Origin: Cephalotus follicularis
Taxonomy: Eukaryota; Streptophyta; Magnoliopsida; Oxalidales; Cephalotaceae
Direction of reading: 5' to 3'
Length of the DNA stretch: 64,000 nucleotides
NCBI GenBank assembly: GCA_001972305.1
Contig: BDDD01000077.1
Location: 434,001 to 498,000, forward strand
A model generated the notes under the pieces. The model had not been told where the DNA came from, searched no databases, and worked only from the letters and a program-made list of their open reading frames with translations. Both the position numbers and the translations under genes were made by a program. Shown here in pieces: positions 1-64,000 of this stretch (its first letter is position 1; each line of letters begins with the position of its first letter).

Positions 1-582
1 AGTTCCTTAATTGAGATGTGTTTTGATTCTAGAACTTGGAACGAGATAATAAAGTTCAAGTATGGGGGTAATCTATGAATTTTTGAGTATAGATACATTT
101 TACCTGTTTTCAAAGTTTTAATGAACTGAATTTTATGTGTTTATTCACTGGAAAACACTCACGAGACTAAACACGTCCACTAGGGCCACCTAGGGGTTTA
201 ACGGCTTGTTGCATAAGCTAAATGCAATCGTGATTCCTACGAAAGTGAGTTACGTTTTTGTTTATGTTCTTGTGCGTGCATTTAGTTTTTATTTTTTGTG
301 TTTTCATGTGTTTTCATGTTTTAGCTTTCTATTTGGTTTGCTTGAGGACAAGCAAAGTTTAAGTATAGGGGTATTTGTTTAGCATAAAAATGTGTTGTTT
401 TTAATGATTTATTTGTGATATTTTTATGCTTAGAATGGACTACTTTGGTTGCATTGTGATGATTTTCAGGTACAAGAGCAAAAGGACCAAAGTGCGTGAA
501 TATTACCCAAAGTTGTGCAAATTAGAGCTTGAAAGTGTAGAGATTGAAGAATTGACAAATTCTGCAGAAACAGAGTAAAAAG

Positions 583-870
583 CGTCGATGTCTTTCATAG
601 GGATCGATGTCTTTTCTGGGTTTGTAGTGAACGCATCGATGCCTTTTGTTGCGGATCGATGTCCTTTCTGGGATTGCAACCTACCTTCAAAAGCTATGAG
701 AAAGACATCGACGTCTTTCATCAAACGGATCGACGTCTTTGTGCAAATTCGACCTATAGATTTTGGATCAAAACGCATCGACGTCATTCATCATAGGGAT
801 CGATGTCCATTACGCGCATCTCAAGCAAACGACAATTTTTTACAAAACAAGTCGACCTTCAACTAAAGGC
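583..870. repeat. Array of ATCGAT/GTCGAC palindromic motifs in TatA LTR
   Basis: About nine copies of a 10-12 bp motif of the form (G)ACATCGATGTC or GCATCGACGTC recur. They often come in pairs about 20 bp apart, followed by TTTC or TTTG. Variation falls mainly at symmetric A/G and T/C positions of the dyad. The array lies upstream of the TATA-like box, in what should be U3. No coding role is visible. Confidence 0.75.
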
Positions 871-965
871 ATCGACGTCTTCTTCTGCAGCAGAAATAGA
901 AAGTTAGATTTTTTGCCAGATTTTGTAACTAGGATTGATTTATTTCTGTTTTTTATCAGTTTTGT

Positions 966-978
966 AGTATAAAACAAT
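966..978 (+). promoter_or_regulatory. Candidate TATA box of TatA LTR
   Basis: The sequence TATAAAAC sits in a T-rich stretch about 590 bp into the LTR, after the palindrome array and before a pyrimidine-rich leader. This is where a plant LTR promoter would lie. It is a motif match only. Confidence 0.4.
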
Positions 979-1803
979 ACAAGGCCGGCCAAATTCAGGG
1001 AGAGGCTGGTGGAAACCCTATTTTCTTCTTTGTCAATTTTAGTTTATTTTACAATGTTTAGTAGCTAAACTCTTCAAGGTTTTAGGGAAGAACAAAGCCT
1101 AGATTGTTATTGTTTCAATACCATCAATAAAAATCCTTGAATATTTGATTTGTTCTTCAAATATTTCTGCCTTCGCACACACTTTGTCTGTCTGATTAAA
1201 ATCCACAAACATCTTGTCGGTGAAGCTAAAAGTTGGTGAATAAATGGTGCCTAATTCAATCAACGGAGTCTACTCATACGATTTGTCACAACGAACACAC
1301 TTCGTATAGACCTAGCATGTCTACTCATACATCTTGCCGCAGTTGCCGTACTTCGTATAGACCTAGCATGTCTACTCATACGTCTTGTCATCACCGTCTC
1401 ACTCCGTATCGACCTAGCTGCCACTGGTTATCAAGGTATGATCATTCAATTAAATGGAATTGTTCAATACAATCTACGGTGAGTTTCTATACCCTAAAAC
1501 CGCTTCTTAATTATATATTTTCTTCACTTTTATTCGTTGTTTTGATTCGTTTTAAAATTGCATGCTTTATTTCTTGGTATTTCGAATTCAGTATTGTTAA
1601 CTATCGAAGTCTTAATTTCCTGTTTTGATTATTTATTTTGCATAATCAGGAGTAGTTTTCATAATTAAACCTTGATTTCGCATACTTCGCCTAGGTTGGA
1701 TAAATCACAACTAGTTTAACGTTTCCCTACGTTCGACCCGTTACTGCATGATCCGTGCACTTGCGGCTATAAATTTTAAAACATCATTCTTTTTACGCGA
1801 ACA

Positions 1804-2823
1804 GGTCTCTATCCTTTAAATGGAAATATGGTTATGGGCTACGTGTATGGTACGGCTATGATTGATGGATTGTTATGGTTGAGTCCTTACGGGATAACCC
1901 ATTCATAATCTTCATTTTCGTCATGAAGAAGTATGGATGTAGGCCACATATTATGGTTATGGAATCCTCCCTTTTTGGGTGACTCGAGCATCACCGTATT
2001 GTGGATGGATATGGTATGGCATGCTTAGAGACATGTCTTAGCTTGCAGAGATCTCTATTATGGTATGGGCTAGTACCCTCAAGGCTAGCATTTTGGTATG
2101 GTATGGATTATGTGGTCAGTGTTATCCTATGCTCCACACGGCTATGACTCGGAGTGTGCATAGACGATGGGGGTACTATCTCGGGCCGGAGTGGCAGAGA
2201 AGTACTTGACCCTATGGATTGATTGTCCCTATGGATGGTGATGGATTGCTTTTATGGAGTGTCTGCAGGCTTATGGCCTTTGATGTGTTTAGGACAACCA
2301 AGTATACCACCGCTTAGGGACGGTTGGTATACTGAAGCTGTCCACAATTGACATTCAGGCATATAACATGTCATGCATATATATCTGTTATATCTGTTAC
2401 ATGCATAGCATATAGTGTAGCCTACACAACCATGGACTGCTGACCCTTTCTCGTAATGGGTCAAGTTCAAGTTCAGGTGGTGCACCGTAGTGAAGCAGCT
2501 AGAGACGGATCGGGCTTTCCATACAGATCTTGGTCAGCAGTTTAGATTTTGTTATCTACCTTGTGTATAAGATTGGATGTATAAGAGATGTTTGTATTTC
2601 AGCTTTTGATATGCCGGCTTGTGGCAGCGCTTAAGATATGTATGTTGATGTTATAGATATGGTTGGGCTTGTCTTTGAATACTGATGATTATCTTCCGCA
2701 TGCATATGATATTTAAAGTTTTAATTTATAACAATTTTGGAGTATGATATGTATGGATTGATTGAATGTATGGAATATCACGTGTCGGACCTTGGGGATT
2801 TCCCCGCGGTTCTGGGCATGACA
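1804..2823 (+). repeat. 3' part of an old chromovirus LTR
   Basis: This segment resembles the last 1 kb of the solo LTR that ends at 22382. It shares the block around 'cctacacaacc', the inverted pair TGACCC/GGGTCA (2441-2463) and the ending GGGCATGACA. Its left part is cut off by the TatA insertion. It abuts hAT transposase sequence directly, so it probably inserted into the transposon. No protein is encoded. Confidence 0.6.
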
Positions 2824-4382
2824 AGATGTGTCTATCATATTAAAAAATCTGGTTATGCATGATGGTTTAGTGGAGACTAAACATGTTATTGAAAATATTA
2901 GAAATTTTGTGTTATTTATTAAATGGTCTACTACAAGAAAAGAATAATTCAAGAGGATATGTCACATACATAGCTTAAAATATACGAGGTTGATAGTGAA
3001 TTGGAAACAAGATGGAATTCTACGTACGAAATGTGTAAACTTGCTTACACATATAGACAGCCTCTCACTGATTTTTGTTTGTCGTATGCACTGGATTACC
3101 ATTGTTTTGAGAGGGATTGGGACAACTATTCCTTGATGGTTAATTTTCTTCCTAAATTTGATGAGATTCTTTCTAAATTTTCTGGGTAGTATTATGTAAC
3201 CACTAATGGGATTCTTTTTAGATTGCATGATATTGGTATTGGTTTTGAAGAATACATAGATGACATTCTCTTTGGAGAAATGTGCAAACTCATGGAGGCA
3301 AAATTTCTTAAGTACTTTAGTGAGATTCCTTTGCTATTTGTATTGGCAGCTGTGGTGGATCCAAAGATCAACTTGAAGGGTTTTGTTCATACTTTAGAGA
3401 TGATTAAGGCTTCCTTCACTTATGCTTCTATTTTTATTAAGTATGATAAAGATGATATATATTCATATTTGACTAACCTATTTAAAATTTATGTCAATAA
3501 ACATAATACTAGTACAACCCAACAGGTTCATACGCCTTCGCCAGACAAGGGTAAGGGCAAGAGCATAACATCATTCATGATGTCCACATTTCAAAGCCCA
3601 ATGTTTGGGTCTTCAAGTAATCTAGTTTGTCAAGGTCTTCAAGGCGGGCTAGTAACAACGAGCTCCAACATTATCTAGCGGAGTTGCATCCCTCGCAGTA
3701 CATGTGCATTGACGAGTCTAACGACCTCGATGTCGTCGACTGGTAGAAGGCACGTACGCTGCAATATCCCATCTTGTCCATCAAGGCCCAAGACCTACTG
3801 ACAACTCAGGTCTCAACAGTTGCTTCTGAGACTGATTCCTCTGCCGGTGGAAGAGTTCTTGATGACCGACGTAGCAACTTGACACCACAATCACTGGAGT
3901 TATGTGTTTGTCTAAAGGACTGAATTTCCCAAGAAGCTTGGACAGCCGCATTTGGTCCAAGCGATGAAGAGTGACATGTTTTGCAATTATGTCTTACTTA
4001 ACCTATGTAAACTCCTGACCCGCACGAGTATAAATTGTGAATAGCTAAATAATTTGAATTTGTAAACTCCTGGACCACGCAAGTATAAGCTGTGAACACA
4101 AAATCAATAAATAAAATTACATTATTCACTTATCACTACAGTGTTATTTTATTTCCTTCGAATCATAGCAAAAGCCCGTAATTATTAAGTCATCTATAGT
4201 TTGATTTAATTTTTGCTTCATATGATTTGTAAACCAGATTTAACAAAGAATTACACTAGTTCACATTTGAAAAATCGCACTGCACTATTTTTTTTTTTGC
4301 ATTGTTTCAGTCTGTCCCACACTACACAAATGCAGAACCGGGCCGAGCCCAAGCCTAGACCGGCCCAGGCCTTGCCCATCTC
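2824..4382 (+). mobile_element. 3' half of a dead hAT DNA transposon
   Basis: Transposase remnants (2825-3923) are followed by about 450 bp of AT-rich sequence. A terminal segment rich in GGCC-type words then ends in 'gcccatctcta', which looks like the right terminal inverted repeat of plant hAT elements. The next 8 bases (attacata) could be one copy of an 8-bp target duplication, but the left end is not in the window. The LTR ending at 2823 cuts into the transposase gene. Confidence 0.6.
2825..3923 (+). pseudogene. hAT transposase pseudogene (RNase H-like domain and C-terminal dimerisation domain)
   Basis: The translation resembles RICESLEEPER/Ac-type transposases. 2825-2947 gives a helical stretch with ENIRNFVLFIK, closed by a stop at 2945. 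3001-3678 gives TRWNSTYEM, the conserved start of the plant hAT-like RNase H-fold region, through to FVLAAVVDPKINLK. This part has one in-frame stop at 3187. 3663-3923, in another frame, gives the hAT dimerisation domain: ELHPSQYM, YPILSIKAQDLL, VSTVASETDSSAGGRVLD and LTPQSLELCVCLKD. It has a stop at 3744 where functional members have a second tryptophan. The gene therefore has at least two frame changes and several stops, and lacks its N-terminal BED finger. It cannot make an active transposase. The family is clear; the exact subfamily is not. Confidence 0.85.
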
Positions 4383-4860
4383 TAATTACATACAACAACG
4401 GTCTCATACCAATTGTTATATATAATTAAATCTAACACTTCAATATACAAATCATTCAAGCATACAATCAATCAGTCAAACAAACACGTAATCAAGCTAC
4501 TAGTCATTTAAGCAGTTACAGTTACTCTCAATGTGCTAACAATTCGCAGATAAGGCCTATCTCACACATGGTTCCAGTCCATGACGCATGGTCTAGATAA
4601 TCTAGCCATATGTGGTTCTAACTCACATTTACAATCTAGGCTATTTGGATTGACACCTATTTCGGCCCTACATATACAATATATTAATCAAACAATTCAA
4701 GCAATAGTAACTCAGCCTGTCAAACAATAACTCAGTTGGTCAAATAGTAACTTAGTCAGTTCTTATGGTGTCTACATGCGCCAACTCCTGGCTCAACCCT
4801 AGCACACCCATCATCCGTCAACACCTTCTGGCCACCCTTTAGGTTATTTGAATTAATATG
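4383..4860 (-). repeat. Degenerate LTR-like remnant
   Basis: There is no coding potential. The words 'gccaactcctggc' and the CA-rich lead-in resemble the middle of the chromovirus LTRs elsewhere in the window, for example 7350-7390 and 37425-37440, on the minus strand. Similarity is patchy, so this is at best a very old LTR fragment. Confidence 0.3.
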
Positions 4861-5709
4861 TGCTATACCCATGAAATGAAAGAAAAAAAATTGGAAATCG
4901 TATTATGCCTATGAAATTGTCCCAAATTTCCCATTGAGTTGTAATTGAAATTGAAAAAAAAAATTGTACCATTGAGTTTCATTCATGGCTCGTTCCCCTA
5001 AGTGCAGGGATCTGGATCCTTTTCAGTTGAAAGGGTTCCAATGCACATTTTGAGTGCAAGTTTACTAAATTTAATTTCCCATTAGTGATAGTTACACTTT
5101 CCCGATAAGAGAATTACACTTTCTCGCTAGTGATAAGTTTTTTCACGATGCACTAGGCTTGTCCAATTAAGGATATGATCTTGATTTCATTTGCATAGGG
5201 TCCTAAATAGTAGGGATGACAATGGGAAAGGACGGACATGCCATTCCCAGTACCCTACTCCATTAGTTCAATCTTTACTCATCCTTGCATCATCCTTGCT
5301 CTGGAGATGATAGGATATCCTCATCCCAGCTCTTTATACCATTAAAAATAAACAAGAATTAGTTGGCCCAAAAAAATTTGTTTTTTATTCATTATACAGT
5401 AACCCCTGTTCTTGGTTTGGGGATATATTTGAAAGGTATCTCATTGTTTATATATGAAAAATCACTAAAGCGCTATACTGAAGTGTTATGGAAGCGCTCC
5501 ATTGGCTTGGAGACCTGGCTATACAAATCCTTGGTCCTCTAGAGATCATTTCATCATGCACCATAGCATCATTGTCTCTACATTTATCCCTTTGAAAGTA
5601 GATTCTCGCCTTGAGGGACGTGTTATTCAAGGATTCTCTTGGAAGGCAGATTCCCGCTAAAAAGGGGCATCAATCCTAGATTCAATATGACTTTATGAGG
5701 TCAACACGA
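4861..5709. other. Unassigned AT-rich interval with one possible hAT-like MITE end
   Basis: I see no gene here. Around 5211 the phrase 'tagggatgacaatggg', followed by alternating CCAT and CATCC words, resembles the terminal repeats of small non-autonomous hAT elements. No matching opposite end was found with confidence. A short dyad around GGATCTGGATCC lies near 5010. The rest is unassigned. Confidence 0.3.
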
Positions 5710-6507
5710 TGTTCGATGTCGTTGAACCGATTCAAAATTATCCTAAACTAACAATTAGCACAATGGAAAGTAGGGATCATTCCCACAAAGAGCTGTGATG
5801 ATATGCTATAAAAATGAACTTAGTATGCACTTAAACAAAAATAACAAACACTAAATGAAATAACTTTAAAAGAAAAGATTGATTTGAATTAGACTATTGT
5901 AATAAGAAACTGAACAATTCAAATTAAATATCTAATGCAATATGAAAATATAAATATGAAATTATGATGAGAAAACAGTCCCTTGGATATGAGAATCCCC
6001 CCATGTATATATATATATTCTCAAGTTCATGGCATAAATTATGGTTTAATGTAATATCACAGATATCATAGAAAATAATGATTTAGCCTAGGTACGCCCT
6101 ATCCTATCAAACCTTGATACTCTCGAAAGGATGATTGGTTAAAGGATGTCTTTGGTGCAATCACATAGAAAAATTAAGAATCATTGCATGATGTAAATGA
6201 ATTAGAGCTACAAACACTAAAACATCAAAACAGATTTTATATCATTAAAATTCCTTCTCATCAATGTTCCACATACATTAACAAGAAAAGATTGCTTTAC
6301 AAACATGCTATTAAACCAGAAAACCAGAACTTAAAAAATATATATAACACATGAGTTCATCTACATCCAGGGATTAAAATACTTAACTGGTCATGATGAT
6401 GAAGACTGCAATCTTCTTCTTCAATTCGTTTTACATCATCTAGCAGCCGCTCCTCTTCAAGATAGACCTCCAAAAACCAGCTCTCTTATTGAAATGACTT
6501 CTCTTTC

Positions 6508-6520
6508 TTTTTATACTCAA
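6508..6520 (-). promoter_or_regulatory. Candidate TATA box of TatB LTR
   Basis: On the minus strand the sequence reads GAGTATAAAAAG. It lies downstream of the palindrome array and upstream of the leader, the same arrangement as in TatA. It is a motif match only. Confidence 0.45.
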
Positions 6521-6599
6521 AATCCCCAAGAAAAACAGAAAAGAATCTAACCTATTACAATCTAACTAAAACTGTAAAAAGTTTCCAATTCTGTTGCCT

Positions 6600-6712
6600 G
6601 ATACGTCGTAAGCGTCGACGCTTGGCGTCCACGCTTTAACGTGTTATGCTGAGATGTGCTTCGCAGAAGACATCGATGTCTCAACAAAAGACATCGATGC
6701 TTTTAGTTCAAA
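6600..6712. repeat. TCGA-centred palindromes, proximal part of the TatB LTR array
   Basis: The perfect 12-bp palindrome GACATCGATGTC and relatives GACATCGATGC and GCGTCGACGC occur here. They continue the array at 12165-12475, from which they were separated by the nested insertion. Confidence 0.7.
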
Positions 6713-7924
6713 AGTTATAGTGTCACACCCCGTTTCACAAACAACATATATATATAGCGGTGGCAATCAACATGTAAATCCGGCTTATGCAATTCACCAT
6801 AAATTTAAAACTTTCCATAACCATTAACAACTTGCGGAAGCATTTAAATATAAGCCGAATTAAAACGTAACATGCATCCCATACTACATGCTACAACAAG
6901 TTTATATAAAACTCAACATCATAGTCGATCGCCCAAAACGGAGCGTGATAAAACACTACAAAATATCAAATAACCCACGTTACAATAATCCAATTACATA
7001 GTCACTGTTCAATAACCCACTACATAAAGTAAGCGAAATAACTTAGTCTTCGCCTTAAGTCTCCTTGCGTGCTCCATATCAAAACCCACTCCGTCAATCT
7101 GTTACAGTAGGGGGTTAGCCTTTGTCCTCACTCGGCTAAGTAGAAAAGTTTATGTATGCAGTTCAAGGTCAAAGGTAATGCGTATCATGAATGAATGCAT
7201 AGTGATGCAGTATGACATGTAATTTTCACAATAATTATATCTTCGCATGTACATATAAAATATATGCGTGTTCACAGTACAGGTATCACCTCCTAAGTTA
7301 TATCAACGCAAGCAGTAAGTATGTCCCAAAAGGAACCAGACAAACAAGTCGTCATAACCGTCGCCACCTCCTGGCCCCAACGTCATGCAATCTTACTCCA
7401 ATCCCCGTTTGCGAACGGTTTGAAGAAAGTCCTCTGTAAGTTGTTTAGCACGGCGGCTAAACTAACAGCAGGTCACTAGCACAGTGGCTAAGTAATCAAC
7501 AGGTTATTAGCACAGCGGCTAATAATCAACAGGCACAAGCATTGCATAGTACAAGTCAAGCAATAAAATATAATTACTTGATCAAATATATTTGTTTAAA
7601 ATATATTACTCCGTTCACAAGTTGTGATAAGTTATAAAACTTAAAACAATACATTTGATTGTGTAGCCAATCCTTTAAAACATCTCTCCGTCTTTGGAAA
7701 ATACTTCCTCAGTCATTTCAAAAATATATAAAATCATATGTTGACAAATATACATTTTCGTACAATAATGATTATAATAATCATGCAAGCTTTTCAAAAT
7801 GGTTAACACATTTTAGAAATCAACCATAATGCAATTCACAGTATAGTAGCAGTTCAAATACAGGGCAAACATATGCTCAGAATGCACCTAACGCTGTTGG
7901 TAATTAACCTAGGCTTATCACCTT

Positions 7925-8175
7925 CTCTAAAGGCCCAGTTTCTGCTGTAACAGTCGACTGTTTTTCCATAATAGTCGGCTGGATCCTTGAGTCAGTCAAC
8001 TGTTCTTCCCCAACAGTCGACTCATCACGAGTAATCAGTAGTCGACTGTCTTCCTTCGACAGTCGACTGTTTTGGGCAAAACGCATGCACAGTCGACTGT
8101 TCTTACTTGACAGTCGGCTGGATGATTGAGTAGTCGACTGTTTTACTTAAACAGTCGGCTGTTCTGGGCTGGACA
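7925..8175. repeat. Distal CAGTCGACTG array in TekJ LTR
   Basis: About nine copies of the 10-bp palindrome CAGTCGACTG or its one-step variants CAGTCGGCTG and CAGTCAACTG recur every 20-30 bp. They lie 1.13-1.38 kb from the LTR start. The spacers differ in sequence. Confidence 0.8.
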
Positions 8176-9009
8176 ATACTAGTAGTTCACTTCTAAATCC
8201 ATTCAACAAGCAATTGAAACCATTCCACACGTATTCATATCACAGAATATCATCTGTAAGCATATCATGGTCTAAAACACAACTCAATTCATGCATTATT
8301 CTCCGTTTTCATTGTAAATTCAAATGTAACCCAATTATGGTATTGCATGAAAACCAATCCAAAACTCCATCCAAAATTCAGTGTGCATGTCAGGTTATTT
8401 ATTAACAGTAACCTCAACATCAATACAGAAATCCACAACCAGCAACTACACCATTCATTTATAACCTCATTACTCTTAACTTAAAATGCATGCATAGAAT
8501 TCTCTCAGTGTGCATGTCAGGTTATTGATTAACAGTAACCTCAACATCAATACAGAAGTCCACCTCTTTGTGTCTCCTTCCCAGTGTCTTTGAGCCTCCC
8601 AGTAGCTCCAACTCCAATTCCAGTAGCTCCAAGAACAGTCCACTAGTTCCAATCCGAGCTCCAAGCTTACCAATGGAGAATTCTCTCAATTTCTCACTAT
8701 TTCCTCTCTCAATTTCTCTGGTTCTTTGGTCTTTTAGTGTCTGGACGAGAGGAGTGAGGAGAGGCATTTTATGTAGAGACTTTTCTCTTCCCCTCTCCCC
8801 TAGCTCCCTCACATGGCACTAAATGCCACCTTCCCTTCTAACACTTGCATGCACACACACATGTCATTCAACCCCTTCCCCTCAGTTTCTGCAGGTTCTA
8901 GCAGTCATGTGCATGGCATACACATTTCATCTATCATCAGATGGCGCCTGGAAGATGCTTTTATCAGTGGCTGCATGTGATCTCGTCACATGCAAATAAA
9001 ACAGAGCAC

Positions 9010-9150
9010 GATCCAGTCGGCTGCCTTTCCCTGGCAGTCAGCTGTTCGCCTGGCAGTCTGTTGCCAAGTGTTACGACAGTTGGCCAGTAGACTGGTTCAT
9101 CCCACCAGTCGACTGCTTCCACAAGCAGTCAGCCAGTCGACTGCCTCCCG
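9010..9150. repeat. Proximal CAGTCGACTG-type array in TekJ 3' LTR
   Basis: Copies of CAGTCGGCTG, CAGTCAGCTG, CAGTCGACTG and decayed forms recur 155-295 bp from the LTR start, upstream of a pyrimidine-rich stretch. The partial 5' LTR carries the matching cluster at 11830-11985. Confidence 0.78.
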
Positions 9151-9344
9151 TATAGTTACCAAGTAATCACACTTCTAAGTATATAATTGACTTAATATCA
9201 AAATCAACATCATCAAATTCGGAAAAACCATCATTTTATTAATTCCACAAATAAAGCACATTTACATTGTGAAATTACAATACATGAAATTTCCGGGCGT
9301 TATATCCACCCCTCCTTCAAAAGAATTTCGTCCCCGAAATTCGA

Positions 9345-11371
9345 AACAACTAGAACAAGTGTGGGTAACGTTCTCGGATATCCTCCTCACGCTCCCAAGT
9401 CGCTTCATCCGGCCGATGAAATTACCACTGAACCTTTACCATCGGAATGGTTTGGTTCCTCAATACTTGCGTCTTCCAATCCAAGATTCTCACGGGTGAC
9501 TCCTCGCAGGAAAGATCATCCCTCACCGTAACCGAGTCATAGTCCAAGACATGTGATGGGTCTCGGATATAACCTCGTAGCATTGATACGTGGAAGACAT
9601 CATTTACACTCGACAATGTAGGAGGCAAGGCTAGCTGATATGCTACCTCCCCAACCCTTTCCAGAATCTCAAAAGGACCAATATAGCGTGGCGCTAGCTT
9701 GCCCTTCTTCCCGAATCTTTGCACTCCTTTCCACAGAGATACCTTCAAAAACACGTGATCTCCAACATTGAAGGTTAAAGGCCTTCTCTTCACACTGTCG
9801 GCATAGCTCTTCTGCCGACTCTGCGCTGCTAGTAACCTTTCTCTGATGAACTTGACTTTCTCCGAAGTCTCCTTCACCAAATCTGACCCAAGTAGTGGTC
9901 TTTCACCAACCTCGTCCCAACAGACGGGTGACCTACACTTCCTCCCATATAGTGCCTCGTATGGAGCCATACCAATACTCGAGTGATAGCTGTTATTATA
10001 AAAAAACTCTATCAGAGGGATATGGTCTTCCCAGGTTCCACCAAAATCGATCACACAAGCCCGAAGCATATCCTCCAGGGTTTGGATGGTACGCTCTGAC
10101 TGTCCGTCTGTCTGAGGGTGGAATGCAGTACTGAGATTCAATCTTGTCCCGAAGGCTGTCTGAAATCTCTTCCAGAAGTTAGAAGTAAAGATCGAATCCC
10201 TATCGCAAACGATGCTCACCGGAACACCGTGCAGTCTCACAATCTCCTTCACATATAATCGAGCCAACTTGCTTGTAGAATCAGTGACATGTGTAGGCAA
10301 GAAGTGTGCTGATTTAGTGAGTCTATCAACAATAACCCACACGGCATTATGACGATACCTAGTCAGTGGAAATCCATAAACAAAGTCCATCGTAATGTGT
10401 TCCCATTTCCACTCCGCCACTGGTAATGATTGCAACAGTCCCGCAGGTCTCTGGTGTTCGGCCTTGACCCTATGGCAAGTCAAACACTTCGCGACATATT
10501 CCGCAATTTCGCGCTTCATGTCGGGCCACCAGTAAGTCTTCCTCATATCTTGGTACATCTTGGTGCTACCAGGATGAATACTATATAGGGATTTATGAGC
10601 CCCGCGGAGTAACTCATCTTTCAGTCTTGGTTCATTCGGAAGACACACACGTCCCCGATATCTCAAAATACCATCAGCATGCACTAAAAAATCGGGTTTC
10701 GAGTCCAGGTTCTCCCGAATCCGTTGCAACTCTGGATCATGTGGCTGTGCACCCTTGATGTGATCAAGTAACACAGGCTGTACTCGCATGTCGGCTAGAA
10801 AGATCCCCGGTGACTGATTGAACGGAGACCATTCTTGGAAGTCTTCTAACTTCTTCCATTGCGACACCATCGTACTGGCAACCATAGCCTTGCTGCTCAA
10901 TGCACCAGCGACTACATTCGCTTTTCCTGGGTGGTACTGGATACTGCAGTCATAATCATTGAAGAACTCCACCCACCTACGTTGTCTCATGTTCAGTGTG
11001 TCCTGACAAAACAGGTACCTCAAACTCTTATGATCGGTAAAGATCTCAAACTGTGCCCCATAAAGATAGTGTCTCCACTTCTGAAGGGCAAAGATAATAG
11101 CTGCAAGTTCAAGGTCATGAGTCGGGTAGTTCTCTTCATACGGCTTCAGCTTCCTAGAAGCATAAGCAATCACCTTTCCTCGCTGCATCAGTACGCAGCC
11201 CAAGCCCTTACCCGATGCATCACTATAGACTGTAAAGCCCTCATTACCCTCAGGTAATGCCAAGATAGGAGCGAAAACCAACCGATCCTTCAGTTCACGG
11301 AAACTAGCTTCGCAATCTTCATCCCAGACAAACAAGGTCTTCTTCTGGGTCAGTCTAGTCAAGGGCTCGGA
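9345..11371 (-). pseudogene. TekJ pol remnant: RT end, RNase H, integrase, chromodomain
   Basis: Minus-strand translation shows, in order, the end of the reverse transcriptase connection ([17 protein letters not shown]), RNase H ([18 protein letters not shown] and [10 protein letters not shown]), the integrase zinc-binding region (CLTCHRVKAEHQRPAG), the integrase core (WVIVDRLTKSAHFLPTHV and SIVCDRDSIFTSNFW) and the GPY/F module ([16 protein letters not shown]). It ends with the start of a chromodomain (IPMVKVQW), as expected for a Tekay/Del chromovirus. It is part of a broken element without gag, protease or most of the RT. These enzymes would copy and integrate the element's cDNA in cytoplasmic particles and the nucleus. 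Its closest relatives here are the elements at 14705-20853 and 24224-36091. Confidence 0.88.
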
Positions 11372-12140
11372 AGTCCACCTATTTGTGTCTCCTTCCCAGT
11401 GTCTTTGAGCCTCCCAGTAGCTCCAACTCCAATTCCAGTAGCTCCAAGAACAGTCCACTAGTTCCAATCCGAGCTCCAAGCTTACCAATGGAGAATTCTC
11501 GCAATTTCTCACTTTTTTTCGCTCTCAATTTCTCTGGTTCTTTGGTCTTTCAGTGTCTGGATGAAAGGAGTGTGGGGAGGCGTTTTATGCAGAGACTTTT
11601 CTCTTCCCCTCCCCCCTAGGTCCCTCACATGCCACTAAATGCCACCCTCCCTTCTAACACTTGCATGCACACACACATGTCATTCAACCCCTTCCCCTCA
11701 GTTTCTGCTGGTTCTAGCAGTCATGTGCATGGCATACACGTTTCATCTATCATCAGATGGCGCCTGTAAGATGCTTTTATCAGTGGCTGCATGTGATCTC
11801 GTCACATGCAAATAAAACAGAGCATGATCCAGTCGGCTGCCTTTCCCTGGCAGTCAACTGTTCGCCTGGTAATCTGTTGCCAAGTGTCACGACAGTTGGC
11901 CAGTCGACTGGTTCATCCCATCAGTCGACTGCTTCCACACGCAGTCAGCCAGTCGGCTGGTCTGTTGTACCAGTCGACTGCCTCCCGTATAGTTACCAAG
12001 TAATCACACTTCTAAGTATATAATTGACTTAATATCAACATCAACATATCAAATTCGGATAAACCATCATTTTATTAATTCCACAAATAAAGCACATTTA
12101 CATTGTGAAATTACAATACATGGAATTTCCGGGCATTACA
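11372..12140 (-). repeat. Partial 5' LTR of TekJ
   Basis: On the minus strand it starts TGTAATGCCCGGAAATTCC at 12140. It matches 8557-9304 of the 3' LTR almost base for base, including the pyrimidine-rich block and the proximal palindrome cluster (11830-11985). Confidence 0.82.
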
Positions 12141-12164
12141 TATAGGCTGATTTTTCTCAAAGAG

Positions 12165-12475
12165 ATCGATCCAATTATATGAAGACATCGATATCCGAAC
12201 AAAAGACATCGATGCTGTTATTATGACATCGACGTGTTTTTCATATCATTGAAGATAGGATCAATGCAGTCTATATGACATCGATCTCGTCTACAAGTCC
12301 ATAACAGACACCGATGCCCACCGTAGACATCGATGTCTTTCACTCATATATGCTCAAGACATCAATACTTACTGAAGACATCAACGTCCTTCACACAATT
12401 ACGTCCTGGATGCTCGCAACGACTAGTTAACTCATGAAAGACATCGATGTTGTGTTAAGCGTCGACACTTTGCTC
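12165..12475. repeat. Array of ACATCGATGT-type palindromes in TatB LTR
   Basis: About ten copies of GACATCGATGTC and relatives (GACATCGACGT, GACATCAACGTC, GCGTCGACAC) recur in irregular pairs 200-510 bp from the LTR start. The arrangement matches 583-870 in the sister LTR, on the opposite strand. Confidence 0.78.
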
Positions 12476-12675
12476 TGTTTCCTGCAGAATTTTTATCAAT
12501 TCTTCAATCTTTGATCTCCTTGCTCTCAAATTGTTCCAATTTGACTTATGTTTCTGCATTTTGATCTCTTTGTCCTCTTACCTGAAAGTCAATCAAACAC
12601 CACCAAAGTAATATGTTCCAACCATAAAAAGAAAATAATTAACTCATTCAAATGAATACATTTTAATACTCATCA

Positions 12676-13638
12676 AATACCCCTATACTTGAACCTTGCT
12701 TGTCCTTAAGCAAACAAAATGGAAAGCTAACAACAAGAAAACAAACACAAAAACCAAAAATAGCAAACACAAACAAAACCTAACTCACTTTCCTAGGAAT
12801 CATGATTGCATTTAGCATATGCAAGCTAGCGGACGAGTTTTGTCTCGTGAGTGTTTTCCAGCGAATAAACACACAAAATTTTGTTCATCAAAACTTTGAC
12901 AATAGGCAAAATGTATCTCTACTTAAAAATTCATGGAACATTATTATCTCGTTCCAAGTTCTAGAATCAAAACACATCTCAATTAAGGAACTTTAACAAA
13001 AATTTTCCATTATTTCACACATTTTACCAATCAAGATATGCATTCTTAGTAACATAAAATCCTAGTTCGGATTCGGACAAAGAACTTTAGCATTTACACA
13101 CATCTTTTTCTAATTTTTCTTTTTATCATTATTGAGCTCATTCCTTCACTACTTTTGGATTGAATGACATGGATGGAGCAAACACCAGACACCCAAATTA
13201 CTAAGTAGCTTTGGATTTTACCAACTGAAATTCGTGCAATGTCTTGATCTCTCAAACTTTCTATAAGATCCATGTAGCAAGCTTTCGACCGGTTACTCTC
13301 AAACCAGTTGGTTTTAAGGAACTAAGTGTAAAACACTCATAAGGCTTAATTACTCGAATCAAATAGACTACAAACCAATACTGAATTCAAAGAGGTAAAA
13401 TATGCTATATTTTTCTTTCTTTCTCTCTTTTTTTTATACATATATATGCAAGAACATCCATTCATTGTCCTTCTCCTTAGTAAAATTTATGAAACTTTGA
13501 AAATACACAAGATTAGTCTCTTTATTCATTCTTTTCATTTTTTTTTCCGCATACACTCTCCTACCTTGAGATATGTTCCTTTTCTTTTCCTTGAAAACAA
13601 AAAAATTTATTATTTCTCCCATGGGGTTTTTCTATTAT
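12676..13638 (-). mobile_element. Non-coding 3' internal region of TatB
   Basis: Next to the LTR, 12676-12990 is a reverse-complement match to 1-375 and includes the purine tract and the 'cttaaggacaagcaaggttc' phrase. 12991-13638 is AT-rich with pyrimidine runs and has no coding potential. A solo LTR begins at 13639, with the target duplication attat at 13634-13638. Confidence 0.62.
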
Positions 13639-13679
13639 TGTAAGCCCCCAATATATATATATATATAAAAAAAAATACA

Positions 13680-13700
13680 CACGGGCGCATAAAGCGCCCG
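13680..13700. other. Perfect 8-bp hairpin near the start of solo LTR 1
   Basis: ACGGGCGC and GCGCCCGT are exact complements separated by ATAAA, just after an AT-microsatellite about 40 bp into the LTR. Function is unknown. Confidence 0.6.
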
Positions 13701-14704
13701 TATGAAAGAAAGAAAGGGAGAAGAGAGACATGAGAATGAGGGAGCGGGAGAGAGAGCCAGAGAGCGGGAGAGAGAGAGGTGCCAGGGAAAACGACGGCGC
13801 CGGATCAGGAGCTCACCGGTCAGAGCCTCCACCGCCGATGGTATGCCTCATTTCCTTTCCTCTTCTCTTTTCTTTTCTTTTTCCATTTTTCTTCTCCTTG
13901 ACGCCAAGCCACTGTGCGCATTGCCCTATGTTCCACCGCCGGTGAGTGTTGCAGGAAGGTTCGGTCTTCGCCTAGGAGGCCGGCTACACCTATTTCAGTG
14001 GCTGATTTGGTGCCATTCAGCCGAAAACGGCCGGATTTGAACAGACGAGTTGACTCAGTGAAGCCAACTCGCTGTCGCCTTTGACCATGTGTTTAGCGCT
14101 GAGTCTTGACGAGTTAAGGGCAAGGATGTGTATAGTTGATGATTGTAAGGTGTTTTAAGGTGTTGACCGAATTTGTGGTTGACAGTTGAGTCAACTCAGT
14201 GAGTTAAACTCACTGCCGGCCATGACAGGGTGTTTCGACGCTGATTCATGGCGAGTCTTGAGTGGTTTTGTATAGCTTATTCAATGTGGAACCTGTTTAT
14301 GGCGTGGCCGGAGCCCCGATGGGTTGGCCAGAATCTGGCCGAAACTCCGGTGACGACAATGTGTAATTGCTACCTTTGTGCAGGTCGTAACGAATGTGTG
14401 ATGGTTATTGCAGCGATGCTAAAAGAGAAATAAAGCTCTGCTGACACAAGATGGAGCTTTGCTCGTATCGATGAGTGAAGTTTAGAGGAAGTAGCGGTTC
14501 GTTGATTCTGCTGGAAGTCCTCCTGACTCACAAGCTCAGCTGTTAATATGTAGGTATACATATGCTCCGATGGAACATGCCCAGGTGACTAGTGACTTGA
14601 TCCCATTCGTATACGCTGGTATGGGACGGTAGTATACAAATGGTTGATCACTAGAGTGCGGTTTTACTGTTTTACTTGCATTCATGCATTTTGAATGGAT
14701 GGTA

Positions 14705-17700
14705 TGGATTGTTGAGAGGGTTGCGACCGGATCTTCGGTCGAGGATTAGAGCCATGGAGCTGAGGACTTATGTAGAGGTTGCTCAGAAAGCTAGACTGCT
14801 GGAGACGATATCTAGTGAGGACCGGGCTGAGAGAGCTCGCGCAAAGGAGAGTAAGCAGAGTCCTACACAGTCCCGACCGGCATCGTCGAAGTGGCGAGAT
14901 GGTGGTTCTCCGATGAAGTCGTCAAAGAACAAGTCTCAGCAGACGGCTTCTCAGGGTACTCCCAGCCAGGGGAGTAATGCTAGATCTGGAGTATGCTTTT
15001 ACTGTGGTCGTACCGGCCACCAACAGAAGGATTGCTGGAGGTTCAATGGCTGGTGTTTGAGGTGCGGGGCACCAGGCCATTCAGTGAAGGACTACCCAAA
15101 GAGTTCTGCTACAGCGCCTACTGGGCCGGGGAGCAGCAGTGGTGCGGCCGCGGGACTATCACAGAGGAGAGATACCGGCAAGGGCATCGCTAAAGGTAGA
15201 GTTTTTATACTTGCTCAGACTGAGGTTCCAGAGTTGACTTCTGTTGTTGGAGGTACTCTGTATTTATATGGTTATTCTGCTAGAGTACTGATGGATTCTG
15301 GTGCTACACACTCTTTTATATCTGCACATTTTGCATCTTGCTTAGATGTCACCCCTGACTGCTTGTCTTATACACTTGATGTGAGTACACCGACTGGGAC
15401 TTCTATGTATACTGACTCGGTATATAGGAGTTGTGAGATGTCTATGGAAGGCATTCCTATATATGAAGAAATGATTGTAATACCTATCCGTGACTTCGAT
15501 GTGATATTGGGGATGGATTGGCTATCAGCACACCGTGCTCGTATGGATTGATACCAAAAGACTGTGGATTTTTGTCTGCCCGACGGAACGACTTTTCAGT
15601 TCAAGGGAGACAAGGGATTCTCAACACCGATCATATCTTTTATCCGAGCATCGAGATACCTGGAGAGGAGATACGAGGGATATTTGGCCTATGTTATTGA
15701 TCGAAGGAAAGAGAAAGGCTTGAGTTTGGAGGAAATTCCAGTTGTGTGTGAATTTCCTGATGTGTTTCCTGATGACTTGAGATCCTTACCGCCCAAGGGG
15801 AGTATGGAGTTCGTTATTGACCTTGTTCCTGGAACGGCTCCTATCTCTAAATCACCCTATCGGATGGCTCCAGCTGAGTTGCGAGAGCTGAAGCTACAGT
15901 TACAAGACCTAATTGATAAGGGTTTTGTAAGACCCAGTGTTTCTCCATGGGGTGCACCGGTACTGTTCGTCAAGAAGAAGGATGGGTCGATGAGACTCTG
16001 TATTGATTACCGAATGTTGAACAAAGCAACTATCAAGAATAAATATCCTTTACCCCACGTTGAGGATTTATTTGATCAGTTGCAAGGATCGAGGGTGTTT
16101 TCTAAGCTCGATTTGAGAACGGGTTACCACCAGTTGAGAGTAAGGGAAGGGGACATTGAGAAGACCGCCTTACGAACACGGTATGGTCACTACGAGTTCT
16201 TGGTGATGCCGTTCAGTGTTACCAATGCACCGGCAGCTTTTATGTCATTGATGAATGACATATTTCGACCGTACCTGGACCAGTTTGTTGTGGTATTCAT
16301 TGATGATATACTGGTATACTCGAGGAGTGAGGAGGAGCACACTCGGCATCTGAGGATAGTATTGCAGGTCCTTAGAGAACATTGATTTTACGCCAAGTTT
16401 GGCAAATGCGAATTCTGGCTTGACCATGTGACCTTTCTCGATCACATAGTATCTGGAGAAGGCTTGACGGTGGATCCGTCAAAGACTGAAGTGGTTAGAG
16501 ACTAGCCGCAACCAAAGAATGTGACAGAGATGCGCAGCTTCCTTGGTTTGGCGGGATATTACCGGAGGTTTATCCAGAATTTTTCACGGATAGCTGAACC
16601 TTTGACCAGACTGACCCAGAAAAGGACTCCTTTCGTCTGGGACGAGGACTGCGAGGCTAGTTTTCGGGAACTGAAGGACCGGTTAGTTTTCGCTCCTATC
16701 TTGGCATTACCTGAGGGTAATGAAGACTTTACGGTGTACAGTGATGCATCGGGTAAGGGTTTGGGCTGTGTGTTGATGCAGTGAGGCAGAGTGATTGCAT
16801 ATGCCTCGAGGAAGCTTAAGTCGTATGAAGAAAATTACCCAACTCACGACCTTGAGCTTGCAGCTATCATCTTTACCCTTCAAAAGTGGAGGCACTACCT
16901 TTATGGGTCACAGTTTGAGAGCTTTACCGATCACAAAAGCTTGAGGTATCTGTTTTGTCAAGATACACTAAACATGAGGCAGCGTAGATGGGTAGAGTTC
17001 TTCAATGATTATGATTGCAGTGTTCAGTATCACCCGGGGAAAGCGAATGTGGTCGCTGATGCCTTGAGCCGCAAGGCTATGCTTGCTAGTAGCATGGTGT
17101 CGCAATGGAAGATGTTGGAAGACTTTCGAGAGTGGTCTCCATTCAATCAGTCACCAGGGATCTTTCTAGCCGACATGCGGGTAGAACCGGTGTTACTGTA
17201 TCGCATCAAAGATGCACAATCGCATGATCCTGAACTGCAGAGGATTTGAGAGAATCTGGATTCGTAATCTGATTTTAGAGTGGATGAAGACGGTATTATG
17301 AGGTACCAGGGACGTGTATGTCTTCCGAATGAGCCTAGAGTGAAGGATCAGCTACTCCGCTGGGCTCATAAATCCCTGTACAGTATTCATCCGGGTAGCA
17401 CGAAGATGTATCAAGACATGAAGAAGTGTTACTAGTGGCCTGGCATGAAGCGGGAGATTGCTGAGTATGTGGCAAGGTGTTTGACTTGCCAGACAGTTAA
17501 GGCCGAGCACCAGAGACCGGCAGGTTTGCTGCAGCCTTTGCCCATTCCGGAGTGGAAGTGGGAACATGTTACGATGGATTTCGTTTCGGGTTTTCCTCTG
17601 ACTCAGAACCGCCATAATGCCGTGTGGGTTATCGTGGATAGACTCACCAAATTGGCACACTTTCTGCCTACACATGTTACTGTTCCTGCGAGCAAGCTAG

Positions 17701-18053
17701 CTCGATTGTATGTGAAGGAGATAGTGAGATTGCACGGGGTTCCAGTCAGCATCGGAGGTAGCTTATCAGCTTGCCTTACCTCCTGCACTGTCAAACGTAC
17801 ACGACGTCTTCCACATATCTATGCTGAGGAGATATATCCCGTACCCGTCACATGTCTTGGATTATGATACTGTTCCTGTACAGGATGATCTATCTTGTGA
17901 GGAATTGCCTGTGCGGATTCTCGATCGGAAGACGCAGACCTTGAGGAACCGAACCATCTCCATGGTCAAGGTTCAATGGTAGTTTCACAAACCTGATGAG
18001 GCAACTTGGGAGCGTGAGGAGGACATCCGAGAACGCTACCCGCACTTGTTCTA
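14705..18053 (+). pseudogene. TekA gag-pol remnant
   Basis: In order I see the end of the Gag capsid-like region (RGLRPDLRSRIRAMELRTYV), two CCHC zinc knuckles ([15 protein letters not shown] and CLRCGAPGH, about 14990-15105), an aspartic protease (VLMDSGATHSFIS, about 15285), and reverse transcriptase ([20 protein letters not shown] and FIDDILVYS, about 15800-16330). RNase H follows ([16 protein letters not shown], about 16730), then the integrase zinc region (CLTCQTVKAEHQRP) and part of the core (WVIVDRLTKLAHFLPTHV). Chromodomain residues ending ATWEREEDIRERYPHLF end at 18053. The order gag-PR-RT-RH-INT-chromodomain identifies a chromovirus. The reading frame is broken in several places. 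Confidence 0.85.
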
Positions 18054-18080
18054 GTATTGTGTTAATTTCGAGGACTAAAT

Positions 18081-18099
18081 TTCTTGAAGGAGGGGTGGA
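18081..18099 (+). other. Polypurine tract of TekA
   Basis: The purine-rich run around GAAGGAGGGG directly precedes the LTR start TGTAACGCCCGG, as expected for the plus-strand DNA primer. Confidence 0.75.
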
Positions 18100-18264
18100 T
18101 GTAACGCCCGGTAATTTTCTGAGTGTAATATTTCGATTTATGATGTAATCTTAAACTTGATTTTATGAGTATGTTGAGTTTTTGAACTCAAAAGATGCTT
18201 GCAAACCCTATTTATGGTCTTGGAAAGGGAATGTGGATGTCAAAGCTTGAAACGACGCTGTTTT

Positions 18265-18430
18265 GGGATGAAGACATCGACGTCTTTGGAAAGACGTCGA
18301 CGCCTATGAGGATTGAGGTACACGTGAAGGCATGGGCATACACGTCGACTTTGGGAGAAGGCATCGACACCTCCTTACAAAAATGGAAAAGACATCGATG
18401 TCTATGTAAAAACGTCGACGCCTTTGTAAA
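18265..18430. repeat. Proximal GTCGAC/ATCGAC array in TekA LTR
   Basis: At least six copies of GACATCGACGTC, GACGTCGACGCC, GGCATCGACACC and GACATCGATGTC occur 165-330 bp from the LTR start. They recur in pairs with CTTTGGAAA-like spacers. Confidence 0.78.
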
Positions 18431-19184
18431 GAATGGCTGTCACGTTCTTCGCTGGCAGAGTAACATGCAGTGGGGGATCTTGAGGGCTTTACAGATGCCT
18501 CTACAAGTGCATGGTGACGTGTTGAGCATGTCGGTGTGTTGCCAGGAATGCTTAAACATGTCCCTCACATGGAACATGCAAGGGAATACCACCCTAACAT
18601 GTAACCTGCAAAAGAAGAAGAATAGAAAACAAAAAAGAAATGCAGATTTGGAAAGTGGGAGAGAACACGAGGGGGGCCTGTTAAATGCCAGGAGAAGAAC
18701 GTTGGGAGGAAGCTATCTGCATAAGAATAACCCTCCCCACTTATCTCTCTCGTTTTAAAACACCAGAAGAAAGAGAAGGAATAAAATAGTGTGTGTGTGT
18801 GCCACCATTGTTGAGCAAGGGAGCTTGGAGCTTGCACACCAACTGCTAGGACGAACCAGGGAGCTTCCAAGCCGTACCTGGGGACTCAAGTGACTTCGTG
18901 GAATACTAAAAGAGGTGGACTTTCGGCTTCTAACTTGAGGCCAGAGGTAGGGGAAAGCCATACTGTAATTTTGAGTTTAATATCCATGCATGGTATATGA
19001 TTTTGGGATGTATAAAATGCATGATTCTTGGAATGATATCATTACTGGATTGATGCCATGATATGCTAGATATGTTTTGAGTATCTGCATGTTAGTTCCT
19101 TGCCTTGAAAACCTGTTGTTATGCATGATTATGGGTTGTTAAGGCCACTGTTTGATAAGTCGTGAGGTAGAAGACGACTACTGC

Positions 19185-19500
19185 TGGAAAAGACATCGAC
19201 GCCTTTTAGATAAGCATCGACGTCTTCTTCGTTTTGTCCTATTACTGACTGAAAGGGATCGACATCTTTGGAAAGACATCGACGCCCTAGGTTACCTACC
19301 TGGGTTTTGACGTAGAAGACATCGACGCCTAAGGTTCCCACCTTAACGCGTCGACGCCATCAACAATACGCTGTCGTTTTAGGGTTCCAGACCTTGAACG
19401 TCGACGCGTAGGAAATGGACGTCGACGCCTTCAGTAGAAGAACGCGCTAACACTGAGACTTGGACATCGACGCCTTTAGGAAAGACGTCGACGTCTTTGT
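19185..19500. repeat. Distal GTCGAC/ATCGAC array in TekA LTR
   Basis: About a dozen copies of GACATCGACGCC, GACGTCGACGTC, GCATCGACGTC and relatives recur 1.09-1.40 kb from the LTR start. The motif type is the same as in the proximal cluster. Confidence 0.78.
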
Positions 19501-20430
19501 TACTGTTTGGGATTTCCTTCATCCAACGATACGAAATGATACCGATTCCTGTTTGAGTGCATTTGAGCATATGTATGCATTTCATATGCACTGTTTACTG
19601 CCTGATTGTGTACTGTTTGTGAATTGTTTTATGATTTCTAAAGTATTGATATTTAGAAATGCATATATGAACTCGGAATAAGATATTTTGAGTATGAAAA
19701 TATGTATTGATTGAGTGACATATTTTCGACCGAACGGATAAACAATTTACACTACTGAAACTGTTACTGATATTTTCTACTGAAAATACCTATTTTCAAA
19801 TGTTGTCAATTTTGGAAACATTTTGGAAAACAACTGCCGGTTGTCGATCTAATCGATCATTACTGTTTACTGTACTGTTACTGTTTAAATTCACTGTTTG
19901 CTCTGTGAATTGCTATGTGATTGGGTTTGAGCTGCTAGTTGCATGGTGGAGGTTTCCAGCGCCGACTAGTGGTAGGGTTGTACCTAGGGGCCAGGAGCAT
20001 GGCTAGGTGACTCACTGTACTGTTGCCTCGCTCAGTTGCCCGAAGTGGGGACCGTAGTGGGAGTGTAGCGTGGGGCCAGGAGTTGGCGGCGCTATATACT
20101 GTTGTTGTGGTCCTATGTGGACATACTGCCTGTTGTGGTCCTATGTGGACATCCTGACTGTTGTTGTGGTCCTATGTGGACATACTGTACTGTACTGTTT
20201 ATTGGTCCTTTACGGACATTACTGTGATTGTTGATGTAGCCCTGGCTGGGTTACTACTGTACTGTTACTCTATACATATATTTCTTATATATGTAACACT
20301 GGTATTTTACTGTACTGTTATACGTATATATTTTTTCATATATGTATAAACTGGGTCTCCACTATACTGCACCATTTATGCATTCATATCATGACATGCA
20401 TTAATGTTGATCCCGATTTACTGTTATGAC

Positions 20431-20455
20431 TTAGCCGAGTGAGGACAAAGGCTAA
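20431..20455 (+). promoter_or_regulatory. Conserved LTR stem-loop TTAGCC...GGCTAA
   Basis: The two 6-base arms are exact complements around a 13-base loop and are followed by CCCCCTAC. The same block occurs on the element sense strand at 7115-7139, 35702-35726, 37175-37199, 38977-39001, 46978-47002 and 60663-60687, always about 0.35-0.43 kb before the LTR 3' end. An RNA role (3' end formation, dimerisation or packaging) is inference. Confidence 0.6.
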
Positions 20456-21732
20456 CCCCCTACTTTACAGATTGATGCAGCGGGCTGTTGGGTCGGCAAT
20501 GGACGAAGATCAAGCTGTTATATTCTTGATTTTGTTTATCTTCCTGTTGTATTAAACCCATATGGATTATGATTTCCAGATGTGCCATTGTTATGGTATT
20601 TGTTTCTGAAGGAATTTTATATTGTACTGTATTTCACGCTCCGTTTTATGGGCGATTAACCTTGATGACCTGTATTTGGGTAGCGTGCGGTATGGGACGC
20701 ACGTTACGTGTTGCAGCTTATGAATCTGTTATGCTTCCGCAACTGTTATTCTTGGAAAAGTTTTATTTTTTTATGGTTTTACATGAGCTGTATTTTATGT
20801 TAATTGCCTTTACCGCTTTTAATGTTGCGTTTCTCCTGAAACGGGGTGTGACAGTTGTGCTATTCATTGATGATTGTGTGCTAAGTGAATTGTTATGGTT
20901 ATGCATTGTTGCTGAATGTATGGATTAATGAATTATGTATGGGTATAATGGACAAATGACTGATTGAATGAATTGAAAGGGACACGTGACTGGACCCTAA
21001 GTGGGGACACGCGATAATGGAAAGTGAAGGAATTAATATTGCCCCTATGGGGGTGGACACACGTCTGGACCTCTATTGGAACTGGGACTATAAGATCCAT
21101 ATCTTTAAAAGAGAATTGGTACTGACAGGGGAGGCCGAAGACAGCCCCTATACAGTTTGAAATGAACTAGCAGATTGAAATGAGATGGTACGGTTACGGA
21201 TTGGATGGATATGGACCGTAAGCGGTTATGGTTATGGATGACAGCGGTTACGTCATGGGACGGATACGATATGGTTACGAATCGTGTCGTTATGTATTGT
21301 AATTTCCGGATTGTGATGATATATGGATATGGATGGTGGCTGTACCTAGAGAGACCAGTGTTAGAGAATGTCCATCTTCTCTTCCCTGTTCTACTTACGA
21401 ATGCTACTCTAGTCTGCCAGTAGAGTGAGGACCTCTGTCTAGATGCCAAGAGCGCCTAGCCTGTTACCTCGACAAGGAAGGCCGAGAAGAACATATATGC
21501 TTTGGAAGGACTTTGGATTGATATGGATGCTGAATGATAATGGAATTGTGTTGGGATCATATGGATATGGTTATTGAATGATGACTACTATGTATAAATG
21601 GCATGTTTCTAAATTCTAGTTTTCATAGCATGGTTTATATTGATTGTATATTGATTGTCATGCATACATATCTCTCATATTGTACACATATCTGCTGCAC
21701 TACTATATGTTTATGCATATGTATATCCTACA

Positions 21733-21783
21733 CAACCTTCGGGTTGCTGACCCATTGCATTGTATTGTAATGTAATGGGTCAG
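21733..21783 (+). promoter_or_regulatory. Tandem stem-loops in solo LTR 1
   Basis: CAACC-TTCG-GGTTG (21733-21746) has a 5-bp stem and a TTCG tetraloop. It abuts a second dyad, CTGACCCATT/AATGGGTCAG (21747-21783), with a perfect 10-bp stem. Related dyads occur at 2441-2463 and around 57765-57795 in other LTRs of this type. Confidence 0.6.
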
Positions 21784-22768
21784 GTTCAGGTCCAGGTGAC
21801 GTGCAGCAGTGACCAGCCAGGTTAAATCGCAGGGTAAGGATTTAAATCTCCTCCGACCTACTTTGTATAAATGTGATATTGTAAAAGGACAGATATTGGA
21901 ATATGGATGTATTTATGGTTATTGTATAAGAGAGAAAACTAAAGATGAAATAGAGATATGTTTTATTTTTGTATTTGACCTGCCAGCTTGTGACAGTGCT
22001 TGTTTTATATGTGTGTTGATGTAAAGGACATAGAAGGGTCCATACATTGTGATAAACTGTTGATTCCTCCTTCGGGAGTATGGTTGTTGAGGGCTGAGCC
22101 CAAGATATAAAATGTGTTTTTCTTTACAGGGAGTTTAGTCCGATAAACGAATACTTCATGCCAAAATTTCGGGAGATTTTAAGAGTTAGTTTTTATTTGA
22201 TTTGATTATTCCGCTGATGTTATGATGAGTCTTCCGCTTATATGACTTTGATTTAAAATTTTATAAATTTGATATAGCACTTTTGGAATATGATTGATGA
22301 ATGATATGAATGGATTGATTGAATGGAAGGTATCTCACGCGTCGGATCGTGGAGGTTGGCCTTCGTGGTTCGGGGCGTGACAATTATCGTCAAGCATATC
22401 TACATTTACTCCTGTTTTCAAAATTAAGATGAACTTTGGTACCAATCCTATACTTAAACTTTGCATTGTCCTAAATGTAATGAAACACAACCATAAAAAT
22501 AACAATAATTGAGCAAAAATATACGAAACAATGCAAATAATTAAAAGAACAATGGGGCAAGGTTTATCGGATATTATCGTGGAGGCTCGAAATAAAGAGG
22601 CTCGTGCTGCCGGAAAGTCGAAAAACTATCGATTGGCACAAAATTTACCTACAAAAACAAAGAAAAACATAAACATAAAAGAAACGAGGTACATAAATAA
22701 AGCAGTGGGTTGCCTCCCACTAAGCGCTAGGCTTTAACGTCTTTAGCTAGACGCAGCTGGTATGGATA

Positions 22769-23167
22769 TCATAAAGGATTGTAGATAGGATCAATCAAGT
22801 CAACAGACTCAATGATCTGTCCATCAGTAATTCCATCCACATAGGGTTTTAGACACTGCCCATTGACTTTAAACGCTTCTCCAATACTTGTCTTGAAAAA
22901 CTTAAACATACCATGTGAGAGCACAGTTTTAACAATATAAGCTTCGTCCCAACGAGATTTCCACCAATAATTACCATCAAAATTAAATTCCAAGTCATAA
23001 GGTGAGAAAACAATTTTGACAAAATAAGAATTATCCCACCGTGATCTCCACCAATAAAAACTATCAAGAGAATCAAAATTATTAAGGCCAACCAACCAGT
23101 CAAACATTTGAGCATTGATAATGCTCACCCTCCGTCCTATTCTATCTTTAGTAAAGAAAAATTTCAT
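22769..23167 (-). pseudogene. TatB integrase C-terminal remnant
   Basis: Minus-strand translation ends in SHGMFKFFKTSIGEAFKVNG and QCLKPYVDG. This matches the Tat/Athila integrase tail, where a variable region is followed by 'FKVNGxRLKPY'. The unit YWWRSRWDNSYFVK is repeated as YWWKSRWDEAYIVK, a short internal tandem duplication. The catalytic core is not present. It belongs to a broken element. Confidence 0.65.
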
Positions 23168-23301
23168 TTTGAGGGTGTGGTGAGAGTGAGACGGCGTGCT
23201 AAGTTTGTGAGTGAAATGGGACAGATTGTCTCATTGACTATCCGAAGTAGAATCAAGGATCCCACCGTCCAACCAACTCAGAATTTCCTTTTGCATGACC
23301 T

Positions 23302-24210
23302 CTAATTCCTGAATTCTGTCAAACATTCCATGAAGTTGCTATTAAAATCTATGTCAAAATATGTTTGGTTAGACGTGGTAATTTTGTGAGTATAATGGGA
23401 TAGATGATCCCATTCACTCTCCGAAGTTGGCTCATTGATCTTATTTTCCAGCCACGTTAACGCTTCCTCATTTTCCAACCACGTTAACATTTCCTTTTGG
23501 GTAGCTTCCATTTCCTCGAATTCTCTCATACACTCAATGAAGTCTCTATCAAAATCAATGTCAACATATGTGTCAATCCTAATAGGAATCGAGTGTATCT
23601 CGTAGACTTCATCAAAGTCAACTTGATGCTTCCCCAAATGGAAAATGTTAAAGTCCATTGATGACTTTCCAAAACTTAACTTCATGAGACCATTTCGGCA
23701 ATTTATCAAAGCATTACCTGTAGCTAAGGGAGGTAATGGCTCAGATTTATATGTCCACGGAGGGATATTTGAAGAGATAGGAAAGTTCAACAGGGCATTA
23801 ATCTCAACAGTGTCTGTATCACAATTGTCGCCAAAGATGCTCAAATATTGCTGCAAAGAGTTCTTCACCAGGGTATCGATTGCAAACTCGGATACCACCT
23901 CATCTATCATATCCATGGCAAAAAAAACCTCCACACCCTGAGGTCCTAGGACTGCATTGAAGATGTTTAGTCTCAACTTCTTATTACCAAAGGATATGTC
24001 AATGGCTCCAGATCGACAGTTTATGTAAGCATTTACTGTGGCTAAGAAAGGACGACCTAAGATAATTGATTGCGGTTTCCCATTCGAAGGGGTTTCCATA
24101 TCGAGCACAAGGAAATCCACCAGAAAATAGAGCTCGTCCACCTTCACTAAAACGTCTTCAATGAATCCCTTAGGAATTTCCAGGGATCTATCAACCAGTT
24201 GAAGAGTCAC
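23302..24210 (-). pseudogene. TatB aspartic protease and acidic linker remnant
   Basis: Minus-strand translation contains LQLVDRSLEIPKGFIEDVLV, then FLVDFLVLDME and IILGRPFLATVNAYINCRSG. This is the diagnostic second half of the Tat/Athila retropepsin. An acidic segment with repeated DIDF...FIEC/FMEC units follows (about 23300-23570). The first half of the protease lies at 36092-36360, on the other side of the nested element 24224-36091. I see no reverse transcriptase after it. Confidence 0.8.
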
Positions 24211-24366
24211 CTCAGTGGGTTTCTGTAACGCCCTTGATTTTCCTTAATGTAATGTTGTATTTTCCAATGAGTTTATGCAATTAATTAATGAGAATTATGA
24301 CTTTTCCTTTTTGTAATGTTAAATTTGGGTAAAAGTCAAAGTGTGGAAAGTGCTGATGCAGGGCGG

Positions 24367-24535
24367 GCAGCCGACTACCCAAGAGGGACAATCGACTGGA
24401 CCCCCTTTGAGTGGAACCAACTGACTGTTGTAAGAGACAGCCGGCTGGGGATGGTGTCGGCAGAGACAGCCGACTACAAAGATAAGGCAGTCGACTGCCA
24501 AGGGTTAAGTCGGATAAAAAAAACGTGTTGGCAGT
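24367..24535. repeat. Proximal CAGYCGRCTG array in TekM 5' LTR
   Basis: The dyad appears as CAGCCGACTA, CAATCGACTG, CAGCCGGCTG (24438-24447) and CAGTCGACTG, plus decayed forms, 143-311 bp from the LTR start. The matching cluster in the 3' LTR is at 33990-34160. Confidence 0.8.
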
Positions 24536-25034
24536 CTGTCATTTAGCAGAAGGGATGGGAGAGGGGACAAGGGCTGGTGACAATGTCGGCTTGTGAGGAG
24601 GGAGGCACGAAAATGCCATAAAACCACACTCCCTCCCCTTATTCCATCAGCTTTTCAAGAGAGGGAAAGAAATGGAGAGTTTGTGAGTGAGTGGAGTTAA
24701 CCGAAATTGCTCCATACTTTGGATCGGAAGCTTGGAGGCTTGAACCCGCGGGAGAACCGGACCTAGTGAGGTTGCTGGACAAATTCAGAGGCTTGGGAAC
24801 TTGGATTGGAACTTAAAGAGGAAGATTGCAATTCCTAACTTGGAATTCTAAGGCAGGGGTAAATTTCATAATTGTTATTTAAGTTCCCTTATAATGGAAG
24901 TTAATGGACGAAATGCATGCTATGGACTGTATTATGAGCATAAATGTATGTTATTGCTGTTGAATTCTCGTTTTGGATTGGATTGAATTGAGAAAGACAT
25001 GCATTTTTCTGCTGTTTTTGCCCACTGATGTAAA

Positions 25035-25350
25035 TCCATTCGACTGCCAAGGCGGGCCGGCGACTGGCGAGCAAAAACAGCCGGCTATTCGGTACGAACA
25101 GCCGGCTACTCAATGGGAAACAGCCGACTGGACGTAAGAACCAGTCGACTGTTCATACGTTTAATAAAACATATCTGCAGTAGGTTGTGTAGTCGACTGC
25201 CATTTGAGGGCAGCCGACTGGACGAGGTAGACAGCCGACTGTCAAGAGGAGACAGCCGACTGTTAAAGGAGGTAGCCGACTGCAAGAATTAGAACAGCCG
25301 AATGTTGAAGGAAAACAGCCGACTGTCAAGGGACACAGCCGACTGGTTAG
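25035..25350. repeat. Distal CAGYCGRCTG array in TekM 5' LTR
   Basis: About thirteen copies of CAGCCGACTG, CAGCCGGCTA and CAGTCGACTG recur with a typical spacing of 22-26 bp, 0.81-1.13 kb from the LTR start. The copy in the 3' LTR is at 34655-34975. Confidence 0.82.
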
Positions 25351-25658
25351 GGACTGACCCACACCTTGAGCATATCTTTGCATTGCATTTTGATATGGAA
25401 TGGATTGTCGACTGAATATGATTGAATTCTAAAGTGTTTTATCACTTTAGAAGTGCATGCATGTTTTTATGCAATCATTATTTGAAATGAAAACATATAT
25501 TTTGATAAATGTGTGTTTTCAAGGGATTGAAACATGGTTTTAAAGATGGATTACATTTTGAATAAATGTAGTAATTCCAGTATTTTGTAACCTATAAACT
25601 ACAAGGAAACGGTTTGATTTTGGATTGACCTCGGATTGATTGATTGATGTTTGTGTTT

Positions 25659-25862
25659 GGATTGATGCTGCGCTAGTTCTGTGACGGAGGTGTCATGAGG
25701 ACTAGGGGCGGGATTGTGCGCCTAGGGGCCAGGAGATGGCTAGGGACACCCACACTGATCGGATTGATGCTGCGCTAGTTCCGTGACGGAGGTGTCATGA
25801 GGACTAGGGGCGGGATTGTGCGCCTAGGAGCCAGGAGATGGCTAGAGACACCCACAAACACT
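25659..25862 (+). repeat. 102-bp tandem duplication inside TekM LTR
   Basis: Two units starting GGATTGATGCTG lie head to tail with only a few differences. The 3' LTR has the same pair at 35281-35382 and 35383-35484. The duplication therefore predates this insertion and belongs to the family. Confidence 0.85.
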
Positions 25863-26491
25863 GTTTGCTTGACCTCTGTGCAAGAGACAGTGGATTGATT
25901 GGATTGATTGGATTGGCGGATTGATTGGATTGGTCCTTCAGGACGTGACTGTTGGATTTGTGATTGTGGCCACTTGGCATGGATATGCCTTTGATATAGA
26001 TACATATGCATACGTATATATGTATTATGGTATATTATGTTTTGCATCACGAGTTCATTCATTTCACGACATTCATTATCATTGACCTTGAATAACACTT
26101 ATTATTTAGCCGAGTGAGGACACCCCCTACAATTTTAGATTGATTTCAGGTTGATGCGGCGGATTGTTAACATTGAGATCCGTGGAGCGAATGAAGTTTT
26201 ATGTTGCCTTTACTTTTGAGAAACGTTAATGGATCATTGTAGTAAATGAATCGATGTATGGATGAATATTGTTCACGCTCCATTTGAGGGCAGTTAACTT
26301 TGATGATGTTTATTATTGTAGCATGTAGTATGGGATGCATGTTACGTTTTAATTCGGCTTATATTTAAATGCTTCCGCAAGTTGTTAATGGCTATGGAAA
26401 GTTTTAAATTTATGGTAAATTGCATAAGCCGGATTTATATGTTGATTGCCACTACCATTTATGTTATTGGTAAAACGGGGTGTGACAACAG

Positions 26492-26503
26492 TGGTATCAT
26501 AGC
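26492..26503 (+). other. Primer binding site of TekM
   Basis: TGGTATCATAGC lies 4 bases after the 5' LTR and resembles the complement of the initiator tRNA-Met 3' end (TGGTATCAGAGC), the usual primer of plant chromoviruses. Confidence 0.8.
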
Positions 26504-26774
26504 ATATATCCAATTATATGCTTAGTTAGGATACTATCCTTGGCAATTGACGAGTTGTTTCTTTGAAATAATTACTAATGGCATCTTTTTCCATATAGGA
26601 ACAAAAATGGACGGTCGGATAAGACGCGGGAGGCGTAGTGTAATATCCCGTTTTCTATGTTGACATGTTTGTATGTTTATTGTTTGGCATCATATCATGT
26701 TTGACTTATGTTATGGTTTGTGGACCTATTTGATTTTTGGTTTGAATTCCTTTAATTTTTGTTTTCTGAGCACA

Positions 26775-26910
26775 AAGCGCCGACGCCCTCCTTAGAAACG
26801 CCGACGCTTTGGCGGCTGATTGGAAGGTCGACGCCTAAACGTGTGATTCGACGCGTTTTGTATTTAAAGGCTTGACAGTCGACGCTTTAAGCACACTATC
26901 GACGCTTTGA
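26775..26910. repeat. Proximal GTCGACGC array in solo LTR 2
   Basis: Six or so copies of CGCCGACGC, GTCGACGCC and GTCGACGCTTT occur about 140-270 bp from the LTR start. The dyad centre GTCGAC is kept, but the flanks are less symmetric than in the CAGTCGACTG families. Confidence 0.7.
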
Positions 26911-27664
26911 TCGGGTTTCCATATCAGTTTGGTCGGTGACAACGTTTTTGGAAGGCTGATTTCTTGTCTTTTCTGGTTATTCGATTTTCCTTAAGTGTAT
27001 AAACGCGTTTGATCTATATAGTAATGTCCTAATATATTGATTTTGACAATTAAACACCTGGATTTTGCATTTAATCAGACAAAACTCTTTTTAAAAACAT
27101 GAACTTTTCTGCATATTCTTACAAACGAACAGCAGCTTTCAACTCGATTTTCTACCTTGATTTCGACGTTTTCTGGAGGTAACTTCTAAACGAAAATTGT
27201 AGTTTATACATTATAGTTTCAATATCATCCATTATTTTGTATTAAAACCAACTATAGCATGATCTAGAGCATGTTTTAGGAGGCCTGTTGAAATAAAATT
27301 TATGCTATGTTAGTTCATGGATTTTTATGCATGATTTGTAATTTTGATGATTAAAAACTGGGAATCATGTCATTGATATATGTTTACATATGCATACTAC
27401 TGTTTTTACGGATTATAACAAGAAAATCAGATTATAGTTCATAGTTTTGTAAATTATTTTAAAAACTATATTTTGACATAAACATACTATGTTAATCTTG
27501 TTAATTTCATGATTTCGTGTTTGCAATCGCTATATTGATAATTACAGACTCACATAACATGTTTATAAGTCTAGTTATTGTTGCTATGACTTTTATAAAT
27601 GGCAAATACGATTTGATCATGGAAATTGGAACTGCTTTCTGCTGTTGGTATTCTGTGTCTGTCG

Positions 27665-27805
27665 CAAACCGTCGACGCTTAGTATCTGAACGTCGACGCT
27701 TTGTGCTGTGTTATGCCTTAGTCGGTCGACCCTTTGTTCGACGCTTAGTCTCTTTGTTACTCTTAAACCGTCGACGCCTAAGTACTAACGGTCGACGCTT
27801 TAAGA
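27665..27805. repeat. Distal GTCGACGC array in solo LTR 2
   Basis: Copies of ACCGTCGACGCTT, AACGTCGACGCTT and GGTCGACGCTTT recur about 1.03-1.17 kb from the LTR start. The related LTR at 51992-57010 has the same cluster at 52735-52865. Confidence 0.7.
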
Positions 27806-28842
27806 CAGTTTTCATGTTTTGATTTCTTTTATGATATGTGATGTTTGGACTCGTATGTTTAGGTCTTTATTATCGTTCCTGGTGAAGTTAGGACACTCTA
27901 GGATACTTTTGTCCGGTATTCGTATTTGTTTAGATTGTTCAAACGGCTAAGGTACGGATCTTCGTTTCTTTGACACCCTCATACTGTTTTTATTATGATA
28001 AGATATAACGTACGGATTTTCTGCTCTTTGGCTTATTCCTTCGAAATGAATTAAAATATGTTTTTGTACGGATCCCTTACGTTTTATCGAATGGATTTAT
28101 GATCCTGATTTTATTAGTAATAAACTCGTGTTTTGATACGGATATTCCTGTTTTGATATTAATCTTACTGAAATGAATTTTAGTACGGTTTCATTGGGTA
28201 TTGGTTTTGATATACGTGTTTTCACTATTGGAAATATTAGCATGGCTTCCACTTACGGAGTATGTTAATTTCAGATACAAATAAGATTTTGTTTTCAGCT
28301 AAGATCAGAAATTGTTTCGAAATTGTTTAAAATTGTTTTAGATTAAAACAATGTTTTAGCATAATAACATACAGAGAAGAACCCTATCTATGAGGTATCA
28401 TAGGCATGTTCTTTGGCACGGAGGACATGACACCTACCGTGGCGGTGTTAACGGTCTACGGCGTCTCTTTTAAATATGTATCCTGAGGGTAGGATATGGA
28501 TCCTTTTGAGGCGTATGAGTATACTCTAGTTATTGTAAGATAAGATTCAGTACTGGGATTGTTTGTGTAGTGCCGTACACGACTTTTCCGACAGAGCATG
28601 TGGACCTCGCGAACCCCTTGCACCTATATATGTATGTATGTCAGATATTCTCTGTTATGGAATTATGAATCAGATAATGTTTTGGATTATGATATCCTGT
28701 TTTTCGTAAGTTATGATGATTTTATAACTGCTCGTTTTTAAATATTCTGTTTTACTTTCAAGAATATTTACTATGTTACCTTACTGAATTTAAAGTTCAA
28801 ATTAATTGGTTTATCGTTTACTGTTTTAATTCCTTATCCGTA

Positions 28843-28857
28843 CTGAGGTTTGCTCAG
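28843..28857 (+). promoter_or_regulatory. Conserved LTR stem-loop CTGAG...CTCAG
   Basis: A 5-bp stem with a 5-base loop, followed by CCG and a T-rich run, lies about 0.36 kb before the LTR end. Identical dyads sit at 42778-42792, 53245-53259 and 56640-56654 in the three related LTRs. Confidence 0.58.
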
Positions 28858-29213
28858 CCGTGTTTTTGTTTCTATGCGGCAGGTTTTCAGGAGCATGGGG
28901 GAAATGTGTGATAAGAGTTACCCATTGTCAGAATATCAGCTAGGAGTTGGTTCTTGTTTAGGATCAGATTTGCTTTCAGTACAAACAGTTTCAGACTTTA
29001 GTTTTGTTTCAGTTATGATTTAAGTTTTGGACATCAGAATTATGATTAGTCTTCATTTATGTTTTGTTTAAAATTTTAGACCCTTTTTATATCAGTTGCA
29101 ATAAGATATGTTTCAGACCACCACATCCGTTCATATCAGTCTTTTGTTATTTTTCCGTTATGTTCAGTTTAGCATTAAGACCTGTAAGGGCTCCCACCAT
29201 CGGGGGTGTTACA

Positions 29214-32200
29214 CGTAGGGTTATTGAGGAAGATGTTCCCGAGGGAGTAAATGTTGGGGAAGATCCTATGAATAATGTTCCCCAGGGGGCTGCCAATATG
29301 GATGTTCCGGAGGCAGAGCCTAATGCGAGAGATCCGATGGACCGCATTGCTGACTATATCCAGCAGCAGATAGCTGCTAATCTGCATCAGATGGCCCCTA
29401 ATGCAGCGAACATGGAGGAGATACGGAGATTGTATGCTCAAGCTCAGCCTCAGCAGATGGCTCCTGCTCAGGGTATACATGATGACGGTAACCGGTTTGG
29501 AAGGAACCTTGAGAGGTTCATGAGACAGAATCCTCCCAGTTTCAAAGGGGAGCTTGACGCCACTATTGCAGAGAGGTGGCTACAGGATCTAGAGAAGATC
29601 TTCGAGGTGATGGAGTGCACTGACAGACAGAAACTGAGATTTGCTGTGTACCGATTGTGGGGTGAGGCCACTCACTGGTGGGAGATGGTTAAAGCTAAAT
29701 GGGAAGCCACCGGAGTTGCTAGTACATGGGAGGGATTTCAGGAGGAGTTCCTGGCGACTTATGTACCCCCGATAGAGCGGGAAATGAGAGAGACAGAGAT
29801 CTTGGAGCTACGACAGGGTGACATGACTGTGGCCGAGTACCAGGCCAGATTTGTGGAGTTAGCTAGGCATTCAGCCTATCTAGTGGCAGATGAGGAGAAA
29901 AAGATCCGAAGGTTTTTGAGGGGATTACGACCGGATCTTTGGTCTCGGATTAGAGCAATGGATCTCGGTACTTTTGTTGAGGTCGCCCAGAAGGCGAGAT
30001 TGTTAGAAAGTATATCGAGTGAAGACCGGGCCGAGAGAGCCCGAGCGCAGTACAGTAAACAGACATCTACTCAGTCTAGGCCAACATCATCGAAGTGGCA
30101 TGGCAGTGGTTCTCCAACAAAGTCACGAAGGAATAGATCCAACCAGTCTGCCAGTCAGGGGAGTAATACGAAGCCTGGGGGTTGTTTCCATTGTGGTCAT
30201 GAAGGCCACCAACAGAAAGATTGTTGGATGAAGCACGGGTTATGCTTGAGGTGCGGGACAGCTGGCCATTTAGCGAGGGATTGTCCGAGGGGTCAGGCGA
30301 CAGTGCCTACGGGACCTGCTGGTGGTAGCAGTCTTGCAGCTGGACCTTCACAACGGAGGGATACCGACAAGGGTATCGTGAAAGGTAGAGTTTTCGATCT
30401 CACTCAGACAGAGGTTCCAGAGTCTACTTCTGTTGTGGGAGGTACTATATATGTTTACGACTTTTCTGCTATAGTGTTGATGGACTCGGGAGCATCGCAT
30501 TCTTTTATTGCTTCCCGTTTTGCATCATGTTTAGATGTGTCTCCTGATTGCATGCCTTATGTTCTTGATGCGAGTACACCTACTAGAGGTTCCATGTCTA
30601 CAGATTCGGTGTATAGAGGTTGCGAGATTTCTACGGCAGGTGTTACGGTGTATTCAGATTTGATCGTATTGCCTATACATGATTTTGATGTCATCTTGCG
30701 TATGGACTGGTTGTCAGCTTACCGTGCATGCATGGACTGTTATAACAAGACTGTGGATTTTTGCTTACCAGATGGAACTACTATACAGTTCAAGGGAAAC
30801 AAAGGGTTCTCGATGCTGATTATATCTTTCATTCGGGCATCGAGGTACCTGGAGAAAGGATGTGAAGGGTTTCTGGCGCATGTGGTTGACAAGAGAAAGG
30901 AAAAGGGTAAAAGCACGGAGGAAGTTCTGGTTGCGAATGAATTTCCAGATGTGTTTCCTGCAGACTTGGTGTCCTTGCCACTGAGGAGGAGCATGGAGTT
31001 TGTGATTGACCTAGTACCAGGTACGACCCCTATCTCTAAGGTGCCTTACCGAATGGCTCCGGCGGAGTTGAGAGAATTGAAGTTACAACTGCAAAACCTG
31101 ATTGATAAGGGTTTTGTACGGCCCAGTGTTTCTCCGTGGGGCGCGCCAGTGTTATTCGTGAAGAAGAAAGATGGGTCGATGAGGCTTTGCATCAACTATA
31201 GAATGTTGAATAAGGCTACTATCAAGAATAAGTATCCTCTTCCACATATCGAAGATTTGTTTGACCAGTTACAAGGGTCAAGGGTGTTCTCCAAACTCGA
31301 TCTGAAGTCGGGATATCACCAGCTGAGAGTGAAGGAAGGGGATATAGAGAAGACTGCCTTCCAAACTAGGTATGGTCATTATGAGTTCTTGGTAATGCCG
31401 TTTGGTGTCACCAATGCACCGACAACTTTTATTTCACTAATGAACGATGTGTTTTGACCGTACCTGGATCAGTTTTTAGTGGTGTTTATTGACGACATAC
31501 TGGTGTACTCAAGGAGTGAAGAGGAACACGCCTATCATTTGAGATTGGTTTTGCAGATTCTCAGAGAGCATCGGTTGTACGCCAAGTTTGGCAAGTGCGA
31601 GTTTTGGCTCGATCATGTGATTTTTCTTGAACACATCGTATCCGGAGAGGGTTTGGTGGTGGATCCGTCGAAGACAGAAGTGGTGCGAGATTGGTCGCAA
31701 CACAGAAATGTGACTGAGGTGCGCAGTTTTCTTGGCTTGGCGGGATATTATCGGAGGTTCATTCAAAACTTTTCGAGAATTGCCGAACCTTTGACAAGAC
31801 TGACCCAGAAGAAGACCTTGTTTATCTGGGATGATGAATGTGAAGCCAGTTTTCATGATCTGAAGTATCGGTTGGTTTCCGCTCCTGTTTTGGCGTTACC
31901 TGAGGGTAACGAGGGCTTCGCAGTCTATAGTGATGCTTCGGGTAAGGGATTGGGTTGCGTGTTGATGCAACGAGGTAGAGTGATCGCTTATGCTTCGCGG
32001 AAGCTAAAGCTGTACGAGGAGAACTACCTGACGCATGATCTTGAACTGGCCGTGATTATCTTTGCTCTTCAAAAATGGAGACATTAATTATATGGGGCAC
32101 ATTTTGAGATTTTCACTGACCACAAGAGTTTGAGGTATCTTTTCTGTCAGGATACACTAAACATGAGACAACGGCGATGGGTCGAGTTCTTTAATGACTA

Positions 32201-33802
32201 TGATTGTAGTATTCAGTACCATCCCGGGAAGGCGAATGTGGTCGCTGATGCTTTAAGCCGTAAGGCTATGGTTGCTAACACAATGATATCTCAGTGGAAA
32301 ATATTAGAAGACTTCCAACAGTGGTCTCTGTTTAATCAGTCACCGGGGGTTTTTGTGGCTAGCATGCATGCACAGCCGGCGTTACTGGACCATATAAAGG
32401 ATGCACAGTTGAGTGATCCTGAACTAATGGGCATTCGCAAGAATCTTGGTCCGGAGTTTGATTTTCAGATGCACTCTGACGGCATTCTGAGATTTCGAGG
32501 TCGAGTATGTGTTCCTGATGAGGCTTGGATAAGAACTGAATTGTTACATGTGGCACATAAATCACAGTATAACATATATCCTGGCAGCACAAAAATGTAT
32601 CAAGATATGAGAAGGACTTACTGGTGGTCCGGTATGAAGAAAGAGATTGCTGATTATGTCGCAAAGTGTTATACTTGTCAGACTGTCAAGGCTGAGCACC
32701 AGAGGCCAGCGGGTTTGTTGCAGCCTTTGCCAATTCCAGAGTGGAAATGGGAGCATGTGACGATGGATTTTGTTTCGAGCTTTCCTTTTACTCAAAATTG
32801 CCACAATACGGTATGGGTTATTATGGATCGGCTTACCAAATCGGCTCACTTTTTACCTACCCACGTCACAGATTCCGCGAGCAAGTTTTCTCGGTTATAC
32901 ATCAAGGAGATCGTGAGGTTACACGGTGTCCCTGTGAGTATAGTTTGTGACAGAGATTCGATCTTCACTTCCAACTTTTGGAAGAGGTTTCAGACAGCTT
33001 TTGGGATGAAGCTAAACCTTAGCACCGCCTTCCACCCATAAACAGATGGCCAGTCAGAGCGTACTATCCAGACCTTGGAAGATATGCTCCGAGCTTGTAT
33101 TATTGACTTTGCTAGTACTTGGGAGGACCACATTCCTCTGATAGAGTTTTCTTATAATAACACCTATCACTCTAGTATCGGTATGGCTTCATATGAGGCT
33201 TTGTACAGAAGGAAGTGTAGATCACCCATTTGTTGGGATGAGGTTGGTGAGCCACCTTTGATTGGGTCAGATCTGCTAGAGGAGACTTCTGAGAAGGTCA
33301 GATTCATCAGGGAGAAACTGCTTGCTGCTCAAAGCAGGCAGAAGAGCTATGTGGACAGCGTCAAGAGGAGGCCTCTGACCTTCGACGTTGGTGATCATGT
33401 GTTTTTGAAGGTTTCGCCTTGGAAGGGCGTACAGAGATTTGGGAAGAAAGGCAAGTTAGCTTCGCGCTACATTGGTCCTTTCGAGATCTTAGAGAGAGTC
33501 GGGGAGGTGGCTTATCAATTTGCTTTGCTCCTGCACTGTCAAATGTGCATGATGTCTTCCACGTGTCTATGTTGAGAAGGTATATTCGAGACCCGTCACA
33601 TGTCTTGAATTATGATTCAGTTCCTGTGCGAGATGATCTTTCTTGCGAGGAGTTACCGGTATAAATTCTGGATCGGAAGACACAGGTATTGAGGAACCGG
33701 ATCATTCCTATGGTGAAGGTTCAGTGGCAGTTCCATCGACCCAGTGAGGCGACTTGGGAACGCGAGGAGGAAGTGAGAGAGCGTTATCCTCATTTGTTTT
33801 AG
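29214..33802 (+). pseudogene. TekM gag-pol coding region
   Basis: Gag shows a capsid-like helical region and zinc knuckles [15 protein letters not shown] and [15 protein letters not shown] (about 30183-30292). Next come an aspartic protease ([19 protein letters not shown], about 30474) and reverse transcriptase ([31 protein letters not shown] and FIDDILVYS near 31485). RNase H follows ([18 protein letters not shown], about 31920), then the integrase zinc region (CYTCQTVKAEHQRPAG), core (WVIMDRLTKSAHFLPTHV and VCDRDSIFTSNFW) and GPY/F module. The chromodomain contains VKVQWQFHRPSEATWERE and ends at 33802. The domain content is complete for a Tekay/Del chromovirus. The coding region is broken in a few places and its gag beginning is separated by solo LTR 2. 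Confidence 0.9.
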
Positions 33803-33827
33803 TGTTGTTTTAATTTCGAGGGTGAAA

Positions 33828-33847
33828 TTCCTTGAAGGACGGGTGGA
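33828..33847 (+). other. Polypurine tract of TekM
   Basis: A purine-rich run (GAAGGACGGGTGGA) directly precedes the 3' LTR start TGTAACGCCCG. It resembles the tract at 18081-18099. Confidence 0.75.
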
Positions 33848-36091
33848 TGTAACGCCCGAGATTTTCCTTAATGTAATGTTGTATTTTCCAATGGGTTTAT
33901 GCAATTAATTAATGAGAATTATGACTTTTCCTTTTTGTAATGTTAAATTTGGGCAAAAGTCGAAGTGTGGAAAGTGCTAATGCAGGGCGGGCAACCGACT
34001 GCCTAAGAGGGACAGTCGACTGGACCTCCTTTGAGTGGAACCAGCTGACTGTTGTAAGAGACAGCCGGCTAGGGATGGTGTCGGCAGAGACAGCCGACTG
34101 CCAAGATAAGGCAGTCGACTGCCAAGGGTTAAGTCGGATAAAAAAACGTGTTGGCAGTCTGTCATTTAGCAGAAGGGATGGGAGAGGGGACAAGGGCTGG
34201 TGACAATGTCGGCTTGTGAGGAGGGAGGCACGAAAATGCCATAAAACCACACTCCCTCCCCTCATTCCATCAGCTTTTCAAGAGAGGGAAAGAAATGGAG
34301 AGTTTGTGAGTGAGTGGAGTTAACCCAATTGCTCCATACTTTGAATCGGAAGCTTGGAGGCTTGAACCCGCAGGAGAACCGGACCTAGTGAGGTTGCTGG
34401 ACGAATTCAGAGGCTTGGGAACTTGGATTGGAACTTAAAGAGGTGGATTTCAATTCCTAACTTGGAATTCTAAGGTAGGGGTAAATTTCATAATTGTTAT
34501 TTAAGTTCCGTTATAATGGAAGTTAATGGACGAAATGCATCCTATGGACTGTATTATGAGCATAAATGTATGTTATTGCTGTTGAATTCTCGTTTTGGAT
34601 TGGATTGAAGTGAGAAAGACATGCATTTTTCTGCTGTTTTTGCCTACTGATGTAAATCCAGTCGACTGCCAAGGCGGGCAGCCGACTAGAGAGCAAAAAC
34701 AGCCGGCTGTTCGGTGCGAACAGCCGGCTAGTCAATGGGAAACAACCGACTGGACGTAAGGACCAGTCGACTGTTCATACGTTTAATAGAACATATCTGC
34801 AGTAGGTTGTGTAGTCGACTGCCATTTGAGGGCAGCCGACTGGACGAGGCAGACAGCCGACTATCAAGAGGAGACAGCCGACTATTAAAGGAGGCAGCCG
34901 ACTGCCAGAATTAGGACAACCGACTGTTGAAGGAAAATAGCCGACTGTTAAGGGACACAGTCGACTGGTTAGGGACTGACCCACACCTTGAGGATATCTT
35001 TGCATTGCATTTTGACATGGAATGGATTGTTGACTGAATGTGATTGAATTCTAAAGTGTTTTATCACTTTAGAAGTGCATGCATGTTTTTATGCAATCAT
35101 TATTTGAAATGAAAACATATATTTTGATATATGTGTGTTTTCAAGCGATTGAAACATGGTTTTTAAGATGGATTACATTTTGAATAAATGTAGTAATTCC
35201 AGTATTTTGTAACCTATAAACTACTTGGAAACGGTTTGATTTTGGATTGACCTCGGATTGATTGATTGGTGTTTGTGTTTGGATTGATGCTGTGCTAGTT
35301 CCGTGACGGAGGTGTCATGAGGACTGGGGGCGGGATTGTGCGCCTAGGGGCCAGGAGTTGGCTAGGGACACCCACACTGATCGGATTGATGCTGTGCTAG
35401 TTCCGTGACGGAGGTGTCATGAGGACTAGGGGCGGGATTGTGCGCCTAGTGGCCAGGAGATGGCTCGGGACACCCGTAAACACTGTTTGCTTGACCTTTG
35501 TGCAAGAGACAGCGGATTGATTGGATTGGTCCTTCGGGACGTGACTGTTGGATTTGTGATTGTGGCCACTTGGCATGGATGTGCCTTTGATATAGATACA
35601 TATACATACGTATATATGTATTATGGTATATTATGTTTTTCATCACAAATGCATTCATTTCATGACATTCATTATCACTGACCTTGAATTACACTTATGA
35701 TTTAGCCGAGTGAAGACAAAGGCTAACCCCCTACAATTTCAGATTGATTTCATGTTGATGCGGCGGATTGTTACCGTTGAGATCCGTGGAGCGAATGGAG
35801 TTTTATGTTGTCTTTACTTTTGAGAAACGTTAATGGGTCATTGTAATAAATGAATCGATGTATTGATGAATATTGTTCACGCTCTGTTTGAGGTCAGTTA
35901 ACTTTGATGATGTTTATTGTTGTAGCATGTAGTATGGGATGCATGTTACGTTTTAATTTGGCTTATATTTAAATGCTTCCGCAAGTTGTTAATGGCTATG
36001 GAAAGTTTTAAATTTATGGTAAATTGCATAAGCCAAATTTATATATTGATTGCCACTGCCATTTATGTTATTGGTAAAATGGGGTGTGACA
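33848..36091 (+). repeat. 3' LTR of TekM
   Basis: This 2.24-kb partner of 24224-26487 has the same start and end, palindrome clusters at 33990-34160 and 34655-34975, and the 102-bp tandem pair at 35281-35484. Its TTAGCC/GGCTAA stem-loop is complete at 35702-35726. Confidence 0.9.
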
Positions 36092-36789
36092 GTTTCGATT
36101 CTCCAAACCCAAATGGTCATAAACTGAGTTAGGGAGGATGTTAACGCTGGCCCTTAAATCCAAGAGTGCTCTCTCTATTTGTAAATTTCCAATCTTGCAA
36201 GATATCAGAGGAGCTCTGGGGTATTTGAGTTTAGGTGGCAGCTTGTTAGAAAGCACTGTGCTCATCTGCTCTGTTAGATGGACAGTTTTCAGAATGTGCG
36301 TTTTTAGCTTACGCTTCGTGGTGCATAAGTCCTTTAGGAATTTGGCATACACTGGCACTTTCTATATAGCATCTAGGAGGGGAAGGTTGATCTGGACCTG
36401 CTTAAACAGTTCCATCATCTCTTCCATCCTTCCTACCTTTTTACCAATTGGAGGAACCAAAAACAGAGATCGCAAACACTCGGGAAAAGGTACTTCAGGT
36501 GAAACAAGAGTAATGTCCTTTTCCTTCCCATTGTGTTCACTCTCTTTAGGCGTGGAGGCTTTTGTGACTTCCGAATCAAGTTTGCTACAGTTCTCTTTCT
36601 TACCGCTCTTTGAGGACACTCTCTCCTCAAGACTTTTATCATGAATCAGCTCAGGGCTTAGAACAGTTACTTGCGGTTCTCCGATTAGCCTCCCACTTCC
36701 CAAGGTCATAATTGCTTGGGCTTTTTCTAAGTGGGAACACTGTCCATACTAATTTCGAGGATTGCTTACCACTTGACTTGGTAGGTGGT
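36092..36789 (-). pseudogene. TatB Gag C-terminus and protease start
   Basis: Minus-strand translation gives MMELFKQVQINLPLLDAI, then VYAKFLKDLCTTKRKL. This is the hallmark junction at the end of plant Tat/Athila Gag ('FxKVxxNIPLLDAIxQxPxYAKFLKDLCTxKR'). The protease start follows, with ALLDLRASVNILPNSVYDHL and GL. The piece ends where another LTR begins at 36790. It is part of a broken, nested element. Confidence 0.85.
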
Positions 36790-38011
36790 TGTCACACCCC
36801 GTTTCACAGACAACATTGGTCAAGGCAAATAACATAATTATTCAGCTTATGCAAATACGATAAAATTTAAAACTTCAATACCGTTAACATTTGCGGAAGC
36901 ATTTTATGATAAGCCGAATGTAAATAGAACCATGCGTCCCATAACACATGATTCCCACAACATCATCATTAAGTCATTGTTAAAAGGCCCACAAACAGAG
37001 CGTGATCCAAAAGTCGATCAACAACATTAGAACATTAGTATAGTAATCCAAAGTACATCAGGTCTCAAGTACATTGTTTTACATTTATTTAAGTAAAATA
37101 AAACTCTGTCACGTCCGATACGGCCATGCCCGACGATATCCAGAACGCTGTATCAATCTATAACAGTAAGGGGGTTAGCCTTTGTCCTCACTCGGCTAAA
37201 GTCATAGGTGTAACTTAGGGTCAACAATAAACAAAGCCATGACATGAATGCATCATGATGCAGTACATACTATATCTCGATGCATATACATATACATATA
37301 TACATATTCCATAACCATAATGTCACAGTTCACGATATCACAGGAGCACAATGTCACATTTCACGGTTCACAAACATGTCCCAAAAAGGATCACATAGAT
37401 CTCGATGGGTACGAAGAGCGTCGCCAACTCCTGGCCCCAACGTCGTACATCCCGTCATTGTCCCCGACTCCAGACGGCACGAAGCAGGTCACGATGCAGT
37501 GAGTTACCCAACCATCTCCTGGCCCCTGGGTCAACCCGGCCACTAGCCATCGCTGGCATCTCTGCCACGCAACTAGTACGGCCACAAACACAATCACAAT
37601 CAATATCACAGTCAATCATCATAATCACAATCATCTCGATGCTCAATACAATTTTCTAAGTAATTTATAAATCAAAGTACTAGAAAACAACTCATTTTCA
37701 CGATACCACAAGTCTCGATTCACGATGTTTCAAAACTCAGTTCACGATGTTTACAATCTCGGTTCACAATGTTTTGGAAGCCATTTTCACAATTTTTTTT
37801 GAAAATATATATTTTACTTAAACATAAATCTTTGTACAAAATAATGATTTATAATAATCAAGTATGCACTTCCAAAAAGATGATATAACAGTTCGCAATT
37901 AGTTATGACAATGCACAAATCAGTTTATCACAGTTCACGATGCATACACATGCTCACAATGCAAAACAGACCTTAACAGTCGGTTGTCTCTCACTGACAG
38001 TCGGTTGTTTG
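36790..38011 (-). repeat. 3' part of a chromovirus LTR (minus strand)
   Basis: It begins TGTCACACCCCGTTTCAC, the reverse complement of a GGTGTGACA end, and follows TatB gag. The stem-loop is at 37175-37199 and part of a palindrome cluster at 37975-38010. It is similar to solo LTR 5 at 58795-61076 (shared 'gttggggccaggagttggcg' word on the element strand). An element beginning at 38012, preceded by gtttg, interrupts it. Its other half was not found in the window. Confidence 0.72.
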
Positions 38012-38591
38012 TGTAATAACCGCAATTTGCAATTCGTGTATATTGTACTCTTGATGAATAAAATATGCACTTACATTGAATTTCAATGTCCATTTGTTAT
38101 ATGATTTGTGACTATGGTTTTAATTGAAGGAATAAGCTTAAGTAACCAAAACCAGCCTCAAACAGCCGACTGTCACAGGGTAACAGCCGACTGTTTTGAT
38201 TCAGGGAGTGACAGTCGACTGTCACAGGGCAACAGTCGACTGGTCTGGCTCAGACAGGTGTCTGTGCATGGCGTGAAACAGGGCAGGGCAGATGATGACA
38301 GGTGTTTTAACCGTATCATGCATGAGAGATACTTGTCACTAGCTGCCTTAACATGCAAGGGTGGTGCCTTGCATGTGCTCTATCCCACCTGCAGGCCTGC
38401 AACCTGCAAGAGAGAAATTGAAAGAAGAAAAAGTGAGGAACATGCATGTGAGAGAGAGAGAGGAAGTAAATGCTGGGTTGTAGTTATGGAATCTGCCGAA
38501 TTCTTAAACTTTAAACCTTCTATATATCAGCTGTGAAGAGCTTGATTTGAGTGTTAGGAAACACTAAGGAGAGAAAATCGAATGAGAGAAT

Positions 38592-40545
38592 TGTCACACC
38601 CCGTTCCCGTTACCACATCATTAAAGCGGTAAAGGCAATCAATATAACGTTATCCACCTTATACAAAAAACAATAAAATTAAAAACTTCAATTCCATTCA
38701 CATGTGCGGAAGCATTTAATTAAAAGCTAGATAAACAAACCGAATCATGCGTCCCATACCACATGATTCCAACATTAACATAATTGAGCCATCGTCGATT
38801 GCCCACAAACGGGGCGTGACCAAAAGTCGATCAACACCATTAATACATTAATCTAAAATAATACGGGTCTCAATACATTGATAGACATTTATTTAAACAT
38901 AAAACTCCATCTCCCCACAGATTCGCCACGCACGGTCGACATCCTCATCACTGCATCAATCTGCAATAGTAGGGAGTTAGCCTTTGTCCTCACCCGGCTA
39001 AATCATAAGTAAAATTCAAGGTCAGTGATAATGAATGTCATGAAATGAATGCACTCATGATGCAATATATAATATATCGCATCACGTACATATATATATA
39101 TATTTATATGCCAATAGGTGCAACCATGCCAAGTGACCGCCACATCAATTTATCATCATGCCTCGAGGGCTGTCAAATCAAATCAATTCAAATCAAATCA
39201 AATCACTGTCTCAAAGGCAATCAAATCACTGTACGAAGAGCACCGCCATCTCCTGGCCCCGACATCGTACTCTTATTTCGGCCTCCGACTCCCGGGTCAT
39301 GAAGCAAGGCAACAAATCAGACTCATGAAGCTCGCACCCTGTGTTCAGCAATCATGGTCCCCCGTGTTACTTGCACTCTGTGTTTAGTAACATTGTATTT
39401 GGGCGTCCCTAGCCATCTCCTGGCCCCTAGGAGAGCATCCCCGCCACCAGCTAGCAGTGACACTCCGTCACCCCAGCCAGTACGGCATCAATCATAATCA
39501 ACAAATCAATTCAATTCAAATCGTTTCCAAGTATTTCATAAAGTACTGGAAATAATACATTTATATTAAAATGTATTGCATCTTTGAAACCATGTTTCAA
39601 TACATTGAAAACATACATTTATCAAAATATATATTTTCATATCAAATAATGATTTATATAAAATCATGTACACATTTCTAAAATGAATAAAAACACTTTA
39701 GAATCATCCATATGTCAATCATCAATTCATTTCATATCAAATGCAATGCAAAGATATGCTCAAAGTACGGGTCAGTCTCTGACCAGTCGGCTGTCTCCTC
39801 ATGACAGTCGGCTGTCTTCCTTCAACAGCTGGCTGTCCTAGCTCTGGCAGTCGGCTGCCTCCCTTAACAGTCGGCTGTCTCCTTATGACAGTCGGCTGCT
39901 CTCCTCATCCAGTCGACTGCCCTCTCTTGGCAGTCGACTACTCAACCTTCTGCAGGTATGTTCTATTAAACGTATGAACAGTCGACTGGTTCTTACATCC
40001 AGTCGGCTGTTTCCTATTGAGTAGTCGGCTGTTCGCACTGAACAGTCGACTATTCATGCTCGCCAGTCGGCTGCTCGCCTTGGCAGTCGACTGGATTTAT
40101 ACCAGTAGGCAAAAACAGCAGAAAAATGCATGTCTTTCACACTTCAATCCAACCAAACATGAGCATTCAACAGCAATAACATATATTTATGCTCATAATA
40201 CAGTCCATAGCATGCATTTCATCCATTAACTTCCATTATAACGGAACTTAAATAACAATTATGAAATTTATCCCTACCTTAGAATTCCAAGTTAGGAATT
40301 GCAATCCACCTCTTTAAGTTCCAATCCGAGTTTCCAAGCCTCCGAATTCGTCCAGCAACTCCACCAAGTCTGGTTCGAGCTCCAAGTCCAGATTCCAAGC
40401 TCAAAATTGGAGAGATACAACTTCTCTCTCTCTCTTTCTCTCCACTATCCTCTCCCTCTTCACAACTCTCAATCTCTTTGAATTTGCTGATGAGAAGAGA
40501 AAGTGTGTTTTTTGTTACCATTTTCGTGTCTCTCTCTCCATAACC
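38592..40545 (-). repeat. Partial 3' LTR of TekD
   Basis: It matches 46592-48579 closely. It holds the stem-loop (38977-39001), a CAAAT-rich microsatellite-like run (39175-39230), and the distal palindrome array (39780-40095) in which CAGTCGGCTG and CAGTCGACTG predominate. Confidence 0.85.
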
Positions 40546-42283
40546 TATCGTCGTTGTCTCATGTTTAGTGTATCTTGACAGAAAAGATACCTCAAACTCT
40601 TGTGGTCAGTGAAAATCTCGAATTGTGCCCCATACAAGGACTGTCTCCATTTCTGAAGAGCAAAAATAATTGTGGCCAATTCAAGATCATGCGTCGAGTA
40701 GTTCTCCTCATACGGCTTCAGCTTCCGCGAAGCATAAGCGATCACTCTGCCTCGTTGCATCAACACGCAACCAAATGCCTTACCCGAAGCATCACTATAG
40801 ATTGTTAAGCCCTCGTTACCCTCAGGTAATGCTAAAACAGGAGCGGAAACCAACCGATCCTTAAGATCACAAAAACTGGCTTCATATTCATCATCCCAGA
40901 TAAACAAAGTCTTCTTTTGAGTAAGCTTCATCAACGGTGTAGCTATTCTTGAGAAGTTCTGAATGAACCTCCAATAATAACCTGCCAAACCAAGAAAACT
41001 GCGCACTTTCGTCACATTCCTTGGTTGCGGCCAATCTCGCACCACTTCTGTCTTCGATGGATCCACCGCCAAACCCTCTCCAGATACAATGTGACCAAGA
41101 AAGATCACGTGATTGAGCCAGAACTCGCACTTGCCAAACTTGGCATACAACCGATGCTCTCTGAGAATCTGCAGAACTTATCTCAGGCATGCTCCTCTAC
41201 ACTCCTTGAGTACACTAGTATGTCATCAATGAACACCACTACAAACTGATCCAGGTATGGTCGAAACACATCGTTCATCTGTGACATAAACACTGCCGGT
41301 GCGTTGGTGACACCAAACGGCATTACCAAGAACTCATAATGACCATACCGAGTCCGGAAGGTAGTCTTCTCTATATCTCCTTCCTTCACTCTCAGCTGGT
41401 GATAACCCGACTTCAGATCGAGTTTAGAAAGCACCCTTGACCCTTGTAACTGGTCAAACAAATCTTCAATGTGTGGAAGAGGATACTTATTCTTGATAGT
41501 AGCCTTATTCAACATTCTGTAGTCGATGCAAAGCCTCATCGACCCATCTTTCTTCTTCATAAATAACACTGGCGCGCCCCATGGAGAAACACTGGGCCAT
41601 ACAAAACCCTTATCAATCAGGTCTTGCAGCTGTAACTTCAACTCTCTCAACTCTGCCGGAGCCATTCGGTAAGGCGCCTTAGAGAGAGGGGTCGTACCTG
41701 GTACTAGGTCAATCACAAACTCCATGCTCCTACTCGGTGGCAAGGACACCAAGTCTGCAGGAAACACATCTGGAAATTCATTCACAACCAGAACTTCCTC
41801 TAGGCTCTTACCTTTCTCTTTTCTTCTGTCAACCACGTGAGCCAGAAATCCTTCAAACCCTTTCTCTAGGTACCTCGATGCCCGAATAAAAGATATAATC
41901 GGCGTCGAGAACCCTTTGTTTCCCTTGAACCGTATAGTAGTTCCATCTGGTAAGCAAAAATCCATAGTCTTGTTATAACAGTCCATTTATGCATAGTAGG
42001 CTGACAACCAGTCCATACCCAAAATGACATCAAAATCATGTATGGGCAATAAAATCAAATCTGCATACACTGTAACACCTGCCATAGAAATCTCGCAATC
42101 TCTATACACCGAATATGTACACATGGAACCTCCAGTGGGTGTACTCACATCAAGAACATAAGGCATGCAATCAGGAAACACATTTAAACATGATGCAAAA
42201 CGGGAAGCAATTAAAGAATGCGATGCTCCCGAGTCCATCAACACTCTTGCAGAAAAGCCATAAACATATATAGTACCTCCCAC
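40546..42283 (-). pseudogene. TekD protease, RT and RNase H remnant
   Basis: Minus-strand translation gives an aspartic protease ([19 protein letters not shown]), then the reverse transcriptase with [20 protein letters not shown], then [34 protein letters not shown] and FIDDILVYS. RNase H follows with [18 protein letters not shown] and [10 protein letters not shown]. The sequence is very close to TekM. It belongs to a broken element. Confidence 0.87.
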
Positions 42284-42355
42284 AATAGAAGTAGACTATG
42301 GAACCTCTGTCTGAGTGAGAATGAAAACTCTACCTTTCACGATACCCTTGCCGGT

Positions 42356-45286
42356 TGTAACACCCCCGATTCGGAGGGAGTCATCACGGGTCCTAATCTG
42401 AGACTAAACATAACCTATCTTATAACGTGGCTCAATTTTATTCTTTTTATCAAGATATTAAGTCATCTTTTATTCAAATTGCGTGATGGTCTAAAACTTA
42501 ATATTCAAAATCTAAAACATTGTCTAAGACTTTATTCATAATATGAAACTTAAACAAAATCTGGAAGGTTAAACATAAACTAAAGCTGAAACATAATCCA
42601 AAGTCATAAACTGAAAGACATAATATTACTCAAATAGGGGTTCTAACATGACCATAAAATAACTAAGCAAAAACGAGTCCATCTCCTAAGTGTTCTTTAT
42701 CATAGGTGATATCTCCCTCATCACACATTACCCGGATGCTGTCCCAGAATACCTGCCGCATGGAAACAAAAACGCGGCTGAGCAAACCTCAGTACGGATA
42801 TAGAGTCATAAAACATAAAATGATAATTTAAAAGATAGAAAATACCTGAACCTTGAAATATCATACGACACATGTATAAAATAATTATAAACAGTTCTAT
42901 CAATCCAAAACCAATATCCGAATTTCAAAACGTTAACAAATTTCAAAAACGATATCTGAAAGCAAAATCTGATTTTCAAAGCATAATCCAAGTTTCAAAG
43001 CAAATCAAGAATCCCAAAACGATATTCAAAATGATACTCAAAATCTCTTTAACATTGTCCGAGTTAAAAAGGGTTTCAAAACAAAACATATCCGATTCCG
43101 ATATCTCATAAAAGAGATCCAAAACATATAACAGAGACTTATCCGATTCTGAAATCTCATAATAGAGATCCAAAGTACATATACATTAGTGCAAGGGGTT
43201 TGCAAGGCCCACATGCTCCGACGGAAAGATGTGTACGGCACTACACAATCAATCCCCAAAATCCGAATCCATAACATATCCTAGGATCGACCCATACACC
43301 TCTATCACATAGTGGATCCATAAGTCCACCTCATGGGACTTATTCAAAACATAGAGAGACGCCGTAGACTAACCACACCGCTACGGAAGTGTCATGTCCC
43401 TGTGCCAGGCCTACGACATGCCTATGGTACACCCCATAGGTGGGAAATATCTCTGTATATCCAAAGTTAACATACTTCCTAATGTGAAAGTCATGTTCGT
43501 TTAACACACTTCGATAGTAGAAGTCATGTTCCTTATCAAATCCAAAATACGTGTACTTTCGAATGTGAAAGTCATACTTAGTTTATAAAAACAAGTGATA
43601 TTAAACCTTAGTAGTAAAACAGATTTTATAAAATATCCAATGTTGCATAACATTTCATAAATGTTTAAAGTAAAAACATAAAGCCAGGAAATATTTATTT
43701 TCACAAAAATATTTTACTGACTTTATTTCAAAACATATCGAATACGGAGCATAACGGAGTTCATAAAATCGAAGGGACATATTCATAAAGTAACTATCTT
43801 TTTACCATAATAAAAACAGTAGGAGGGTATCAAGGAACGAGACATCCGTACCTTAAGCGATCACAAAAATAACTTTACGAATTGACCAACAATTTCTAAT
43901 TGTCCCTCGTAGCACACAAATCTAAAAGATACAATATCACTCATATAAGGATTCAAAAATCACTTTCAAACATCAAACAACAATTTAACAATGTTTAAAA
44001 CATGCTCCAATTCATTAGACAAACAAATGGATTACAAAACTTAAAACCAGAAAATTCCTGGACAATTCCAGTCGACTGTATCAAGATCCAGTCGACTACT
44101 CATAGGGGGGCAGTCGACTACACAACATAGGCAGCCGACTACTCAATCTGGGTTGAATCCAGTCTATTGTGACAGGGGTCCAGTCGACTGTGAAAGGCCA
44201 AACAGTCGACTGTTTCACAAAGCAGTCGACTGTTCTGGGCGACAGAACAGCAAAAACAAAGCAATTCAATTCTAATTTTCTGTCAAAACCATATTACAAC
44301 ATTACCAGATGATCTTAAACACTTACATAGGTCTTATGTGACTTAACGGTTACATTTAAACATCCAGAATCAACCAGTTCAGGTAATTGGTGAGCTTTCT
44401 TTAAAAGAGAAGCAAGTTTGAATTTTTATTTGCATAACCATGTGTTAAATTTTCTGTCAAACCTTTACTGTTAAATCCAAAACTAGTTTAGTACCATTAC
44501 TAGACTTCCCAGGACTTACTAACAATCTCAAAACATCAGCAAAACATGCATGGCAGGGAGTAAACAAAACCAACATACTAGTAGCCTTCATGAACATGCA
44601 ATTTGATGATATAAAACGAAACTCACTGCTATGCCATATTAACAGAGGAAAACCAACCTGATTTAGTGAAGCAAAGAAGACAATAACAGGATCTAATCCT
44701 TGCAAATTCGGCTACCAGGACAGGGAGACAAAGTAGAGGCACAAACAATGAACATATATCATATTTAACCAAGAAGGAAGGCAATTTAGGTCATGGTAAG
44801 GTAAAAAGGAATCCAAAGTCTGATACAATGTGGAAATAGGGCATAAGTTCGGGATTGAGGGAGAGGAAGAAGGAAAGAAATCTGTTTGGGCAGAAGAAGG
44901 AAGAAAAACGAGAGAGAGAGGGAGAGGGAAAAATAGAAAGTAATATGTTTTAAAATAGGAAAAAGGGTTTATTTCCCAAAATGCTCAAATTTTGCCATAA
45001 TACATTATAAAAACTGATTTAAAATTAATTTACAACATAATAAAATTAATTCCATTAATTTTACTTATTCACGTACATAGTCCAACCAATATTCAATAGC
45101 CCAAAATTAAAATTATCCAACCATATAACAAAACAATAAATTTTTGTTTTTCCAATAATCATATTCTAATAAATATAAAAGCATTAAGTTTAAATTACGT
45201 AGCCCAAAGAACACATTATGCCAACGCAACCAAATAATTCAAATTTAAAATCCGAAAATATGCACGTGAACGAACGGGGTATTACA
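42356..45286 (-). repeat. Solo LTR 3 inside TekD
   Basis: This 2.93-kb LTR reads TGTAATACCCCG...GGGGGTGTTACA on the minus strand and is flanked by the perfect 5-bp duplication ccggt (42351-42355 and 45287-45291). The sense-strand CTGAG/CTCAG stem-loop is at 42778-42792. A single palindrome cluster (44069-44242) lies about 1.05-1.2 kb from its start. There is no internal region. Confidence 0.9.
44069..44242. repeat. CAGTCGACTG array in solo LTR 3
   Basis: About seven copies, mostly the exact palindrome CAGTCGACTG with some CAGTCGACTA and CAGCCGACTA, recur every 20-35 bp. This LTR family otherwise resembles solo LTR 2, which carries GTCGACGC motifs instead. Confidence 0.8.
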
Positions 45287-46455
45287 CCGGTATCCCTCCG
45301 CTGTGACGGTCCAGGTGCAGAACCGCTACCACTCGCTGGCCCAGTAGGTGCTGTCATCTGACCCCTCGGGCAATCCCTCGCCATGTGGCCTGATTCCCCA
45401 CATCTCATGCACAATCCTCTCTTCAACCAACAATCTTTCTGAATGTGACCCATACAGCCACAGGCAGAACAAGCTCCAGGCCTCGTGTTACTCCCCTGAC
45501 TGGCAGATTGGTTGGATCTATTCTTTGGTGACTTTGTTGGAGAACCGCTGCCCTGCCATTTCGATGATGCTGGCCTAGACTAAGTAGATGTCTTTTTACT
45601 CTGCTGTGCCCGGGCCCTCTCAGCCCGGTCTTCATTCAGTACACTCTCTATCAATCTCACCTTTTGGGTGACCTCCACAAAAGTACCCAGCTCCATAACT
45701 CTGATTCGAGACCGAAGATCCGGTCGCAAAGCTCTCAAAAATCTCCGAATCTTCTTTTCTTCATCTGCCACTAGATAGGATGAATGTCTGGCAAGCTCCA
45801 CAAATCTGGCCTGATACTCGGCCACGGTCATTTCACCCTGACACAGCTCTAAGAGCTCCGTCTCTCTCCGCTAACGCTCTATGCGTGGCACATAAGCCGC
45901 TAGAAACTCCTCCTGGAATCCCTCCCATGTACTAGCAACTCCGGTGGCTTCCCATTTAGCTTTAACCATCTCCCACCATAATCGGTACACAGCAAACCTC
46001 AGTTTCTGTCTGTCGGTGCATTCCATCACCTTGAAGATCTTCTCTAGATCCTGTAACCACCTTTCAGCCATAGTAGCATCAAGCTCCCCTTTGAAACTGG
46101 GAGGATTTTGTCTCATGAACCTCTCAAGGTTCCTTCCAAACCGATTACCGTCATCATGTATACCCTGAGCAGGAGCCACCTGCTGAGGCTGAGCTTGAGC
46201 ATACAATCTCCGCATCTCCTCCATATTCGCTACATTAGCAGCCATCTATTATTGATTAGTAGCTATTTGCTGCTGGATGTAGTCAGCGATGCGGTCCATC
46301 GGATCTCTCACACTAGGTGCCGCCTCCGGAACATTCATGTTGGCAGCCCCCTGTGGAACATCATTCATTGGATCTCCCCCAAGATTCTCCTCCTCAGGAA
46401 CATGCTCATCAACGGCTCTACGCCTTCTGCGTCTCCTTCGACCATCCGTTTGCTC
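45287..46455 (-). pseudogene. TekD gag remnant
   Basis: Minus-strand translation contains the capsid-like region ([20 protein letters not shown] and [20 protein letters not shown]), then [20 protein letters not shown] and FLRALRPDLRSRIRVMELGT. A CCHC knuckle (CMRCGESGHMARDCP) follows a related cysteine motif. It is the same family as TekM gag. Solo LTR 3 separates it from protease. Confidence 0.85.
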
Positions 46456-46575
46456 CTATAATAGAACAACATTAACCATCAGGAACAATCTTAAATCATC
46501 AATGAACTTTCCTTATAGAAACACTTATGTAATTTCCAAGGATAGTATCCTAGCTAAGCATATAAATGGATATAT

Positions 46576-46587
46576 GCTCTGATACCA
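46576..46587 (-). other. Primer binding site of TekD
   Basis: On the minus strand it reads TGGTATCAGAGC, an exact match to the usual tRNA-iMet primer complement. It lies 4 bases inside the 5' LTR boundary (46592). Confidence 0.88.
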
Positions 46588-46591
46588 CTGC

Positions 46592-48936
46592 TGTCACACC
46601 CCGTTCCCGTTATCACAGCATTAAACCGGTAAAGGCAATCAATGTAACGTTATCCAGCTTTTACAAAAAAATATAAAATTAAAAACTTCAATTCCATTCA
46701 CATGTGCGGAAGCATTTAATTACAAGCTAGATAAACAAACCGAATCATACGTCCCATACCACATGATTCCAACATTAACATAATTGAGCCATCGTCGATT
46801 GCCCACAAACGGGGCGTGATAAAAAGTCGATCAACACCATTAATACATTAATATAAAATAATACGGGTCTCAATACATTGATAGACATTTATTTAAACAA
46901 TAAAACTCCATCTCCCCATAGATTCGCTGCGCACGGTCGACATCCACATCACTGCATCAATCTGTAATAGCAGGGGGTTAGCCTTTGTCCTCACTCGGCT
47001 AAATCATAAGTGAAATTCAAGGTCAGTGATAATGAATGTCATGAAATGAATGCACTCATGATGCAATATATAATATATCGCCACACGTACATATACATAT
47101 ATATATATATATATACCAATAGGTGCAACCATGCCAAGTGGCCGTCACATCAAATCATCATCATGCCTCGAGGGCTGTCAAATCAAATCAATTCAAATCA
47201 AATCAAATCACTGTCTCAAAGGACAATCAAATCCAATCAATGTCTCAAAGGACAATCAAATCACTGTACGAAGAGCACCGCCATCTCCTGGCACCGACGT
47301 CGTACTCTTACTTCGGCCCCCGACTCCCGGGTCACAAAGCAAGGCAACAAATCAAACTCATGAAGCTCACACTCTGTGTTCAGCAATCATGGTCCCCCGT
47401 GTTACTTGCACTCTGTGTTTAGTAACATTGTATTTGGGCGTCCCTAGCCATCTCCTGGCACCTAGGAGAGCATCCCCGCCACCAGCCATCAGTGACACTT
47501 CGTCACTCAAGCCAGTACGACATCAATCACAATCAACAAATCAATTCAATTCAAATCGTTTCCAAGTATTTGATAAAGTACTGGAAATAATACATTTATA
47601 TTAAAATGTATTGCATCTTTGAAACCATGTTTCAATCCATTGAAAACATAAATTTTTATCAAAATATATATTTTCATATCAAATAAAGATTTATATAAAA
47701 TCATGTACACATTTCTAAAATGAAGAAAAACACTTTAGAATCATCCATATCTAAATCATCAATTCATTTCATATCAAATGAAATGCAAAGATATGCTTAA
47801 AGTATGGGTCAGTCTCTCACCAGTCGGCTGTCTCCTCATGACAGTCGGCTGTCTTCCTTCAACAGCTGGCTGTCCTAGCTCTGGCAGTCGGCTGCTCCCA
47901 TAACAGTCAGTTGTCTCCTTATGACAGTCAGTTGCTCTCCTTATCCAGTCGGCTGCCCTCTCTTGGCAGTCGACTACTCAATCTTCTGTAGGTATGTTCT
48001 ATTAAACGTATGAACAGTCGACTAGTTCTTACATCCAGTCGGCTGTTTCCTATTGAGTAGTCGGCTATTCGCACTGAACAGTCGACTGTTCATGCTCACC
48101 AGTCGGCTGCCCGCCTTGGCAGTCAACTGGATTTATACCAGTAGGCAAAAACAGCCGAAAAATGCATGTCTTTCACACTTCAATCCAACCAAACACGATC
48201 ATTCAACAACAATAACATACATTTATGCTCATAATACAGTCCATAGCATGCATTTCGTCCATTAACTTCCATTATAATGGAACTTAAATAACAATTATGA
48301 AATTTACCCCTACCTTAGAATTCCAAGTTAGGAATTGCAATCCACCTCTTTAAGTTCCAATCCGAGTTTGCATGCCTCCGAAATCGTCCAGCAACTCCAC
48401 CAAGTCTGTTTCGAGATCCAAGTCCAGATTCCAAGCTCAAAATTGGAGAGATACAACTTCTCTCTCTCTTTTTCTCTCCTCTCCCTCTTCACAATTCTCA
48501 ATCTCTTTGAATTTGCTGATGAGAAGAGAAGAGAAAGTGTGTTTTTTATTGCCATTTTTGTGTCTCTCTCTCCATAACCCCACAACTGAGCAATTTTGTC
48601 CTCTCCCCCTTTCTCTCTACCAAAGATAGACTGCCAACACGTTTTAACTGACCTATCCCATGGCAATCGACTGCCTTATCTTGGCAGTCAGCTGTCTCTG
48701 CCGACACCATCCAGCCGGCTGTCTCTCGCAGCAGCAAGCTAGTTCCTTCCTATAGGGTCCAGTCGACTGCCTCCTTATGGCAGTCGGCTGCCCGCCCTGT
48801 ATCAGCACTTTCCACACTTCAACTTTTTCCCAAGCTTAACATTACAAAAAAGGAGAAAGTCATAATTCTCATTAATTAAATGCATAAATGCAATTAAAAT
48901 TACAACATTACATTAATAAAAATCCTGGGCGTTACA
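46592..48936 (-). repeat. 5' LTR of TekD
   Basis: This is 2.35 kb on the minus strand, from TGTAACGCCC at 48936 to GGTGTGACA at 46592. Palindrome clusters are at 48660-48800 and 47820-48130, at the same offsets as in TekM. The stem-loop is at 46978-47002, and an AT microsatellite lies near 47093-47115. Confidence 0.88.
47820..48130. repeat. Distal CAGTCGGCTG array in TekD 5' LTR
   Basis: About a dozen copies of CAGTCGGCTG, CAGTCGACTG, CAGCTGGCTG and CAGTCAGTTG occur every 22-27 bp. The partner array in the 3' LTR is 39780-40095. Several copies differ between the two by single transitions. Confidence 0.8.
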
Positions 48937-50497
48937 AGAATTGTTGGGGCTTGCATGTTGATAGTTGGAGTTGCAAAGGGAGTGTGAAGCTTTAAATCTT
49001 CCTGGTAAGTCACCATTTTGAGTTATTACTGATATTAAGATTGTTAGTGAATCAAACACTGATGGTAGCTATATGTATCCACTGTTAAACATAACTTTGG
49101 AATTATAATCCTGGAATTTGAATGGGAATGAAAGTTGGTTAAATGTGGAACTAGAGTAAAGAGATTCACTAAGCTACTAGTTGGATTATAGTTGTTATCA
49201 TGATTAGATAAACAAAACAACTTACTGGTTTTAATGTATATGCATGCAAACATGCAATTGTATAGATTAACCTGCTGAAATTGGAAAGTTTGTGTGGAGT
49301 CAGGACTTGGAACTCAAAGAGAGGAATCAACTAAAATTGATTCCGGGAGAGCATTTTAGGTAGGGGTTTTGACATGTTTTAGAAGATATGACATGTATAT
49401 CATGCCTGGATATTTTCTGTATGATTGCATGTTATGGATTGATTGAAATTGGATTGTGAGCATGCATATTATAGATATGCATGTTATGCATATTATAAGT
49501 CACCATTTCTGTATGATTGCATGTTATGGATGTTTTCTTATTGTTTTCAAAACGAAAACTTATTGCCTAATGATTATCAATTTTTCCTCCTTGAGAGGCA
49601 CAACTACTGTACTGAATACCGTTTCCTCCAACGAGAGGTACGGTTACTGAACTGTCAAATGTTTCAAAAGAAAACAACTTATATTTGATATTATAGATAT
49701 GTAAAATTTCTATTGAATTGATTGAATTGTTTGTCTATGTTATTGCCGTTAGTCGAGTGATAGGAGACATCACTGGCTACGGGGTGGTCCTATGTGCCAT
49801 GAGTTGGCTAGAGCTTCCACCATACTTATCTGCAATGTAGATCCTGATTTTTACCTGCCCGCTAATGCCGGCAGAATTGACCTTATCTATCATCCTCGGA
49901 GTGTAGGGTGATAGTTAGGTGGTGCACAGTTGGTGCTAGGAGTTAGCGACATGTGACACCCAAACCACTGTATTGATTAATTTTACCCTTGTGCGGTATT
50001 CCTGAATTGTATTGTCTATGGCCACTTGGCATGATTGCTTATATATATCAAAATACTTATATATATGTTATTTCAAAATAACTGGCATGCATGTTACATT
50101 TATATATTCTTTCCCATGCTTTATTCCTACTTAGCCAAGTGAGGACAACAACTAACCCCCTACAGTTTCAGATTAAATGAAGGCATTCGGGGAAGTGCTA
50201 CTGAAGCTTTATTGGAGAGCTTCTATTTTGTTAAGGTTGTTATTCACTATGTTTTGTATTGAATTGAACGATCATACTCCGTTGTTGTTTTTGTTTTACA
50301 TTTCCTATATGTAAAAGGATAATTGTTAGTTTTGTACAAGCACGTAGAATGGGCTGCGTGCGGATAATTTTATAATCCGGCAATGGAATGCTTCCGCTTA
50401 TGTTAATGAATTTGTTTAAATATTGAATACTGGATTATTATTTACAACTGATATCTCCATACATGTTATCTCTAACGGAAGGCGGGGTGTGACAGCA

Positions 50498-50509
50498 TGG
50501 TATCAGAAC
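50498..50509 (+). other. Primer binding site of chromovirus E
   Basis: TGGTATCAGAAC follows the LTR end by 3 bases and resembles the tRNA-iMet primer complement. Confidence 0.78.
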
Positions 50510-50599
50510 TTATTTTAAATAAGCTATTGTTGGGATAAGTTTCTCGGTAATTAAGAGAATTGTTTCCTAATGATTATGTCATTCTATACAGGAAACTAA

Positions 50600-51950
50600 A
50601 TGGATCTTCGAAGAGGTAGAAGGGGAAGGCGTAGAGCCAACGAATGAGTCAATGCACCGCCAGTGCATGAAAATAATCCGCCAGTGAATGAAGAAGTGAA
50701 TATTCCTCCAGTGTAAGAAGAGAGGAGTAATTTTGACCGCATGGCTGACCTCTTCCAGTAGCAAATGCAAGCCAATGTAGCGAACATGGAACAAATACGG
50801 CAGATGTACGAGGCTACCCGAGCCTATCTGCATGCTTCTGAAGCTTGTCATACTGGTGGATTTGGCAGAGATTTGGAGCGGTTCATGAGACAGAATCCTC
50901 CGACATTCAATGGTGAGCTGCATGCTACTGTGGCCCAGCAGTGGATGAGAGACTTGGAGAAAATATTTGCTGCCTTGGAGTGTACTGATGAACAGAAACT
51001 CAACTTTTCTATATACCGCTTATGGGGCGAGGCTAACTATTGGTGGGAGATGACTGAAGCAAAGTGGGAATCTCGTGGACTTGATAGGACTTGGGACAGA
51101 TTTCAGTCTGAGTTCTCTGCAGCTTATGTTCCACAGATGGAACGTGACCGGACGGACACCGAGCTAATGGAGTTACTTCAAGGGCATATGACGATAGCTC
51201 AGTACCAGACTAGATTTAGAGGACATGTTGAGATCTTGTGCATTAGAGTGGGCTGGAAACTAGGATGAGTATTTGAGCTTGGTGGAGTTTGCATATAATA
51301 ATAGTTGGCATGCTAGCATTCAGATGGCTCCGTTTGAGGCTTTGTATGGGAGGAAATGTCGATCTCTGACATGTTCGGATGTGGTTGGAGAGAGAGTTAT
51401 CGAAGTACATGAGCTAGTTCAGATCACTACGGAGAAAGTGACTGTAGCTAGGGAAATACTGAAGGCAGCTCAATCCCGACAGAAGAGTTATGCAGACAAA
51501 AATCAGAGGGAATTAGAGTTTAGAGTTGGTGAACATGTATTTCTGAAAGTTTCACCATGGAAAGGAGTCCAAAGGTTCGGGCTGAAAGGAAAGTTGAGTC
51601 CACGGTTTATCGGATCGTTTGAAGTTCTTGAAAAGGTTGGAGCGGTTGCTTACCGGTTAGCTTTGGCTCCATAGTTATCTCATGTCCATAATGTGTTCCA
51701 TGTGTCTATGTTGAGGGGTTATCAGTACCATCCCTTGCACGTGGTTCACTACCCTTTTGATAGCATTCGCGAGGACTTGTCTTGCGATGAGAAGGCTGGG
51801 GCTATTCTAGACAGACAAGATAGGGTTACTCGTAGTAAGACCATCCATTTTGTAAAAGTTTTGTGGAAGAATTATCCTGAAAGCGAAGCTACTTGGGAGT
51901 TGGAGGAGCATATTCGGGAAGAATATCCTCGCCTGTTTGAATAAGATATG
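50600..51950 (+). pseudogene. Chromovirus E gag part and integrase/chromodomain end
   Basis: The gag part shows MDLRRGRRGRRR near the start and, from about 50765, [20 protein letters not shown] and IYRLWGEANYWWEMTEAKWE, typical Tekay capsid-like residues. From 51273 the sequence is integrase C-terminus (EFAYNNSWHASIQMAPFEAL and GLKGKLSPRFIGSFEVLEKV). It ends in a chromodomain (FVKVLWKNYPESEATWELEE) and PRLF. Zinc knuckles, protease, RT and RNase H are absent. It is more diverged from TekM than TekA and TekD are. It is a broken element. Confidence 0.83.
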
Positions 51951-52922
51951 TGTATGGTTATGATTTCAGGACGAAATCCCTTTTAAGGGGGTCTTCCTAA
52001 TTTGTTTTGGACGGTGACAGTGTTTTTGGAAAGAAAGATTCTTTCCTTCTTCTGGCTATCCAATTTCCTTATGTATCTGACGCGTTTTGGTTTGTTTGGT
52101 AATGTCTTAAAACACCGATTTTGTCATTTAAACACACGGATTTTTGCACTTAACAGACCAATTGTTTTAAGAACTCAAACCATTTTTGCATTTCTTACAA
52201 ACCAACACAGCAACTTGAGCACATTTTTCTGCATCACTTTTGACGTCTTTTGAAGGTAATTTCTAAACGAAAGTTGTAGTTTGTACTATGTAGTTTCTAT
52301 ATCACCCATTGATTTGTATTAAAACCGGCTAGAATTTATCTTTGAGCATAATTTTAGAGGCCTGTTGAAATAGATTTCTGCTATTTGAATTCAATCTGTA
52401 TTTCTTATTCTTACATGTTTTAATTGATACACCGGTGTTTATAGCAACGAATTTATTTATAGGTATATGTATGTCACTGATTTTAGGATTTATGCACTGA
52501 AAAATCAGATTGTAGTTATGTTTGCATAAACTGTTTATATATCTGAAAATTTCAATTCAAAATGTGTTTTGTACTTTACATGAAATCATAGGTTTATTCT
52601 GGCGTTTTTGAAATTGCATAACATGTCACAGAACCTACATGTTGTTATTTATGCATCGTGTTTATCAAAAATCAGATTTGGCCATGGATTTGAAACTGTT
52701 TTATACAGATGGTACTGTGTGTTCGATGCAAACCATCGACGCTTATTTCTTGAGCGTCGCCGCTTTGTACGTTTTTATGCTGTGTTTAGTCGATGCTTTG
52801 CTCAACGCTTTGTCCTTTTATGTAATGAAACCGTCGACGCCTAAGAATAAACTGTCGACACTTTCTCTGGCAGTCTTGATAATTGCTTCTTTTTATGTTA
52901 TGTGATGTTTGGGCTTATATGT

Positions 52923-55635
52923 TGTAACACCCCCAGACGACAGGATTCGTCACAGGTCTTAATACAGAACCTAACATAACATATATGAACATAAACATAA
53001 CTTATCAGCCAAAAACGTGGCGGTCATATCATAACTGAAAACTTAAAAACTTAACAATTTCTCAAAATTTAAACATATTTCAGTTCAAAACTAAAACATA
53101 AGTATCTTGTTGTTCATGACCACGAGACATAAAAAAAACACAGGGATCACACTCCTAGGGATCCAAAGCATAGGGTAGTCATCTCTCGCTCACACATTCC
53201 CCCGCTGCTCCTGATAACCTGCCGCATGGAAAACAAAAACGCGGCTGAGCAAACCTCAGTACAGATAAGGGAAAATAAAACAGTAAACGATAAGTTTAAC
53301 AGAAATCTTAAGCAATTAAAAACAATTAAACATTTGTAAAGTCACATTTGTACTTTCATAAAATCCTTATAACTTTCGAAACATTTACGAAACATTTCAA
53401 AACATCATATCACGATTCATAATTCATATTGAGCCACATATGTATCACATAACATATATTTTGTCAAGGGAGGCGCTAATTCCACATGCCCATTAGAATT
53501 GAAGTGTACGGCACTACATAAGTCAATTCTCACATATCACATATCATATACTAGAATCGATTCATACGCCTCTATCACATAGAGGATCCATAAATCCACC
53601 TCATGGGATTTATTCATAACATTCAGAGATGCCGTAGACTAATCACACCGCTACGGAAGTGTCATGTCCCCGTGGCAAGCCTACGACAGGCCTATGGTAC
53701 GCTCCATAGGTGGGTACAATACTCAGTATTCAATCATTTCGAAAACATTGATTTATCACAATCAATTTAAAAACACATAAATATGCTTTCACTAAACATA
53801 TTTGCAAATCGTTCACAAATGATATCATATCATACATTTCATAGTCAAAACATCAACTCATTTATGTTTCGCTATAAAGAGGTGATCATTTCATAACATA
53901 TTGTAACATATCGTATCATGTAAATAAAGTCGGGAACATTTAAATTCGCAAAATGTCAAAAACCAACTTTATTTCCGAAACATGTCAAACCATAATCAAG
54001 TTCATAAAACGAAGGAACAAACTGATTTTAGTTCGATAAAACCAGATGGCCAAAGAACGATAGAAATCCATACCTTATGCGTTCACAAAAGCACTTACGG
54101 ATAGATGATTTAAATCGAACTTCCCTTTGAAGCACAACAATCTAAAAGGCACCCAAAACCATTCATATAAGGGTCTAAGAAACATTAGAGACATTAAACA
54201 GACTTATTACAGTGTTTAGAAAAGACCAAGATTGATTCGGAGAACAAACGGAGCAAAACAATTGAAAACAGTAATTTTCTGGGCAAAACAGCCGGCTGTT
54301 ACAGAGCACCAGCCGACTGGGGAAGCTTGGCAGTCGACTAATCATAAGGGCCAGCCGACTACACAAGACAGACAACAGGCAGTCGACTGGTTCATAGATC
54401 CAGTCGACTACACAACCTAAGATAGTCGACTGTTTTCATATGGCAGTCGACTACTCATCCAATCCAGCCGACTGTCCACAAGAACAGCTGACTGTTCTGG
54501 ACGATAGAACAGCAGAAACTTGACATTTTCATGCAAAAACTGATTCAAACGAGTACAACATTAAACCAGAGACACAAGGATATAAACATATGACATAATA
54601 TGGCATTTAGATGATGCAGAAACACATAATTGACAGGGAAAAAGATGGACAGTGGCTTAACTTCCAAGGAAGACAATAACTCCCTACACACATGGACATG
54701 TCCAAGTCCAAATTCTCTGTCCATTATCACTTTGAGACATTAAAACCAGATTGTGACAAGTCTAAGGGGTTTAAAACATACTGACAGGCTTAATAACACA
54801 ATGACAGAACATATATAGGCAGGAAATCAAGACTTAAAGGACACTAAGAACACTAACAACAAAACCAAAAGAGAAGTGAAACAAATCATTACAGTGAGAT
54901 ACTAACCTGCAATGATTGTCCAGAACTCAGAAAACACAGCAAGAATACCACAATTTCACTTGTTACCCGACTGTACAAAAGGAAGACAAAGAGAACAAAA
55001 CGAAGAGTACATAACATGCTTAACAAACCAAAGGGATTCAACCCAAAAGACAAAGGAATATTAAGATTACCTCTGTAATGATTTCACAAGGATCAACAAA
55101 CTCCAATAATGCAGAAACTCGGCAGTGGCTTAACAGAAAAGAGGAAGGCACATTTAAATGGGCAATGTCCCTCACCAAAAGGAAAAAGGGAGACAAAATC
55201 CGCTCACATATGGAAGAATAGAGGATTTTCAGACAATTATAAAGGAAAGAAAGATTGTTACCGTGTGAATTGATGAGGGGAGGGAGAGGATTACGGGAGA
55301 AGAGAGGGGAGAATAGGAAAGAAAGAAAGAAAAGAAAGAAAAGAAAAAGAAAAAAGAAATAAAAGGAATTAAAAGAAATAAAATACTTAAAATAAAAGGA
55401 TTTTTAAAATGAAAAGGAATTGTTAAAATATAGTTTGGATTAAAAATAAAATAAAACAGAAGCCCAACCCAACATTGAATTAACATATCCACAAATTCAG
55501 GCTGGTATCAATCAGCCCAAATCACATAGGCCCAAAACAAAGGGCAACCGGACTTTAAAATTAACAAAATTAAAAGCCCGAAAACAAACACAAAAAAGTC
55601 CGTAAAACACATTTTCGAACAGACAGGGTATTACA
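52923..55635 (-). repeat. Solo LTR 4 inside LTR F
   Basis: This 2.71-kb LTR reads TGTAATACCCTG...GGGGGTGTTACA on the minus strand, flanked by the perfect 5-bp duplication tatgt (52918-52922 and 55636-55640). The stem-loop is at 53245-53259. A palindrome cluster lies at 54285-54500 and an AGAAA-rich run at 55316-55360. There is no internal region. Confidence 0.9.
54285..54500. repeat. CAGYCGRCTG array in solo LTR 4
   Basis: Copies include CAGCCGGCTG (near 54290), CAGCCGACTG, CAGTCGACTA and CAGTCGACTG, spaced 20-30 bp, about 1.14-1.35 kb from the LTR start. Confidence 0.78.
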
Positions 55636-57010
55636 TATGTTTAGGTCGTGATATCATCCGTGGTGGAGATTAGGACACTCCTAGGGTGGTTTTGTTTGGT
55701 ATTCGTGTTTGTTTAGATTTTTTGAACTGCTAAGGTACGGATTCTTTGTTCTTGGATATCTCCTCGATTAAATTGAATAAAGTCAATTTTTACTGTTTGA
55801 TGATTATGTACGAATACATCGTTCCTTGAAATACTCCTATTGATTGTTAAAGTAAATCGGATTTATGCTTTTACGATGTTGCTCCTGATTTTAATTGGAA
55901 CAAAATTTATAATTTAATTTTGATACGAATATTCTCGTTTTGATAATGATCTTATTGAAATGGATTTTAATATTGTTACATCGAATATTGATTTTAATAT
56001 GCATGTTTTCCGCTATCGAAAATATGTTATTTATTTTGGACATGGCTTTCACTTTAGGAAGTATGTTAAACTTCAGATATTCAGATATGAAAGTATGTTT
56101 ATGATATGGAAGTATATTTTAAGTTGTTTTCGAATAAATAATGTTTTAGCATAATAACATATATAGAAAAACCCTACATGTGCGGTATCATAGGCATGTC
56201 CTTTGGCACGGAGGATATGACACCTACCGTGGTGGTGTGATCGGTCTACGACGTCTCTTTTAAATATGTATCCTGAGGGTAGGATATGGATTCTTTTGAA
56301 GCGTATGAGTCGACTCTAGTTATTGCCATAATTCAGTATTCAGTATTGGGATTGTTTGTGTAGTGCCGTACACGACTTTTCCGTCAGAGCATGTGGGCCT
56401 CGCGAACCCCTTGCACCTATATATGTATGTATGTCAGAATTCTCTGTTATGGAATTATGAAATCAGATAAAGTTTTGAATTATTATGTTATGCTTTTCGT
56501 AAAGTTATGATGATTTTATAACTGCTCGTTTTTAAATATTCTTCTTTACATTTTCAAGAATATTTACTATGTTACTTTGATGAAATTTAAAGTTCAAGAT
56601 ATTTCGTTTACCATTTACTGTTTTACTTCCTTATCCATACTGAGGTTTGCTCAGCCGCGTTTTTGTTTCTATGCGACAGGTTTTCAGAAGGATGGGGGAA
56701 ACGTGTGATGAGAGTTATCCACTTGTCCGAGGATCATCTAGGAATTGGTCTACTGTGTTTTCAATAGTATTGGTCATGTTTTGGGACAGTGTCAAACCGC
56801 TTTCTTCTTAAACAGTTTTGGATATCGGATTATGGTTTGTTTTTATTTATGTATTGTTAAAGTTTTCAGACTTTGTTTATCATCAGTTTTGTCATAACTT
56901 ATGCTTTCAGACCACCACCTTCATTTTGCGTAAACTTCATGCTTAGATATTCTATTATGTTTAGTTTGGTATTATGACCTATAAGGGCTCCCACCTTCGG
57001 GGGTGTTACA

Positions 57011-57199
57011 TGCAAGGAGCTAAGAGAGGCTAGGCAGCAAGGAGCTATTGAAGCTGTGGATATACGCCATGCTGATGAATCAGGGGATTCACACCGTTTG
57101 GATAGGCATAATGAATTGTATATTTTTCCAAATGGATATAAACTTTCACCAGATCTAAGTTTTAACCATTGCATTAACAATTCAATAAGGAACAAATGA
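57011..57199 (+). other. Exon-like open stretch of unknown origin
   Basis: Immediately after LTR F one frame stays open for 62 codons to a stop at 57197. The composition is protein-like: it begins CKELREARQQGAIEAVDIRH and later has RLDRHNELYIFPNGYKLSPD. I do not recognise the family. It could be a fragment of a host gene or of a non-LTR element into which LTR F inserted, or chance. No start codon or upstream part was found. Confidence 0.25.
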
Positions 57200-57650
57200 T
57201 AAAAGATGTTGAGAGATAATTGGACTTTCTCTCTAAATGGACATCTCCTGGAAAACCATGTGAGAATTGTATATCCGTTTGGAGCATATGGATTGTGCGA
57301 AAAAGGTCCAGTCCATGATATCTTTGATACATCTTCCTATCTCCTTCTGAGTTATGCATTGCACAGGACAATACATATCCAAATCCCTATTCCTTGAAAT
57401 TTTCTCCCTCTGATATCATGAGGATATCATATGATCAAGGAGATCATACATGGAGGTAACCTAGCCTAAACCATCTGTTGGTTAAAGGCTGCCCAGCTTG
57501 TATTATAAGGGTGGAAATCTTCTAAGCTGGAGGCATGAATGGATCATTACCGGTTTATGAGATATCTTAAGAAAGGCTTAAGATATCATTTCACCATCCT
57601 GGCGAATAGAAGTTTTGTGTCGCATACTGCATATTCCCAAGGAGGGAATA
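57200..57650. other. Unassigned interval with a perfect 11-bp hairpin
   Basis: I see no gene. At 57561-57587 GATATCTTAAG and CTTAAGATATC are exact complements around AAAGG. A cluster of GATATCAT and ATGATC words lies near 57412-57450. This may be the distal part of the LTR that follows, but I could not match it. Confidence 0.35.
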
Positions 57651-58794
57651 CCTAATTACAGGAAACAGTTGGAGTAAGGTGCAACTAAGGAATTTACATT
57701 ACTCCTTATCCTTGACGCTGCTGTGATGTGCCACCGCTACCTGTTCCTGTACCTGGCCTATTCAGAGAATGGGTCAGCAACCCTGGTGGTTGTGTAGGTT
57801 ACCACATGTACGGCACATACAAGAGGAACAACAATAAAAAGCAGAGGCGAAAATAATGCATGCATACCATGATTACGGACCACAATCATCACATAATAGC
57901 CATCGCTATTTATCCTCGGACTACTCTACTCAAGCCATACATATCATTCACATTACAGAGGAGTTTGTCCGGTCATCCTATGGTCTGGTCAGTATATTAG
58001 GTTCACCTTTAGGCTCACCTGCCTACGGATTTCTCCTCCAGGTTCACCTGCCGAACGAAATTCTCCCTTTGCTCACCTACTTTGGCGGTTCACCCTTTGG
58101 ATCACCAGCTCTGGTGGAATTCACCCTTAGGTTCACCATTGAGCGGATTCGCCCAAGGATCACCTGCTAGCGGTATTCACCCCCTTGGGTTCACCTGCTT
58201 GGCGGAATTCTCCCCACTGGGGCTCACCTGCTCTGGACAATGTTTATACTTCCTTTACTATTCACATTTCATTCCATAAGCATGTTCTGGGCATACTGGT
58301 ATGCAGCACATTCCCATGCAGAAGGCCCACGTCAGTATGCATGCATTAGGCATGTAGGGTGATAACGAGCGCATGCCAGGGACGCATGCAAGTTCGGCAC
58401 TATTGATTGCTCAGGAGGTGTGCAAGGCAGAGGATGGGACTTCCCTTGCATGCTCCTCGGATACATTCCAGCAATGGAGGATGCACTGCTCGGCGCAGGC
58501 TGAGGCACATGGCATGCTCCTCGGCACCTCGGCACCTGCCAGGTGAGAATTCAAGTATGGCAGAGGAGAGCTATGGATGCTCCTCGGGCACATGGCATAG
58601 GAAGGCCATGGATGGCTCCTTGGGCACATGGCAGAGGAAGTGCTCAGCGCCGTCACATGCTCGGGTGATAGCAGAGGAGAGCTTGGTGCCACTGTATGGT
58701 ATGCACGGAAAGCATAGATTCTCGACACATGGCTCCTCTGGCGTTGGCACCTCAAGCACACGACTCCTCTGGCATTTAATAGTGGCACCTCGGC

Positions 58795-61076
58795 TGTAAC
58801 GCCTGGGATTTTCATTGAATGTAATATTGTATTTCCCGATGTAAGCTTTTCCCATCTTGTGATGTTAAAGCTTGCATGAAAAGATAAAGAAATTGTGAGA
58901 AGTGATGAAACATGGCGAGCAGCTGTCTGTCGGGAGGGATAGTCGACTGGATCCCCTTAGGTGGAACCAGCTGACTGCTGGGAGAAAGACCCGGCTGGAA
59001 CTGTCGATAGAGACAGTCAACCATTGAGATAAGACAATTGACAACCATGTGGTCAGACAACATAACGTGCACGCCAGACCTGTCATGGCAGAGAGAGTGA
59101 TTTGGGGGATTATGTCGGCAGTGAGAGAAGGAGAAAAAAGGGGAAACACGTTTTTCCCCCATAAAAACACACTTTCTTTCCCCCTCTCCAATCAACATTT
59201 CAAGAGATAAAAGAAACAGAGAGTTGTGAGGGAGAAGGAGAGGAAAAAAGAGAGAGAGGTGAAGCCAAATGCTCCATACTTGAGCTGGGGACTTGGAGGC
59301 TCGAACCAATCAGAGAACCGAGCTTGGTGTAGTTGTTACACGGACCTGGGAGCTCTGAACGCCTCGGATCCGGGACTTAAAGAGGTGGATTGCAATTCCT
59401 AACTTGGAATTCGAGGTAGGGGGATTTTATAATTGTGGTTTGTGTTCAGTTACAATGGATGTTCATAGATGAAATGCATGCAATAGACTGAGATATAAGC
59501 ATGAATGTGTGTTACTATTGATGAATGCTCTATTTTGAATGGATTGGGTTGAGACTTGCATGTATGTTCTACTATTTTGGGCACTGCTTGTAGGAGCAGC
59601 TGACTGTCCCAGGAGGATAGCCGATTGTTCAAGGGTACCACCCTACTGTTCAGCAAGAACAACCGACTACTCGATGGGAAACAGCCGGCTACTGGAGGTC
59701 AGCAGCCAATTGTAAAGGGCACAATCAACTATTTGGGGGCAACAGTCGACTGTCCATGTGTCACTCTACCTGGGTTAATTGAGGTGGAATTACTGGGGTG
59801 AGTGGTAAAGAGGAAGACGCGTATTGTTCACGGACTAGCCAACTGCTAAGGAAGACAGTCGACTGATTGAGAGAAAACAGCCGACTGCCAAGAGGGCAGC
59901 CAACTATTGATTGAGGGCAGCCGACTGCCAATAGAGGATAGCCGACTATTGATAGGTGAACAGCTAACTGTCGAGGGGAGACAGCCGACTATTGGGGACT
60001 GATTTGCATTATGAGCATATGTGTACATTGTGCAATGTAATGAACTGAACTGTGAATTGATTTATTACTGATTGTGAAATGTTTTATCATTTTTGGAAGT
60101 GTATACATGATTATTTATAAATCATTACTTTACACGGAAATGTACGTTTTAAGCAAAATATATATTTTCGGAAGATTGTGAAAATGGATTCCAAAAGATC
60201 GTGAACTGTTCAAAGAGTTGTACATCGTGAAAATGTGATGTTTTTAAGTATTTTTAACTTATAAACTACATGGAAAATAGATTGGGTGTCGAATTGATTG
60301 TTTATTGTGATTGTTGTCGTACAAGTTGCGTGGCGGAGGATGCCAGCGATGGCTAGTGGCAGGGTTGGCCTAGGGGCCATGAGTTGGCTGGGTAACTCAC
60401 TGTACCGTGACTTGCTTCGTGCTATCCGGAGTCGGGGCTGATGTCAGGAGTATGACGTTGGGGCCAGGAGTTGGCGACGCTCTTCGTACACATTGTGAAT
60501 TGATTGGTCCTTTGGACATGATTGTGAACCGTGAGATTGTAGCCTTTTGGCATATGTATATACACCTATGTATATACATGCATCGAGATATAGTATGTAT
60601 TGCATCATGATGCATTCATTACATTGCATTGTTTATCACTGGCCCTAAATTACATTTATAATTTAGCCGAGTGAGGACAAAGGCTAACCCCCTACTTTTT
60701 CATATTGATGCAGTGTTATGGATATCGCCCGAGCACGGCCGTATCGAAGGGGAGATGGAGTTTTATTTGCTTGAATAAATGTTAAATTATGTATTGAGAC
60801 ATGTTTTGTTTTGGATTACTGTATTGATATACTAGTGATGCTGATCGACTTTTGATCACGCTCCGTTTGAGGGCTTTTGACAATGGCTTAATGATATTAA
60901 ATGTTGGAATCATGTGGTATGGGATGCATGATTTGGTTTACTTATTCAGCTTATTATTAAATGCTTCAAAAAAATGTTTTGGAATCAATGTTTTAAATTT
61001 ATCGTTTTTTTTTGTATAACCTGGATTCATGATGATTGCCATGACTTAAATGTCATTAATGAAGCAGGGTGTGACA
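58795..61076 (+). repeat. Solo LTR 5
   Basis: This 2.28-kb LTR begins TGTAACGCCTGG and ends AGGGTGTGACA, flanked by the perfect 5-bp duplication tcggc (58790-58794 and 61077-61081). Palindrome clusters are at 58918-59050 and 59595-60000 and the stem-loop at 60663-60687. It is the same family as the partial LTR at 36790-38011 and close to the TekM LTR. No internal region remains. Confidence 0.9.
59595..60000. repeat. Distal CAGYCGRCTG array in solo LTR 5
   Basis: About sixteen decayed and intact copies occur (CAGCCGACTG, CAGTCGACTG, CAGCCGGCTA, CAACCGACTA, CAGCTAACTG), 0.80-1.21 kb from the LTR start. It is more decayed than in TekM, consistent with an older insertion. Confidence 0.75.
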
Positions 61077-62240
61077 TCGGCATGGCACCTTAGGCATGGA
61101 TGCTCTGCCATATGCCATGCCTGGGCATTGGCAGTGGAGCTCCACACCACACCTCGGCATCATGCCTCCTCGGGTAGCACGTCTCCACTGGCGCCTTGCT
61201 GTGGAAGTTCGGCGGTAGGTTGGGCATGGATGCTCAGACGTCATGTACTGCATGCTTTGGATGCATGCTCGGTGCATGCCAACGATGATGGAAGCTCGGG
61301 CGTCCGCCGATGAAGATCTCGGCATGTCGCCATGCTCGAACGCATGACCAGGGGAGCCCAGGCTCCACCTCGGCATCTCTGCACGTAACGCCAACATGCA
61401 AGGCACACTAGTTGGTGCAGGGGTGCAAATGCCAGGGGACAAAATACAAATACTGCTTGCATTACTAATACATTTGTTTAAATAACAACAGTAACACACA
61501 ATGAGACAAACAATAAAACACACAATTAATTCATACAATCAAACAGACCATAAGACAACACACAGCAATCATACACATACAAGCTGGTAGGCGCTCGGAC
61601 ATGAAGCAACCTACCTGGAAAGTGATTTGAAACAGAGATTGCCAACTTCCTTCTTAATTTCAGGACTTCCTTCTGGCTGAGGACTGCTACACACTTTAGC
61701 TTGCCAATTTTTTTCTTCCTTGCACAAATCCTTTGCTCCCAGTGAATGGGTATTTATATATGGAAGTGCATGAGACATGGGGCTTCCTCAAACAACACCC
61801 AACTTGTCCCTTTCTTCCCTTTTCGCCAGCATCCGGCCCCATTTCCCACCTTTCTCATCTCTCTCGATCTTTCTAAAGTGGGAGGAAGTAGAAAATGGCT
61901 AAAACCGTATCAACCAACCATTTATTATCTTTTATAGCCAGGTAAGGAAAAGTCTTGAATTCTCTAGGCAATTTCCAACGGATGCAGGCCTTCTCCAGAA
62001 ATTGGGCCATCCTCCTCCCTTGTGCCAACTTTACACTTTCTTCATTAAATCCCAATTGCCTTATGCCATAAACAAACTCGGCCCAAAAGGAAGAAAACAA
62101 TATCTTAAACCCAAAGTCATAAATTATATTCATTTATGGCCCAAAAAAAAGCACTTCATATTATCCTGTCCTGGCCCAATAGGAAAGAAAAGAATTCCAA
62201 AGCCTAATAATAATACTTTATAATATTTAGGGCTCTTACA

Positions 62241-64000
62241 TCCTCCACTCCTTACAGAAATCTCGTCCCGAGATTTCCTAAGATGAGAATAAATGGGGGT
62301 ACTTAGCCTGCATATCATCTTCTCTTTCCTAGGTAGCCTCTTCCACTCTGTGATATTGCCACAATACTTTCACCAGCGGAATGGTTTTGCTCCTTAGCTG
62401 CTTAATTCATAGGTCGAGAAGTTGGATAGGTATCGCTTCGAAACTCATATCAAGTCTCAACTCCAATGGTTCCCATTGCAGCACATGAGAAGGGTTAGGA
62501 TGATACTTCCTTAGCACTGAAATATGAAACACATTGTGTACATCCGCCAGGCTGGGTGGTAAGGCAAGTCGATAAGCAACAGTACCCACTCTCTTAAGGA
62601 TCTCAAAAGGTCCTATAAATCAAGGCACCAACTCCCCTTTCTTGCTGAACCTCATAATTCCTTTAGTCGGAGAGACCTTAAGGTATACATGATCGCCCAC
62701 AGGGAAATCCAACTCATGCCTGCGGTGGTCTGCATAGCTTTTCTGTCTGCTTTGTGCTGTACGGAGTCTTTCCCGGATAACCATTGCCATCTTAATTGTG
62801 TCCTGTACAAGCTTGGGTCCCATAATACTCTGTTTACCCACTTCAAATGAACAGATATGGGTTATGCATTTCCTTCCATAGAGAGCCTCGAACGGTGCCA
62901 TTCTAATACTAGCATGAAAACTGTTGTTATACGAGAACTCTACTAATGGTAGATGGTCTTCCCAGCTACCTCCCCAATCTAAAACACATGCTCGTAACAT
63001 GTCTTCCAGAGTCTGTATAGTCCTCTTGGACTGTCCATCAGTCTGGGGATGAAAGGCAATGCTAAAATTCAGCTGAGTACCAAAAGCTTCTTGCATTTTT
63101 CTCCAAAACAGCGACGTAAAACGGGGGTCTCTGTCAGATACCAAACTGATTGGTACTCCATGGAGCCTCACAATTTCAGCAACATACAAATTTGCTAGCC
63201 GTGTGAGAGAAACGTTCATCTTGATCGCAAGAAAATGTGCAGATTTGGTAAAGTGATCGACGATCACCCATATAACATCATGACCATTCCTTGTTCCGGG
63301 AAATCCTGTCATGAAATCCATCGTTATGTGTTCCCATTTCCACTGTGCCGCAGGCAACGACTGCAACAAACCTGCCGGTCTTTGGTGTTTTGCTTTAATC
63401 TATTGGCATGTCAAACAGGAAGCAACATACTCAGCTATCTCTCTCTTCATGTTGTTCCACCAATAGCTTAACTTTAGATCTCGGTACATCTTGGCACTTC
63501 CCGGATATACAGAGAAACTGGAGCGATGCGCTTGTGATAACAGTTCATCCTTTAGCTCTTTATTATTAGGAACACATATCCTGCCCTTATATCGGATCAA
63601 TCTGTCACCTTGTACAGAGAAATCCATCCTTAATCCTCCATGTTCGCTCAAAGCTATCTTGAGCAAATCTCCACCATTGCTCTGAGCTTCACGGATCTGG
63701 TCCATTAACCATGGTCGGGTCTGAACATGAGCAATGGTTAGGCAAGCCAATCGACGACTGAGGGCATCTGCAACAATATTAGCTTTTCTTGGATGGTACT
63801 GTATTTCACAGTTATAGTCGTTGAGCAACTCTATCCATCTTCGTTGTCTCATATTCAGGTCCTTCTGTGAAAACAAATACTTTAGGCTTTTGTGATCGGT
63901 GTACACCTCGAACTTTGCACCGTATAAATAATGCCTCCATTTACGCAGCGCGAACACTATCGCTGTTAACTCAAGATCATGAGTTGGATAGTTCTCCTCA
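62241..64000 (-). mobile_element. Chromovirus H internal region (runs off the window)
   Basis: A purine tract adjoins the 3' LTR. Toward the right edge come the chromodomain remnant, integrase and RNase H on the minus strand. The 5' half is outside the window. At least a few breaks are present in the visible part, so it is a fossil. Confidence 0.82.
62300..64000 (-). pseudogene. Chromovirus H RNase H, integrase and chromodomain remnant
   Basis: Minus-strand translation gives, from the right edge, RNase H ([20 protein letters not shown], then [20 protein letters not shown] and ADALSRR) and the integrase zinc region ending ASCLTCQ. The core follows (WVIVDHFTKSAHFLAIKMNV, then LVSDRDPRFTSLFWRKMQEA and [20 protein letters not shown]), then GDHVYLKVSPTKGIMRFSKK and the segment [20 protein letters not shown], close to the chromodomain. 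The sequence differs clearly from TekM (for example SDRDPRFTS against CDRDSIFTS), so it is another chromovirus family. The LTR type also differs. Confidence 0.85.

Follow-up and report, generated by a model that had tools for sequence, protein, structure and literature searches.

The LTR retrotransposons in the 64-kb window, that is, the whole stretch of DNA analysed here, carry arrays of short TCGA-centred palindromes that are real and far above chance. The best reading, to which we give a probability of about 0.7, is that the dyads are putative sites of dimeric DNA-binding proteins, that the arrays are enhancer-like control regions, and that the families switched motif class or gained arrays more than once. 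Counted as exact words, the window holds CAGTCGACTG 29 times, ACATCGATGT four times, GCGTCGACGC twice and ACGTCGACGT once. A first-order Markov model predicts 3.2 TCGA-centred 10-bp palindromes in the window, where 40 were found; across 20 arbitrarily chosen 10-kb genome pieces the count was 45 against 8.8 expected. The preliminary description had reported motif clusters in the LTRs, and comparison with dinucleotide shuffles bears this out. Tested singly with 200 shuffles each, ten LTRs (seven from the window, three from other loci) held 3-13 class sites, all exceeding the shuffle maximum of 1, or 2 for one LTR. Genome-wide (1.58 Gb), CAGTCGACTG occurs 197,377 times and the reversed word 939 times, and exact words of eight motif forms were counted at 23-605x their reversed-word control. 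Loss of the central CpG is modest, CAGTTGACTG reaching 21,361 copies (control 4,173) against the 197,377 intact ones. Each of the two motif classes defined below has near 385,000 sites; together they make up about 770,000, or roughly one site per 2 kb of genome.

Several dyad types had been described. They are indeed palindromic with a TCGA-like centre, but they collapse to two classes: class I, CAGYCGRCTG, and class B, AAAG-RCRTCGAYGY-CTTT, in which the core RCRTCGAYGY is flanked by AAAG/CTTT outer arms. The ACA/TGT, ACG/CGT and GCG/CGC flanks are variants of class B and mix across the dyad, the mixed-flank form GCGTCGAYGT being present at 151,136 sites genome-wide. The claim that the two flanks change together holds between the classes and fails within them. 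Cross-class CAG/RCR hybrids number 16,647 against 270,776 expected from independent halves (0.06, about 16-fold rarer), a rarity that partly reflects whole families being pure in class. Within classes, asymmetric forms stand at 1.23x, 1.36x and 0.82x of expectation in three tests; because of the excess of such forms, strict symmetry is not what is kept there. A single class is found in 52 of the 54 clusters with at least two sites, and one exception spans two elements. A third class, TCATCGATGA, was rejected, having four copies with no array near any. By eye, one TCATCGATGA copy spells the RT catalytic motif.

Class B arrays, given here without strand, lie at 582-878 (five sites, found with the regular expression RCRTCGAYGY) and, by motif match, at 6612-6700 (three sites: GCGTCGACGC, ACATCGATGT and ACATCGATGC) and 12206-12450 (four sites). 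Motif matches likewise gave unstranded class I arrays of five sites at 7951-8161 and of four sites each at 38163-38242 (spacings 21, 28 and 21), 44069-44232 and 54289-54474; another of four sites, at 59743-59927, lies in a stretch similar to Tekay LTRs. Element A, a short-LTR, Tekay-like element with LTRs on the minus strand (pair 93% identical) and a pol ORF at 9422-11524, has three class I sites (9014-9143) in the 3' LTR (8555-9302) and five (11830-11980, the first 161 bp from the LTR start) in the 5' LTR (11370-12140). On the plus strand, the TekA LTR (18100-20853; start TGTAACGCCC, end GTGTGACA) carries 13 class B sites at LTR offsets 174-312 and 1093-1385. TekD, also on the plus strand and with an LTR pair at 93.8%, has nine exact class I sites in each LTR, at offsets 214-264 and 897-1112 in the 5' LTR (24224-26487) and 165-264 and 811-1110 in the 3' LTR (33848-36091). 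On the minus strand, TekE has ten class I sites per LTR, at 39784-40093 in the 3' LTR (38592-40545, without about 357 bp of the LTR start) and at 47821-48109 and 48712-48790 in the 5' LTR (46592-48936). Solo LTRs with GTCGACGC had also been proposed and proved weak: one exact class B site was found in 26600-27900, a lone unstranded motif match at 27690-27699 in an LTR-like stretch, and none in 52000-52950.

Within the window, the description of these carriers as many unrelated families is only partly right. TekA, TekD and TekE share 84-90% amino-acid identity in a piece of the RT region, TekA 68% in the preceding piece. Elsewhere in the genome, Copia-type elements (loci L031 and L035) carry the motif as well, with little else in common with the Gypsy-type carriers. 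Related Tekay elements have class I or class B at similar LTR places, and in seven of eight LTR types the first site is 143-177 bp from the LTR start. In L029, L035 and TekE a TATA box lies no more than about 140 bp downstream of the array; L031, L034 and element A showed none after it, and L042 none between array and ORF frame. The motif is conserved over its surroundings between two Tekay families, and not between the LTRs of one insertion. In TekD versus TekE, a comparison made of four pairings of the two families with motif columns chosen for the motif in at least one row, 450 of 490 motif positions are identical (0.918), against 0.816 for the neighbouring spacer and 0.726 for the rest. 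For the two LTRs of single insertions (seven elements), the corresponding values are 0.950, 0.964 and 0.957.

The dyads had been said to repeat every 20-30 bp. Regular spacing was confirmed, the nearest neighbour usually sitting at 20-21 bp and, for a minority in class I, at 28 bp. Spacing analysis gave a period of 10.3 for class I (R 0.55, 369 pairs) and of 10.2 for class B (phase 0.1 bp, R 0.49, 312 pairs). In the coordinates of contig C1, 166 class I sites gave a period of 10.35 (phase -0.70, R 0.69; null maximum 0.42 in 300) and 339 class B sites one of 10.20 (phase 0.13 bp, R 0.38; null maximum 0.22 in 300), tied in class B with a period of 23.1 bp. Helical phasing of the arrays is nevertheless not secure. 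When arrays with repeated spacings were removed, a check covering the window and the 20 arbitrary samples, 11 class I arrays retained a period of 10.25 with R 0.47, which the null reached in 1 of 300, and class B came out as marginal, with an R of 0.32 that 14 of 300 random placements attained. In this deduplicated set a 7.0-bp grid fits class I better than the helical period does (R 0.60 vs 0.47), since 7 divides each of the distances 21, 28, 49 and 70.

Arrays are also found inside elements. In L031, L029 and L035 they lie upstream of an accessory ORF (PF20167) and have the class of the element's own LTR, an agreement seen in all three elements with both arrays visible; in L042, five class I sites precede the PF20167 ORF. 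Such an arrangement speaks for a trans-acting protein encoded by the elements, VANC-like in anti-silencing or Tax-like in activation, and exploited by other families. VANC proteins offer a precedent: they bind short tandem-repeat motifs, and VANC6 motifs occur in an unrelated element (excerpt of PMC5735166). We consider this possible, at well below even odds. The PF20167 ORFs of L042 and L043 have 97% DNA identity, but comparison of their upstream regions detected no similarity, and in place of the five class I sites of L042, L043 carries a single class B site. The 1,501 bp of L041 hold no site at all, though the upstream regions of L041 and L043 align at 75%. These observations on L041-L043 weaken PF20167 as a class-specific reader. 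Inspection short of a dedicated search also revealed no extra ORF in TekD from pol to the 3' LTR, nor in TekE from the 5' LTR to gag. It is similarly doubtful that unrelated LTR retrotransposon lineages converged on one or other of two palindromic codes in a genome-wide address system, whose dimeric reader on the regularly spaced arrays would be an element-encoded or element-captured protein, anti-silencing or activating, parasitised by unrelated elements. In that case the LTR code might be matched to the internal accessory-gene promoter and switchable in place, which would tentatively make the whole a counterpart of VANC or Tax.

If one ancestral LTR array had instead spread by inheritance and recombination, no function would be needed. 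The LTRs and arrays of TekD and TekE are homologous (LTRs aligning at 73%), as are those of L029 and L031, and when only exact sites are masked, single linkage puts 40 of 63 clusters, including both classes and both Copia loci, in one homology group; degenerate motif copies left unmasked may lie behind this linkage. With these masked too, only 4 of 78 array-region pairs still align, all within one lineage, in a test that misses similarity near 65%, for example between element A and TekE at the LTR start. Moreover, TekA (class B) and TekD (class I) have LTR ends and pol in common but differ in array class, and in motif-masked alignment the LTR array and internal array of one element have nothing but the motif in common. 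Descent is improbable as the explanation, and a neutral origin by tandem repetition, through slippage or template switching on a unit of near 21 bp, is very unlikely. TRF does report 20-22-bp units in several arrays, and the 7-bp grid of class I is a trace that such a process could leave. However, the spacers flanking class I sites are low in information (0.02-0.25 bit), the same two motifs persist in different lineages, and between families the motif is kept and outlasts spacers that drift, which also argues against descent. A copying process favouring palindromes, raised in the preliminary description, found no support. Among GC-containing centres, none but TCGA shows comparable enrichment in the window and the arbitrary samples alike; a general palindrome excess was rejected, these centres reaching at most 1.9-fold except CCGG in the window, whose excess contains the CAGCCGGCTG form. 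Removing the four half-sites of the two classes abolishes most of the excess and leaves a weak residue (17, where permutation gave a mean of 10.2, SD 3.0, maximum 22 in 500). In 41 kb selected for the motif, CCGG, CGCG, TGCA and AGCT are at 2.0-4.3-fold, on small numbers. A role of the palindromes as hairpins in RNA or DNA (dimer initiation, cruciforms) we consider barely credible. Their length of 10-16 bp would suit this, and in the class B arms complementary bases are slightly over-represented (positions +1, +3 and +4: 18, 33 and 10 of 1000 permutations); yet class I shows no such excess outside the motif, and two of three tests found a surplus of mixed R/Y forms, in which self-complementarity is broken. 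Insertion-target palindromes, a slight target-site preference according to an excerpt of PMC6911290, were also rejected, the dyads here sitting inside LTRs and not at target sites.

A search of one open-access library retrieved no description of these arrays, and CAGTCGACTG, AGTCGACT and CATCGATG as words only in an oomycete transcription-factor study. In viral contigs, no stretch with a spaced class I pair was found; four had a spaced class B pair, three of them at 63-67% GC and none with a class I site, and we judge these four to be chance. In HTLV-1, a bZIP protein, CREB, binds the LTR repeats as a dimer. The HTLV-1 LTR has three 21-bp repeats bound by CREB with Tax (excerpt of PMC509288). 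The likeness lies in short imperfect repeats of about 21-bp units in a retroelement LTR. HTLV-1, however, has three repeats, in one virus, read by a bZIP protein with a virus-coded partner, whereas up to 13 exact sites per LTR, in two motif classes and several element lineages, are present here. The BII boxes of Tnt1 are tandemly repeated. They lie in the LTR promoter and bind DNA-binding factors (excerpt of PMC3316501), but the boxes described here are regularly spaced dyads of two classes, across element lineages. The targets of VANDAL VANC proteins are dense, short motifs in non-coding DNA that differ between related elements and are shared with one unrelated element (excerpt of PMC5735166), in all of which they resemble the present arrays. 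VANDALs, however, are DNA transposons, and YAGTATTAY is not palindromic and is arrayed in a single orientation. The CBF/DREB site has the consensus (G/a)(T/c)CGAC. The sequence GYCGAC lies within class I, and RTCGAC within many sites of class B; the RCCGAC/GTCGAC core is present in these but not in ACATCGATGT. Forms without CGAC (CAGCCGGCTG and ACATCGATGT) are rarer than expected genome-wide, but so is ACGTCGACGT, which has two, so the rarity is not CGAC-specific. Unlike our dyads, the DRE is asymmetric and without CAG/CTG or AAAG arms. As for the accessory ORF, Grande has an accessory gene with its own promoter and a nuclear product (from a title cited in PMC11728184), and a sunflower Athila element has a PF20167 ORF at its 3' side (excerpt of the same paper). 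The 3' position of the extra ORF is similar, but here it belongs to Copia-type elements and its upstream region repeats the LTR motif.

A dimeric DNA-binding protein, already suggested in the preliminary description, is the best-supported reading because of the dyads, their regular spacing and motif conservation between families but not between the two LTRs of a single insertion, and because the same motif recurs in LTRs and in internal upstream regions with little else in common; the symmetric-flank argument for it fails within classes. Dimeric, sequence-specific proteins would bind the dyads, and the arrays, probably in the LTR U3 and the upstream region of the internal accessory gene, would be enhancer-like regions at which binding activates transcription. 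At a spacing of 20-21 bp, close to two turns of the helix, adjacent dimers would face the same side of the DNA and could act together. Two specificities are predicted, CAGYCGRCTG and AAAGRCRTCGAYGYCTTT, a given LTR using one, and the binder is more likely a host transcription factor.

Few control elements are known for high-copy plant retrotransposons, and here one is likely readable from sequence, its simple grammar consisting of two dyads, a spacing of about 20-21 bp and a single class in each LTR. A short bait is enough to look for the binder, whether host or element protein. Binding by an element protein would mean a trans-acting system common to unrelated retrotransposons. If a host factor binds, its genomic targets would be dominated by retrotransposons, and the factor would be a candidate regulator of retrotransposon bursts.

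The window contains 40 palindromes of 10 bp centred on TCGA, where 3.2 would be expected. In 20 arbitrary 10-kb samples of the same genome there were 45 such palindromes, against an expectation of 8.8; 11 of these samples contained at least one site. The arrays of TCGA-centred dyads reported in the preliminary description thus stand clearly above chance. Palindromes centred on ATAT and TATA were likewise high, owing to simple repeats. The CCGG centre reached 3.1-fold in the window, where its set includes CAGCCGGCTG, a variant of one of the dyad classes described below (class I), while all remaining GC-containing centres were at most 1.9-fold in window and samples. Exact words were also counted in the whole genome, using the reversed word as control. 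These counts gave 197,377 for CAGTCGACTG (control 939), 177,392 for CAGCCGACTG on both strands (1,330), 7,846 for CAGCCGGCTG (133), 73,186 for GCGTCGACGC (121), 30,741 for ACATCGATGT (652), 21,696 for ACGTCGACGT (950), 110,999 for ACATCGACGT (2,128) and 151,136 for GCGTCGAYGT (1,316).

Genome-wide, hybrids of a CAG half with a half of another type are scarce (CAGTCGACGC, 12,715, control 359), and the hybrid CAGTCGAYGT shows no excess (3,932, control 5,458). GCG and ACR halves, on the other hand, do combine within sites. The dyads therefore fall into two classes, class I (CAGYCGRCTG, 382,615 in the whole genome) and class B (RCRTCGAYGY, 387,758, with GCG, ACA and ACG halves and without GCA halves), at a combined density of one per 2,048 bp. 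Class B sites carry conserved outer arms, AAAG on the 5' side and CTTT on the 3' side (136 distinct sites); class I sites have almost none (145 distinct sites). A class B site in locus L021 has GCGTTAACGC, a TTAA-centred relative of GCGTCGACGC, at a distance of exactly 21 bp (position 2122).

Symmetry was analyzed by treating each site as two halves in a comparison of Hardy-Weinberg type, the ratios being descriptive rather than probabilities because high-copy families dominate the half-site totals. Mixed-class sites occurred at 0.06 of expectation, partly because whole families are pure in class. Asymmetric class I sites (T/C beside CG) were at 1.23 of expectation, and asymmetric class B sites at 1.36 (ACA/ACG) and 0.82 (GCG/ACR), so that the joint change of both flanks proposed earlier is not upheld for variants within a class. 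In a smaller sequenced sample, the two sides of class I sites were slightly less alike than after permutation (0.55 against 0.60), those of class B sites slightly more alike at the first position (0.61 against 0.53, 37/1000) and neutral at the third; the within-class signal is weak. Sites without CGAC were below expectation, as was ACGTCGACGT, which has two. The GYCGAC core resembles CBF/DREB sites.

The window (contig C77, bases 434001-498000, in an assembly of 1.577 Gb) contains many LTR retrotransposons, whose types suggest a plant host. The clearest are of Gypsy type, with LTRs starting with TGTAACGCCC and ending with GTGTGACA; we presume them to be Tekay elements, a label taken from the preliminary description. 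They comprise TekA (LTR at 18100-20853), TekD (LTRs at 24224-26487 and 33848-36091) and, on the minus strand, TekE (LTRs at 46592-48936 and 38592-40545). Element A, with short LTRs, occupies 8555-12140. Both TekD LTRs carry a 102-bp tandem duplication in their second half (25659-25856 and 35281-35475), and an ORF at 3190-3675 shows weak similarity (E 3.2e-06) to a hAT-like RNase-H domain.

Class B sites lie at offsets 174-312 and 1093-1385 of the TekA LTR, and class I sites at offsets 146-264 and about 810-1112 of the TekD and TekE LTRs. TekA and TekD are 84% identical in a piece of the RT region and 68% in the preceding piece, and their LTR ends align. The related LTRs at 18100-20853 and 33848-36091 thus have arrays of different class at similar positions, resembling a class switch in place. 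Outside the window, L031 (class I) and L035 (class B) are of Copia type by their gag domain PF14223, L035 also by integrase-region domains, and L029 (class I) is linked to L031 through LTR similarity; SIRE is a possible name for this type. Of 78 pairwise comparisons between array regions with exact and degenerate motifs masked, 4 gave an alignment, all inside one lineage; with exact sites alone masked, single linkage placed 40 of 63 clusters in one group. Among clusters with at least two sites, 52 of 54 were class-pure, and one exception covers two elements. In seven of eight LTR types a distance of 143-177 bp separates the LTR start from the first site, which is at 742 in L034; in the TekD 5' LTR the first exact site is at 215.

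Most sites have their nearest neighbour at a distance of 20-21 bp. Across all pairs within 220 bp and periods from 8.5 to 13 bp, the best period was 10.3 bp for class I and 10.2 bp for class B, with a phase near zero. On contig C1 of the same genome, which partly overlaps the all-pairs set (both sets counting more than one insertion per family), the best periods of 10.35 and 10.20 bp exceeded 300 of 300 random placements, with 23.1 bp tying with 10.20 bp in class B. A stricter set was confined to window and samples, with repeated-spacing arrays removed. Here class I gave R 0.47 at 10.25 bp, reached by 1 of 300 placements, but a 7.0-bp grid fitted better (R 0.60), owing to the 21/28/49/70-bp spacing series; unlike here, the helical repeat scored best for class I on contig C1. 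Class B, with 14 arrays left, was marginal (R 0.32, reached by 14 of 300). Class I spacings of 21, 28, 49, 70, 91-92 and 112 bp were seen in window, samples and contig C1. The spacing is firmly regular, and is likely tied to the DNA helix.

The two LTRs of a single insertion (seven elements) share 95.0% of motif positions, 96.4% of nearby spacer positions and 95.7% of the remainder, in line with expectation for the time since insertion. For TekD against TekE (four pairings, two families) the values are 91.8%, 81.6% and 72.6%. Judged from these alignments, the motif is retained by lineages that are still multiplying. CAGTTGACTG, in which one CpG is lost, occurs 21,361 times (control 4,173) against 197,377 intact copies in the genome, so that the majority are probably young or carry little methylation at this CpG.

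Arrays also occur inside elements. Three elements, L031 (4090-5409), L029 (3698-4882) and L035 (6435-7517), have a PF20167 (Transposase_32) frame located 3' of gag or pol, interrupted by a stop in the latter two. In these three elements, where it is visible, the array 5' of the frame is of the class of the element's own LTR: four class I sites in L031, five class I and one class B in L029, and three class B in L035. The L031 array overlaps the stop-to-stop frame ahead of the first ATG. Judged by eye, the protein encoded by the L031 ORF is basic at its start, includes an acidic stretch and ends in a coiled-coil-like segment. Further PF20167 ORFs were found at L026 (8645-9844), whose sequence ends before the upstream side, and at L041-L043. 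This accessory ORF is apparently very abundant, with 13,073 first-look candidates in the genome and matches for all 150 scored. In an active sunflower Athila element, PF20167 lies in a 3' extra ORF with predicted nuclear location, according to one report (PMC11728184).

The dyads, their regular spacing, class purity, the persistence of the motif while spacers drift, and its presence in two regions of an element that are otherwise unlike point to a dimeric, cooperatively acting DNA-binding protein as the putative reader. A host factor would be favoured, since the motif is present in different lineages; a VANC- or Tax-like product of the elements themselves is a possible alternative. The PF20167 product is not obviously a class-specific reader, as DNA identity between the ORFs of L042 and L043 is 97%, yet five class I sites precede the former and one class B site the latter, and comparison of their upstream regions found no similarity; the L041 and L043 upstream regions align at 75%, with no site in the 1,501 bp upstream of the L041 ORF. 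A promoter swap between L042 and L043 is possible. A TATA box closely follows the array in L029, L035 and TekE, and does not in L031, L034 and element A. An enhancer role, both in the LTR and 5' of the accessory gene, would be the simplest function of the arrays.
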